DNA of 64,000 nt from Limnoperna fortunei (lineage: Eukaryota > Mollusca > Bivalvia > Mytilida > Modiolidae), in NCBI GenBank assembly GCA_944474755.1, contig OX104116.1:8187547-8251546 (forward strand). The letters run 5' to 3'. Each line of letters starts with the position of its first letter. The stretch's first letter is position 1. The position numbers and the translations under genes are program-made. The notes beneath the pieces are model-generated. The model was not told the DNA's origin and did not search any database. It saw only the letters and a list, made by a program, of their open reading frames with translations. Below are positions 1 to 64,000 of the stretch, one piece after another.

Positions 1-200
1 TTCAGCACAGAATTAACTCGGAATTTTGGACTTTGTCATTTTTTAGCTTGGAAAATGCGCGGAAAGTTGGACTTTAATATTTTTTCAGCACGGAAGTAGC
101 TCGGAAATGTGGACTTTGTCATTTTTTAGCTTGGAAAATGTGCTGAATGTTGGACTTTAATAGTTTTCAGCACAGAATTAACTAGAAAATTGGGACTCTG
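1..200. repeat. degenerate tandem repeat with GCTCGGAAA/GCTTGGAAA words
   Basis: About two and a half copies of a unit near 85 bp that alternates short blocks such as agcacggaagtagctcgg and ttagcttggaaaatg, separated by 'gttggactttaata'. The same words (GCTCGGAAA, GCTTGGAAA, AGCACGGA) recur at 8341-8935 on the far side of the LINE. I see no coding potential. The window edge cuts the left end. Confidence 0.6.
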
Positions 201-1327
201 TCATTTTTTTAATATTTTAATGTCTTTAATATTTTTGCTCAATTATATGGGGATTTACAATTGCATTTCTGTTAGAATTTCACTAGAATATCTTGATGGT
301 TAAAAAATAAAATTATTATGCTGAAAATATATATACATTGGTCACCAAACAGCAATTATTGTTTATTTAAAACTTTGACAGTTACATGTTAAAATATTAT
401 CATTCAATTTATTAATTAAACTAGTTTACATGTATAAGCACTGAAAAACTAAAAATATTCAGAGTTTTACAAGTGCATAAATTGAAATAATTATTTGCTA
501 TCAATACAAAAACACTAAATTAAATTTGTAATCAATCATAAAATTAACATTTAATTTTTAAAAATATTAATTTTTCATGTTCTATTAGTGAAGTATTCTT
601 TAAGTAAAATCTATATAATATAGAAGTAAAATGTTTTAAAAGCAGTGGCTTGTTTTATTTCTAAAATAAATGTTTTATTACTCAAAAGAATTTAAAATGA
701 TTTTTTGCTGAAATGCTTAATTTTTTTTAATACAACTCAAATTTGTTTTTTAATTAATCAGTTTTTCAAATATTGACCAATGAAAATGGAGAATCATTAG
801 CCAATCAAAAAATTTGGCACATTTTTCAAATGGATGTTGAGGAGGACAACTCAATGGAAAAATAGTCGGACAGCACAGCACAGCACAACACAGCACCGAT
901 TTTTAACTGCACAGAACTTTTAGTGTTTTATAGATATTTTTCACCAGTCCACTTGTGTTTTTAGACTCAGTGTTTTACCTTTTAAGCGTTTTAACTCTTA
1001 GAAACAATTTTACTCAACTCCTGAGTGCGTATTTTATCAAAATTCTTCTCAAATTGCAGTGATTTTTAATAATCCAAGATGGCGGCTTTTTAGATTTTAG
1101 ACTTTATTAACTTTTTATCCTGACTTTTGTGATTGTGTATGATATATAGACGTCTACAATACTTCCAAGTGACTTTAAACTTATCCTTTAAAGTAAAACA
1201 AACGACCCTAAGACGTCACAAATTTATAACAAACATTAGCAATGAATTAGCGTCCCCCAAGTCCTCATGTGGTCATCTCATACACCTGTATACTGATTAG
1301 CGAGTGATATAGCTATACATAAACAGC
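201..1327 (+). other. AT-rich stretch; probable LINE 5' UTR in its right part
   Basis: There is no ORF of note. The left 600 bases are AT-rich with no feature. From about 865 the composition changes (a short GCACAGCACA run near 870-890, then less AT-rich sequence), which suits the 5' UTR of the LINE whose ORF1 starts at 1328. The exact 5' end of the LINE and a target-site duplication could not be found. Confidence 0.35.
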
Positions 1328-3520
1328 ATGGCATCCTCAAATAATATTGTGACTAGAACACTAACACGTAGAGCAAGTTCTACAAGTGCCTTACCCCACA
1401 CTCAGTCTGCACGCACCTATAGCCTCATTCAAAGCAAGGCCATCGATAAGAAAAAAGACAGTTGTACAAAACAGCATATAACTGCAGAATGGAAAGCTAA
1501 CAACTTAGTATTAGAAATGAGTACAGCTGCTTATGAACTTACAAAAGTAACATTAATTGACCTACTTTTAAAGAGTAAGGTATTTAAAGTGAAGAAAACA
1601 GAAGGAATTGATAATCAAAATGTCAAAGTGGACACGTCGATCAAAGTTTACAATCAACTGAAAGATGGTTCGATAGGGAGAACTCTCAAATTTGTTATCA
1701 ATTTATACCACACCTCCTCAAAGATAGTCATAAATGGGAACAGAGTAGATCTATTTGTTTCAGACATGTACAAAGATATCTGCACAGCATTGACGCTACA
1801 CTGTCAAGATTTATCTATCATTAATAGAGGGATTTTCCAAACCATTAATTACATAGAAGCATGTGAAACATCAATGAGGGAGAATGATAACACAGGCACT
1901 AGCATAAATAATTACAACAAATTAGCACTTCCTTCGACTAAGATTTCTAGCAACATAGTCAACCTAACACCTAGTATAAACATACAGGAAAATATACACA
2001 TAAATGATAATCAGGAGGAAAGTGAAGATATCACAACAGAAATATCATTTATCTGCCCTATATGTAACCTCTCAGCAGGAACTGATACAATAGAATGCGG
2101 AAACTGTCAAGAGTGGATACATTTCCATTGCTCAAATATAGTCGACCCTAAATCAATGGACGACAAAGAATTTGTTTGCTCAATTTGTAACGACAGACTA
2201 CTATTTGCAACATCAATCTCGGAGATGGAAAACAAAGAACTGAGCACAATAGAAACTAATGAGCCGGTATCATCATTTAATAATACAGACTCTATTAGCA
2301 ATGTCAGGTCACTGGTCCAGAACGAAGAAGGGACACACGTGAAAACTATATATGAGGGGTCTAGCCCAAGTAAACATAAACAATCAGGAAACTTGAAGCA
2401 CTACAACATCGATACTAGTTCCAATGCGAAACCTAAAAGTAGAAAACAGCCAGTTAAACACAATCACAGAAATAGTGACAACTGCATTGAGAGGGAATAT
2501 ATTGGACAGCTAGAATCTGAACTTGAGATATTGAGGTCAACTGTGGAGTTATATAGAAAATCAGAAAGCCTTAACAAAGACAGTATTAATGGGAATAATA
2601 TAAGAGACAGTCACCCAAATACACAGTACTCAAATATGGATACAGAAATGAGGTTGTTAGACCATAGAATGAAAGTTATGGAAATGCAGATGACCCAGAA
2701 TCTCAGTCTGTTCCAGGTACAGCAAGCACAAATAATGACACAGTTACAAGTACAGCAATTAAATTACCAACAACTAATGTGGCAACAAAATCATATGTTC
2801 TTATATAACGCTCCCACTCCAGCGTTTACCTTTGCACCGAGGCCATACCCAATAAACTACCGACCTCCATATCCACCAATTGTTAGTATGACAGCCTATA
2901 ACCAAATGCAATACCAACATCAGTCACAGATGCGACCTCAACCTCCACCACCTCCTAGGTTCCATAATCATCAGAAGCAATTTCCATCAGCTAATGATAA
3001 TGTGAATAGCGCTCAACCTCAGCACCTAAATCTGGGTCAACCTATGCATGTACACCATATACCTCAACATGTAAATTCACATATAGATGCTACACAAAGG
3101 ATGGCCGCACAACCGAGTATAAAAGTACCAACTCAACAACATCCTGTTACTGTCAATAGTTTGGCCCAAGTTGTTCAGAACAAAGACTCAGAGATTAACA
3201 AAAGAGATAATTCCAACATGGAAAAAAATCAACCTAGTAGGAGTGATATGTTACAGAGGTTACATGTGACTTGTACTTCAAATAACACACATAGTGACAA
3301 TCAAAATATATATGACAACAAATTTATTCAGGATAGGGAAAATCATAAGAGTGATCTTGAGCAACTAAATAGACCAACCACTCACAAGGAGTACGAGAAG
3401 GAAGATTTAAAGAACAACGAAGAAATTCAAAGATCAAATCATTTTTTAGAAATACCAACGACAGGCTGGAAGCCACCAGAAGGGATAATAGAAGAACAGC
3501 TAAGAAACAACAGGGACTAA
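1328..3520 (+). CDS. LINE ORF1 protein with PHD-like zinc finger, 730 aa
   Basis: Uninterrupted 730-residue ORF. The N-terminal 200 residues are basic and of unknown fold. Residues about 243-288 form a PHD-like finger: a CPIC pair, then CGNC, then WIHFHC, then CSIC, the C4HC3 spacing of PHD fingers, which in host proteins read histone tails. Residues about 389-415 (EYIGQLESELEILRS and on) look like a short coiled coil. Residues about 440-640 are rich in Gln, Pro and His. LINE ORF1 products are normally RNA-binding chaperones of the retrotransposition particle, and ORF1 proteins with PHD-like fingers are known in CR1-related LINEs. The stop lies in the overlap with ORF2. The open frame beside a broken ORF2 suggests a fairly young copy. 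Confidence 0.8.
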   Translation: MASSNNIVTRTLTRRASSTSALPHTQSARTYSLIQSKAIDKKKDSCTKQHITAEWKANNLVLEMSTAAYELTKVTLIDLLLKSKVFKVKKTEGIDNQNVKVDTSIKVYNQLKDGSIGRTLKFVINLYHTSSKIVINGNRVDLFVSDMYKDICTALTLHCQDLSIINRGIFQTINYIEACETSMRENDNTGTSINNYNKLALPSTKISSNIVNLTPSINIQENIHINDNQEESEDITTEISFICPICNLSAGTDTIECGNCQEWIHFHCSNIVDPKSMDDKEFVCSICNDRLLFATSISEMENKELSTIETNEPVSSFNNTDSISNVRSLVQNEEGTHVKTIYEGSSPSKHKQSGNLKHYNIDTSSNAKPKSRKQPVKHNHRNSDNCIEREYIGQLESELEILRSTVELYRKSESLNKDSINGNNIRDSHPNTQYSNMDTEMRLLDHRMKVMEMQMTQNLSLFQVQQAQIMTQLQVQQLNYQQLMWQQNHMFLYNAPTPAFTFAPRPYPINYRPPYPPIVSMTAYNQMQYQHQSQMRPQPPPPPRFHNHQKQFPSANDNVNSAQPQHLNLGQPMHVHHIPQHVNSHIDATQRMAAQPSIKVPTQQHPVTVNSLAQVVQNKDSEINKRDNSNMEKNQPSRSDMLQRLHVTCTSNNTHSDNQNIYDNKFIQDRENHKSDLEQLNRPTTHKEYEKEDLKNNEEIQRSNHFLEIPTTGWKPPEGIIEEQLRNNRD

Positions 3521-6500
3521 CAATAGCATCATGTAACATCGAAGGTATCGTGGCTAATTCTGCATTTACTGAATATATAAACTTTGGCTTTGATATCATA
3601 TGTATTCAAGAACATTGGTTGTATGACTGTCAAAAGCATGAATTTCAGAAATTTTTTCCACAAAAATTATGTCATATTAGGTGTTCTGATAGTGTAGACC
3701 CAATACAGGGACACAGCCTTCCAAGGGGAAAAGGTGGAGTAGGCATTGCGTGGAACTCTAGTCTGGCAGGTAAAATAACTAAACTCGACGAAGGAAATCA
3801 AAGAGTAATACCTATTCTTCTAAAAACTAAGCCTAGTGTCTGTTTGATATGTGTATATCTACCTACAAATAATAGTTCTAACCAATCACATATAGAATAT
3901 GGAGAATGTCTTGACATCATAGACAGTATTATTAATAAATACAGTAATGATAATAAAATAGTTATAGTTGGTGATTTTAATGGAACGCTATTAGCCCCAA
4001 GGCCAGGAAATAAACATGATGTATTACTCCAACAATTTGCAAAGGATCACTTATTGCAGCATACAAAATCAAGCGCTAAGACTTTTTTCCAACACTCTGG
4101 GCCTGGAAGCTCTCAAATTGATTACATTATCTGCAATGATACATCTTTAGTCTCAGAATATAGGATTCATGATAACTTTGCAACTAATCTCTCAAGTCAT
4201 ATGCTAATTTCTGGGAAATTATTAGTAGAAAATGAATGTTTCCAGAAGACAAAAAATAAAGAGGAGGCAATCTGGAAATTCCAATGGAAAGACATGAATA
4301 CTTTAATATTCCAACAAAATCTGAGTAATAACATACAAAACCTAACAAATAGTATAGACGATAACATGTCAGACTCTAGTATGCTCAAGGAGATTATGAA
4401 CTGTCTTCAGACAGCCACTTCAGCATCTACTCCTAGAAAAATTGTCAGGCTTAAAGGACCAAAATGGAAAGCTTCACCCTGTGCTAAATTATTAATTGAA
4501 AAGTGTCATCAAGTTCATAAGGACTGGGTTGAACATGGTAAACCGCTAGGTCCTCTGAGAGACCTAAAGATTTCTAGTCAGAGAGACTTAAGGCGACAGT
4601 TCCGGCAAGAAAAATGCCAAGATAGACACAACTTGTATAAAGCAATTATGGATAATCCATCGACTGAGTTGTTTCACCGCCTGATTCGAAGAAACAGGGG
4701 CACTAACAATGCCCAGACTACATGTATTACTGTAAAAGATATTGACATTTATGATACCAATGATCAGAGACAATGCTTCCTTAGGTACTTTGAGGACTTA
4801 GCCATTCCTAAAGAAAAGGGATATGATTCAGATTATTTGGCCTTATGCACCATCCGTAATCAACTGATCAAGAAATCTTTTAGTCATTGTGATATTCAAA
4901 TAGAAACAATTACGCCAATTGAAATCAAGGAGGGAATAGCTCGGTTACACACAGGGAAAGTCCCAGACGAATTTGGAATATGTGCAAAGCAGATCAAAGC
5001 AGCAGGTGACATAATAATACCAACTCTAGCTGACATCTTCAATAGAATTCTTGAAAGGGGTTCATTTCCAGAGATTTTAAAATCTGGCTTACTCACACCA
5101 GTTCTAAAGAAGGCCAAAGATGCTACACAACTTGATAATTACAGAGGGATAACTGTGACCCCAATCTTAACGAAGCTATTTGAATACATCCTACTACCAA
5201 AGATAGAACCGTATTAAAAACAGAGCACTATGCAATTTGGTTTTACAACTGGCGTTTCTATACTCCTTGCCGCTCTACTTGTTTCAGAAGCTAAAGTGGA
5301 AACTCAAAGGCAGTCAGTATCGTTATTTATGGTTACAGTGGATAGCCAAAAAGCTTTTGACGTGGTGAATCATGTTATTCTACTTGATAAATTATATGAG
5401 ACTGGTATTCATCCAAAGTTATGGACAATAATAAGCGATTTGTATAGTGATATGTCATCTAAAGTAAAATGGTCTAATGGTATCAGTGAAAAATTCTTAA
5501 TACAGCAGGGAGTGAGACAAGGGGGCATTTTGTCACCACTTCTCTATAAGATCTATAATAACAACCTCTTGAAAGAGCTGTATAATACTAAACTTGGTCT
5601 CTCAATTGGAAACATACATTGGCTGCCCCACATGCGCAGATGACATTGCATTATTGTCCGACTGTCCAGTGGAATTACAAAGTATGCTATCCACATTACA
5701 CCGTCACTCTAGAAAAGACAGAGTTTCTATCCATCCTACAAAGACTAAAGCAGTGTCATTCAGCAAATCTAAATCATTAAAGTCCATATTATCATGGAAA
5801 CTTGGGGACTCAGAGATCTCTCCCGCTAGTCAGACTATCCACCTAGGAATTCTTAGAACAGAAATAAATGAATCAGGAATCAACATTGAAGATAGAATTA
5901 GTATGGCAAGAAGAACCCTATATGCTTTGATAAACACAGGTCTCCATGGGACTAATGGTGTGAATCCAATTGTTGCCTATAAAATATACCAGTCATATGT
6001 ACTACCTAAATTGTTATATGGACTTGAAATTCTTCCTCTAAAGCAAACTCATATGACGCAACTAAGGAGATTTCACATAGATACATTACGCCGCTTTCAG
6101 TCGCTTCCACCACGGACAGCCTGTTGTATTGTATACTCATTGGTCGGGGCTCTACCTATTGAAGCAGAAATTCATAAGAAACATCTAAGTCTTCTATACA
6201 ACATACTTACCTCTGATAATTCAACCATTCTGGATCTCTTAAGAAGACAAACAGTATTGCAAAGTAATAATCTAGACAGTTACTTTGGTAGAATATTGGA
6301 AATTTTACATGTCTATAACCTGCCCGATATAAATGAGATATTACAGCTGTACCCAACAAAACTAGATTTTAAGAATTGTTGCAAATTGGCAATAGAGGAA
6401 AGATGGACTAAAAATTTACAGCTTGAAATATCAACAAAATCAACTCTAAAATATGTAAATGTAGGAAGTGTTAAAATTGGTAAACCTCATGTCTGTTGGA

Positions 6501-6919
6501 AGTCATTAAAATCTACTGTATCAGATGTCAAAAAAGGAATCACGAAAGTTTGAATGTTAACAGGAACTTTTATTACAGAATCGTTACGTCAAAAATTTAA
6601 CATCAACCATGCTAATGCTACATGTCTATTATGTGGAGTTGATAATGAAGACCTGAAACATATCATTATGAGATGCTCTGCCCTGTTCACAATAAGAAAA
6701 AGATACTTTGAAAGAATTCAGGAAGAAGTTGGTAAATCCAAGTATATGGAACTATTTAATACACAGGACTCTGTTCTTCAATTAGTATTAGACTGCTCAG
6801 TCTTCAATAAACATCTTAGTGAAAACCAGATATTATTAATAACTAGAATAACTACAGAATTATGTCATCAGATGTATATTAAAAGTCTTACTCTGCTAAA
6901 TGAAATAGTTGCTAAATAG
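3520..6919 (+). pseudogene. LINE ORF2 (endonuclease / reverse transcriptase), disrupted
   Basis: ORF2 nicks target DNA and reverse-transcribes the element RNA. The frame is open upstream of 3550 and reads GLTIASCNIEGIVAN across the ORF1 stop, so ORF2 overlaps the ORF1 end in another frame with no ATG at the junction. Endonuclease motifs are visible: SCNIEG, QEHW, GDFNG, SQIDYI and SSHM. Reverse-transcriptase motifs follow: LDNYRGITVTPI, DSQKAFDVVNH (motif A), QQGVRQGGILSPLL (motif B) and CADDIALLS (motif C, with Cys in place of the usual Tyr). A C-terminal CLLC-H-C knuckle lies near 6620-6680. Three lesions break it: an in-frame TAA at 5215-5217 just before QFGFTTG; a frameshift near 5620, right before motif C, consistent with loss of two bases; and an in-frame TGA at 6551-6553 before the MLTGTF segment. 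Confidence 0.88.
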
Positions 6920-7217
6920 ACTTAATTAAGGATAGTTGATCATAACAGTTATGGTATAATATGACTTCTGTTGGTCTGTATATAGATGTATTGAGATGAT
7001 TACATGATGGTTATCTTATGATTTCACAGATTTTGACATTAAATACCGTTTGAAACGCAATATAAGGAGGAACTGTATATATTTATTGAAATAGTGTAAT
7101 ATAAACGGTAAATGTGTTAATTCATTCACTAACCCAGTAGGATTATACTACAAGATTCAACTGATTCTTGGTGCTCCAGTAGTGGAGGAAAATACAAACA
7201 GAAGAAGAAGAAGAATG
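6920..7217 (+). other. LINE 3' UTR with AGA-repeat tail
   Basis: Non-coding stretch after the ORF2 stop. It ends in a short conserved-looking block (ggtgctccagtagtggagg) followed by an A-rich segment and an agaagaagaagaa run at about 7201-7214, which I take as the 3' terminus used for priming. The exact end is approximate. Confidence 0.6.
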
Positions 7218-8340
7218 GAGTTTGTTTACATTTTTAAAACCTAAGATAAGGTATGTGTTTTCTATTAAATTTCCTGAAATTAATTTATAAAAATAATAAA
7301 TTTTTAGAACATTACTACAAATTTTGATCCAATAATATGTCTCAGTACTTCACAAAGGAAATATTGTCAATAAATTTTTCAATATTGTTTATATAAAGTC
7401 GGCCATTTTGAAAAAAATTATCCTTCATTTTCACACTGGTTTCAAACATATATATCATAACAATAATAAAACTAATAGACATTTAAGGTAATTGTTAAAC
7501 ATTTTATTTAGAATAAAAATTGTGCACATTATCTATTTATGTTTGTATGCCCATACAGTTAATTAATAATTACATAAAGTGTGTAATCAAAACAAGTGCA
7601 TTTATTTATTTCTTTAGGCAATTTACCTATGACAACATACAAGCTAACTGAAAATGATCAAATTGTTTAATAGTTAGTGTTTCTTTTTTATGAACTCAGT
7701 AAAATTGAATGTGTAAAAACAGTAGATTTGTTGTGTTTGCAGATGTTTTAAACAAACTGATTTCTACTTATAGAAATTTTAAAGTTCTAATTAATATACA
7801 TGTAATAGCAATATTTGTTAATTTTTCTGTAAATAAAATGAATAAAATAAAAATAAAATAAAATGTGTATGAACATTTTAAGCATTAAAAAATCATCTAT
7901 TTATTGACCTTAATAATTTTGACTGATTCATCTTTTACTCTGGAAGTATGTTATTGTAATTTTATTTTCTTCCATGATAACATTAATAAGCAAAAATGGA
8001 AAATGGACATGTGAATTTGATATCAGGCTTCTATGTAAAGCAGAAGCAACAAAGAACTTGACAAGTATCCCTTGCTGTCAGAATGATGGGGAAAACAAAT
8101 AATATTAATTTATTAATTTTCTATTGAATTTTGAATATTTATTTTGCTAGAATGCAGTTAGTGCTTATCCTTTTTAAATAAGAAATAAATGATAGAATCT
8201 TATTAACAATTGTTTTACTTTTCAGAAAACTCAGTGGCACTTGTACAGATTTTACATGCAATCCTCCACTAAAAATGATCTAGCTATGAGCATTGATGAG
8301 ATCAACTATGATTTTGCTGGCATAAAATCAGACTAAGCAA
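7218..8340. other. AT-rich intergenic DNA, no gene seen
   Basis: Low-complexity AT-rich sequence including an aataaaataaaataaaat run near 7840. A possible exon-like, less AT-rich stretch at 8225-8336 follows a pyrimidine run and CAG, but no conserved protein could be read from it. Confidence 0.4.
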
Positions 8341-8935
8341 GAGACAAAATTTTGACATCCCAGGAACCAAAATATAAGACCCCACGGAAAAAAATTCCAA
8401 GCCCCTCGGAGAAAAATTCCACAATAACTTTCCAAGCTAAATTTCCGACACATGCATGGAAAAAAATTCCGCGGTTGCTTGAAATTCCGAGCTTATTTCC
8501 AACATAGTGCGGAGTATTCGGAATTTTCCAAGGTAATTTCCGAGCTATTTTCCGACATAGCACGGAATATTCAGAATTTTCCTAGCCAATTTCCGAGCTA
8601 TTTTCCGACATAGCACGGAGTATTCGGAAAATTCTAAGCAATTTTCCGACCCAGTGCGGAGTATTCGGACAAATTCCAAGCTATTTTCCGACTAAGCGCG
8701 GAGTATTCGGACTTTTCCAAGCTATTTTCCGAGCTTAGCTTGGAAATTGGTAACAAATTCCGCGCTAATGTCGGAAAATCTGTCGGAAATGTGTACATTT
8801 TCCTACCAAATTTCCAACATAGCTCGGAAAAGTGTGTTTTTTTCAGGGTTTTTTTAATGAAAATATTTTTTTTTAGCGCGGAGTCCGAATACTCCGCGCT
8901 CAAATTTTCCGTGCTAAAATGCGGAATCTCCAGCT
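8341..8935. repeat. tandem repeat of GCGGAGTATTCGG / TTTTCCGAGC units
   Basis: Near 8505-8740 the block gCGGAGTATTCGGA plus ATTTTCCAAGCTATTTTCCGA recurs in units of about 53, 53, 42 and 42 bp. At 8875-8900 there is a perfect inverted repeat (AGCGCGGAGT, 6-base loop, ACTCCGCGCT). The region also holds many short complementary words (GCTTGGAAA / TTTCCAAGC), so the single strand could fold extensively. Words are shared with 1-200. No gene is visible; short ORFs here are repeat by-products. Confidence 0.7.
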
Positions 8936-9720
8936 ACGGGTAAAATGGTCATGCCAAGCGAACTGTTTATTGAACCAGTGGTTTCAAAATGTGGATGGAT
9001 GATGCCACAGAAAAATGTGATGGCAATACCTCAACCTGAAATTCAGTTTATTTGATCTAAAAATAGCTATACTCCGAAAAAGAATATGTTATTTATTTTA
9101 AATGTATAAACACGCATTACATTGTTATGTGCTAAGAAAACAAGGAAAATTTGCTACAAATATATTGTAAATACACATAAGGATTAATTAATACTAAAAA
9201 CACTTCCAAATTTGGAAAAAAGTTGGTAAACAAAAAATCATACTAATTCACAATAATTTGAATAATTTTGTTGTCCAAATCATTGACTTTATGATATTTT
9301 AAATTTTCTGTACTGGATGTGCAACAGATACCAGTACTATATAACAGAACCATATTAGATGTTGTAATTAAGTAAAAAATTATTAAAATATGAATGAAAT
9401 ACTTACAGTACAGTACGGAAACCTCTAAAATATTTTCATTTTGTTTTGTATGGCTTGCATAACCTTAGATATAAGCTTTTGGCTGAACTTCAAAAACCTA
9501 GTGCTATTGGAGGGTTGGTTCTGTGTGGATCATGTCAAATAATTATTAAACATAACTGTTCTTATAGTAAAGACTATATATAAAAGAACCATGTGTAAAT
9601 AGAACATTCCTTGGTTTTACTTTTTAACATTGACCAGTGTTTTTATCAACATTCTACTTCTACTGGAGGTGTACCTTTAGTGGCAGAATTTATGTTATAC
9701 AGATTACAGATAACTTGACC
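8936..9720. other. AT-rich intergenic DNA, nothing recognised
   Basis: No ORF, repeat or motif of note was seen between the GCGGAGTATT repeat and the decayed mobile-element ORF. Confidence 0.4.
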
Positions 9721-9728
9721 TGACAGAA

Positions 9729-10365
9729 AAGACAATATGCTTAATCGGGCAGACTAATGTGGCCATAAACTATCAAAGACGTTTAGCAATCCTGGAAAAA
9801 ATAAACAACCAGGATGTAAAAAAGGCTAGAACTCTACTAAAAGAAAAACAAGAATGCTTGTCGAAGCATGATAAACATCTGTTTGGGGACAATTTTAAAG
9901 ATGAACTCAAAGAGTACACCAAAACAAGGAAAGAGGTTTCCGAGATGGCCACAGCACTTGGGATCAAAAGGAAATCTAAAAAGAGAAATACCCAATAAGT
10001 ATCTTCTTGTTACAAGCAGACATCCGGGCGAGAAGATAGGAACTATGATCATGGGGATAACAGCCAGCCCTTTCAGTTCAGGCATCCGAGTCAAATGGGA
10101 GTCGAGAACTCTGGAGGCATAACCACTAGCAGACGCAGCTCCCGTAGAGGATTTTCCAATGGAAGAAAAAGGGGAGGAACCTGGACGTACAATTATGTTT
10201 TAACACAATGTTGCCAAGAAAAGATGGTCTTGGAGTTTGGGGATCTCGAAAAAGCCAACAAGGTGTTGATAAATTTGAAGGGTCTGAATCTTGTAACTTT
10301 ATCCAAGAATATTCCAATATCAGGAAGTTCGCAATCATACAGCGAAAGACAAAAACAATTATAGC
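9729..10365 (+). pseudogene. decayed mobile-element ORF (gag-like or DIRS-like fragment)
   Basis: A Lys-rich frame (IGQTN context, then VAINYQRRLAILEKINNQDV and KARTLLKEKQ, HLFGDNF, KEYTKTRKEV) runs to a stop at 9996-9998. Coding-looking sequence resumes in another frame from about 10005 (YKQTSGREDRNYDHGDNSQP, then an Arg/Gly-rich SRRSSRRGFSNGRKRGG) and continues to about 10364. The pattern of an acidic/basic helix block followed by an RG-rich tail resembles the first ORF of some tyrosine-recombinase (DIRS-type) retroelements of aquatic invertebrates, but this is from memory and weak. At least one frameshift is needed, so I call it a broken fragment. AGGTCA repeats follow directly. Confidence 0.35.
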
Positions 10366-10389
10366 CCAGACATGATATGACCTAGACAA

Positions 10390-10965
10390 GTCCTAGGTCA
10401 AAAAGCGCAAAAGTTGGAAATTTTACCTTAAAGGTCAAGGTCAAAGGTCATCTGAGGTAATAATTTGAGGTATGGTATACATTATATTGTACTGATCTAC
10501 ATATCTTAGCCCTAGACCAAAGGGCAAAAAAGTAAAAGCCTGGACACAAAATTTTTCTGTTGTAAATTTGACCTTGAGGGCATCCAAGGTCATACCTTGA
10601 GGTATGATATCCATCGTCTGGTGCTAACCTACCTACATACCAAATATCTAAGTCCTAGGTCTAAAAAAAAGTTGGAAATTTGACCTTGAAGGTCAAACTT
10701 AAAGGTAAAAAATGTTGGTACATGACACATTGTCTTGTGGTAACCTACCTACATATAAAATATCAAAGGACTATGTTAAGAGACAAAAAAGTTATGGCCC
10801 GTACAAGACTATGGTCCAAAACATAATTAAAAATGACCTTGAGGTCAAATGTCAAGGTCAAACACGTTGGTATGTGACACATCATCTTGTAGTGACCAAC
10901 CCACATTCAAAATATTTAAGGCCTATGTCAAAAGACAAAAAAATCATGGCCCAGGCAAGTTTTGC
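10390..10965. repeat. degenerate AGGTCA-containing tandem repeat, roughly 150-bp units
   Basis: About four diverged units. Each has TGACCTTGAGGTCA or AAGGTCAAAGGTCA words followed by 'taacctacctacatac.aaatat', 'aaggcctatgtc' and 'aaaaaagt.atggccc'. The style matches the repeats at 14.1-15.2 kb and 51.6-52.5 kb but the sequence differs. No hallmark ends were found. Confidence 0.6.
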
Positions 10966-12140
10966 TGAGAACAATAGGAAGAATAAGAATAGGATTAAGA
11001 ACCCATGGTTAAACAATATGTTTCCCTTCCATGTAGGGGAGACAGAATTAACAATTCAATCAAGATTTCCCTGGCACATCTGGAGAAAATATATAACAGT
11101 AAATGTAACAATATATATTGGTCATTTGTGAAAACGTAAGTCTCTGCGAAAAAAATATAGATGATACCATTCTTTGGTAAATTAACATGACAACAACCTC
11201 TAATCTGAAAATGATCTGCAAAATCTAACTTATTTGCCATGAACATGTTAATTGTAAAGTACCTGAGAGAACCTATCAATAACAACTCATTTTTAATTCA
11301 AAACCATTTTGGACAGAACCATTTCGAAAAGAACCAGTTTGACTAGTTCAGTCTTTTATTTATTTGTTTGTAATTAAGTTTGTCTTGTTGATAAACTGAT
11401 GTTTAATGCTTATAATTCTTAAAATTGCATTAAGAAATAATATGTCTTGAGTAATCACTAGTCTATGACTCTTGTGTATTTTTGTAGAGGGATTAACCCA
11501 ACATATAAATTTTTTGTTGATTTTTCGTTCGCAAATTATTCCATAAACGATCTTTTGATTTCAATAAAAATGAACACACACCTTAGTTTAATTTTAAAAC
11601 TGTAACTTCTTTTTCTTTAAAGACCACAAGAAAAGTAACAAATAAATTCCATTGATAACCTCTACTTTACATCATTATGACCAATCAAATAAACGTATTT
11701 CTAAATATGCAAATCATATAAGAATTATTGTACAACCAATGAAAAAATTTCAGGATAAAAAAAGTGATTTGGAATGACACTAATAAGATTCAAATATATA
11801 AGTACACTAACATGTAAATAAAGCACTATTTTACTAGACACTATATAAGTGGGTTTTTGTGGTGATTTAATTTTCGCTATACCTGCAGTAAAAGTTGGAA
11901 CGCAAAAATACAAACGTGACAATTATTTGAAAAAAATGATAAGAGTTATTCATCCTAATTATGGACCCAAAAAATTATATAACACAAAAATAAACTCACC
12001 GTTTTTTAAACTAAAATGCTAAATTTTCCCCACATGAAAAAACATATACCCATTTTATTACAGTTAGTTTACATACATTGTAAACACATATAACAACAAC
12101 ATCAACACAAACATATAACTTTTACAAAACATTTATAGAA
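10966..12140. other. AT-rich intergenic DNA, nothing recognised
   Basis: No coding or repeat structure could be supported. ORFs of 60-95 codons here lack domain-like composition. Confidence 0.4.
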
Positions 12141-12146
12141 TTAATT

Positions 12147-12211
12147 TTCCACATATAGTGCATGATGTACAAAATGTCCTGTCATATAGTGCATGATGTA
12201 CAAAATGTCCT
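12147..12211. repeat. 32-bp direct duplication
   Basis: The segment 'catatagtgcatgatgtac' plus 'aaaatgtcctgt' occurs twice head to tail. Confidence 0.7.
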
Positions 12212-12542
12212 GTTTAAAGTAAACATACAACATGTCTTTGACAAAAATATATAAGATAAAAAATAGTTACAAGTAGATACAAATTGGTTTTCAGAAATTC
12301 AGTGTAAAAAATATACAAAGTATATTCAAAATATACACACAAACAGATCACATTAAAGCTTAACAAAACACTGAGAAAAATAAACAAGACAGACACAAAA
12401 GTAAGTCTTCACTTGTTACACAGATCTTTGAAAATAAAATTGTAATTCATTCACGCTGTGAACAAGTAACAAACCAACTGGTATTACACTGGTATTTTAT
12501 GTTAATGAAATAGGAAGATTCATAGATGACAGTCGTTTTAAG

Positions 12543-12624
12543 AATTGAATGCATTCTTTTGAAGTTTCATTGACGCATTATTGCTTTCATAGATCAATGA
12601 AACTTCAAAATAATGCATGCAATT
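12543..12624. repeat. 31-bp inverted repeat (fold-back)
   Basis: Arms 12543-12573 and 12594-12624 are complementary at 29 of 31 positions around a 20-base loop. The core word is TTTTGAAGTTTCATTGA. It is probably a small fold-back element; no target-site duplication was identified. Confidence 0.75.
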
Positions 12625-12787
12625 ATTATATTTACATTTTATTTCATAAAATTAAAAATGTCATCTGTAACAGTTTGAACCAATAGAATTCCAGGATATC
12701 AATGAAGTAAAACGTAATGTAAATATGTATCTGCATTTGCAAATCATACTCTCTTCATGTTATTATTTTGTTACTACAATCTACCAA

Positions 12788-12910
12788 GGTGTATGTAGAT
12801 AAACAATGACTGTAAGTTCAGTAAGGGTGTATGTAGATAAACAATGACTGTAAGTTCAGTAAGGGTGTATGTAGATAAACAATGACTTTAAGTTCAGTAA
12901 GGGTGTATGA
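12788..12910. repeat. 38-bp minisatellite, 3 copies
   Basis: Three near-identical copies starting ggtgtatgtagataaac, with a partial fourth. The sequence is non-coding. Confidence 0.8.
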
Positions 12911-12957
12911 TGTGTCTACTCAAAGTCTGTTATTGTTTGGAATAATCATCAAATATG

Positions 12958-13050
12958 TTTGTTCATTTAAATTGTGTTTTATGCCACTTCCAGCAACTTT
13001 AGCTATATCAGGGGGGGGGTCCAGTTTTTATTAGAGGAGGAAGCCAATGA
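12958..13050 (-). mobile_element. SINE 3'-end fragment (minus orientation)
   Basis: On the minus strand this reads an AATAAAAACTGGA block, then ATATAGCTAAAGTTGCTGGA and GTGGCATAAAACAC. It is the tail half of the tRNA-derived SINE seen complete at 26231-26495, truncated on its head side and interrupted by a G-run. Confidence 0.6.
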
Positions 13051-13691
13051 GAATCATCTTAAATTTCTCTGTAAGAGACAACCATAAATGTAAAATAAAT
13101 AAAGTTTCATTAAATTCTCTAGAAGGATATTGGTTGTTGGATACCCTTATGTTTGCATCAAAACTTCAATTTAAACAGAATCCATAATACCTTCAAGGGA
13201 AAAATGTAAAATAAAACCTGGAATTAATTATAGATAAAAAATGTAAATCATGGAACTGATAATTCTATAATAAGATTCAATATCAAAAATACAATAATTT
13301 TTAAGAATCAACGTTCCACACTACATTTAATATAAGACATCAATGTAGGATAAGTCAAATGGAAACAGAAAATAGATAAAACTTTAATGACCATCTAAAA
13401 AAAAATGTGTGAAGTTCAGAGTTCTTACAATTACTAAAAACATTGTTTACCCAAACTGTTTAAGTTTGACAAACATTAGTGCCTGGATGTTCCATACACA
13501 CTTTGGACTTTCATCTGATGAGCGAGCAAATTGTCTGAATACCCTGTCAATTTAAGACCATGATGGAAGTTATGAAAAACAACAACAAACCTTGTACGAC
13601 TTGTGGCACATGTTTGTAAAAATCTTATATAGAACAAATTCTTATTTGTAAGTTATTATTAAGCCCTATAACAATATGAGTACACTTCAGA

Positions 13692-13857
13692 TCACAGATT
13701 CCTAATTTTTGCTTTGATGTCTGCTACAGTATCTTTCCCTCGGATCATATCTGAAGCTTTTTCTCCAATCATGATCGCTGGAGCGTTTGTATTTCCTGAA
13801 GGTAAGTTTCTCATGACAGAAGCATCTACTACTCGTAAACCGGAGATTCCTTTTACT
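13692..13857 (-). CDS. GMC gene, coding exon 11 (C terminus)
   Basis: Residues 551-605 and stop: [20 protein letters not shown], then [25 protein letters not shown] holds the second active-site Asn. The acceptor is cttgcag. No convincing AATAAA was located on the minus strand just below 13692. Confidence 0.92.
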
Positions 13858-15261
13858 CTGCAAGTTAATGTAGAAATCAGGTTAAAATACCAAACAGATA
13901 AAATCTGCATAATATGGAACAACCCAGGTTACACGGTATAACCTAACATAGGTCACATGACATATTCATATCATGAATAAAGTAAACCCATTATAAATAA
14001 TCTGGTTTGAAAATCATAAGGAAATTTGAAAGTTTGTAAACTGGTTATAATCACATAAACTGTTAAACAAGTGTGGACACAGAAAAACGTCTCGCCTGCA
14101 TTCCGCATCAGTAACAAAAAAAAATTTCGTCATAAGCATTACGTAAATAGCATTAAATATCAGCAGCGACCTGTATACGAAATATTGTCACCATACCATG
14201 CATAGTTACAGGGGAACAGCCGTAACCCAAAAACCTTAACGTAGTCGCTGGACCGTGAAATTGAGGTCAAGGTCAGGTGGAACCTACCAGAGAGTCATGT
14301 ACTATTCATCAGCAACCTATATACTAAATATTGTCATCCTACCATTCGTAGTTACAGAGGAACTATCGTAACCCAAAAACTTTAACGTAGTCGCTGGACC
14401 GTGAAACTGAGGTCAAGGTCAGGTGACACCTACCAGACAGTCATGTACTAGTCTTCAGCAACCTATACACCAAATATTGTCATCCTACCATGCGTAGTTA
14501 CAGAGGAACTTTCGTAACCCAAAAACTTTAACGTAGTCACTGGACCGTGAAATTGAGGTCAAGGTCAGGTGACACCTACCAGACAGTCAAGTACTAGTCA
14601 TCAGCAACCTATATACCAAATATTGTCATCCTACCATGCGTGGTTACAGAGGAACTGTCATAACCCAAAAACTTTAATGTAGTCACTGGACCGTGAAATT
14701 GAGGTCAAGGTCAGGTGACACCTACCAGACGGTCATGTACTAGTCATCAGCAACCTATACACCAAATATTGTCATCCTACCATGCGTAGTTACAGAGGAA
14801 CTGTCGTAACCCAAAAACTTTAACGTAGTCGCTGGACCGTGAAATTGAGGTCAAGGTCAGGTGACACCTACCAGACAGTCATGTACTAGTCATCAGCAAC
14901 CTATACACCAAATATTGTCATCCTACCATGTATAGTTACAGAGGAACTGTCGTAACCCAAAAACTTTAACGTAGTCGCTGGACCGTGAAATTGAGGTCAA
15001 GGTCAGGTGACACCTACCAGACAGTCATGTACTAGTCATCAGCAACCTATACACCAAATATTGTCATCCTACCATGCGTAGTTACAGAGGAACTGTCGTA
15101 ACCCAAAAACTTTAACGTAGTCACTGGACCGTGAAATTGAGGTCAAGGTCAGGTGACAGGTGACTGACTGGCAAGTACTCATCATAAGCTACCTCTGGAC
15201 CAAATTTGATGAACCTAGGGCTTGGGCTTACAAATATATGAAGCAAGATGTCAAGTGTTTA

Positions 15262-15297
<36 letters not shown>

Positions 15298-18200
15298 ATT
15301 CCCATACATATGTCTCGCCTCCAGCGACTTTCGTCGCAGGCGAGACAAAAACTTGAGGTATTAATTAAATATCAAGGGCTTTGAATACCTTCACTTAACT
15401 CTTCAGTAATTTAAGTAAATCCCACTTCCTCTTTGAACTCATAACACACTCTCAGAAAAATATCGCCCTTCCTTACTGCAAAACTTTTGTCTTTTGTAAT
15501 TAGTATAAATTTTTGATAAATTACTGAATGAAGACATGGTAAAAATTTGACATTGACCCTTAGCTATCTTACCTTAACTGAGGATCCACAACTGCAGTCG
15601 GATCAGTTTCAGCACCCATCCTGCATGTGGAGGTAGGGTGGTAGACAGTCGCAGCAAAGTGACGTAGCTGACATTCCCAGAATGCATCAGTGTCCGGCTG
15701 TATACTGGTACAGGTGGGTACAATGTCATCATAGCTAACTAAAACTGCCCCTATTTTTTGTAGTGCCTTAGTTTTTATAAGTTTCTGAGAAAGTCTTATT
15801 GCTGCAATAAAATACATAATGATTTAAATAAAGATCTATTTATACAGTTCAGGTCTTACAAAACTAAACGTCTCTTCATAGGTGGATTCAAACTGATGAT
15901 ATAGGTGTCATATCCCTGCCTTATCACAATATGTATCGCCATATATTGTAAGGATCTTACAAGAAGTGTCCTCCATTTTGAGTTGCTATGGTACTTTTGG
16001 AAGAGTGATATTACCCATATTGCCGTACTATTCCGGGGGGACCCCTATTCCGGGATCCAGAACATTAGCCGTGCAATTTTGCTTGCATTAAAGTTATAAT
16101 AATTGACATTTAAACACATTAAAAAAGAAAACAAAGGTAATTTAGGTTTAATGTTTTTTAGAATTTGACTACAATTTATCAATACCGTATCATGTACAGC
16201 GTATCACCAATGACCCGCAATACACATGTATACAGGCAATACACAGGTATACAGGTAATACAGGTATACAGGTAATACCGCCATTCACTAGTAGATACTG
16301 TGTTTTCTGCAACTATTTTTTAAGCAAATAGCTTTTACCTAAAACACATAAGCAAGCAAGGAACCTAGCTTCCAAAATCTGGAACAAACGACAGAAACTA
16401 AGTGTGATTTTAATTTGCACCCATTTTCTTTACCAGTGAAATTACATATCACTAAAACTTTTAAATAAAATCTTATATTTTTTTTTAAACATGAACTCCA
16501 GAACAGACTATTTCCAATAATCATAGTTTTGAAAAAACTTAAAAACAATGGAATTTTGTGCTCTGATTAGTAATGACAAATCAGATAAGGGTGTGTCAGT
16601 GACTTACACTGTGTATGTTAAAGTGACTTTGTTGTTTAGTACTAGTTTTTCAGGTACCATGTAAATAATGATAGTCAGACTTGTATAGCTAGTTATATAC
16701 ATATACAAGGAAAAGTAGATGATCTCTTTGTTACCCATTGTGTAACTGAATGAAATGAGACTGGTGTTTTTCTGTTACCTACCATGTATCAATGTATTAA
16801 TGTCTTCTTTCTCTTCCAAATAATGTGGGTCTATAGCTGGATGATCAAATGGGTCCGTACTTTTGAGGCGCACTGTTCCACGACTCTTAGGATGAAGCAG
16901 TATTGGCAGAATATACAATGTGACTTCTGCAGCTGTCTTCAACGTCTGTTCCAGTGCCTATAAAAGTAATGACGTATATTTAGTACGAGTTCTTGTATTG
17001 AGTTCAATTATGCCACATTTAATACTAGAACATAAACTAATGTCATTTTTGTTAATGCATTCATATTGGATATTTTAGCATTATTACCCCGATTCATAAT
17101 ATATTTTGTTTCTACATTCAAACATAATATTGTCACCAATGAAGAAGATGAAGAAGATGGTCAATGCTGTGACAATAAGCTACCTAATCTTCGTCATGTA
17201 ACTTCTCACTGGTGAAAACCACAACAGTGAAGTCATGGTCATGTGACAAATGACTGACTGACATGAAACAAATTGATATACCATTAATTATTTTGTCTGT
17301 TTGTTTGAATAAATCTAACACCACTTTCAGCAATTTTTCAGCTATATCCTGGAGTCCAGTTTTTATCTTGTAATCAAATGTGTTATACTGGAGGAACAAC
17401 TGGTTTATGTTGAAAATGTTGTCTTTGTGTACGTAAATATCTTAATATACTGTAATTGTAATTCACAGCGTATATGGTTTATCAATGTTTTACAACGGGA
17501 TGGCCATTTATGCTCTTATTTTATGATGTGACATTAATGATCATCACGATTTCTTAAAAAGTTATTTGAAATATATTGTAACAAAGTTTAGTAATGATGC
17601 AGCTGTAAGTATGCTGAGGATTTAAAATCTGATTTTCATATAGGGAATCATGTGAATTAATATTATAAATAGAACACATGAAGCACCTACACCTTGTATG
17701 AAAAGAGTATAATCCAATGAAACTACAAAGAGTAACATTAAAGTCTGAAAACAAACATACAGTGTCATTTATGTTGTTGAAGTTGTACTTTTTCACCACT
17801 TCTTTCTCAAACTCAACACTAACAAAATGTAGTTGGATATCCGGATAACTGGATTTATCGGAATTTGGTAAATGTGCAAACAACGATGCTTCCAAAGATG
17901 TAGAAGTCAGATAGCCTGTTAAAATAGAATGGATATAAATATAAAGACATAGAGGCATTTTTATTTTATTGTAAGGTATTTAGTTGTCTTTTTGTGTCTG
18001 TGTGATTTCAGTTTCTTTTTATAATATGTATGTTACCTAAACATTGGTTTTATAACATTTCTTCTTCAATAGTGAGGAATTTTGGTTACCATAGAAACTC
18101 AGCAAGTAAGAAAATTCTTTTATAAAAAATACTAAGTACTAAATAAAGCATATTTTATGAAAAATACAATATGAAATAAAAATTGATACAAAATTGTCTT

Positions 18201-21200
18201 TTTATTTTGTACACTTAATGACCTTTCATGAATTACAAATTCCACAGTATTAACCTATTCAAATATGTGTTCATTTAACACAGAAAAAATAGCACCTGAC
18301 CAAAATTATTCATTAAAAATACCCTGTACACAGATAAAAATACCACCTTACCAAAATTTTTCATTAAAAATATCCTGTGTACAGAAAAATTAGCACCTGA
18401 CCAAAATAATCCATTAAAAATATCCTGTGTACCGAAAAAATAGCAATTGACCAAAATAATCCATTAAAATACCCTGTGCACAGAAAAAATAGCATTAACC
18501 AAAATAATCCATTAAAAATACCCTATGCACAGAAAAATTAGCACCTGACCATAATAATCCATTAAAAATACCATGTGTACAGAAAAAATAGCACCTGATC
18601 AAAATAATCCATTAAAAAACCCTGTGTACAGAAAAAATAGCACCTGACCAAAATAATTTAAAATACCCTGTGCACAAAAAAAAAAAACAAAAAAAAAACA
18701 AGTGATAAGGCCGCTTTCACAAAAATATTCAGTAAACAGGAAATAGATGATGACCAAGGAGCATAAAATCAATTTACACCGTATGGCACTATAGGATAAA
18801 GCAATATGCAAAATATCAGGCTTCTGCATGCTATAGTACTTAGAAAACTGCAACAGAAATTTTTGTTTCAGACGGACAGACTAACAGATAAGGGTAAAAC
18901 AGTATCTGCCTCTTGTTTGAAGCAGGGGTTTAATGATTTAATGCAAAATTTAACAAGAAAATAATATACTTAACTTTTCCTAATATTAAATATTCTAACA
19001 AAGATCTAATGCTTCTAGCTTTAGCTTGATTTATTCCATATGAAACATTGGCCTTGATGTTAAGTACACTCATCAAATGGTCCTGTAAATTAATACCAAC
19101 TGGTACGTCTGCTTGAACTGGAATCTGAAAACCACCCAGACTATTAAATGTCTTGCAACATTTCATCAAGTTGAAAAAAAAAATTAATATTTTTAATTGC
19201 CTGTAAAGAATATTATAATTTTGTAATTTTTCAAACACAGCAAGCAATTTATTTTAATTTTTATAAAGCCCAAAAGTGAATTCTATCTCATTTTAATTGT
19301 ACAGAATTATTTCCCTTGGTTCTCATTATGGCAGGTGGACTTGCATTTATTTGTTTTGACCAATAACAGTATATTTTTGTATTCAATGTTTATTGGCATA
19401 TCGTTTTTGTTGTTTAGTACGTAGTTATTTCCCTTGATAAGAGAAATTGACATGAATTAATTACTATACAGGGTGCATATAAAGAATGTTTATTGAGCAT
19501 TGTGGCACTTTTTAGACTGCTTCTTTGCTTTTCAATGTTTATATTTACTTCCTGTTGGTGTGAATAAATTCATTTCCACATGATTTCAGTTGAAATGCAC
19601 ACAAAATAGGAATGAAAGAAAATGGTTAGCAACAGAAAAGAAAAGCAACCAATAAATAGCTTCTACTGCTGATCAAATGACAAATCTTCAAACTCAATAT
19701 TCTTCTGATATTTAACTCATTGTACTTATGTAGTTATATTACTTTGAACTGTTCTAAATGTTCTTTGGGACCAATCCCAGAAAGCATCAGTAGTTGTGGA
19801 GAATTAACACTTCCTCCTGATAAAATGATCTCTTTATTGACCATGATTTTTCTTTTGACGCCATCTTTTATCATCTCTATTCCTACAGCTTTCTTATTTT
19901 CAATAATAATCTAAAAAATATGAATACATGTAAATGTTATTAACAAGAATGTGAAGTTGGAACTGAGTAGGAGGTGAATAACTCGAAATAAAAAGAAAAC
20001 TGCAAAGTTATAAAGAATTTTATCATACAAGTTTAAAGTTATGTACCATGAGAGGTATTTATTCAATCAAATACACAAAAACACACATTTTCAGAAAGGG
20101 GAGATTACTCTCTACATTGCAATACAATTTATTGTTACTTTAAGAAAAGATATCTCATGAGATTAGATAATGAAAATAGGCACAACAAAACTAAAGGCTC
20201 CCAGGAGCCTGCATGGCTCACCTGAATCTGAAACCAATTGAACTATGAATTCTTTTTATGCGGCTTTTCTTTACTGTAAGGAATTGTCCAACACATATGC
20301 ATCAATAATCATTTTGCAGATCTTGATGAGCTGAATAATTTTGTATGGAAAAGATTTTCTCTAGCTCTAATAGTTTTCAATCTACTGAGAAAAATGAAAA
20401 AAAGAGAGTCTTGTAGAGCTTTTGATGCTTAGGAGGGAGGTTCACTTCAATTTTTCTGTATCTTTTATACTTTTTTCAACTATCAGCACCCCCCCTCCCC
20501 ATTCTATTTTAAGCCAAGGTAGCCATGTTGGTGGTCAGCTGTCATGATTTGCACAATTTTGGTAGAGGACATTTTAAAGATGACATGTGTAATGTTTCAA
20601 AGAGAATAACTCCTAAATGGTTCATCAAACAATCTTGACCGTAAAGTCATTTTTGTGGCTCTCATAGAAGTGAACAATTAAACAATACTTACTTTTTCTC
20701 TAGTTCTAATAATTTTTAACATTTTTAGTAAAAAATGGCACAAAATCAATGATTAAGGGGCAATAACTCCTACAATGGGCTGTGATCTATAATCATTTTG
20801 CAGATCTTGATGAGCCACTCTCTATTTCTAAATCTTTCAAGGTTTTGAGGCAAAACTCATCATTTTTTATGATTAAAGGGCAATAACTCCTACAAGAAGT
20901 CATAATACAACTTTGAATCAATGGAGTGTAATGTAGAGCTTTTGTTGGTGAATAAGGAAAGTCTCTTTGGTTTTTTTGTATCAGTTATACTTATGAACTG
21001 TAAGGCAAAAACTATATTTTGACACCCCTAATCTATTTTAGCCATGGTGGCCAGGTTGGTTGGTCTGAAGCCATGATTTGTGCAAACTTGGTAGAGGACA
21101 TTTTACTGATGATGTATGCAAAGTTTACTTGCAATCCCTTCAGTGGCTTTGGATGGGAAGATTTTTAAAGAAAAGTTAACGAGGACGGATAACGATGGAG

Positions 21201-24200
21201 GCCAAGTGATATTGCAATTGTCATTTATATGTGGCTGCAATTTCAGACCTAAATTAAAATCATTGGGTCATTTTCTACCATTGTAAATCCATAATAATGC
21301 AGATTGTTTTTTTTACGTAATTGAAAACAACACACAAGTCAACACAAATAACAGAATGTCTCTAAAGAAATGAAATTTAACCACATATATTGTTGATCAG
21401 ATCAAAAGAAATTTTCAATAATTATCAGTTTTAATTAAACATGACAAAATAATTCTGATAGTAATGAGAGGATTATCAATTAATCTTAGTAATGCATGTA
21501 CCACGCTTGGATTATCAATTCGTTTGATTTAATTTCCAATTCAAATGGTAAAAGCCAAGCGGGTTTACGGTTTGACAGGTGTGTAAAATAAACAGACGTG
21601 AATTAAGTAACAATATAAATGAAATGGTTAGTTTTGACATATGATATTGAGAACAAAAGTAACTTAATTCGAGACAACAAATTAAAATAACACTAATTAA
21701 TTTTGTAAGGACTACAAAATTCCGTCGAGTTAAGCGAAATATCGAAACAACCGAGATCGATACATCTGAGGAAGGAATTCATTGTTGATATGGGACAAAT
21801 GCTGGGACTTCAAAATTATATCGACATAACCGAGGTATCAAGTCAACCAAGTTCGAGACAACGAGGTTCGACTGTAGTTAGGTTTTTAAAAGAAGAGTTA
21901 AATTTTTATCTCTTGGAAAATATAACTACTCTAAAAGTGCTAAAATTAAGATTTTTTTTCATTTTTATTATTTTGGTTATATACTCAACTCAATTGTATA
22001 AATTTGTTTTCAAATCATTAATGAATTAATATGGTAGTATGGGTACAAATGTATAAATCTTTTATTAATATTTTAAATTTTGTGGAATTAAAGAGTAAAT
22101 AGTTTTACCATAGCTAATATTTGTAGAAAAAATGGTGGTTGGTGAGACAGAGAGGTACCTATTTTTAGTCTGTTGAGATTTCCTCATCTCAAACTATCGA
22201 TAAGATAAGAATTTCACACTCCTTTTCCCATAAAAATGAAATTATTAAAAAAATATTTGCTTTTGTCTTTGTTTACTTTGCCTTGTTTGATATTAACAAG
22301 ACAACAACATATATGTGCTTCTAAGACCAAATCTATTGAATAATAGAGGTACACAATAAAACAAAGGCTGAATGTTATAATCTAATGTTAGTTTTGTGAT
22401 TTGATTAACGGCAGAGGTTAGTCCCATTACTCTTAATGTAGCAACTAAAAAAATTCTAACTTCTATCGTTTTATACAAAATTCACACATAATATTCATCT
22501 CTTTTAAGTTATAAAAGCTTCAGACATTGTAAAACTAATGGGAAACAATCTTTGAAAATGCACGTGGAAAATGCTATGTTGATCATTTTTTCTGCATTTG
22601 GATAATGTTACCTAATTTTAGTAAAATGGTGCTAATTTGCATTCTGTAACAACCATTCTGAAGTAAGAAAGCAGTTATTTAAATACGACACCTTCCCAAA
22701 ATGTGTCACGCAATTTTTAGGGTTCTAAATGTTTTTCATGTAGAAAACGTAATTAAACAGAGGCACAGATGTCAATTAATACATAATGCCCACCAGGTTA
22801 TCAAAAACAGTAATAATTATCATCACGTATCAATAATGATCAATTTTAAACATGAAACCAAACAAAAAATGGTGAAATTGTTGAAAGATATAAAAATTGA
22901 CCATGGCTGATGATATATGCAACTACTTTTGGACATCAAAGTGCCGGGAGTGATTCACTTCCACTCTGCTACATTAAGAGATAGGAATAATTTGTGCCCT
23001 CACAAAAAAAAGCCGCGTAACGATTTTTCGTTCTAGTCAAATCATTGTTGTTCTTGTTGAGAAGTAGATCTCCCACACTTCAGGTGAGTAATGGTTTACA
23101 AAAAATTATGTCATGACAATTGCTAAAGATACCATGTTGTGTAAAATCAGGTAACTGAAATTTGATTGTAGATTAAACAGTAGTTTTCACTACTTGGCAT
23201 TGTGGTGAAAAGATTATAAGCAACTCTGAAGGGTGCCAGCAGCCACATGCACACTTTTAACTGTGAGTACTTACCCAGTTTTAATAGGTTTTTTTTAAGC
23301 CCAGCATGGATAATTGTGGTACAGAAATGTACATGATTGTCTAGTTTTTTCATCTGATAACATTAAAAGTTGATATTCAACAAATTGGTTTAGATTTTCA
23401 AATAACAAGTTTTTTGTTTATAATGCAGACTGGTTCCTTACTTCTTTATAACTTGTAAATAATCAGTAACCAGTAGATTTTGTCTGCATAGCATAGAAGT
23501 AGCTGGTATGCACTTAAGAACAATTGTAAGCATTACATCACCTTTGTTACAAAAGATTTGATACTGATGTGGAGATTTTCTCTGTCCATAACAGGTCTAA
23601 GGTAGGCTTTAGCTGTACTCCACCTCTGGCCCTTCTTCACGGTAGACTGCATTTTACAGAACCCTTGTTAAAAGAAAATGATAGGAATAAAATTAGGGAA
23701 TAGTGATCTGATGGTTTATATGCTAAAGACAAACATCATGTACAGTACTATAAAAGGATAAAATAGTCATACTTATTTATTATGGATGTATTAAGACCAA
23801 TTTTCTAATAAACAATAAAAGTCAGAAGGACTTATATCGTATATCGTATGTTTGTGAGTGAATTTGTTTAAATATCCAAAATGTCTTTAAAACCATGTTT
23901 GATCTCTTTAACTTTTAACTTCCAAAACTGCATTTACGTAATTATCATACTTTTTATCAAAATTATGCATTTCTTTTGCACCATCTTGTTTATGAAAGTT
24001 ACATGTAGCTAAATTTACATAATGATCAATCCTACCAAATATTAATGCAACTAGTTTTAGAGGAGATGTGCCCACAAAGTCCTGTGGATGGATAGACAGA
24101 CAAAGAGCAAAACAATGTCCAATGTCCCTATAAAGCTTCGAGGGACAAAAAACATCATAACTATGTAAGGTCAATTATTAAACTAGAACTAAAAGTTTGC

Positions 24201-27200
24201 TTCTGTGTATTACACTTTTTTCACCAAACCCAAGCTAGTGCCACCCATGGCCACCCATTGGAACACAATGTTTATACAGCTGAAAATCGCTATTTTACTT
24301 ATCTAAAATAAAACCATGAGATAATGTTAATATTTTAACCTGGACAAATATTTGGTTAAAACCTAGTCACAGTGGAGGTAACAATACCTATCATATCTTT
24401 TCCATTACAGTCAACTGTTTTAAACCCTGCCTCCTCAGCAGCTTGCATGTAAAAATCTCTAAACTCTGTCACATAACTGGCTGATACAGTCAGATACCCT
24501 CCTTTGCCATGGTAACCTGCAATATAAATAACTACAATTTATAAATGTGTGTTTCAACTGTACATAAGCTGTGTTTTATCTGTACTTTAGCTGTGTTTCA
24601 ACTGTACATAAGCTGTGTTTCAACTGTAGTTACAAACAATTAACAACAATAAATTCTTTAAATCATAGTGATAAATGCATATCACCCATTGTCTAACAAG
24701 TATGTAAGTAGAAGTGGTTCCATTTCCAGTTGAAGATACCATTAGACTTGTTCATGCAGGAAAGTTTTTGGATTTGAACCACAAAGCATGGATGTCATAC
24801 ATTTTTATAGCAAATGACATCTATGTTTAATAAAATTCCTTCATGGTTGAAATATTATAATGATGGTTCCATCATTAAACATATCAGATATAAACCTATA
24901 TATGGGCTTAGGGTACTATATCTATACAAAGTGTATCAACTCCTAGATATGTGACCAGTTTTGTAACCAGAGGTTCTCAAGATCCTGTACTCACCTCATT
25001 TAACTTTTGAGGTGTATACCTTTCAGTGAAATTTTTTATTTTAAATGTGAGAAAGTTTCTACAAATAAGCTGTTTCATATCTTCCATGGTGGTGGCCATC
25101 TTGGATTATGATCAGCATCAAAAGATTATGATCAAGAGGCTCATGAATCTGCTAATATGTATTTACCATAAGCTCCTATGCTAAGCTATATCCCAATGTG
25201 TTCCATTGTGGCAGCTATCTTGAATTAGTATCAGTACCACAAACTTAAAATTAGTAGAGCATCTCTACAATATCAAACTTCTAATGCAACCTGCAGGTGA
25301 TTTGCCTGAAGTCATTTGAAACATCAGCCAATCAGAATGCATAGGTATGGTAAATATCCAATCAGCACAAAAACTTTTCATTATAAGGGAACTATCATGG
25401 CTTTGCTTCTACATGATTTTATTTAAATGTGTGGGGCAGCTTCTGAAATAGAGCTGTTCGTACATTTTTAACACTTGTTAAGCTATGTTACCCCAATAGC
25501 AGCCATATTGAATTTTGATTGAGAACCAAAACTCAAAATTGGTAGAAGACAATCTGAAGTACACTTCTACAATATCACAATTCCTTCTGATAAGACATTT
25601 GACAGAAGAAAAATTTTAAAAAGGAAAAACATATCTTATTTCATCAAACTTTTCTGTTGCAATTTTTGTGAAAATGTATTTTAAAAGAACATATCTTCAT
25701 GTTGGCACTGATATCCTTTCAAATTCTGACCTTTGCTGCATTCAGAACCAGATGTGTAAGTCCTTCGTGTTATAATTACACACTATATGTATGACTACAA
25801 TAACACATTAAAGTTGTTTCTGCATTTTAAGATAATCAGGATGACGTAGCAGCGGTTTATTCACGTTTCTCCAACATTTCTACCTAGACTGAAACAACAA
25901 CCAATTAAGACAGGGGATTAAGAGGCGTTCAAAGGGAGAGGTTAAGGATTATCCAACACAGAATAAACAGCTTTTAGATATAATGATGGGCACTTAAACT
26001 TTTTGCTAATTTTTTTTATCGTTTATTATTTTTTTATTTTCTTTTATTATTATTTTTGTGAATTGTATTGGTTTTTTGTTTTGTGTTTTTAAATTTTATT
26101 ATATATTATCAGAGACATATAAGTAATTATGTCTCTGATTTTATGCATAGCAATACTATAGTATGCCTAGCACTTGCAAAATTTATTTCAAAACATTAAC
26201 CATCTCCGTATATTGCATCAGCGTTTACATGGGGCCTCGGTGGCCGAGTGGTCAAGGTAGTTCGTCTACTATTGATCATGTGGTCTGTCAACACTGAGAT
26301 TGCGGGTTCGATTCTCACTGCAGGAGGGTGTACTCGACTCCAATCTTAATCGACAAGGATTGCCAGTTTTCCTACCGCAGGTCGGGGGTTTTCTCCGGGT
26401 ACTCCGGCTTCCTCCCCCAATAAAACTTGGACGCCATGATATAGCTGAAAAATTGCTGAAAGAGGCGTTAAAAACCATCAATCAAACAAACAAACGGTTG
26501 GTGAGGTAACTAGTTGTAGAAACACCGTCGTCTGAAAGTAATAATCGCCGTGAATTAAATATCTATTAATCTATAAGTATCTATACTTCGAGATAGATAT
26601 ACCGTTTATACTAGTCTAATACTTCCGTGGTTATACTTTTTAATAATGACTTTAATGTAATATAATAATTTTCATGAAATACGCAATTATAGACCATACA
26701 TTACTTGTTTTGTATCACTGTATTTCCTTTTATGTAAAACAAAATGCAGAATAATGACACAAAAAAATAAAACTAGTCAACGTTTATTAAACAATAAAAT
26801 TTTACAGGTAATATCAACATAATAATCCTTAAGATGCCCCTTAATCCTCACACTTAATTGAATGTTGTTCTAATTAATTATCAAATGTTGGAGAACCGTG
26901 AACACACGGTAGCAGCAGTACACAAACATTTGAAAATGTATTAAAAAACGTGAACAGCTTATTTTAAAAAAATTTTTCTTTTGCAATTTTTATGAAAATA
27001 TATTTTAAAAGTACATATCTTAGTGAAGCTACCCATTATCTGAAACCACGCCAGGACTGGAAATTAACAAACACAAATTTTTAAAATGTAGTTGAGGCAC
27101 ATGGAGGCAGCAGAAATTTTAAGATATCAAACTTGACACATACAAAGTGAAGACAGTTACTTTTAATGGACCTAAAAGACCTAAAATCCTCTGAAATTTG

Positions 27201-30200
27201 ACACCAGATTAAACTGTTTTTACACTATACCTGAATCTGAATACTCATCCATTTGGAAGTCCTCGGCTTTTATGAAATAAGGCAAGACATCTTTGTAACT
27301 CCAGCCATCACATCCCTCTTTTTCCCACTCATCGTAGTCATGGCGACTGCCTCTGATGTATACCATATTGTTTAGGTTACTGGTGCCTCCCAAACCCTTA
27401 CCTCTTGGCCAAAACCCTCTCTATATACAAAATATATTTTATGTAGTATTTTTGGCACTTTTCCAAGCAACATGGTTAATGTTTGTCACTTCCTGTGTGT
27501 TTTTAAAGTTATTAAATGATCCCTGATTATGATGAAACTTTCTATAAATTGAAGCAATGTCAAATTTGTACTGGCCTGACCTTCATAGCTGTTTCACAGC
27601 CCACAGTTTGAGCAGTGTTATGGTAAAGCCATTTATTTTTAATTTTCCACAGATGGGAACTTAGTAATTTTTCAGACATTTGCAGAAAACGGTACCTTTT
27701 TTTGGTGTAATCAACTCCTCCTACATTTTTTTACACAGACCTTATACTTTCTTCCAAGAAATTGTAAACCATTCCTTATTTATTAAGGCTCTTGGTTTGG
27801 CAACCTGGCCATTTCAGACTAAATGTGCCTAGATGTTGTATCTGATACATGAGTCAATGCAATTACCATTATTTAACTAAATTGTAATTGTGTATTTCAA
27901 AGTATAAATTTCTTTTCTTTTTTCCAAATGCCATAAGCTAATGTATTTAGCTACTTTTAAATGATTCATACCTTTTCTGTCATACTTTGTGAGGAGTACA
28001 TCATGATTCATACCTGTCTGCCATACTTTGTGAAGAGTACATCATGATTCATACCTTTTCTGCCATACTTTGTGAGGAGTACATCATGATTCATACCTTT
28101 TCTGTCATACTTTGTTAAGAGTACATCATGATTCATACCTTTTCTGTCATACTTTGTAAGGAGTACATCATGATTCATACCTTTTCTGCCATACTTTGTG
28201 AGGAGTACATCATGATTCATACCTTTTCTGCCATACTTTGTTAAGAGTACATCATGATTCATACCTTTTCTGTCATACTTTGTTAAGAGTACATCATGAT
28301 TCATACCTTTTCTGTCATACTTTGTGAATAGTACATCATGATTCATACCTTTTCTGTCATACTTTGTGAGGAGTACATCATGATTCATACCTTTTCTGTC
28401 ATACTTTGTTAAGAGTACATCATGATTCATACCTTTTCTGTCATACTTTGTGAAGAGTACATCATGATTCATACCTTTTCTGTCATACTTTGTGAGGAGT
28501 ACATCATGATTCTTACCTTTTCTGCCATACTTTGTGAAGAGTACTTCTGTGGTTCTGTGTAATATGTCCAGTCATATTCAGATTTGTGCAAATCAAAAGA
28601 TGCTATTGGGATTTCAATTTGTGGAATCCCCAATTCTGAACCCCCAGCTTCCACTAATAATACAGAAACATCTTTGTCTTCTGACAGTCGATTGGCCACC
28701 ACTGACCCTGCTGAACCGGCACCAACTAAAATTAAATTGAAAAAAAATAACTAGGCTTGGCTATAGGAAGATTTTTAATACACAGTATATGAAACATTTT
28801 CTTGATTAAGCATATATCTCACATACCATTTAACAGGAAGTTTTAAAAAAAATATGAAAAAGAAACAGAAACTTCTTTTTTTCATTACAGAAATGACAAA
28901 TAAGAAATTTAAATATAAACGAAAAAACTGGCTCTGACATTAATGTAAGTTTAAATATTTTGTAATACATATATTTAGAGAGATGCTAGTACAAGTACAG
29001 TCTGTAAAAGAAATTCTTCCAGCTGGGTAGTGTCATGAGTGTTGGAAAATTATTACTTTGAATTCATAATTAATTATGGTTTGTGATTATAAGATTCAGA
29101 TTCTCCAAAAGCTCTGAAGAAGACTATGTTGGAACCATGCATCATAAAGACACTCTGTAAGATAAGGAGATCTCTAGTGGATGAGGAGAACTCTGGTGGA
29201 TGAGGAGAGTTCTGGTGGATGAGGAGAGCTCTGATAGATAAGATCTATGGTGGATGAGGAGATCTCTGGTGGATGAGATCTCTTGTGGATAAGGAGATCT
29301 ATTGTGGACGAGGACATCTCTTGTAGATGAGGAGATCTATGGTGGATGAAGAGAGCTCTGGTGAATAAGGAGATCTATGGTGGATGAGATCTCTGGTGGA
29401 TGAGAAGATCTCTTGTTGTAAGGGGTCTCTGGTGGATGAGAAGATCTCTGGTGGATGAAGAAAGCCCTGGTGGATGAGAAGATCTCTGGTGGATGAGGAG
29501 AGCTCTGGTGGATGAGGAGATCTCTGGTGGATGAGATCTCTTGTGGATGAAGAGAGCTTTGGTGAATGAAGAGACCACTGGTGGATGAAGAGACCTCTGG
29601 TGGATGAGATCTCTAGTGGATGAGGAGAGCATTGTTGGATGAGGAGAGCTTTGTTGGATTAAAAGATCTCTTGTGGATGAGAAGAGCTCTGGTAGATGAA
29701 GAAAGCTCTGGTGGATGAGATCTCTGGTGGATGAGAAGAGCTCTGTTAAATGAGAAGAGCTCTGTTGGATGAGATCTCTGGTGGATAAGAAGATCTCTGT
29801 TGGATGAGATCTCTGGTGGATGAAGAGAGCTTTGGTGGATGAAAAGATCTCTGTTGGATGAACAGATCTCTGGTAAATTTATGGTTAGGCCGGATTTTTC
29901 TGCCGTTATAATCCGAAGTTAGTTTTGTGATTTGTCTGATAAATGGCAGAATTCAGTCCTATTGCTTGTAATGTAGCAAATAAAAATTCGAATTTCGGTC
30001 TATTTATACAAAATTCAAACAATATTCATCTCCTTTAGGTTATTGAAGCTTTAGACATTGCGAAACTAACATGAAACGATCTTTATTGAAGATATTTCTT
30101 TTTTCGTCTTTGAAGATGTATGTGGAAAATTCTATGTTGATCAGTTTTCCGTATATTGATAATGTGACCTAATTTTATTATGAACATGCTAATTTGCATA

Positions 30201-30740
30201 CTATAACAACCATTCTGTACTAAGAATGCAGTAATTTACATATGTATTACACAAGATGCAACACACCAATCAGTAAACCGGTAAAAAAAAGCGAGGGTAC
30301 GATTATTCGTTCTAATATGTGGTATGTGACAATTGTCATGTTAATATATATTATTACAAAAATTAATAATAGTATTGGAAATTTGTAAAGGAATTGTGTC
30401 ATAATCATGAATATAAAAAAATAAAACTAAAATATGTTGACTGTCAGTGGAAACATTCTAAGGGTCCTAAAAATACTTCTGCATCTGCAATCATCCATCT
30501 CAAACATGAAAAACAAAAAAGTGAACAATACACAACCTACAGGTATTAGTTTGAAGTATTGAACAATACACAACCTACAGGTATTAGTTTGAAGTATTGC
30601 AAGATGATTAAGTTACCTATAATGTAGTCATATGTAGAGTTGAGCTGTCGATTTAAGTAAATGTCTGTAGGCTTCAAGTAGTAATACCCCAGAAGTGCAG
30701 CAATTATTATCACAGCAACTGGTGTCCAATAATAACCCAT
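13692..30740 (-). CDS. membrane-anchored GMC-family FAD oxidoreductase (choline/glucose dehydrogenase-like), 11 coding exons, 605 aa
   Basis: Joined exons on the minus strand: 30740-30617, 28725-28517, 27420-27231, 24516-24388, 23663-23542, 19910-19743, 19124-18974, 17915-17761, 16957-16783, 15801-15573, 13857-13692. They total 1818 nt and keep one frame throughout. The protein starts with a hydrophobic segment (residues about 8-21, [16 protein letters not shown]) likely to act as signal anchor, then the FAD dinucleotide motif GAGSAG (43-48), GMC signature 1 ([11 protein letters not shown], 118-128), GMC signature 2 ([15 protein letters not shown], 291-305), the [10 protein letters not shown] block with catalytic His529, and SGNTNAP with the second active-site Asn (573/575). 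GMC enzymes oxidise alcohols (choline, sugars, sterol-like substrates) via FAD; the substrate here cannot be told. Length is normal for the family. All splice sites are GT/AG except the exon 7 donor, which reads TT. The intron after exon 2 starts with a repeat array of donors. Confidence 0.9.
15262..15296. repeat. (GCC)n microsatellite, about 11.7 units
   Basis: Pure 35-base CGC/CCG run inside the 146-bp repeat element; it is GC-rich in an otherwise AT-rich window. Confidence 0.95.
15312..15346. repeat. hairpin at element 3' end
   Basis: GTCTCGCCT-cca-GCGAC, loop tttc, then GTCGC-A-GGCGAGAC: a stem with a three-base bulge. The outer stem repeats the element's left end. Confidence 0.8.
15573..15801 (-). 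CDS. GMC gene, coding exon 10 (catalytic His)
   Basis: Residues 475-550 plus two bases: [13 protein letters not shown], then [20 protein letters not shown] and [16 protein letters not shown]. His529 in [10 protein letters not shown] is the family active-site base. The acceptor is attgcag and the donor TTAAG|GTAAGA. Confidence 0.93.
16215..16280. repeat. short degenerate repeat of caggtataca/ggtaatac
   Basis: Four to five copies of about 14 bp, in the GMC intron between exons 9 and 10. Confidence 0.6.
16783..16957 (-). CDS. GMC gene, coding exon 9
   Basis: Residues 417-474 plus one base: [20 protein letters not shown] and [14 protein letters not shown], the conserved LHPxSRGxVxL block of the C-terminal substrate domain. 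The acceptor is tatag and the donor CATG|GTAGGT. Confidence 0.92.
17295..17380 (-). mobile_element. SINE 3'-end fragment (minus orientation)
   Basis: On the minus strand it reads ATATAGCTGAAAAATTGCTG and AAAGTGGTGTTAGATT, ending in a CAAACAAACA tail. It matches the tail of the SINE at 26231-26495 and is inserted between GMC exons 8 and 9. Confidence 0.75.
17761..17915 (-). CDS. GMC gene, coding exon 8
   Basis: Residues 365-416: [30 protein letters not shown] and [17 protein letters not shown] matches the family's LTSNGxEA segment. The acceptor is ttaacag and the donor ACT|GTATGT. Confidence 0.88.
18262..18680. repeat. minisatellite, about 49-50-bp unit, 8 copies
   Basis: The unit reads cattaaaaataccctgtgta, then cagaaaaaatagcacctgac, then caaaataat. 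Copies vary by small substitutions and indels. It sits in the intron between GMC exons 7 and 8. Confidence 0.85.
18974..19124 (-). CDS. GMC gene, coding exon 7 (donor site reads TT)
   Basis: Residues 315-364 plus one base: [17 protein letters not shown], then [12 protein letters not shown] and YLILGK. The frame with exon 8 requires the exon to end GGAAAAG, followed by TTAAGT instead of GTAAGT. Using the adjacent GTTAAG one base earlier would bring a stop codon three codons into exon 8. The acceptor is ttttcag. Confidence 0.82.
19743..19910 (-). CDS. GMC gene, coding exon 6 (GMC signature 2)
   Basis: Residues 259-314: [26 protein letters not shown] and [11 protein letters not shown], matching the PS00624 pattern. 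The acceptor is tttttag and the donor AAA|GTAATA. Confidence 0.92.
20205..21235. mobile_element. bivalve-type interspersed repeat with two roughly 500-bp internal units
   Basis: It begins with a small palindrome AGGCTCC-CA-GGAGCCT followed by gcatggctcacctga. Two internal units share 'tttgcagatcttgatgag' (20315, 20800), 'gcaataactcctacaa' and 'ggtagaggacatttta' (20560, 21090). It ends near 'ggccaagtgatattgcaatt'. I recognise the words as typical of dispersed bivalve repeats; no coding sequence is present. Confidence 0.5.
21650..21877. mobile_element. fragment ending in GAGGTTCGACTGTA (DNA-transposon-like end)
   Basis: It shows repeated variants of 'atcgaaacaaccgag', 'atcgacataaccgagg' and 'ttcgagacaacgagg', ending in gttcgactgta. 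The reverse complement TACAGTCGAACCTC resembles pogo/Tigger-type terminal repeats. No matching left end was found, so it is at best a right-end fragment. Confidence 0.35.
22365..23030. mobile_element. interspersed repeat family R1, copy 1
   Basis: It shares ordered words with 29886-30322: 'gttagttttgtgatttg', 'ggcag...agt.ctatt', 'aatgtagca', 'tatacaaaattca.acaat', 'attcatctc', 'agacattg.aaaact', and a terminal 'gcg.g...acgatt.ttcgttcta'. It is non-coding and lies in the intron between GMC exons 5 and 6. Confidence 0.55.
23542..23663 (-). CDS. GMC gene, coding exon 5
   Basis: Residues 218-258: [20 protein letters not shown] and [22 protein letters not shown] is the conserved block before signature 2. 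The acceptor is aacaag and the donor AAAG|GTGATG. Confidence 0.9.
24388..24516 (-). CDS. GMC gene, coding exon 4
   Basis: Residues 175-217 plus one base: [29 protein letters not shown] and NGKDMI. This is the usual insert region of GMC enzymes. The acceptor is ttgcag and the donor ATAG|GTATTG. Confidence 0.9.
26108..26139. repeat. fold-back palindrome ATCAGAGACATA
   Basis: A perfect 12-base arm (26108-26119) pairs with TATGTCTCTGAT (26128-26139). The same terminal word occurs in the palindrome at 39691-39726, suggesting a tiny fold-back transposon family. Confidence 0.65.
26231..26495 (+). mobile_element. tRNA-derived SINE, complete-looking
   Basis: The head carries a Pol III A box TGGCCGAGTGG (26241-26251) and B box GGTTCGATTCT (26305-26315). 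A body follows with 'ccagttttcctaccgcagg', 'tccggcttcctcccccaata', 'gatatagctgaaaaattgct', and it ends in a CAAACAAACAAAC tail. It lies opposite to the GMC gene in the intron between exons 3 and 4. The intervening bases do not fold as a functional tRNA, so this is a SINE and not a tRNA gene. Confidence 0.85.
27231..27420 (-). CDS. GMC gene, coding exon 3 (GMC signature 1)
   Basis: Residues 112-174 plus one base: [32 protein letters not shown], then [13 protein letters not shown]. The acceptor is atatag and the donor TCAG|GTATAG. Confidence 0.92.
27651..27825. repeat. interspersed repeat family R2, copy 1
   Basis: About 170 bp shared with 58397-58565 in the same orientation: 'gtaatcaactcctc', 'acatttttttacacagacc', 'cttcttcca', 'aaattgtaaaccattcc' and 'ccatttcagact'. 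It lies in the intron between GMC exons 2 and 3. Confidence 0.65.
27961..28550 (-). repeat. 42-bp minisatellite, 14 copies, that repeats the exon 2 / intron junction
   Basis: Read on the minus strand, each unit is GTATGAATCATGATG, then TACTCNTCACAAAG, then TATGACAGAAAAG. The last 27 bases copy the end of GMC exon 2, and the next unit's GTATGA stands where the intron's GTAAGA is. The unit start recurs at + strand 28506, 28464, 28422 and so on every 42 bases down to 27961, with one 41-base step. Every copy therefore carries a consensus-like 5' splice site (AAAAG|GTATGA). In the exon frame the first extra unit is open; the later ones contain TGA. Confidence 0.95.
28517..28725 (-). CDS. GMC gene, coding exon 2 (FAD-binding Rossmann motif)
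   Basis: Residues 42-111: [21 protein letters not shown] (end of the beta-alpha-beta FAD fold), then [11 protein letters not shown] and SSQSMAEK. The acceptor is ttttag. The donor GAAAAG|GTAAGA is the first of a series repeated every 42 bp into the intron. Confidence 0.92.
29160..29880. repeat. imperfect minisatellite of GGTGGATGAGGAGATCTCT
   Basis: About 720 bp of an 18-19-bp unit with many variants (ggtggatgagatctctggt, tggatgaagagagctctgg). It lies in the first GMC intron. The open frame read from it on the minus strand is a repeat artefact. Confidence 0.85.
29886..30322. mobile_element. interspersed repeat family R1, copy 2
   Basis: It starts 'taggccggattt' followed by 'ctgccgttataatccgaagt', and ends 'gcgagggtacgattattcgt'. 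The start and end recur at 57798-58022 and the internal words at 22365-23030. It is non-coding, in the first GMC intron. Confidence 0.6.
30524..30599. repeat. 38-bp direct duplication near GMC exon 1 donor
   Basis: Two identical copies starting gaacaatacacaacctacag, separated from the exon 1 donor at 30616 by about 17 bases. Unlike the other arrays, this one does not include the splice site. Confidence 0.8.
30617..30740 (-). CDS. GMC gene, coding exon 1
   Basis: Residues 1-41 plus one base: [10 protein letters not shown], a hydrophobic stretch, then NSTYDYII leading into the FAD motif. The donor is ATAG|GTAACT. The bases just before ATG read catttcag, a good 3' splice acceptor, so a non-coding first exon probably lies upstream (inference). 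Confidence 0.88.
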
Positions 30741-31330
30741 CTGAAATGTATGTTGGTGTATCTAACTGAAATATATACATAGATACAGAGATTAATCTGA
30801 ATGTCAAGACAATTACAAATCAGGATGTCAACAAACATAGTACATGTACAACACTTAACAAAAACAGAAAGTCAGTACCGGTAATCAGAACCCAATAAAA
30901 GTCCATGGGTTCACTTGAGACGAGTAAGCTGTGCCTATAATTAGACACCAACTATGTTACTCCTTGTCATGTCTAGGAAAAAGGTCAATTTAGTAATAGT
31001 AAAGACTACCTGTAACACAACAAATATACCCCAAATTAGCAATAGAATTTAACATTTTTATATTTATTTATCTATTGTTGGTTTGAATGGGGTTGTCCCT
31101 TTATGCCAGCTATATTTAGCATCAGGTTTTTTATTATAAACATGGTATGAACCCTTGACAAAAAAAGAAGCAATTTTTCATTGCGCACACCTTACACAAA
31201 GTTGGGCTCATACTCCCAACCACTGGTAATGTACAATAATCTCACAGTTGAGCAAAATTGATTGATCGATGTAGAATGTACAAAAAGAAATAAATAAATA
31301 CAGAACAACAGTCAAAGTCTCTCACATTAT

Positions 31331-32252
31331 CAGGGCTCACGCTGGGTCAAAATTATAGGGAGAAGTCACTTCTCTTTTGGGTGGCTGACAGGGAGAAGTG
31401 AGGATAGAACAGGGAGAAGTGGGTGGAAAACAGGGAGAAGTTGCAGTATATGTCGCGAAAGCGTCCTGTTTACTTTGTTTTTTTATTAATTAGTGTTGGC
31501 ATTTGCATTTTTATTATGTTTTTTTAGCAGTTTAATTTATTGAGGATAAAGTATCAAAGATTTGATTAACTATTCAGTATACTTACATGTATATCACACA
31601 TTTTCAAAAATACATGTAATAAACATAACAATAAAAATAGAATCAACTGTCACAAAAAACTGTTCATTAAAATAAATGTTTCTTTGTCATTGATACACAA
31701 TTTTATTGATTTATAATGAAGTACTATTAGAACTAGAAGAAGAAAATTACATCATTGTGACACATAATATATTATTTAAAATTGTAAAATTCACTATTAA
31801 AAAGTATTTAAACATATTTAACTTAAATTTGTTTTAAGTAACAGCCAAAATACTATTTTTACTACGTGTCTATCATTGCAAAACTCATTTCACCACTATC
31901 AGCGTAGTATATTTGCAATCTCCGGCACCAAATTCATATCCGCTCCGAAAATTTTCAAAAATTCTTGTGCTCTGAACTGGTTTTCAGTTATATTGTAAAC
32001 CTACGTTTTATATACCAAATAAAAGTTAAAAGGGTACCAGTTCAACTTTGGCGCGTAAACATAATAAACATGACGCGGTATCAAAAATATGAAGATTTCT
32101 TACCAAAATGGGAATAAAATTTGAAAGGCGACATTAGGCGATTCTACAAAATGAAAGGGCGACTTCACTTCGCTTTTGAAGATGATCGACGGCGAAGTGG
32201 GACCACGATAAGGCGACTTCTTCGCCCGAGTCGCCCTCCAACGCGAGCCCTG
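31331..32252. mobile_element. 922-bp non-autonomous DNA transposon, CAGGGCTC termini, 5-bp TSD
   Basis: The termini are inverted: CAGGGCTCACGCTGG on the left and the complement of CAGGGCTCGCGTTGG on the right. ATTAT flanks both sides (31326-31330 and 32253-32257). The ends carry iterated AGAAG/CGAAG words (gggagaagt on the left, ggcgaagtg and ggcgacttc on the right). There is no transposase ORF. CAGGG ends recall hAT elements, though hAT target duplications are usually 8 bp, so the superfamily is open. Confidence 0.8.
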
Positions 32253-32311
32253 ATTATGGGTTGAGAAAACACCAAACACTATTCTTAAAGAATCACCCCA
32301 AAATATATTTT

Positions 32312-32415
32312 AATTGAATGGTGTTTAAAGCCACTTTCAGCAATGTTTCAGCTACATCATGACATCAGTTTTATTGGGGAGGAGGCTGCAGTGCCTGATG
32401 AGAAACTTCTATCCC
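32312..32415 (-). mobile_element. SINE 3'-end fragment (minus orientation)
   Basis: The minus strand reads CCAATAAAACTGATG, GATGTAGCTGAAACATTGCT and GAAAGTGGCTTTAAACACC: the tail of the window's SINE family, diverged. Confidence 0.65.
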
Positions 32416-34507
32416 AACCCTCCCTCATTCTAAATGGATCACAACCCTAGACCTTACATATATAGTATGTTCATGTATAATAGTATCATCTAAAATTGTC
32501 ATTCATGGTTGAATGGAAATGTGTGTACTTGCACACATGCATGGTTTTGAATTTTAAACCATTTTACAATACATGAAATCCTAAATCTGATGTTAGCCCT
32601 ATAATTTAATAAGATGCACTACCAGACAAAAATAGGAAATAATTCAATTGGATTCAATACCAATCGGTCAAAAATGGGAGATATTTCAATCAGATGTACT
32701 ACAAAACTGTCTAACATGGGAGATAATCCAATCAGATGCACTACCAATTGCAAACTGTCAAAAGGGAGATAATTCAAGAAACTGTAATAGATATTCGTAA
32801 CATATTTAAAATTTACATATACATGGCTCTTATGCTACTGTTTTTATTGAAATATTATTTAAGACTTTAAACATCATTCTTTTAGACTTTAGATGAGCTG
32901 ATATTGAAGGACTATGATCTTTTATTCATCAATATAATATTTTTTAAGTTTAAAATATACATTATGTACATACTGTTGATACTTTCAATATGTTTATTTT
33001 ATATGTTTACAATATTTGTATAACATGTATCTGTATGTTTTTTTGTCTGGTCCCATTTTAAAAACAGTAGGAAAATCTCTGTTGTTAGTACAGTTGTATA
33101 ATTTGACATCATTCCTTCTTTTATTTCAGAATCCTATTATTGCATAACAGTACTTTATTTGGCATAAATCTTTTCTTTTATTCAATAATATAAATGCATG
33201 GAATAAATATTTAAGGTATTGATCCATAATTGAAGTCACAGATTAATTGTATTTTTCGCCCAAAAAATGCAGCTTCATTAAATCAATGTATAGTTAATTA
33301 ATGAAAAAAATTAAATATGTTGTTTATTTTCAGTTAATGTTAACAGTTTTGAGCAAAAATTTAGTTACTCAAATAGTACATGTAGTATACTATTTCTAAT
33401 ATTTGCTGAACATTAGCCAGGTCTGCTCCATTGACATCAAATAGTACATGTAGTATAGTATTTCTAATGTTTGCTGAACATTACCCAGGTCTGCTCCATT
33501 GACATATGGGATACCAAATATGACCACGTGGTCAATTGGCCCAGGTACCTTAATTATTTTTTCCATCAAATAAGATATGAAAATCATTACCTCATTTAAG
33601 TTTGATGTTGAAAGTTTCAGATCTATCATTTTTTTCCTTATGCTTAGATTGAAATTAAATTGATCCTTTAGTATTATGTCAAACAATGTGACACATATTT
33701 TTGACTGGGTTCAAGGAAACTTGACTACTAGGTTATTTAAAGATCCATTTTGTTTAATGTATACACATATGACATTTAACAAAATACAGTATTATTTAAA
33801 TACAGGTAAGGTTATTGTATCTCCCACTGTTGATGTGAAGAAATCAACAGCACTGAACATTCCACTTAAAAAAAACTGTCATTGCTGTACAGAAACCACA
33901 TGAGCTTACACAATAGAAAATGTAATGTAATTCTAGTTTGTCATGATTTTTATATAGCTTTATGGTTGTTGGGGGAGTTTTTTATGTCCTACACCAACAA
34001 CTAATGCTCTTGGTCCGACGGATATGGCTTTATCAGAATGTGACAATCTTCATATCTTTAGAATCTGCATGACCTTAGCTTGGATAATTATAATCATTTC
34101 TTGAAAGACAATATATATGTAGTGTTAAGTAAAATATTTTTTGTAAAAGATGGATTTCTTATCAATTATTGTGTCACTTTTCTCTGTAAAATCTCCTCCT
34201 GTCAAGATTAGTTTTTTTTTCTTTAAACTCATTAATTTTGCAAAAAATCTACATAATTTAAAGCATATTGTTTAAATAATGATTGTTGATATATCACTTA
34301 AAAAACATTATAATTTGTGTAAAGCTGAAAGTTTAGAAAACCCCAGAGTCCAGGTGACAGCCTGCACGAGTGCACTTCTACTCTATAGACTTCAATCTTT
34401 TTCTTCCAAAAATTACAATTTTTGCACTTGATTAACAATACTAATCTTGTACCTAAATGATTACCTTTAATTGATTCATTTGTTTACAGCAAATGTCAGC
34501 GTATAAC
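32416..34507. other. AT-rich intergenic DNA
   Basis: No gene is seen. It contains three loosely similar 'gatgcactaccaa...gggagataattcaa' stretches near 32610-32775 and the 68-bp duplication at 33370-33505. Confidence 0.4.
33370..33505. repeat. 68-bp direct duplication
   Basis: Two tandem copies beginning caaatagtacatgtagtat, with three or four differences between them. Confidence 0.8.
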
Positions 34508-35231
34508 CTCCCAGAACGGTACTTGGACTTGTCGTCCATGCTTTTTTTCGTCCATAGTAAATCTCGTCCACAGTAGACATCGGCCCCGGACATTTCGTCC
34601 ATACCATTTCGTCCATATTATTTATGATTTATTTAGTATGTACAGGAATTAAAATGAAGTTATTTTTTAATAATTCAAAGATGATTTGTTTTTGTGTAGT
34701 AAAATAATGAAAGTAATTGCCGTTTCTGATGATAATAATAAGTTTAATCCCGGAGATTATTAACATATTTTACAAGACATGTTTATATCCTGGGTATATA
34801 TATGGGTCTTTTTATTGATGTATGTAATTGAAAAGGTTATTTCTACCAATTGAATATTGAATATAACAAATAACAAATAAGGCTTTATTATTTTATTTCA
34901 GAAATAAGCAGTAACAAATAATATTATAACAGAGCACTATACACATTAAACTGTAATAACGTCATGCAATCATATATTTAATATATTTATTTTAGACGTG
35001 GTAATTATTTATTATACAACTCTCATACAACTCTCATACACAAACTTTCATTTAAATATTCAATTGAATACATATATTTTAATTGGACCTAATTAAATTT
35101 GTATATGCACTTGCTCACATACATTTATTATTCACGTCTAACTATCAAACATCAATATTTATAATCACATACATGTAAGTTAATCTGAGTCACATTTAGA
35201 AATGTCAATAAATCTTGACTTTAATCGCTGT

Positions 35232-35844
35232 TTAATCGCTGTCTGATTCAGCGTCAGAGTCTGGGAGGTCTTCTACTGATGGTACTGCAGGAGAGTACAG
35301 ATGTCCAACGGCTCTCAGGAAGTCAGAGGTGGACATCTGTTGCTCCTCTAGCTTGTCCCAGTACTCTGTGAGGCGACCATGCAGGGAGCGGTAAGTAGTG
35401 GTCTGGTATCTTGAAAGTTGCTGCTCGCTGACAAGGTTGAGCTGCATGTCGACTGTATCTGCCTCACACTGGAAGGCTGGCACGATGATATAAAACTGGA
35501 CCTGTGTACGTCCACACTTGTCATTAAACAGCTTGTGCCAACCTAAAATAAAATAAAATTTGAAATAAGTAAATAATATTAGTTAAAGAAAAGATTAATT
35601 TAAAATAAGTTATTGAAACATTTTCATAGGAGTGTGCTTTCAATTGGTACGTTTATTAAATAAGAATTAAAAAATACATATATACATTGATGTACAGTCA
35701 ATTCAAACAACAATTTTTTTCTTAAATAATCTTTTGCTTACCAGTATTACAAAGGCGATGTTGCCAGTTATCACAAGTTTCACATTGTAAGGCATGTTGC
35801 ATAGGACGCACAGGCTGATCGCACGAAGAACATAGATACACCAT
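35232..35844 (-). CDS. 137-aa transposon protein: zinc finger fused to MULE-type C-terminal region
   Basis: Exons 35844-35742 and 35542-35232 (103 + 311 nt) splice in frame at AATACTG|GTAAGC and tattttag|GTTGG. Residues 1-34 form a Cys/His finger: CSSCDQPVRPMQHALQCETC then WQHRLC. Residues 36 onward (WHKLFNDKCG, then QLNLVSEQQLSRYQTTTYR and LTEYWDKLEEQQMSTSDFL) look like the segment found downstream of the MULE transposase domain in mollusc transposon proteins, recalled from memory. The acidic end is SVEDLPDSDAESDSD. The catalytic DDE region that should lie between is absent, so it cannot be a transposase. It may be an inert remnant or a DNA-binding competitor. Confidence 0.6.
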
Positions 35845-36264
35845 GGTGACCAAAACATTTGTGAGAAGGGTTTCTCCTTTGCTCCCCTTTTTATTCATTT
35901 TAGTCGGTTCTACAAAGATTACTCAATGTGCTTGGATATTCCTTTATATTTTCTCCAAACTCGTATCTCTATTGAATTTGGCTTGTTCTGTAGCATGGTT
36001 TATCCTTTGATATTTAAAAATGTTGTTTTGGTTAATTGACATCAAAGAGGTTTTTTCTTTGTCTAATTGGTGTGTGGTTTCTTATAATTATTTTTTTTTT
36101 ATCCTTCAATTATTAGTTAATTAATCAATCAAAGATTGACGATGATTTAAAATTCAAATAGTAACATATTAATTAATATTATGATTTTATTTTAGGATTA
36201 ATATCTAATGTTTCATTGGTAATATCATTTATTTCAGTCAACCTTGGTTTTATTATATAACTTT

Positions 36265-36311
36265 AAATATATATATATATATATATATATAGATATATAT
36301 ATATATATTAA
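36265..36311. repeat. (TA)n microsatellite
   Basis: Almost pure TA run, just inside the right terminal repeat of the MULE derivative. Confidence 0.9.
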
Positions 36312-36753
36312 ATCCATGGCCGATATGTCCTATTATAGTATGGCCGATCTGAACTATGGCCGAGTTGTCAATGGACGAAGTGTCCATGGCCGAAGTCATA
36401 TTATGGACGAGATGTCCCTAAAGTTCTCCCAGAACTACGGTTATGTTAGAACCAAGGTCTAACTGAATACCACAACTTTACATATATTAGCAAAATATGT
36501 TCATTTATATTTTATATTTTACTCGTCATTATTTGTTATTTATAACAATGACTGTAATAACGGTCACGATATTTAAAATATTTGAGAAATGTTAACGATA
36601 ATTTGTAATACGATATTCAAGCGATTGTGCATTCCATCTCGATGTTCCTAAGCCCGAAACATAAACACATCATAATAATTGTTTCAATCTGGGGACTGTT
36701 ATAACTAATTAATAGATGATTTTAATTGATTTATAGCCTGCTGACTGCTGTTA

Positions 36754-37059
36754 CAGGGGCGGATGCAGCCTCAAATGAAAGGGGGGGTCCAAATTTGTCA
36801 TGGTGGCCGAAGGCCACCATGCCGACCTCGCAGAGGTCGTATTACGGCAGGGGGTGTGGGGGCCGCTTAAGGCCCCCAGAAGCTCTGAACGAAATGGTGT
36901 AAAATCCTGCATTCTGACGATTTCCTGACACCTAAAACATGTCCGTTAAAATGTCATTTTGTTATGCTAAAACAAAAGTAGGGGTCCAGACCCCATGCTT
37001 GTCAAAACGAAAGGGGGGTCCGGACCCCCTGGACCCCCCCCCCTCTGGATCCGCCACTG
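36754..37059. mobile_element. 306-bp non-autonomous DNA transposon, CAGGGGCGGAT ends, 5-bp TSD
   Basis: The left end CAGGGGCGGATGCAG pairs with the right end CTGGATCCGCCACTG. TGTTA flanks both sides (36749-36753, 37060-37064). The interior is G/C-run-rich (gggggtcc, ccccccccc) and non-coding. It is the same family as 37998-38311 and 57223-57589. Confidence 0.82.
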
Positions 37060-37189
37060 TGTTAAAATAAAGTTTAAAAGATTAATTTTCACTGCATGGG
37101 GCTAGTATAACTGATTTTTATTTTTTAATGATATAATAGTAAGGATTCTCTGACTAGATCATAAGGAGATCCTTTCAGCTTCTTCCAGC

Positions 37190-37616
37190 AAATCAACAAT
37201 TTATTAAATTTATATCAATTCCTTCTAATGGAGGAAATTCAAAATGAGATCATTAGCAAGACAAAATGGAAAAAGATGGCAAAAATTGCAAATAATTATT
37301 ACTGGACTGAAAAACTTTAAGGAGATTGTCAAACTAAATCTATACTCTAAGACTGGTGTCAGTAGAAAATTTACTGATTGGTACTACACATCATGGCAAG
37401 TATGAAAGACAGCAAAAAACTGTTAAAGATGTTCGCCAAGCCTCTGTCAAAGCTAGAATCCTCACAGCCATGTATATTCTACAAACCCACAAAGTTAAAT
37501 TCAACAAAACCTGTCCGTTATATAAGCTTGAATATGCAGATGTCCAGCTTATAATGACATTAGAAAAGACTACCTATACAGCAGATAACAGAACTAGTTA
37601 TAAATCACATTGGTAA
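37190..37616 (+). pseudogene. LINE ORF2 C-terminal fragment
   Basis: The frame contains VRQASVKARILTAMYILQ, then KVKFNKTCPLY, like the KARLLTG/Y-Q/K-FN/CPLC block before the C-terminal knuckle of CR1-type LINEs (compare MLTGTFITESLRQKFN near 6554). It has several stops upstream and lost the second knuckle Cys (CPLY for CPLC). It is a truncated, decayed copy. Confidence 0.6.
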
Positions 37617-37997
37617 AGTTAAGTTAATTTAGGAATTCAGGAACTCTGGTGTCTTGCTACAGCTTAGAACAGACTGTCAAACTCTAGTACAGAGGGATGC
37701 GCGCTACCTAATATCCCAGACTTTCTGAAGACAGTCGAATATAGTATCACGGCAATACTGTTATAAAATGTATAATAAAAGTACATTTAACATGAAGTAG
37801 GCACTCAGGGGTCCTAAGTTAGGCAAGCAAGTTCAGTAGTAACCACGATATCATTCTGATATTTTTTTACCTTTTATGTTATGTTTATTTTACAAATCCG
37901 TTGGACCTATTTCATTGTGGACTATTGGATGGACACATGGTGTGACACTCGTTAATGACACGTCACTGTACCATAGAGCCCGGTGGAGGATTTATAG

Positions 37998-38311
37998 CAG
38001 GGGCGGATCCAGGAATTTGTGTTGGGGGAGGCGTAAAAGTTCGGCGAATGTCTGGGGGCAGCTCAAGGCCCCCAGCAGGTTCATTGCAGACAAAGTTTTC
38101 AAGACTCGTTTTTTTACTTTTGCCCCTTCTTTAGCTGGCTTTATTTGTCAACTATGACTATAAATAATGAATTTGCTTTAATAAAATATCATATTACTTT
38201 TCCTTTTCTCTTGTTTTACCCTCTCGTTCTCTCGCTCGCTCTGTCTCTCTCTTTTTATGGGGGGGGGGGGGGGGGCGTACGCCCGTACGCCTTTCCTTGG
38301 ATCCGCGCCTG
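37998..38311. mobile_element. 314-bp non-autonomous DNA transposon, CAGGGGCGGATCC ends, 5-bp TSD
   Basis: The left end is CAGGGGCGGATCCAGG; the right end is the inverse of CAGGCGCGGATCCAAGG. TATAG is duplicated at 37993-37997 and 38312-38316. The interior holds a pyrimidine-rich run (38216-38258) and a run of about 17 G. Confidence 0.82.
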
Positions 38312-38448
38312 TATAGTTTAACTGACTTTATATCGCATTCCAGCGAGTGCTCCAATTATGTGGGATCTACAAAAAGAAAGAAAGAAAATCCTACAGGTAT
38401 GTTAAATCGACGAGACACACTTTTCAAATGAGTGAAGGAGAACAAGGC

Positions 38449-39098
38449 CGTCTACATTTGAGACAACTCGGACCGTCAACTGAGACAACTCGGACCGTCT
38501 ACTGAGACGACTCGGTCCGACTACTGAGACAACTCAGTCCGTCTACTGAGACAACTCGGTCCTACTACTGAGACAACTCAGTCCGTCTACTAAGACAACT
38601 CGGTCCGACTACTGAGACAACTCGGGCCGACTACTGAGACGACTCGGTCCGTCTCCTGAGACGACTCGGTCCGTCTCCTGAGACGACTTGGACCGACTAC
38701 TGAGACAACTCGGCCCGTCTACTGAGACAACTCAGACCGTCTACTGAGACAACACAGACCGTCTACTGAGACAACTCAGACCGTCTACTGAGACAACTCG
38801 GTCCGTCTACTGAGACAACTCGGTCCGTCTACTGAGACAACTCGGTCCGACTACTGAGACAACTCGGCCCGACTACTGAGACAACTCGGTCCGTCTACTG
38901 AGACAACTCAGACCGTCTACTGAGACAACTCGGTCCGTCTCCTGATACAACTCAGACTGTCTACTGAGACAACTCAGACCGTCTACTGAGACAACTCGGT
39001 CCGTCTACTGAGACAACTCAGACCGACCTGACACAACTCAGACCGACTACTGAGACAACTCAGACCGTCTACTGAGACAACTCAGACCGTCAACTAAA
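38449..39098. repeat. 22-bp minisatellite, about 29 copies
   Basis: The unit is CTACTGAGACAACTC followed by GGTCCGT or AGACCGT, tandem for 650 bp. Main variants are GAGACGACTC, and GTCCGACTA against GTCCGTCTA. There are no spacers, so it is not a CRISPR array. It lies about 0.9 kb upstream of the MPP10 start. Confidence 0.93.
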
Positions 39099-39690
39099 TA
39101 AAGCAAAAAGAAGAAATATTTTTAATAATAATATTTAAGCAGTTTTTAATAATGCATCAACATTACAAAGTGAATAAAAAAATATATATGCACCAATAAT
39201 AAAAATGCAAGGAACATTTCATTTTTGTTTAGATATTGGCAGAAAATAGCAAATTGAAATTGTGCTTAATTTTAAAGTTGTATTTAATAAGTCGTATAAA
39301 AGTCGTGATATTTAGAAAGGGTCCTTGACAACTTAAATGTTCTATTATTATACCATGGGTTTGCTTTTACGGAGTCGTAGGATATCTAGTTGGGTGTCAG
39401 TAATAAATATTGGATGAATTGTTTTTATAAATATTTTTAATTGATAATTGAGAACATGGAAATATATTTCACTATATCTAACATGCATTTTTTTATAAAA
39501 TATTACAAATATATACTGTCCGAGTTGTATAATTGCAAGTTAGCCAAGTTTCAAGGCGATAGAATTGATGTGCTTTTTTAGAGAAAACCCGTGCTCATTT
39601 AACCGAGACTGTCAGTGCAATGACTATAATAGTTATATAAACTTTCACGTAAAATATCAAAGATTAAATTGACCATTTCATTATAGTAAT

Positions 39691-39726
39691 CAGAGACATA
39701 TAATTACATTTAATTATATGTCTCTG
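39691..39726. repeat. perfect 16-bp fold-back palindrome
   Basis: Arms CAGAGACATATAATTA (39691-39706) and TAATTATATGTCTCTG (39711-39726) flank a 4-base loop. It shares the CAGAGACATA end with 26108-26139. Confidence 0.85.
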
Positions 39727-39980
39727 ACATAATGTAAATTGCTTAGCTCAGCAATTGGCGTCTTAATAAAGATATTTCAAATTGGTAAATATGTGGGTTT
39801 TTTTTAAATATTTTAATATTTAATCTAAATAGAATAAGCCCTTTCTTTGTTGCCTTTTCTTTTTTGTGATACTTTTCGGTTTCCGTTTGGAAGGTTCTTA
39901 AAAGCCCCTGGTTCCAAGACGAGCTTTCCACTGAAAACTCTCAACCTTTTTTTTTTGCGCGACAAGGGAGGTAAAAATAC

Positions 39981-40005
39981 ATTTTCGGAAAAGTGTTCCG
40001 AAAAT
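39981..40005. promoter_or_regulatory. 10-bp perfect inverted repeat just upstream of MPP10 ATG
   Basis: ATTTTCGGAA, loop AAGTG, TTCCGAAAAT, ending 16 bases before the start codon at 40022. As RNA it would form a stable hairpin close to the start codon; as DNA it is a palindromic protein-binding candidate. Function is inferred from position only. Confidence 0.4.
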
Positions 40006-40021
40006 ACACTAGATTGAAAGC

Positions 40022-40095
40022 ATGGATGGTACAAGTTTATCAACAGCTCTGAAAAACTTTGCAAGTTTAACTACAGAACCTGAAAACTTTTTAAG
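40022..40095 (+). CDS. MPHOSPH10: MPP10 coding exon 1
   Basis: Residues 1-24 plus two bases: [16 protein letters not shown], then TTEPENFL. The donor is TTAAG|GTTTGA. The frame joins exon 2 exactly (AG + T = Ser). It is separated from exon 2 by a roughly 3-kb intron that holds the 29-bp minisatellite. Confidence 0.88.
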
Positions 40096-43000
40096 GTTTG
40101 ATTCCTATATTGATATTTACACTAAATACTATTTAAATCGATACAAGCAGGAACCTATAAATCAACGGGACTGGAATCTAACGATATTCACTGTATACCA
40201 TGTCATGCACTAGCCTACTGTGATTAGCGTACTATATAGTGTGGTCACGGATACGATTGTATTTTTTTTTTTTTTTTTTGTAATCGGCTATAACATGTCT
40301 GTTAAAACTCTGGGAACTGGTACTATAATTATATATATTGTAGACATATATATATCAATAAATTGATGTACATGTATTATATATGAGGAAACACACAAAA
40401 CGACCCCAAAAAATTGGTTTATATTAATTCAAGTCTTTCCACATGCGCGCCATCTACCGGTAACATGTTCGGTAACTCTAGTTTACATGTAAGACTGTTG
40501 TTGGTATACAAGCCATAACATAAATGTGATACACTATACCTGAAATAAACAATTAATTGCAGACTTTCCAATTAAAAAAAACCGCCCACCTATTGTCCAC
40601 TCTGGTGCGAAAAACTGCGACTGTAGCCACAGTTTGTCATGTTGAAAACTTTTGAAATGGACAATTGATTTTGATAAATTTTCATGCTTCAGGTGAAAGA
40701 CAGGTCAATATCTGAGTATGTTATTAAAAGCCGCTGCAGTGTAAACTTGATCGCAAATTAATCGACTGATGTTTATTCCCCCATTTGCCTGATGCTTATC
40801 TCAGGTAGAACCCAGCTGTTTATTACTTGATTAAACAAGCTTACAAGGGACATCCATGTTCTAATATTCAAACTCGTCTGTTGCCTATGGCTCTAGTAAA
40901 TTCTACTTATGAGGTTAATTATATGAAATTTTAATTGGCATAGATGAACAATAGAATAAACATTCAAAATCTTTATTTCAATATCATAGTCTTTTGGTGA
41001 TGATAGCTGTAGTTTTTTTACCGGAAGTAAAAAGGGGGAAAAATCATGTAAAACTGGAAATTGGTCACTTCTGGCACGTACCTAGGTGAAAACCCCATTC
41101 AATAAAAAGACTTTTGACAAATAGAAGTGTGGATTTAAAAAACTCAAGATACTGCACCTGGCTGTTAGTTAGATAAAGGTGATTTTATTATGGTGTCAAC
41201 AAATATATGTGTACATGACATAAATGTATAATGTGAGCACAGATTTCAATAGGTTGACAGTTATCAGTTACAGATAATTGAGTGATTACATGTACCTACT
41301 AGTATATATAGTCATGAAAATGAGCTTAGAAACGGACTAAAATAATCTTGATTGGAATTAAGGTGATTATTTTCTGGGAGAAAAATATCTAGAGAAGCAA
41401 TTTAAATATACTTGTTGTTGACTCACACAAACATTTTTATTGTCATCGTGAGATTGTGAAATGTGCCCACCCAGACATGTGTCGCAAAATCTGCTGTTTT
41501 GTATATGGAGCGCGCACTCTGATGTCGGGTACCTGACAATTCAGACCATATGTCAAGACAAATTTGGACCGTATGTCAAGACAAATTTGGACCGTATGTC
41601 AAGACTTTTCGGACTGTATGTCAATGAAATTGTTTTTATATTAAAATTGATAAAAGTAAAAAGTAATAATAATATTAAATTTTAAAAAATATTAAAATTA
41701 AAACATTGCATTTTCCTGATCTGCTAATTAGAATCATACAGCTTGGTTTCACAGTACAGTATGCCCTGTATAAGCTTGGAGAGTATTTCGCTCAGATTTG
41801 AAGTAAGCATGTGCTGATTATGTGGCAACCAACACGAACAAAAATTGTAATTTTTTTGAATTATTAAAAAACATGACTTTTATTAAATAATGCTCTAGAC
41901 TCTTACAGTATAGTTTTGAGACCATTGGCTGTTAGAGTACAGGCTAGTGGTCCCCAACTGTTTGAGTGCAGTCTTGAGATCAATGACTGTTCCAGAGAAG
42001 TCTTGAGATCAATGACTGTTCCAGAGAAGTCTTGAGATCAATGACTGTTCCAGAGAAGTCTTGAGATCAATGAATGTTCCAGAGAAGTCTTGAGATCAAT
42101 GACTGTTTCAGAGAAGTCTTGAGATCAATGACTGTTTCAGAGAAGTCTTGAGATCAATGACTGTTCCAGAGAAGTCTTGAGATCAATGACTGTTCCAGAG
42201 AAGTCTTGAGATCAATGACTGTTCCAGAGAAGTCTTGAGATCAATGACTGTTTCAGAGAAGTCTTGAGATCAATGACTGTTCCAGAGAAGTCTTGAGATC
42301 AATGACTGTTCCAGAGAAGTCTTGAGATCAATGACTGTTTCAGAGAAGTCTTGAGATCAATGACTGTTCCAGAGAAGTCTTGAGATCAATGACTGTTCCA
42401 GAGAAGTCTTGATATCAATGACTGTTCCAGAGAAGTCTTGAGATCAATGACTGTTTCAGAGAAGTCTTGAGATCAATGACTGTTTCAGAGAAGTCTTGAG
42501 ATCAATGACTGTTCCAGAGAAGTCTTGAGATCAATGACTGTTCCAGAGAAGTCTTGAGATCAATGACTGTTCCAGAGAAGTCTTGAGATCAATGACTGTT
42601 TCAGAGAAGTCTTGATATCAATGACTGTTCCAGAGAAGTCTTGAGATCAATGACTGTTCCAGAGAAGTCTTGAGATCAATGACTGTTTCAGAGAAGTCTT
42701 GAGATCAATGACTGTTCCAGAGAAGTCTTGAGATCAATGACTGTTCCAGAGAAGTCTTGAGATCAATGACTGTTCCAGAGAAGTCTTGATATCAATGACT
42801 GTTCCAGAGAAGTCTTGAGATCAATGACTGTTCCAGAGAAGTCTTGATATCAATGACTGTTCCAGAGAAGTCTTGAGATGTAACGGATGTTACTTTTAAC
42901 TTGGGAGATGTGCAAGATGTAGAATGTCTTGTGGTTGCCCATTTTGTTGTCTCCCAATATACTAGTATTTATAAATTTACAAATTGTTCAGATTAAATCA

Positions 43001-46000
43001 CCGATATATTTGAATCAACATTCAGGTATAAACATAATATTATTTGTTTCTTTTTGCAGTTTGAATACAAAGAGCCATGACAGATTCAAGACATCTACAA
43101 AACTTATATATGATTTTTGTAAAAATTGTGAGAACAATCGCTTGCAGGATGAGGCTTTACCAGAACTGATAATAAACAATTTTGATGATGAGCAAATCTG
43201 GCAAGAACTGGAATTGCAGAACAACTCATTAGTAGATAAATTGTTAGGAAAGGTTGCTGGACTTGTAACAGTGAAAGAATCGATCTGTTTTCTTAATGGA
43301 AAAAAAGTGACTGCAGAAAAAAGTAAAAAAGGGAGGATTATTGAGCAAAGCAATGGTGATAATAGTGAAGAGGAAAGTGATGAAACTGATGAAGAAATCA
43401 ACAAAATAAAGTCAAGATTACACAAATCTGATGATGAAATAGATGAAAATGATGATGATGTTGACTTTGATTTTGATTCTGTTAATCCTTTACAAGATGA
43501 AAGTGATGAGAAAGATGAAAATGCAGCTGAAATTGATTCAGACATGGACAGTAAAAAGTCTAAAAAGAACAGTGCAAAGAAGAAACCTGTTAAAGGGAGT
43601 ATTGTTGATGATAAATTCTTCAAATTAGCAGAAATGGAAGCGTTTTTGGAGCAGGAAGATGCCAGAGAACTAAGGAGACAAAAACGAGAGAAAGGAGAGG
43701 ATAATGTTGATGAATCAACAGACGAGGAAGACATTGATATGTTTGCAAATTTGTCTTCAGAAGAGGTATTTAAAGTATAAAATGAGATAAGGCTACAAAG
43801 ACCATATTATCTGTAAAAATGTGAGCCAGTAGTTCATGAAAAGAAGGGTAAAACTATATACTTTCAAGCTACCTTTTATGGAATTTATTATATTTGTATA
43901 GAAGATGTTAGTAATATTTAATGTTTTGATACTCCTAGTAGTACTGGTATGAATGACCAATGTTCTTTAAAAATATTAGAAAAAAACTTGTGAAACTTGC
44001 TTTGGAAGTTTTTGATCTCTCAAAGTTTATGACATGTCACGTAATATTTATGAATATATTTCATTGAATTTAAGATGTTGACAATCTACTTATTGTAAGT
44101 AGAATGTATCAACCATACTAATATGTTCTCCATATAATTTTTATTCTGTTGTGTGTATGATTGGATTAATATGATTTTCTTTCTTTCTAGGAGGATGCTA
44201 AATATGATGATTTCTTTGATCCTCCCGATGAAGATGATTCAAAAGAAAAAAAGAAGGTCACATTCAAGGATCGTGAAAGGTTTGTTTATTTTGGGATTGA
44301 GATATTGGTTAATTAAAATGTGTCAATTATCGTTTTACAACGTGCTATTCACAGACTTACGAAGTCCTTGATCTATAATCTTAATTTAGTCTTGAGACAT
44401 TGGTGGCCTAGTTATTAAGGTAGTTGTCTACTTAGTAATATTTATCACATGCCTGTCAACATTGAGGTTGTGGGGTTCGAGCCTACTGAGTGCAGGGTAA
44501 TATTTATCACATGCCTGTCAACATTGAGGTTGTGGGGTTCGAGCCTACTGAGTGCAGGGTAATATTTATCACATGCCTGTCAACATTGAGGTTGTGGGGT
44601 TCGAGCCTACTGAGTGCAGGGTAATATTTATCACATGCCTGTCAACATTGAGGTTGTGGGGTTCGAGCCTACTGAGTGCAGGGTAATATTTATCACATGC
44701 CTGTCAACATTGAGGTTGTGGGGTTCGAGCCTACTGAGTGCAGGGTAATATTTATCACATGCCTGTCAACATTGAGGTTGTGGGGTTCGAGCCTACTGAG
44801 TGCAGGGTAATATTTATCACATGCCTGTCAACATTGAGGTTGTGGGGTTCGAGCCTACTGAGTGCAGGGTAATATTTATCACATGCCTGTCAACATTGAG
44901 GTTGTGGGGTTCGAGCCTACTGAGTGCAGGGTAATATTTATCACATGCCTGTCAACATTGAGGTTGTGGGGTTCGAGCCTACTGAGTGCAGGGTAATATT
45001 TATCACATGCCTGTCAACATTGAGGTTGTGGGGTTCGAGCCTACTGAGTGCAGGGTAATATTTATCACATGCCTGTCAACATTGAGGTTGTGGGGTTCGA
45101 GCCTACTGAGTGCAGGGTAATATTTATCACATGCCTGTCAACATTGAGGTTGAGAGTTCGAGCCTTACTGAGGGTTTGTTCAACTCTAACCTTAATTTAC
45201 AAGAATTGCCAGTTTTCCTATGGAAGGTCAAGGGTTTCTTCAAGGTACTCGGCTTCCTCCCCCAATAAAAACTGGTTACCAGAAGTAGCTGAAAAATTGC
45301 TGACAGTGGCATTAAACACCAAACAAAATATAATTTAGACTGAAAGAGTACTAAAACTGAAAATCCTTAATTACAAACAATGCCCACTGAGTACAAACCT
45401 AAACACAACTTAATTATTTATTGAAAATATGTCTAGGACCAGTACAAAAAAGGATGAAGATGAGTCCAATGACAGCCATGAAAGTGACGAGGAAATTGAT
45501 GACCAATCACAAGGTTTCAAGTCAGGGCTGTTTGATAGCGAGAGTGAAGGTGAAGATGTAGACGACATTTTAGGCAGAAATAAAACTCAAGAGAAATCAA
45601 CATTTGAAAAAAGACAGGAAAAGGTAAAAAAAGACAGGGGAATTTAGAAGAATAAATCACTTATATAAAAGAAATGATAGCAAATGAATCCAGCTCTTGT
45701 TTAATATTGTAGTACCCTATCATATGAGCGTGTCCTTAATGACCACCTGGTTTTGGGAGGCTTGTAGTCCCCTATCATATGAGCGTGTCCTTAATGACCA
45801 CCTCGTTTTGGGAGGCTTGTAGTCCCCTATCATATGAGCGTGTCCTTAATGACCACCTCGTATTGGGAGGCTTGTAGTCCCCTATCATATGAGCGTGTCC
45901 TTAATGACCACCTGGTTTTGGGTACAGAAAAACTCATTTCAGTGTTATATTATCTCTTAACAATGACCACCCCTTAAATGTGACCAGTAACCACAGATTT

Positions 46001-49000
46001 TGTGCAGAATTTGTCTGCTGACAATTTGGTACCGTTGCGAGCATTAAATTCTTGTATGATTCTAAAATTTTAATCTAGATTAATAAAAAGTACGAATCAG
46101 GTTTGGTTACAGAAAAGCTATTGATTGTGAAAATGCATGCTACTCCTAATATTTTTGTGACCAATTCACTGATACTGATTTAACCACATCATGGCTTTCT
46201 AACTGAGCCAATTATAACATAGTAGAGATGTTATGTATATTGTTTCAGAACGTCTGTTATGTAATTAAATGGATTGTGGTGGATAGGGAAATTTTTATCA
46301 ATGAAATGTATTGTGTTTTCTAACAAGTTTAAATAACTCTTTGTCCTAGCTGAAAGAAAAGATAAAGAAAATGGAAGAAACAAGTCTGGAGGAAAAAACC
46401 TGGCAGCTGAAAGGGGAGACAACTGCAACTGCTAGACCAGAGAACAGTTTATTAGAAGAGCATTTAATGTTTGACCATATTGCTAAAATACGTAAGAATA
46501 TATCTTTACCTGGATGTCAATGAATTACAGATAAACAATATACAACTCACAATTAATAAATTAGTAGTTGTTTCAACAATAAAAAACTTTTTTTGCAAAA
46601 AATGTGATTTAGACTTCTTTTTTATTCTCTCACGTAATTTGACTATGACAAATAATGCTGTTGTCAACTGTTGGTTTACAATAAGTTCATCAGGTATTCA
46701 CCTACATTAAACTTCAGGTTTTCATTGGAATCTAGAGTACCAGGTGAGATCACTGACCAGAAAAACTGGCAGTCTAATTAAGGAAGGTTGGAGTCTGTCC
46801 CAGCCTTGACTGACATCAGACATACAGCATTGACATGCCAGAGGTCAACAAATGAGGACAAACTGCTTGGAACACCCCTAAATATTGCTTAAATTTTATC
46901 AGCCGCCTAGTATTTTATCAAAAACAGCATTAACAGTAGATAAAATGTTTGAATTAACCATGCATGATAAAAACATTTTCCAATTTTCAGCCAAGGTAAT
47001 CACAGAAGAAACAACACAAGATTTGGAAAGTTTGATAAGACAGAGAATAAAAGACAAGGTTAGTTAAACGATTGCAGTCTAAAGGGAAAAAATATTGTAG
47101 TTTTGTTGTTCAAAGTCCAGGAATTTCAAACCTAAAAAAAATTACTAGTAAATTTCTCTTCTATTGGGTTGAGATCCAAGCCCACCCCCCCTCTTTTCTA
47201 ACCCACTAACTCCACCTTTTAACCCCCTACAAATTACTATATATTTCTTTTTTTTCGTTAATTTTGGTGAGTTGTTCTTCGGTCTTTTAGTGATTATTAC
47301 TTATTGTAAGGTTTGAGTTTGGTGTATGTCCTCTATGTATGTTAAAATATACACTGAATACTATTGAACAAATAAATGAACTTGTCTTCACCCACCGAAC
47401 CTGGTTTCTTGTACATGCTCAAACCTGGTTTCCTGTAGATTTTCAAACCTGGTTTCCTGTGCATGTTCAAACCTGGTTTCCTGTAGATTTTCAAACCTGG
47501 TTTCCTGTACATGTTCACTTATTTACTGTATATCATATGAAAAACAGCACATATCACTATGCTACCAGTGTATCTACATGTAAACATTTTTTATATCGAT
47601 ACATGTATTTGCTTTTTGTCTATAATTCATTTCTTCTGGACAAAACAACTGCATTGAATAAAATGTTTCTTAAAGGTAAATGAATTTCACATAAAAAAGG
47701 ATGTGAGATTCCTTACTTGTACAATACATGGATCTACTAATATAAGCAAAAGCAACAACAGAAATATTGATTTTATGAAGGGTCAGGGAAACATAAATAA
47801 CCCCTTGCTAATCTACAAGAAAACCCCAATATGCTAGAATCTGTGTAGATTGTTGTCAGTCTAATTGGACAACATGTTAGAACAATTTAGAGTTCATCAT
47901 TAAATGCATATAACATTAGTTGCACATTAATGAGTATATAATGATTGTTTAATATTTGCTGTGTTTGTGAGAAATTATTAAGGTAACCTTTCTTTAAATG
48001 AAGTATATTATCTTATTAATTTGACCTTTGTAGAACTTGACTGATATATTGTTTATTATAGGCATGGGATGATGTAGAGAGAAAGGTTAAGCCTAAAGAA
48101 AATCCATTTGAGTACAAGAAAAGAATAACTCTGGATCAGGAGAAGAGTAAACTCAGTTTGGGCGAGATCTACGAACAGGAATATCTGAAGCAACAACAGG
48201 TAAACAATCTGGGAAACATCTACCAACAGGAATATCTGAAACAACAACAGGTAAACAATCTGGGCAAGATCTACAAACAGTAATATCTGAAACAACAACA
48301 GGTAAACAATCTGGGCAAGATCTACGAACAGGAATATCTGAAACAACAACAGGTAAACAATCTGGGCAAGATCTATGAACAGGAATATCTGAAATAACAA
48401 CAGGTAAACAATCTTGGCAAGATCTACGAACAGAAATATCTTAAACAACAAGAGGTAAAAAATCTGGGCAAGATCTATGAACAGGAATATCTGAAACAAC
48501 AACAGGTAACAATCTGGGCAAGATCTTGGAACAGGAATATCTGAAACAACAACAGGTAAACAATCTGGGCAAGATCTTGGAACAGGAATATCTGAAACAA
48601 CAACAGGTAAACAATCTGGGCAAGATCTTGGAACAGTAATATCTGAAATAACAACAGGTAAATAATCTGGGCAAGATCTACGAACAGGAATATCTGAAAC
48701 AACAACAGGTAAACAATCTGGGCAAATATCTTTTGCAAATTTAGAAAGACCTCATGCCATAGAGATCTATATAGATATAAATGGTAGAATTACCCAGATA
48801 GCATTTATTTTATGTTTTATTTTGTGTGTGTAGTTTAATCATTATGTTTTTCTCTACAGCAAGAAGAAGAAGAGAAGCCTGATGCCGACCACGAAGCAAT
48901 TAAGAAGATGATGACATCCTTATTTGTCAAATTAGATGCTCTTTCAAACTTCCATTACACACCAAAACCAGTAGGTATTGTAAAGAGTTGAGGAGGTCTT

Positions 49001-52000
49001 TTTTTTTTACTTACTGGGACCAGTAGGTATTGTAAAGAGTTGAGGAGGTCTTTTTGTGACTTACTGGGACCAGTAGGTATTGTTAAGAGTTGAGGGGGAG
49101 GTCTTTTTGTGACTTACTGGGATAACTAAATTTTGAATTATTGAATCTGGATATATAGCTTAAATCTGGAATAAAGAAGTTAAATGTATGTAAGAACCTA
49201 TTAGTCTTGCATTTTCTTTCCTTTTTTGTTGTTTAAGTTGTTTAATTTTACAAACAATTACATTACAGGCAGCACCTGAAATAAAGATAGTGTCAAACAT
49301 GCCAAGCATTGCTATGGAAGAAGTAGCTCCAGTAAACGTTAGTGAGAACCAGGTTTTGGCTCCTGAAGAGATCCAGGTAGGTAAAAACGAGAACTAGATT
49401 GTAGATATGGAAGAGATCCAGGTAAGTCATGACAAGAACCAGATACTGGCTTCTGACGATATCCAGAAAAGTAATGTTAAGAAGCAGGTTCTGGACCCTG
49501 AAAAGGTCCAGGTAATTCACGACAAGAACCAGGATGTAGATATAGAACAGCGTCGCTGAGCTTCCAAAATGTTGTATGACAGGTTTTTGCAACTTTTCAG
49601 TACACAAGAAAACTTTCATATAATTAAAATATTTGTAAGATCTAATTAAGTATTTCATTTTCAGGAAGCTAAAATATCTCCAGACTTTGAATATTGTCAA
49701 CTGAAATAATGCATGCTTTCGTGTTTCTAACAAGACTTATTTCCAAATTTTAAAAAATTATTTTGCATTTTTCAATGAATTAATAAAATATCAAAATGTT
49801 GTAAAAGATTAATACAGTCCTGGAGAATTTATATATAAATTACAAAATGTTGTATTTTCCATTAACCATTCACTTAGTTGGTGCTTCAGAATACAAAAGA
49901 TGAAATAATTAAAAATGTTCATCATACAAAATGGTAATTCCTTCTCATTAGGACCAAAACGCATAGAAAAAGGGAAGTTCTATAGTAAAAAGAAGCATAT
50001 CACATCTAATAATTATAATAAGATCTATTCTTAACTTCAAATTTATTATTTTTATTCAAATCTTTGTGTTAACTTCATTTTCCATTTGTTTTCTGTTTAG
50101 TCTATCTTTAAATAAAATGAAGCCATGTAAAAAATAAAAAAAATACTCTTTTTCAAAGCTGTTATCAACATAGTCAAAGTTTTCATAATTTATACAACGA
50201 TTTGGAATAACCAATATGCTACCAATAAATATTGGATATTTTGTCACGTCATTTTGACTGGTTTTCATTGGCGACAGGAATATGATATTTTGCAAGACCC
50301 AAGATATGTTCCCTCCAAACCCAAATAAATGTATAACTCATAACCGCTCAGTTGTAATATACAACATTTTGGAAGCCCAGCGACGACAGGTAAGTCGGGA
50401 CAAGAACCAGGATGTAGATATATGGAACAGAAAAGATGAGAACCAGATTGTAGCTGTGTAAGAGATCCAGGTAAATCATGACAAGAACCAGATACTGGCT
50501 TCTGACAATATCCAGAAAAGTAATGTTAAGAAGCAGATACTGTATTCTGTAGAGGTCCAAGTTTGTCGTGACAAGTGTTTATCTAGTCCTCTCGAGGGCT
50601 GTTTGAGGGCTAAAGATGAGGTCCAAAAAAGGTCATGTCAATTAAAGTATTGATGTGCTTTTCCTAGACTTTTCTTCTTGATTCTCTTTATGCTTATAAT
50701 GTAATCCATGTCAGTTTCTTGTAATTGTTCCAATGTAATTGTTTTTAACAATGACTTCACTGTACATTGCACAGAAAATTAACTTTTTGTAAACGGTGCA
50801 GATATTTTATAGAGCTTGCAAAATACCTAGTGGCATGGAAAGATGTACCTTTTCATTTTATCTAGCTGGAGGGAATACAATTCATTTTTATCTGAAAACG
50901 CTCTATTTCGTGGTAAATCCTTGTGTCATAATGTCACACGGCAGATTTAATAGATATCCCAATAGATTATAAAGGACAAAGTGTTGCTTTATAATTAAAC
51001 TTTACCATAATAAACTCAGAAATCCAGAGTCTTGGAATTAATCTAAGTATGGCTGTGAAATTTCTTAATATATAATTAGGAAAAGGTTAAAGGGGAATTA
51101 AAGGCAAAGACAGAAAAGACTGAGACAGATAGAAAGAGAGAAAGAAGAATAAAGAAAAATACTAAGAAGAAAAATCAGAGAGAAAGAGAAAAACGACAGA
51201 AGCTTGTAGAAAAATTGAATCCTGGACTAGGAAATAAATACAGCAAAGAAAAAGCTGTGAAAGAATTAGAGAAACAGAGCAAAGAAGGAAAGAGTGTAAC
51301 GATGGTCAAGGTTTGTAACTTTTAAACTCCTGACATTTTCTACACATTTTTTCAAATATATCAGTATGCTTATTCTTTTTCTTTTTGCTTAACGAAATGT
51401 TTCCATACCTTCCAGAAATACACTAAACCAAATGAATTTTTTAAAAAGTACACAATTTTATCTTTTATATTAATCCAGCTTCCCTTCCCAGTGAACACTG
51501 GTCGTCATTATATAGCTGAAAACAAAAACAAAACATTTATAAATATTGAAAACTCGAACTATAGTGATCAGTCTGTCCGTCCATCCGTCCGTCCGAACTA
51601 ATCGTGTCCGGACTTTTTGATCTTTTGAGGTAGGCTTTTGATATTCGGAATGTAGGTAGATAATATCAAGGCCATGTGTCGCATACCGTGGTTGATAACC
51701 TTTGACCTTGAACTTTGACCTTAAGGTCACATTATTGCTTTCTGTATGACAAATTCATGTCCGGGCTGTAACTTTTTTATCTTTTGAGATAGGCTTTTGA
51801 TATTTGAAATGTAGGTAGATAATATCAAGGCTATGTGTCGCTACCGTGGTTGATAACCTTTGGCCTTGAACTTTGACCTTAAGTTCACATTATTGCTTTC
51901 TGTATTACAAGTTCATGTCCAGGCTGTAACTTTTTTATCTTTTGAGATAGGCTTTTGATATTTGGAATGTGGGTAGATAATATCAAGGCGATGTGTCGCA

Positions 52001-55000
52001 TACCGTGGTTGTTGACCTTTGACCTTGAGCTTTGACCTTAAGGTCACATTATTGCTTTCTATATTACAAATTCATGTCCGGGCTGTAACTTTTTTATCTT
52101 TTGAGAAAGGCTTTTGATATTTGGAATGTGGGTAGATAATATCAAGGCGATGTGTCGCATACCGTGGTTGTTGACCTTGAGCTTTGACCTTAAGGTCACA
52201 TTCTTAAGGTCACATTATTGCTTTCTATATTACAAATTCATGTCCGGGCTGTAACTTTTTTATCTTTTGAGATAGGCTTTTGATATTTGGAATGTGGGTA
52301 GATAATATCAAGGCGATGTGTCGCATACCGTGGTTGTTGACCTTTGACCTTGAGCTTTGACCTTAAGGTCACATTATTGCTTTCTGAATAACAAATTCAT
52401 GTCCCAGTTGTAACTTTTTTATCTTTTGAGGTAGTCTTTTGATATTTGGAATGTGGGTAGATAATATCAAGGCGATGTGTCGCATTCCATGGTTGATGGC
52501 CTTTGACCTTGACCTCAAGGTCGGCGGGGCCCACAGAGATGGGTACCATCTCACTGATATCTAGTTATCAATTAAAACGCAATTGTCAACACACTTTATT
52601 GTTGATTTGTAATTGTAATGATTTCATTTTGATTTTATAATCCATTGGGAACAGTTCATATTTTTAATCAGAAAAACAATTAATGTCTTTTTGTCTGTTA
52701 AAACTAATCACCAGTCATGACATAATTATTACCTGTAATTCTGTTAGATTGACCTACCTGTACTAATGTTTGTGGCTGCCATTATCCATGTCCTTTGTAC
52801 CTGAAGTTAATTGACACCTATAATTCATGTTTGAGCTATTGGTGGTGATTCACATGACATTACTATCAAAGGAACCTTAAAATTAGTCCTAGTTTTTGAG
52901 AAATCAGTTTTGGAAAAACTGGCATTTTTCTACAAACACATATAGAAGAAAAGACAGTTCAAGAAATCGGTGGTGTTTGAGCTACCAATGTTTTACTATA
53001 TATATCAAGGTTATAGCCAACTACAAAACGTAAGTCAATTAATCACTATAAAAGGCAGACCACCCCTACAAAAAATTTAAAATCTAACAACTGAAAGACC
53101 GTGTGCATTCCAGTTTGCTGAATCCCAAATTGACGATCCCTGTGTCCAATTTGCTGATTCCCAGTTTGCCGATTACATATTATTTAACCAATTAAGAACA
53201 TTCCAAATGGTGTAAAAAGAATTGTATCGAGAGCAATGTGTGTTTAGGAAAATTAATTACCGAAATAGGGGTCGTATTGTCCGCAGTTTTTTCTTTTAAT
53301 TTTAGTTGGAAAGGAATGGTGCGGATTACACATAAATACAGACTCGATCGGTTTTTTTTTCGTCCCATTGATTGTTGTCAATGGCGGTCTCCATTTTGTT
53401 GTAGTGTCATACGCGGTATTTTCGTACTATTCTAACATAATTCTTTTACAAACTTCCATATGTATACGTTGTTATAATATTAATTTTTATTTAAATTATT
53501 TTTAGTAATATTATATTAATTCTATAGGACGAATTAAAATTCAAACAGATACGAAAATAGTAGATGTGTAGCCTGTATTGCGTAAAATGCAAATGACGTC
53601 GTTATGTAACCTCAAGTGTTTGAAGATCGATGTTTTGATTGCAATCATTCAGGGATTAAAATAAAACGTGTTATCTTTTTGTTTTCTTTGTTTGGTTCAT
53701 GAATCAAAGTTAACAAATTGTTTTGGTTTCGAAATGTGTGATTTTCCGTTTTAACAACGATCAAAATAAGACGATATGAGAATGCTCTATTTTTAATTTA
53801 ATTTACTACAAGCACTTGAAATTAATAAAAGTATAAACATAAATGATATTAAAAAAGAGAATAAATTACATTTTAAAGTAAAAACTTGTTCAGAAGCGCA
53901 GCCAAGTTGGACTTGGATGTCTTCATCTTTAGACGTTTTGTGAAAACTTTTACGTGTGGATCGTACATGCATATAAGAATTTTTCCGCAATTTTCTGGTC
54001 CAAGAAAGGGGTGCGGACAATACGTAAATGCGGACTCTACACACCGTTTTACGGTATATAAATGAAATAATTTAAGTGACATAAGAGGAATTATCGGCTT
54101 ATAAAATTATGAAGTATCGACTTGGGACAACCAATATGATAAGCTGAGAAAAATTAAGTTACTGAACTTTATCAACAATTATGGGTGCTTAATTTAGGCA
54201 ATCTCAAAATTATAAATTATCATCTGGGCCCGTTATTGTTTTGAATTAATATTAAATAATTAATAATTGAGAAAATTTAAATTGATATAAAGAAAATTTC
54301 AAAAAAAATTGCATTTAAGTTATTGAACTTACACAAAATATTTTCTTTAATGGAAAAATATCAATGAATCGGCAAACTGGGAATTGGCAATTTGGGATTC
54401 GGCAAATTGGTACTAAACCAAAAGACCAAATACCATGGGATAAACTACTGGTTGAAATGTCAGATCAGTCATTGTGGTGGAAACTACTTAAAATCCATCA
54501 TTTCACACTAAAACTAGGGATAAATTTATTAGGGCAGTGGCGGACGCCCTATAGATATAAGTCTGTCCGTCAGTCCATGTGTCCGTCCATCCGAACTAAT
54601 CGTGTCCAGGCTGTAACTTTTTTATCTTTTAAGGTAGGCTTTTGATATTTTGAATGTAGGTAGATAATATCAAGGCGATGTGTCTCATACCATGGTTTAT
54701 AACCTTTTCTGTATGACAAATTCATGTCCAGGCTGTGACTTTTTTATTTTTTGAGATAGGCTTTTGATATTTGGAATGTGTGTAGATAATATCAAGGTGA
54801 TGTGTCGCATACCGTAGTTGTTGACCTGTGACCTTGAGCTTTGACCTTAAGGTCACATTATTGCTTTCTTAATGACAAATTCATGTCCAAGTTGTAACTT
54901 TTTGTATCTTTTGAGGTAGTCTTTTGATATTTGGAATGTGGGTAGATAATAGCAAGGCGATATGTCACATACCATGGTTGATGACCTTTGACCTTGACCT

Positions 55001-56104
55001 CAAGCTCGGCGGGGCCCACAGAGATGGGTACCATCTCACTGATATCTAGTTATAGATGTATTCGTATCTGTAGGTAAAGCAATTTTAGAACCTTCAGCGC
55101 CCTTTATACTTTGGTCTTGTCTCTGGGAATAACTAGGTAATTAGGTGTTAAGGTATCAAATCTTGGATATAAAGTGTTGGAACCTATTTTAATTAATCAT
55201 CATTCATTATAGGATGTTCGCTCAGATTGCAGTTGAGTCAAGCAAACACTGAAGAATTGTACTCTAAGTGTCCAGCATGTTTGTAGACTAGGTCCTGGTT
55301 GAACTTGTATGTCATGGTTGGGTGACATATCTAACTGACATAGTATGTTTGATCAATGGCAATCCCATCCATTGTGTTGGTTTGTTAAAATCTGGTGGAT
55401 AATATATTGATCTGTTTAAGGGAGGTCTCTCTTACCATTCATCTGGTCATCGCAGGGTCATTTCAGTCACCTAAACTTTGTCCCTAAAAACAGATTGCCT
55501 AGATATGTGAATGCTGTTTGGATCAGATTAAGGTGCCAAACTACCTATGCTTCCAGAGTTATGACCCTTTAATATTGCACAATTTTTATTTATCATACTC
55601 TTCTAAATTTCATGCAAGTGTTACAATTTACCAAACTGAGCCAGATTTTAATTTAGGAATAAACCATTTAGGGTATCCAGAGATCTTCTGCTTCAACTAC
55701 AGACATGTTCTCTAACTTTTTATAGTCAGGGCTATTTCATTACAACTCTATTTTGGAATAAGAATTTGGGTTGTAGATTTTGAGTCATCAGTGATTCCAG
55801 AAAGTAAAAACATGAAAATTGGTATTTCTGTTGTGGAACTTTTATCCTTACCTCAAGTATGCTATTTTAGCATTCAACATATAAAAACTATGTTGACAAG
55901 TGTTCTGTATAGACAGTTAATCAAAGATATTTTTACTATTTTCAGGATACAGATAAAAAGAAGACAAAGTCATCATTGACATCATCCAAGTCATTCTTCA
56001 CACAGCTACAGGAAGAAGTCACAACACAGATCAATACTAAAAAGGCAGAGAAACATAAAATGAATAAATCACAAACTGTAGCATCTAAAAAATTAAAATT
56101 ATAA
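40022..56104 (+). CDS. MPHOSPH10: MPP10, U3 snoRNP / SSU processome protein, 11 coding exons, 670 aa
   Basis: Exons: 40022-40095, 43060-43765, 44191-44279, 45437-45623, 46350-46491, 46991-47058, 48062-48199, 48860-48970, 49269-49376, 51080-51310, 55946-56104. They total 2013 nt in one frame, all with GT/AG sites. MPP10 works in the nucleolus with Imp3, Imp4 and U3 snoRNA in early 18S rRNA processing. Family hallmarks in order: [13 protein letters not shown] [16 protein letters not shown] near residue 58; acidic tracts; [20 protein letters not shown] near 207-226; [24 protein letters not shown] and [92 protein letters not shown]; a Lys-rich region; [12 protein letters not shown]; and a KKLKL end. 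Length fits the family. The start at 40022 has A at -3 and G at +4. Confidence 0.95.
41545..41615. repeat. 24-bp direct repeat, about 3 copies
   Basis: 'accgtatgtcaagacaaatt' plus 'tgg' recurs in MPP10 intron 1. Confidence 0.7.
41970..42880. repeat. 29-bp minisatellite, about 31 copies
   Basis: The unit is AGTCTTGAGATCAATGAC followed by TGTTCCAGAGA, tandem without spacers. Common variants are TTTC for TTCC and GATATC for GAGATC; the T/C variants partly recur every third unit. It lies in MPP10 intron 1 and ends about 180 bp before exon 2. Confidence 0.95.
43060..43765 (+). CDS. MPHOSPH10: MPP10 coding exon 2
   Basis: Residues 25-260: [37 protein letters not shown], then acidic and serine-rich tracts and [20 protein letters not shown]. 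The acceptor is ctttttgcag and the donor GAAGAG|GTATTT. Confidence 0.95.
44191..44279 (+). CDS. MPHOSPH10: MPP10 coding exon 3
   Basis: [20 protein letters not shown] and VTFKDRE. YxDFFDP is conserved in the family. The acceptor is tttctag and the donor GAAAG|GTTTGT. Confidence 0.92.
44390..45340 (+). mobile_element. tRNA-derived SINE with a 62-bp B-box segment amplified to 12 copies
   Basis: The head has a degenerate A box (TGGCCTAGTTA near 44404). Then a 62-bp unit starting taatatttatcacatgcctg and holding the B box GGTTCGAGCC recurs: 'gtcaac' at 44455, 44517, 44579 and every 62 bases to 45137. Copies 1-11 look identical; the twelfth differs and leads into the normal SINE body and tail (ccagttttcc, cttcctcccccaataaaaac, agctgaaaaattgctgacag). 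It lies in MPP10 intron 3 on the gene's strand. Confidence 0.9.
45437..45623 (+). CDS. MPHOSPH10: MPP10 coding exon 4
   Basis: [19 protein letters not shown], then [17 protein letters not shown] and [10 protein letters not shown]. The acceptor is tgtctag and the donor GAAAAG|GTAAAA. Confidence 0.92.
45707..45930. repeat. 55-bp minisatellite, 4 copies
   Basis: The unit starts gtagtcccctatcatatgag and includes 'gtccttaatgaccacct'; starts are at 45709, 45764, 45819 and 45874. It lies in MPP10 intron 4. Confidence 0.88.
46350..46491 (+). CDS. MPHOSPH10: MPP10 coding exon 5
   Basis: [39 protein letters not shown] and FDHIAKI. The acceptor is tcctag and the donor ATAC|GTAAGA. Confidence 0.94.
46991..47058 (+). 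CDS. MPHOSPH10: MPP10 coding exon 6
   Basis: [20 protein letters not shown] then DK, 68 nt. The acceptor is ttttcag and the donor GACAAG|GTTAGT. Confidence 0.94.
47397..47518. repeat. 24-bp minisatellite, 5 copies in alternating pairs
   Basis: The unit 'acctggtttcctgta' is followed alternately by 'gattttcaa' and 'catgttcaa', giving a 48-bp higher-order period. Its open frame ([16 protein letters not shown]) comes from the 24-base unit. It lies in MPP10 intron 6. Confidence 0.85.
48062..48199 (+). CDS. MPHOSPH10: MPP10 coding exon 7
   Basis: [40 protein letters not shown], then YLKQQQ. The donor CAACAG|GTAAAC is the first of about eleven, repeated every 51 bp downstream. Confidence 0.95.
48151..48725 (+). 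repeat. 51-bp array repeating the exon 7 end and its 5' splice site, about 10 extra copies
   Basis: Each unit is GTAAACAAT (the intron start), then CTGGGCAAGATCTACGAACA, then GGAATATCTGAAACAACAAC and AG, the second part being a copy of the last 42 bases of exon 7. GTAAAC-type donors stand at 48200, 48251, 48302, 48353, 48404, 48455, 48506, 48556, 48607, 48658 and 48709. In the exon frame the first extra unit is open ([17 protein letters not shown]); the second has TAA. Confidence 0.95.
48860..48970 (+). CDS. MPHOSPH10: MPP10 coding exon 8
   Basis: [37 protein letters not shown]. The acceptor is ctctacag. The donor AACCA|GTAGGT recurs twice more within 105 bp downstream. Confidence 0.95.
48971..49125 (+). 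repeat. about 50-bp array, 3 copies, starting at the exon 8 donor
   Basis: GTAGGTATTGTAAAGAGTTG, then aggaggtcttttt and acttactgggacca; copies begin at 48971, 49023 and 49073. Each copy boundary reads CCA|GTAGGT like the true junction. Confidence 0.9.
49269..49376 (+). CDS. MPHOSPH10: MPP10 coding exon 9
   Basis: [20 protein letters not shown], then [16 protein letters not shown]. The acceptor is attacag and the donor ATCCAG|GTAGGT. The exon's last roughly 33 bases are repeated in the following intron. Confidence 0.95.
49344..50575 (+). repeat. 45-bp degenerate array copied from the exon 9 end and donor, about 8 copies, split by a transposon
   Basis: Units begin at 49377, 49422, 49467, 49512, then (after the insertion) 50390, 50431, 50471 and 50516. 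They resemble GACAAGAACCAGATACTGGC, TTCTGACGATATCCAG, matching the exon's GAGAACCAGGTTTTGGC, TCCTGAAGAGATCCAG. Five keep a GTAAGT- or GTAAAT-like start; others start AAAAGTAATG. Confidence 0.85.
49547..50389. mobile_element. 835-bp TIR element inserted in the exon 9 donor array, 4-bp TSD
   Basis: A 27-bp inverted terminal repeat with one mismatch starts CGTCGCTGAGCTTCCAAAAT (49551-49577 against 50359-50385). ACAG is duplicated at 49547-49550 and 50386-50389. The interior is AT-rich without a transposase ORF. Removing it restores the array unit. Confidence 0.85.
51080..51310 (+). CDS. MPHOSPH10: MPP10 coding exon 10
   Basis: A Lys/Arg/Glu-rich segment ([15 protein letters not shown], then [20 protein letters not shown]), predicted long basic helix as in other MPP10 proteins. 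The acceptor is taattag and the donor GTCAAG|GTTTGT. Confidence 0.92.
51557..52566. mobile_element. element with six about 159-bp AGGTCA core repeats and TCCG microsatellite, copy A
   Basis: The start AACTATAGTGATCAGT is a rough inverse of the end ACTGATATCTAGTT. A gtctgtccgtccatccgtcc run follows, then six units: 'aggcttttgatatt' lies near 51632, 51791, 51949, 52108 and 52273, with a diverged one at 52433. Each unit carries TTTGACCTTGA and TTAAGGTCACATTATTGC. It ends 'ggcggggcccacagagatgg' plus 'gtaccatctc'. It lies in MPP10 intron 10. Its layout resembles bivalve pearl-type elements (inference). Confidence 0.7.
53101..54420. mobile_element. about 1.3-kb element with iterated inverted ends (TTTGCCGATTCCCA words)
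   Basis: Left 53110-53165 reads ccagtttgctgaatcccaaa then ttgctgattcccagtttgcc; right 54366-54410 is the inverse (ggcaaactgggaattggcaa, tttgggattcggcaaattgg). A second inner inverted pair, 'gtgcggattacacataaat' and 'gtgcggacaatacgtaaat', is not a simple inverse. AAAGACC (53094-53100, 54421-54427) may be the target duplication. No ORF resembles a transposase. It lies in MPP10 intron 10. Confidence 0.6.
54549..55053. mobile_element. 159-bp-repeat element, copy B (shorter, about 2-3 units)
   Basis: It begins 'ctatagatataagtctgtcc', has the TCCG/TCCA run, then units with 'aggcttttgatatt' and 'ttgaccttaaggtcac', and ends with the same 'ggcggggcccacagagatgg' block as copy A. Confidence 0.7.
55054..55945. 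other. MPP10 intron 10, right part, no feature
   Basis: Unique-looking AT-rich intron sequence. Small ORFs have no recognisable domain. Confidence 0.4.
55946..56104 (+). CDS. MPHOSPH10: MPP10 coding exon 11 (C terminus)
   Basis: [36 protein letters not shown], ending ASKKLKL and TAA at 56102-56104. The acceptor is attttcag. Confidence 0.94.
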   Translation, partial: DTDKKKTKSSLTSSKSFFTQLQEEVTTQINTKKAEKHKMNKSQTVASKKLKL

Positions 56105-56154
56105 AATTTTAATTATCTTTAATTTTTAAAATCATGCGTCTTATCTTTTCACAC

Positions 56155-56160
56155 AATAAA
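56155..56160 (+). terminator. polyadenylation signal AATAAA of MPP10
   Basis: AATAAA lies 51 bases after the MPP10 stop codon, giving a very short 3' UTR. Confidence 0.7.
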
Positions 56161-56935
56161 AATGTAACATGTTCACCATTTGTGAAAGAAAATCATAATA
56201 TCATGTTGTGTCACATTAAATTTTATATGTGTTTATGCTGTTTATTAGGCATGTTGTTTAAAACATGCAGAGCATTGAGTTCAGTGTATCTAATAGGGTA
56301 TGCTTGTCTGAGAACTACATTCTGTCATTACTGTAAAAGCCAGCATGTTGTACTAAAAATATTCCTTAATAACCCAAAAGTCATGTAACATGGAAGCGTG
56401 AGGTTTGACATGCCATAAAACCTGGTTTAGGTCAAAATTTCTTTTGAAATACCTGTACCAAGTGAGGACCAGTAGTTGTTGGTTCTGAAGTTTGCCGGTT
56501 TCTTGGACTTTGATTTGTGGATTGTCTTTTTTGACAGTTTCCATGTGTTTGGTATTTTGTTATAACCTTCATTGTTATGGAGTAGCTGAAAATATTGACA
56601 ATTAACAAACGTTTTACTATACAGTGTATTATCTATTCAAAAATCATTACCTGCTGTGGACCTTTAACTACCTAGGTCTATTCACTGCATATGGTATCTG
56701 GTCTGTAGAATCACAACCAGTGCCTATATATATAGAGTTACATCCTTAAAACCAAATCCCAAATTGGATTATGAAACATGAGAACTATCTCTGTATCCAC
56801 AAATAAAAGATACCAAACCACTAAATCCGTAAACACAATAAAAGAACATGCGCTGCAATAACAACAGTTTCTAGATATACAGTTCAGAATCAATACATAC
56901 ACAATACATAGAGCAATTTTTGTCACTGTGTCTAA
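56161..56935. other. AT-rich intergenic DNA downstream of MPP10
   Basis: No gene, RNA or structured repeat was seen. Confidence 0.4.
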
Positions 56936-56954
56936 TATACAGACAATTACTGCT

Positions 56955-57222
56955 CCCTCTGTGGCCCAGAGGTCAATGTTGTTAGTAATAATAATAATAC
57001 TTTATTTTGACAGAAAACAAACAAATAACAACAAAATAAAGTCTATTAGTCTCCTATCCTCAGTTCTGATGAACGTTTTGCAATATTTTGAGTTCCAAAA
57101 TCAAAATGAGATAAATAGAATTCTTTCCCTAGTTAGTGATCTACTGTTAGTCACCAGTGAGTCAACACTGAGGGTTCATGCCTTATTATTGGCAGGGTGG
57201 GCTCAACTCGAATTGAACACAT
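56955..57222 (+). mobile_element. tRNA-derived SINE head split by a nested insertion
   Basis: The A box TGGCCCAGAGG (about 56962) lies near 'tcaatgttgttagt', then a roughly 140-bp AT-rich insert starting (aat)n aatactttattttgaca. The tRNA-like sequence resumes at 'ttagtgatctactgttagtc' with a mutated B box GGTTCATGCC. TTAGT flanks the insert on both sides. The insert's reversed (ATT)n start suggests a LINE 3' end in minus orientation. Confidence 0.5.
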
Positions 57223-57589
57223 CGGGGGTGGATACAGGATTTTCGAAAGTGGGGGGGGGGGGGGGGTAAAAAGAGGATATCGGAAAAGGAGGGCCACGAA
57301 AAAATGGTGCAATATCCTGCATTCTCGCAATTTCCAAGCATCAAAATGAATTTATGTTAAGGTTTTTATAGCGTTCGATAAACTATTTGGTACAGTATAC
57401 AGCAGAGATGTCATAATAAACGAATGAGTACCGTTAATTCATTAATTTATGGCGATGACGAGCGGGGACTACATTTTCTGCCTTTGGCGCTGGTTGTTAC
57501 TGTTACCCTCCCTGTTCTCTTGTTTTTCCTTTCCTTTTTTAAGCGGGGAGGGGGGGCTGCGCCTCTTACGCCCCCTGGATCCGCCACTG
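57223..57589. mobile_element. CAGGGGCGGATCC-family DNA element, third copy, diverged
   Basis: The left end is CGGGGGTGGATACAGG; the right end CTGGATCCGCCACTG is identical to the 36754-37059 copy. It has a G-run and 'gctgcgcctcttacgccccc' inside. No clear target duplication was found. Confidence 0.6.
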
Positions 57590-57727
57590 TCGCATAATAA
57601 CCAGTAATATGATGCAGCACCTCGAAACGCACAACATTATGTTTGATTTACAAAATCAAAATGTGTTCCGTTCAAAAAGATCTTGTGAATCGCAAATTCT
57701 TCCTCTAAAGCACAAAATTATGACAAT

Positions 57728-57797
57728 AATATTCAGACCGATATGATTATCACGGATTTTGCAAAGGCATTTGATAAGGTACCACATAAAAGACTCT
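57728..57797 (+). pseudogene. tiny reverse-transcriptase motif-A remnant
   Basis: The frame reads QTDMIITDFAKAFDKVPHKR, then L and a stop. D-F-x-KAFD-x-V-x-H is the first catalytic-Asp motif of non-LTR reverse transcriptases. Family R1 repeat sequence starts right after it, so the remnant was cut by that insertion. Confidence 0.6.
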
Positions 57798-58022
57798 AGG
57801 CCGAATTTTACTGCCGTTATAATCCGAAGTTAATTTTGTGATTTGTCGGATTAACAAAAAAAATCACCTAAGTGGGAGAGTCATGGTTTGAATAGAAGCT
57901 AAACTTTCAAAACGTAATCATTTGCAGTATTATAATTTATTACAACAATGAATATGAGTGTAGGAAAAGAAAACAGATTTTATAGTCGCCAAAAAAGCGA
58001 GGGTACGATTATTCGTTCTAAT
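57798..58022. mobile_element. interspersed repeat family R1, copy 3 (internally rearranged)
   Basis: It has the same start (aggccgaattttactgccgt) and end (gcgagggtacgattattcgt) as 29886-30322, with a different middle. Confidence 0.55.
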
Positions 58023-58232
58023 GTGATCCATATTTTGGATTTCGTTCTTGTACCAAAATTGCAAGTCGCACGCAGTATCATGTAATCAAAACGTGAACGT
58101 TGCAATATCATAAAATATGGGTTAGTTGTTTAAATGGAAGCTAAACTTACGAAATTTAATAATTTGCAGTATTATAATTTAATATGTTACAACAATTAAT
58201 ATGAGTGTAGGATCCGAAAACTGATTTTTTTA
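57885..58232. repeat. direct duplication of about 100 bp, copies 230 bp apart
   Basis: 'gaagctaaact', 'aatttgcagtattataattta', 'acaacaattaatatgagtgt' occur at about 57893-57972 and 58136-58214. Confidence 0.65.
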
Positions 58233-58396
58233 TTTTTCGAAATTTTGCTGTCCAAATTCCCATCTTTATAAGATTGGGCGGACAGTTTTAAAACCAGATT
58301 TCTGAAACTACACTGAAAGGTTGCACATGTATTGAAGCTGCGCACCTGCAATTATGAAATTGTTCCAGCAATTTGTTCTCAATTCCCCATACTTGG

Positions 58397-58565
58397 GAAC
58401 TAAGTCATTTTTTAGAACAGTTGCAGAAGACAGTATACCAATTTTATGTAATCAACTCCTCTCACATTTTTTTACACAGACCCAAAAACCTTCTTCCAAC
58501 AAATTGTAAACCATTCCCTTTCTATTAATTCACATGCTTTGCAACCCGACCATTTCAGACTTGAG
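58397..58565. repeat. interspersed repeat family R2, copy 2
   Basis: Matches 27651-27825 in order and orientation. Confidence 0.65.
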
Positions 58566-60620
58566 GTTTTTTATGAAACAAGAAGGCTACCTTTTATTTA
58601 CTTATGTTTTTCAGATATAATATTTATACAATGTGTTTTATGGGAGATACACAGGTGTCTAGTATGCTGATTTTGTTCATTCGCACATGAATTTGATTTG
58701 GACACTTTGTTTTAAGCCAACCAAAATGACCATTATCAATGAAAACAAACACTCGTTTTAATATCTGGTGTCGCAACTGTAGTCTCAGGAAAAATAGTAG
58801 TTTAACAAATATTCTGTCTTTGTTGTTAGGAAAAATGGATACTTTTGCTGAATTCGCTAAAAAGGCAAATTATTTTTGTTTTAGCAATTAATAACACACA
58901 GTATAATAATAAAGTAATAATAATAAATAAATAATAAATAAAATAATAATTATAAAACTTCCTTTAGAAACTTCGGTGCCAATTTTATTCAAACCTGCCA
59001 TAAAAAATTGGAATGTTCATACCCAAAGTTCCGCTATCCAAACAAAATGGTTACACAGTCAGTTAACGCACACTTGTAAAAATGCCCAAAACACATCATA
59101 TACAACTATTAGCGACATCACGTGACTTCTGTGACGTATATTTGTCAGCCATATTGGATTTTCCACTGAATAGAAAATCAATGGGACGATTTTAAAAAAC
59201 GCTGATATCTTGTTAAATAAATAAAATATATATGTTTTGCACATTGTTCCCAGCTCTACAGTCTTTTATCTTTCGAATGGTATTAGTTTTATCAGTTTAA
59301 ATTACTTGCAAAATACTTCCCATTTTGTTTGAAAAAAGCCTTATTTTCTGCCGTTTGGTTACATTGTTTCAATGGGAAATTGTCAAATATGCTCCACTTC
59401 TGACGTAAATTTCATAAATACAGTTCGTATAAACATAGTTTTGCACATATATACAAAAAGTAGACATATTGATGTATTTAATTTTCTCATTTTTAACACT
59501 TTAATTTATGATCTTCATACTTCCCATTTCATTTGAAATTGGCTCATTTTACAATTTTTAACATGGCGAAGTTCAGACCACGTGGTACAGACATGGGACA
59601 GGGTTGTGTGGCATTTTTATGGTTTAATTATATCTCAGAATTTTGTAACATGTTTTATTTAGATGTAAATATTTTAATAATTAAAAAAAAACTTTAAGAG
59701 TATTTGACTAACAAAATACTGTTTTTAGAAAAAACTAACTGCATTGTCTTCAATTGAAAACATGGAAAATGTGGGAATGAACTTTGTAATAAACATTTAT
59801 AAAGTATTTATGTAAAAGATAATTACAAAAATATTCCTATTTTGGGCGCATTTTTCTCAGTCATAAAGGTAGTCAAAATTCAAGTTTTAAGGAATAAGCT
59901 GTTCAATAAACATCCTGTACAGAGAATACAAGTTTATGGCAGTACAAGCTTTAAAGGATGACACAGCATGGGTTAAATTTCAATACATGAAAGGTGTTCT
60001 AAATAACAGATCTGTCACAAATGTTCATTAGGTAACCATAATTCATTAATAATTTTATTCAATTATGGACTATAGTAGTAGTTTTTGAGTATAAAAAAAA
60101 ATTATTATGCCACGGGGAAACAACAATAAACGAGGAACTCCATAAATGATAAATAAAAGATAAAAAAATAAAAGTATATATACAAAATGGCAAAATTGTC
60201 AAATATTAATAATATGTTTAAAAAACATACAATATTTTTATTAATAATAACAGCAATTTGATATTTTATAAAATTTTGGTGTTAAAGATACACAACAGTC
60301 GTTCATTGATAAACAGAGTTATCGAACCTAATTATGCATATGTGACAGAAAAGATCTTGCCCCCCCCCCCCCCCCCCCATTTTTTTTACTTCTGCCTGGG
60401 TATTTAAATAAATATTAACCAACACTAAAGCGCTGTGTTCATTCCCAAACAGACAGGCTATTATAGAAAGCGAATTATCTTAACCAAAAAGCTAAAAATC
60501 ACATTACAGCTGACACATATTTGTTTTTTTTACAGCTGTCAGATATGTCAGATATATTTGATTTTTGCAGACTGAGACATTACAAGTGGTCTATCAGGAG
60601 GTACATACATGTATAGTCAA
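58566..60620. other. AT-rich intergenic DNA
   Basis: No gene is seen. It holds weak internal similarity ('cttcccattt..tttgaaa' at about 59317 and 59520) and a run of about 19 C at 60360-60378. Confidence 0.4.
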
Positions 60621-60624
60621 AACG

Positions 60625-60800
60625 GAGTAGCTCAATAGGCTAGCGGACAGAGATCCAGGAATCGATCTCCGCTGTTTCAGTGCTCTACCCTTACAGTTAC
60701 CTATATTATATCAGGCACGTGTGCCAGTATATTATTTGAGTGATTGATGATTGATTGATTGATTGACGTTCAGCATTCTTGCAATATTTCAGTTAGACGA
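60625..60800. mobile_element. possible tRNA-like SINE head plus inverted SINE tail
   Basis: 'gagtagctcaataggctagc' resembles a Pol III A box (TAGCTCAATAGG). About 100 bp on, a (GATT)n run followed by 'gttcagcattcttgcaatat' is the SINE tail in the opposite orientation. These may be two fragments. Confidence 0.35.
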
Positions 60801-60904
60801 GTTGATTTTAATTTTTTACTGTTTTTGAAAAGTAGAAACAGGCTTAAAATTACTAGCATTCGCAAATTTGTAATTTAGGCGCTAAAGAATATCTTCGTGT
60901 AACT

Positions 60905-61560
60905 TTTTATTATACAAATACAAATACTTTATTGGCACAAACACATCAATATTTCATGGTTAAGGCCCAATATAATGTGTACAAATATAAAGATTTGAAC
61001 ATACAATTGCATATTGTAAATAAAGACCCATAAATAAAAATAAAACAAGAAAAGAAGTATAATCTATCATAATAGGCTTTTTCTAATCTTCATACAATTT
61101 ATGATGAACGAGGAGGTTAATTTAAGGATCTTGTATGAATTACTATTAAATAAAAATGAAATTTTATTATTTGCATTAATTACTTTTTTATTATCTATTA
61201 AATTTGGTATACTAGTATTAAATGTGTCTCTTGATCTTTAAAAGCTTTGCAGTTTAGTAGAAAAAGATTTTCATCTTCAATTTGTCCTGATTTACATATC
61301 AGACAATACCTTTCTTTTTTTGGAATATTAAGATGTCTTCCTTGTTCAATCTGATTTTACAAACAGCAGCTCGATCTTCTTTGTTTTGTAATATATCGAC
61401 ATATGGAGGTCTTGTCCCCATCATGTATATACTTTAAAAAAATTCTAATTTTGTTGTTTTGTAAATATTCGAGTTTTCACACGGATCCTGAAGACATTGA
61501 TCTTGTATACGTTGCTTAATTTGACTAAGGTTGTTTTTAGACAGGGATGTGTTATTTGTC
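60905..61560 (-). pseudogene. LINE 3' end with decayed reverse-transcriptase C terminus
   Basis: The minus strand reads GTRPPYVDILQNKEDRAAV, then CKIRLNKEDILIF and, after a frameshift, RYCLICKSGQIEDENLFLLN then CKAF. This resembles the C-terminal C-x2-C ... C knuckle of non-LTR ORF2 proteins, with the His replaced. Below it lies AT-rich 3' UTR ending near an 'aataaagtatttgtatttg' block. It is a different LINE family from 865-7217. Confidence 0.6.
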
Positions 61561-61882
61561 ATGAAATGAAAAACCAAGATTATTTATAATCTTTTTGAAC
61601 CTTTTTACTCGAGGATTAAATTATTTTGAGTTAATATAAAATTTCTTTTACATTTCTATATACAGGTTTTGCGGGAAAGTGAAAACAGGTTAAATCGAAA
61701 TGAGTAGTATCCAGCTTGTTGTTAATATTTATTTTGATGCATGGTTTACTTGAAATAAATCTTTGAAAAGAAACTACACTTAAAGTGTGTCCGCGATGTT
61801 AAACAGAAACATCTGGTATTTCCATCACATGTGCGGAAACCCAAAATAAACTAGTACATATATACTGATAAGATGGGATAAA

Positions 61883-61998
61883 CCACTTCCGGGTTTACCA
61901 GTGATATTTACTAGTGATATTTAAAAGTAAATATTATATAACAATCAACGATGTAATCTGTGGAAAGTTTTCAAGAAGAAATGAAGATGCCATGACAG
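61883..61998 (+). promoter_or_regulatory. candidate promoter and first exon of a gene running out of the window
   Basis: An ETS-type site (CCACTTCCGG, 61883-61892) is followed about 100 bp later by ATGACAG|GTAAGATC, a near-consensus 5' splice site (exon end 61998) just after an ATG at 61992. No further exon was recognised in the remaining 2 kb, so this is tentative. Confidence 0.25.
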
Positions 61999-63705
61999 GT
62001 AAGATCATTTTACCTTTTAACTTGAATCTGGTCATTATCAAATATGAAAACAAGGAAATGTTGTTCCTATGTTATAATTATTTGTTCCTGTAAAGCCATT
62101 TTATTAATAAAGTTGAATATTTGTGAACCATGTTTATGCTCTACCAATATTGATTGCATCAATGTGGTCTGGTCAATCTTAGTCATCTAATAAAAACTTT
62201 CAAATGCCCGACCCCCCTCTTCTGTTGTCGCATCCGATACATTACTCATCGGATCATCTTCAATTTTTAGATGTTATTTACATGTATATATGATGTATAA
62301 AATATGTTAACAGAAGTGAAAAAAAGAATTGCATGATTTTTATTAATCAGTGATATACACATGCATGTACATAACACACTAAACCAAACACACATCAATA
62401 TATGTTAGTAAATTTATGAACTTATATACATGTTAAATTCAAGATATATTGTAATATAACATTTTTTAATAACAAATAATTTAAGGGACATAGAAAAAAG
62501 AGTGGACAGCAAGATTAATTAATATATAAATACACTTGTAGACAGAATAGCATTTAAAAGCAAGAACAAAATACTTAGAAGTATAATTGATAATATTCAA
62601 TATATAGACTATAGTTTGTCATTTAAAGATTATCAATAAATGAGTTTAATAAGTTTGGAAATTTGCATTTCTTTATTACATATAAGGCAGAGAGAAAAGA
62701 TTTAAATGAATCTATTCCATTCTACTGTAGAATTAAGGTATGTTTTAAAACATTATTTGTTTAATTGTATAAGGTTGAGTGCTGCATTGGTGATATAGTT
62801 TTGTATGCAGGGCCAATAAATATAACATGACATTAAGAATAAATTAGTCTTCTTAATTTGAGATAAAATTTGTAAAAAAGGACAGTCTGAGACAAAAATA
62901 ATTAATGCAAGTAGTCCTCAATATCAGCCCCACATATGTATTGTGAGCTGTCAGACAGGTAGGATAAAACGTTAATACTGTCTAAATGTAGATTAAGCAA
63001 CTACCAAAGTAGCAGTGTCCTAATGCAATTCTTAAGAACACATGTTTTTGTTAGCTAATTACCTAGATCTTTTAAAGACAGCGTGATGAGATGTAGTTGT
63101 TTGGCTCAGTATGTTTATGTTGTGTATTTGCTTAAAATTAAATGGCATAATCTACAATCTGGCCTGGTCCCTACTGCCTGGCTTGGCTTGTCTTGGGCCT
63201 CAAAATTAACCTGCCTTAAAATTGGCCTGGCCTAAAAATGTCTTTGTTTTTGGTCTGGCCTCAATATCAGCCTCATTAAGTGTGTCAGGAACCTATAAAA
63301 GAATGGGACTGGAATCTAATGATAACGTTACGTGTATATATCAATACATTGATGCATTTTATAACAATAATTAAACAAATTAGAAAAAACACAACACACA
63401 CATAAAAAAACAAAGAAAAAAAAACAAAAAAACCAAAACAAAAAGAAAAAAAACCATACACAACAAACAAAGAAAAAACAAAAACAAAAGTTTTGATTAA
63501 TTCTTAAATTTGATTGTTGTACTAGTCCCAGTGAATTAAAATCAAAGCCGCCATGTATGATTTCATTTGATGTTTATGGTTTCACCAATTAGACAATTTA
63601 TATGATGACACAGGTATTAACTACCTAGGGTGTACCCTCATACAACTTTTGACACCGTTGTTTATTGAACCATTTGTTCACCACACCTGTGATGACATAA
63701 CAATT
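61999..63705. other. AT-rich DNA, no gene confirmed
   Basis: It includes a 'ctggcctg/cttggcttg' low-complexity patch (63160-63275), an A/AC-rich patch (63385-63490) and, at 63287-63360, a short match to MPP10 intron 1 (aacctataaa, gggactggaatctaa near 40150). Confidence 0.4.
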
Positions 63706-63973
63706 GCAACAGGTGTATGCCTAATTAAAACAGAATGGGTTGTAAAAAAATACTCATTCCAATTCTGAAATTTTTTATCATTTGCATTTATAATTAAGGA
63801 GTTTTTTGTAAAATTGAAGCTGAAAATACGTTACAGGATGCAACAGGTGTATGCCTAATTAAAAGAGAATGGGTTGTAAAAAAATACACATTCCAATTCT
63901 GAAATTTTTTATCATTTGCATTTATAATTAAGGAGTTTTTTGTAAAATTGAAGCTGAAAATACGTTACAGGAT
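63706..63973. repeat. 134-bp tandem duplication at window edge
   Basis: Two copies starting gcaacaggtgtatgcctaat differ at only about two positions. The array may continue beyond the window. Confidence 0.9.
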
Positions 63974-64000
63974 GGAAAAAAAGTGTTTGAAAAAAGGTAA

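Follow-up and report, generated by a model that had tools for sequence, protein, structure and literature searches.

Minisatellites across exon–intron boundaries at donor sites in a mussel-like genome, compared with amphioxus mirages

Known tandem repeats that copy splice signals

Tandem repeats lying over exon–intron boundaries and copying the AG/GT signals have been described in amphioxus as 'mirages'. Units of 10–72, 150–160, 157, 60 and 108 bp are given for them, arrays on the acceptor side are included, and RT-PCR and haplotype data accompany them. The eight arrays reported here resemble these mirages in having boundary-spanning units, splice signals within the units and varied unit lengths. 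They differ in that they belong to a mollusc-like genome, lie so far on the donor side only, and are known from DNA alone. A sequence-only reading of the present DNA had proposed a candidate for an undescribed phenomenon; this claim was given up, since the amphioxus mirages are the same kind of structure. The arrays extend this little-known structure to a mussel-like genome, where it recurs in unrelated genes.

The AGGT model (PMC3443670) starts from a tandem genomic duplication in which copies of an exonic AGGT become a new intron. A likeness to this model had also been noted earlier, and it fits loosely. Both involve tandem duplication of a splice-site motif, but in the present case what is copied is the donor of an intron already in place, and formation of a new intron was not seen. 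The array did not create intron 2 of the GMC oxidoreductase gene, the one intron to which this comparison applies, because the intron is present without the array in a paralog and thus predates it. In the polyubiquitin gene UBC (PMC10809524), the repeats are coding and each AGGT site can be used as donor or acceptor. An AGGT splice site likewise stands in each repeat unit here, but beyond the first copy the units lie in the intron, and no stretch rich in pyrimidines precedes their AG. The pyrimidine fraction before the array AG was 0.31 (25 sites, two arrays) versus 0.65 at 20 real acceptors, and AG/GT ratchet splicing was set aside as improbable on this weak acceptor context.

Arrays in the window and their older state

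The window is the whole stretch of DNA analysed (64,000 nt). Arrays were detected with TRF and donors were placed by homology-based gene models, which gave 20 coding introns, 10 in the GMC gene and 10 in MPP10. Minisatellites that repeat the donor open four of these 20 introns, namely GMC oxidoreductase intron 2 and MPP10 introns 6, 7 and 8. TRF and the homology models thereby confirmed the earlier claim of donor-spanning arrays at 4/20 coding introns of two unrelated genes. The features are as follows.

13691..30740, minus strand: GMC oxidoreductase (glucose dehydrogenase-like) gene, 11 coding exons found
27961..28544, minus strand: 42-bp array, 14 copies (TRF 13.9), at the GMC intron 2 donor (exon end 28517)
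28517..28725, minus strand: GMC exon 2, whose final 27 nt are array copy 1
40022..56101, plus strand: MPP10 gene (U3 snoRNP protein), 11 coding exons found
Exon end 40095, plus strand: first MPP10 donor
48062..48199, plus strand: MPP10 exon before intron 6, with its final 45 nt forming the first copy of the 51-bp array
48155..48725, plus strand: 51-bp array, 11 donors, at the MPP10 intron 6 donor (exon end 48199; TRF 11.1 copies, 48159–48725)
48967..49122, plus strand: 50-bp array, three copies (TRF 3.0), at the MPP10 intron 7 donor (exon end 48970)
49344..49545, plus strand: left, diverged part of the 45-bp array, at the MPP10 intron 8 donor (exon end 49376; TRF 2.9 copies, 49344–49474)
49551..50385, no strand assigned: 835-bp element splitting the 45-bp array in MPP10 intron 8
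50390..50575, plus strand: right part of the 45-bp array, MPP10 intron 8

Each unit joins exon and intron sequence: 27 exon and 15 intron nt in the 42-bp GMC unit, 45 and 6 in MPP10 intron 6, and 33 and 12 in MPP10 intron 8. The 50-bp unit of MPP10 intron 7 has 4 exon nt (ACCA) and 46 intron nt; its donor CCA/GTAGGT is present three times, with a first spacing of 52 nt. Every unit type contains a splice signal, the donor being repeated in all eight arrays (four in the window and four in dynein genes), and in MPP10 intron 8 some copies have lost it. The 835-bp element has 27-nt terminal inverted repeats (96% complementary) and ACAG at both flanks. Another gene of the window lies at 35.2–35.6 kb.

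A GMC paralog 145 kb distant has its donor at the same position and is array-free. The alignment of 118 homologous MPP10 proteins showed a gap at the intron 7 junction in none of them. Insertions were present at the intron 6 junction in 7/118 proteins, those displayed being unlike the repeat, and at the intron 8 junction in 77/118, where none of the 10 listed of the 77 was repeat-like. In the MPP10 proteins of other animals (alignment of 20), the repeat is missing at all three junctions. The array-free GMC paralog and the repeat-free MPP10 homologs show that an exon end present once came first, and that the arrays grew from the exon into the intron. On the same evidence, an origin of the arrays as former coding repeats, one of the options raised earlier, was ruled out. 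From copy 2 onward the arrays contain stops and length changes, and third-position bias is absent. A dispersed-repeat origin of the units was rejected as well, as a blastn search of the window with four stretches of units returned only weak matches at other places (best E 0.049).

Recurrence in other genes and the reading frame

Dynein heavy-chain genes of the same assembly, picked without regard to repeats, contained four donor-spanning arrays among at least 94 exon matches; 122 of 148 candidates were scored, and the match end is not always the exact exon end. The tandem duplication of exon–intron junctions proposed as a general pattern thus recurs outside the window. In the GMC paralogs, 0/60 solved donors lay in arrays, all of them placed by homology and some by low-scoring splice solutions, one below zero. 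This set covers 16 of 30 PF00732 matches outside the window; the junctions solved number 60 outside the window and 17 inside it. These donors show that the rate of 4/20 is not typical.

The donor-spanning units measure 42, 51, 45 and 50 bp in the window and 156, 59, 52 and 25 bp in the dynein genes. The earlier statement that three of three units (42, 51 and 45 bp) were multiples of three had omitted the 50-bp array, which also carries exon sequence; with it the window gives 3/4 (P = 0.11). Among all window arrays, with the 45-bp one entered twice, the period is divisible by 3 in 10/28. Beyond the window, one of the four dynein units is a multiple of three. With 4/8 units overall and 1/4 outside the window, the rule fails and was ruled out. 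Had it held, selection acting on the additional donors would have followed from it.

Under such selection, in-frame units would be kept since splicing occasionally goes to a later donor and the protein thereby gains repeats. The 42-, 51-, 45- and 156-bp units would suit this explanation, as would the in-frame, stop-free read-through to donor 2 in GMC intron 2 (donor 2 at 42), MPP10 intron 6 (donor 2 at 51, stop at 81) and the 156-bp dynein array. However, the 50-, 59-, 52- and 25-bp units are not multiples of three, and a stop or frameshift occurs before or at donor 2 in the remaining 5/8 arrays. Coding constraint is absent from the later copies, and the repeat was seen in no homologous MPP10 protein. 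We regard selected alternative donors, an option of the sequence-only reading, as very improbable with read-through confined to 3/8 arrays. The homologous proteins suggest that regular splicing is undisturbed by the arrays.

Donors, acceptors and random placement

In none of the three sets (window, GMC paralogs and dynein) did an array span an acceptor; the number expected there is small. The donor to acceptor ratio was 8:0 (two-sided sign test, P = 0.008; P = 0.125 without the window), a ratio based on few cases, with 4/8 coming from the window in which the feature was first noticed. Random placement of arrays in the two gene spans covered at least four donors with a probability of 0.0007–0.02, or of 0.017–0.049 with another merging of arrays, the value varying with how much exon overlap was permitted; these values apply to a window that was itself picked for its unusual look. 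The dynein donor excess gave P = 0.10–0.24, in a test where the ends of 6/94 matches had been adjusted by eye after the sequence was read. Summed over the three sets, approximately 3.9–5.3 donor-spanning arrays were expected and 8 observed, and approximately 3.8–5.4 acceptor-spanning arrays were expected and 0 observed. Donor counts exceed random placement only slightly, and it is the 8:0 asymmetry that most deserves further attention.

Plain chance, by which some arrays of a minisatellite-rich genome land on donors and neither donors nor acceptors are special, is unlikely. It would accommodate the donor counts, including the absence of arrays from the GMC paralog donors, and arrays occupy 22% of the two gene spans (7438/33130 bp); the empty acceptors and the sign test speak against it. 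We consider a mutational or functional pull at donors, such as rows of U1 sites helping the intron or donors being fragile, quite doubtful. Such a pull would agree with the random-placement values of the window and with the near-invariant donor copies in the GMC array (variable columns 1/9 versus 9/33). But in MPP10 intron 6 the donor copies are not more constant (3/9 versus 9/42, from 10 of 11 copies), the GMC paralogs have no donor in an array, and the dynein excess is not significant.

The arrays are probably exon–intron boundary minisatellites of the amphioxus-mirage kind, arising by slippage-type duplications that are tolerated at donors and purged at acceptors. An event such as slippage or unequal exchange would make a tandem duplication of a short segment crossing the donor, and further copies would then accumulate within the intron. 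Splicing would continue to use the exon-most donor, so that protein and gene structure are kept, and the array would drift as intron sequence. Tolerance at donors may reflect that the first donor is still functional, and stronger purging at acceptors may reflect that splicing is more easily shifted when an acceptor is copied. We infer the use of the first donor, the mutational mechanism and why donors and acceptors differ; chance placement combined with removal of arrays at acceptors would come near to this account. Boundary arrays of this kind would offer a route to longer introns without loss of gene function.

A wider reading is held tentatively, with somewhat more doubt than confidence: boundary minisatellites would be common and ongoing here (roughly 2–5% of introns) and restricted to donors, the asymmetry being a genome-wide footprint of spliceosome choice. 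The exon-most of many near-equal donors would win, and copied donors would therefore be harmless, unlike copied acceptors. In MPP10 introns 6, 7 and 8, the later donors are about equal to the first in predicted U1 pairing, so strength alone would not explain a win of the first donor, a point against the explanation favoured above. Introns with 2 to 20 near-equal consecutive donors are natural tests of 5′ splice site choice by the spliceosome.

Several arrays near junctions were left out of the counts, as none of them runs across the junction. A 38-bp array starts 17 nt inside GMC intron 1, and others lie 11–58 nt from a junction. The dynein genes have two 46-bp arrays within introns, one approximately 50 nt inside (L041) and the other just past the junction. 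They also have two arrays that precede acceptors, one of 38 bp (L040) and one of 26 bp, the latter ending approximately 13 nt short of the acceptor.

Donor-Spanning Arrays in the Window

The assembly holding the window (C6:8187547–8251546) is 1.335 Gb, and Mytilus is the nearest among the named protein matches of the window's genes. This points to a relative of the mussels, though probably one other than Mytilus. Two genes bear on the arrays:

40022–56101, + strand, MPP10 gene, 11 coding exons found
30740–13691, − strand, GMC oxidoreductase gene, 11 coding exons found

MPP10 showed 85% identity to M. trossulus over model residues 330–590 and 72% across the aligned model, and the GMC oxidoreductase showed 72% identity to Mytilus. 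The exon counts confirmed the 20 coding introns of the sequence-only reading. Four of them begin inside arrays whose unit spans the donor, as that reading had claimed.

Donor-spanning arrays in the window, with the composition of the unit
GMC intron 2: 42-bp unit, 14 copies; 27 exon and 15 intron nt
MPP10 intron 6: 51-bp unit, 11 donors; 45 exon and 6 intron nt
MPP10 intron 7: 50-bp unit, 3 copies, first spacing 52 nt; 4 exon and 46 intron nt
MPP10 intron 8: 45-bp unit, diverged; 33 exon and 12 intron nt

The 50-bp array had been left out of the earlier modulo-3 count as lacking exon sequence. This was incorrect: ACCA/GTAGGT occurs three times, with four exon bases within. The MPP10 intron 8 array is interrupted at 49551–50385 by an 835-bp element whose terminal inverted repeats are 27 nt long, and resumes at 50390–50575. 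The element sits at a donor copy and has ACAG on either side. A 38-bp duplication (30522–30599, 2.1 copies, 100%) begins 17 nt into GMC intron 1, near the donor, and does not cross the junction. The GMC exon 7/8 junction (18975–17915, minus strand) had no in-frame closure with a GT donor: exon 7 ends GGAAAA/GTTAAG, exon 8 is one base short, and homologs read GKGYLTS. The misfit may come from an altered donor, from the loss of a base or from an error in the assembly.

Age and Use of the Copies

One of the two readings first proposed was that the arrays are former coding repeats that turned intronic. The comparison of MPP10 junctions showed that 118 of the 120 listed matches spanned each of the three junctions. 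Gaps were absent at the intron 7 junction (0/118). The intron 6 junction had an insertion in 7 of 118 proteins (six of 1 residue, one of 6) and a short deletion in 4, and none of these indels resembled the 17-residue repeat. An insertion was present in 77/118 at the intron 8 junction and a deletion in two; the 10 insertions inspected were of 1–2 residues, a few codons past the junction. In 20 aligned proteins, ranging from molluscs to coelacanth, the three exon ends were single-copy.

At the GMC exon 2/3 junction, 20 of 122 alignments had a gap within 12 residues, mostly 1–2-residue shifts among the 12 inspected. The homologs P0127 and P0236 had longer inserts there, which look like unspliced intron. 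In P0126, a predicted M. galloprovincialis protein, the exon-end peptide is directly duplicated over a short stretch (ERSMREKSMREK), a possible mark of boundary repeats at this site in Mytilus or else of a poor gene prediction. The GMC paralog about 145 kb away (contig C6:8.07 Mb, four exons found within the 20 kb examined) has its donor at the identical position and no array. A coding-repeat origin fails against the homologs without the repeat and this array-free paralog, which indicate that the GMC intron predates the array and that the copying went from exon to intron. Changes absent from the exon copy are common to the intron copies, a pattern that suggests amplification of a single early copy.

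We see no sign that later copies are used or constrained, and the proteins suggest that the first donor is the one used. Later copies contain stops and length changes, and an in-frame, stop-free path to donor 2 was present within the window only in GMC intron 2 and MPP10 intron 6. Variable columns at codon positions 1/2/3 of copies after the first numbered 2/3/1 of 9 each in the exon-derived part of GMC, and 4/1/5 of 15 each in MPP10 intron 6 (10 of 11 copies parsed). The donor 9-mer was steadier than the rest of the unit in GMC (1/9 columns variable vs. 9/33), but not in MPP10 intron 6 (3/9 vs. 9/42). Predicted U1 pairing was weaker in later GMC copies (−5.7 vs. −9.5 kcal/mol in the first). 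The commonest later copy equaled the first in MPP10 introns 6 and 7, and copy 2 was about equal to the first in intron 8 (−11.6 vs. −11.3 kcal/mol). Strength alone therefore does not explain why the first donor would win in MPP10.

Recurrence and Donor–Acceptor Asymmetry

GMC paralogs and dynein heavy chains of the same assembly were sampled. The GMC sample covered 200 kb, with 16 of the 30 matches to the family that lie beyond the window. Counting the window, splice solutions were obtained for 77 of 81 exon pairs, and 60 of these lie outside it. Arrays contained 0/60 of these donors and 0/60 acceptors. The dynein sample (94 PF12774 exon matches, 89 kb) had 4 donors within arrays, each in a different gene:

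C8:8691753 (intron start), 59 bp × 4, 100% identical
C13:53688873 (array start), 52 bp × 20
C11:2638955 (first intron start), 156 bp × 4, near-whole exon plus intron start
C3:62273881, 25 bp × 2

The 156-bp array (stretches L029, 4639–5100, and L043; C11:2638837 on) holds four near-identical copies of almost the whole exon, donor included. An open frame runs through the copies, which makes a coding extension conceivable at this array. In one dynein gene, L040 2972–3142 (C8:8685172) and 4421–4549 (C8:8686621) match the same part of the AAA_6 domain and are possibly duplicated alternative exons.

Arrays thus included 8/174 donors over the three sets (20 from 22 window exons, 60 and 94), or 4/154 without the window, and no acceptor in any set. 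The arrays were compared with random placement, allowing an exon overlap of ≤60 or ≤120 nt.

Expected (≤60 nt; ≤120 nt) and observed arrays
Window: donors 0.91; 1.39, observed 4; acceptors 0.93; 1.44, observed 0
GMC paralogs: donors 1.12; 1.47, observed 0; acceptors 1.11; 1.46, observed 0
Dynein: donors 1.85; 2.48, observed 4; acceptors 1.80; 2.48, observed 0

Donor P values for the window were 0.017 and 0.049 (another version of the test gave 0.0007 to 0.02), and those for dynein were 0.10 and 0.24; the GMC paralogs had fewer donor arrays than expected. For zero acceptors in all sets, the product of per-set probabilities was 0.018 and 0.003. The 8:0 ratio of donors to acceptors gave 0.008 in a two-sided sign test, and 4:0 without the window gave 0.125. 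The donor excess is therefore slight and the lack of acceptor-spanning arrays is the clearer signal, both from small numbers.

The supposed multiple-of-three rule, from which selection of in-frame units had been considered, did not hold. Units of 42, 51, 45 and 156 bp are divisible by 3 and those of 50, 59, 52 and 25 bp are not (4/8, P(4 or more) = 0.26; 1/4 outside the window). Across the whole window, 10/28 array periods are divisible by 3.

Proposed Mechanism and Known Systems

The arrays probably arise when a slip or unequal exchange duplicates a stretch across a donor. With the exon-most donor kept in use, the remainder would be intron, free to grow, contract and accept insertions such as the intron 8 element. 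A copied acceptor would carry greater risk, because the first usable AG past the branch point tends to be chosen. This mechanism predicts donor-side rather than acceptor-side arrays and no frame rule, and both match the observations.

Donor-spanning arrays are real and recurrent. A 2013 paper (PMC3902484) describes 60- and 108-bp repeats across splice sites in amphioxus PGBD5 and cites Adh and troponin C. The tandem-duplication route to intron gain is related yet different, as are dual-specific splice sites. No mollusc report of such arrays was found among the open-licence papers searched. The phenomenon, first considered a candidate for an undescribed one, is known in kind and, as far as the searches reach, new for molluscs. 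The donor–acceptor asymmetry is the part that merits attention genome-wide.

Elsewhere in the window, 35232–35582 (minus strand) is a 3′-terminal exon of another gene, ending SDAESDSD; neither a Pfam match nor a significant PDB match was found for it. On the + strand, 1313–6919 has long open frames that read as endonuclease-like and reverse-transcriptase-like stretches and look like a putative non-LTR retrotransposon.
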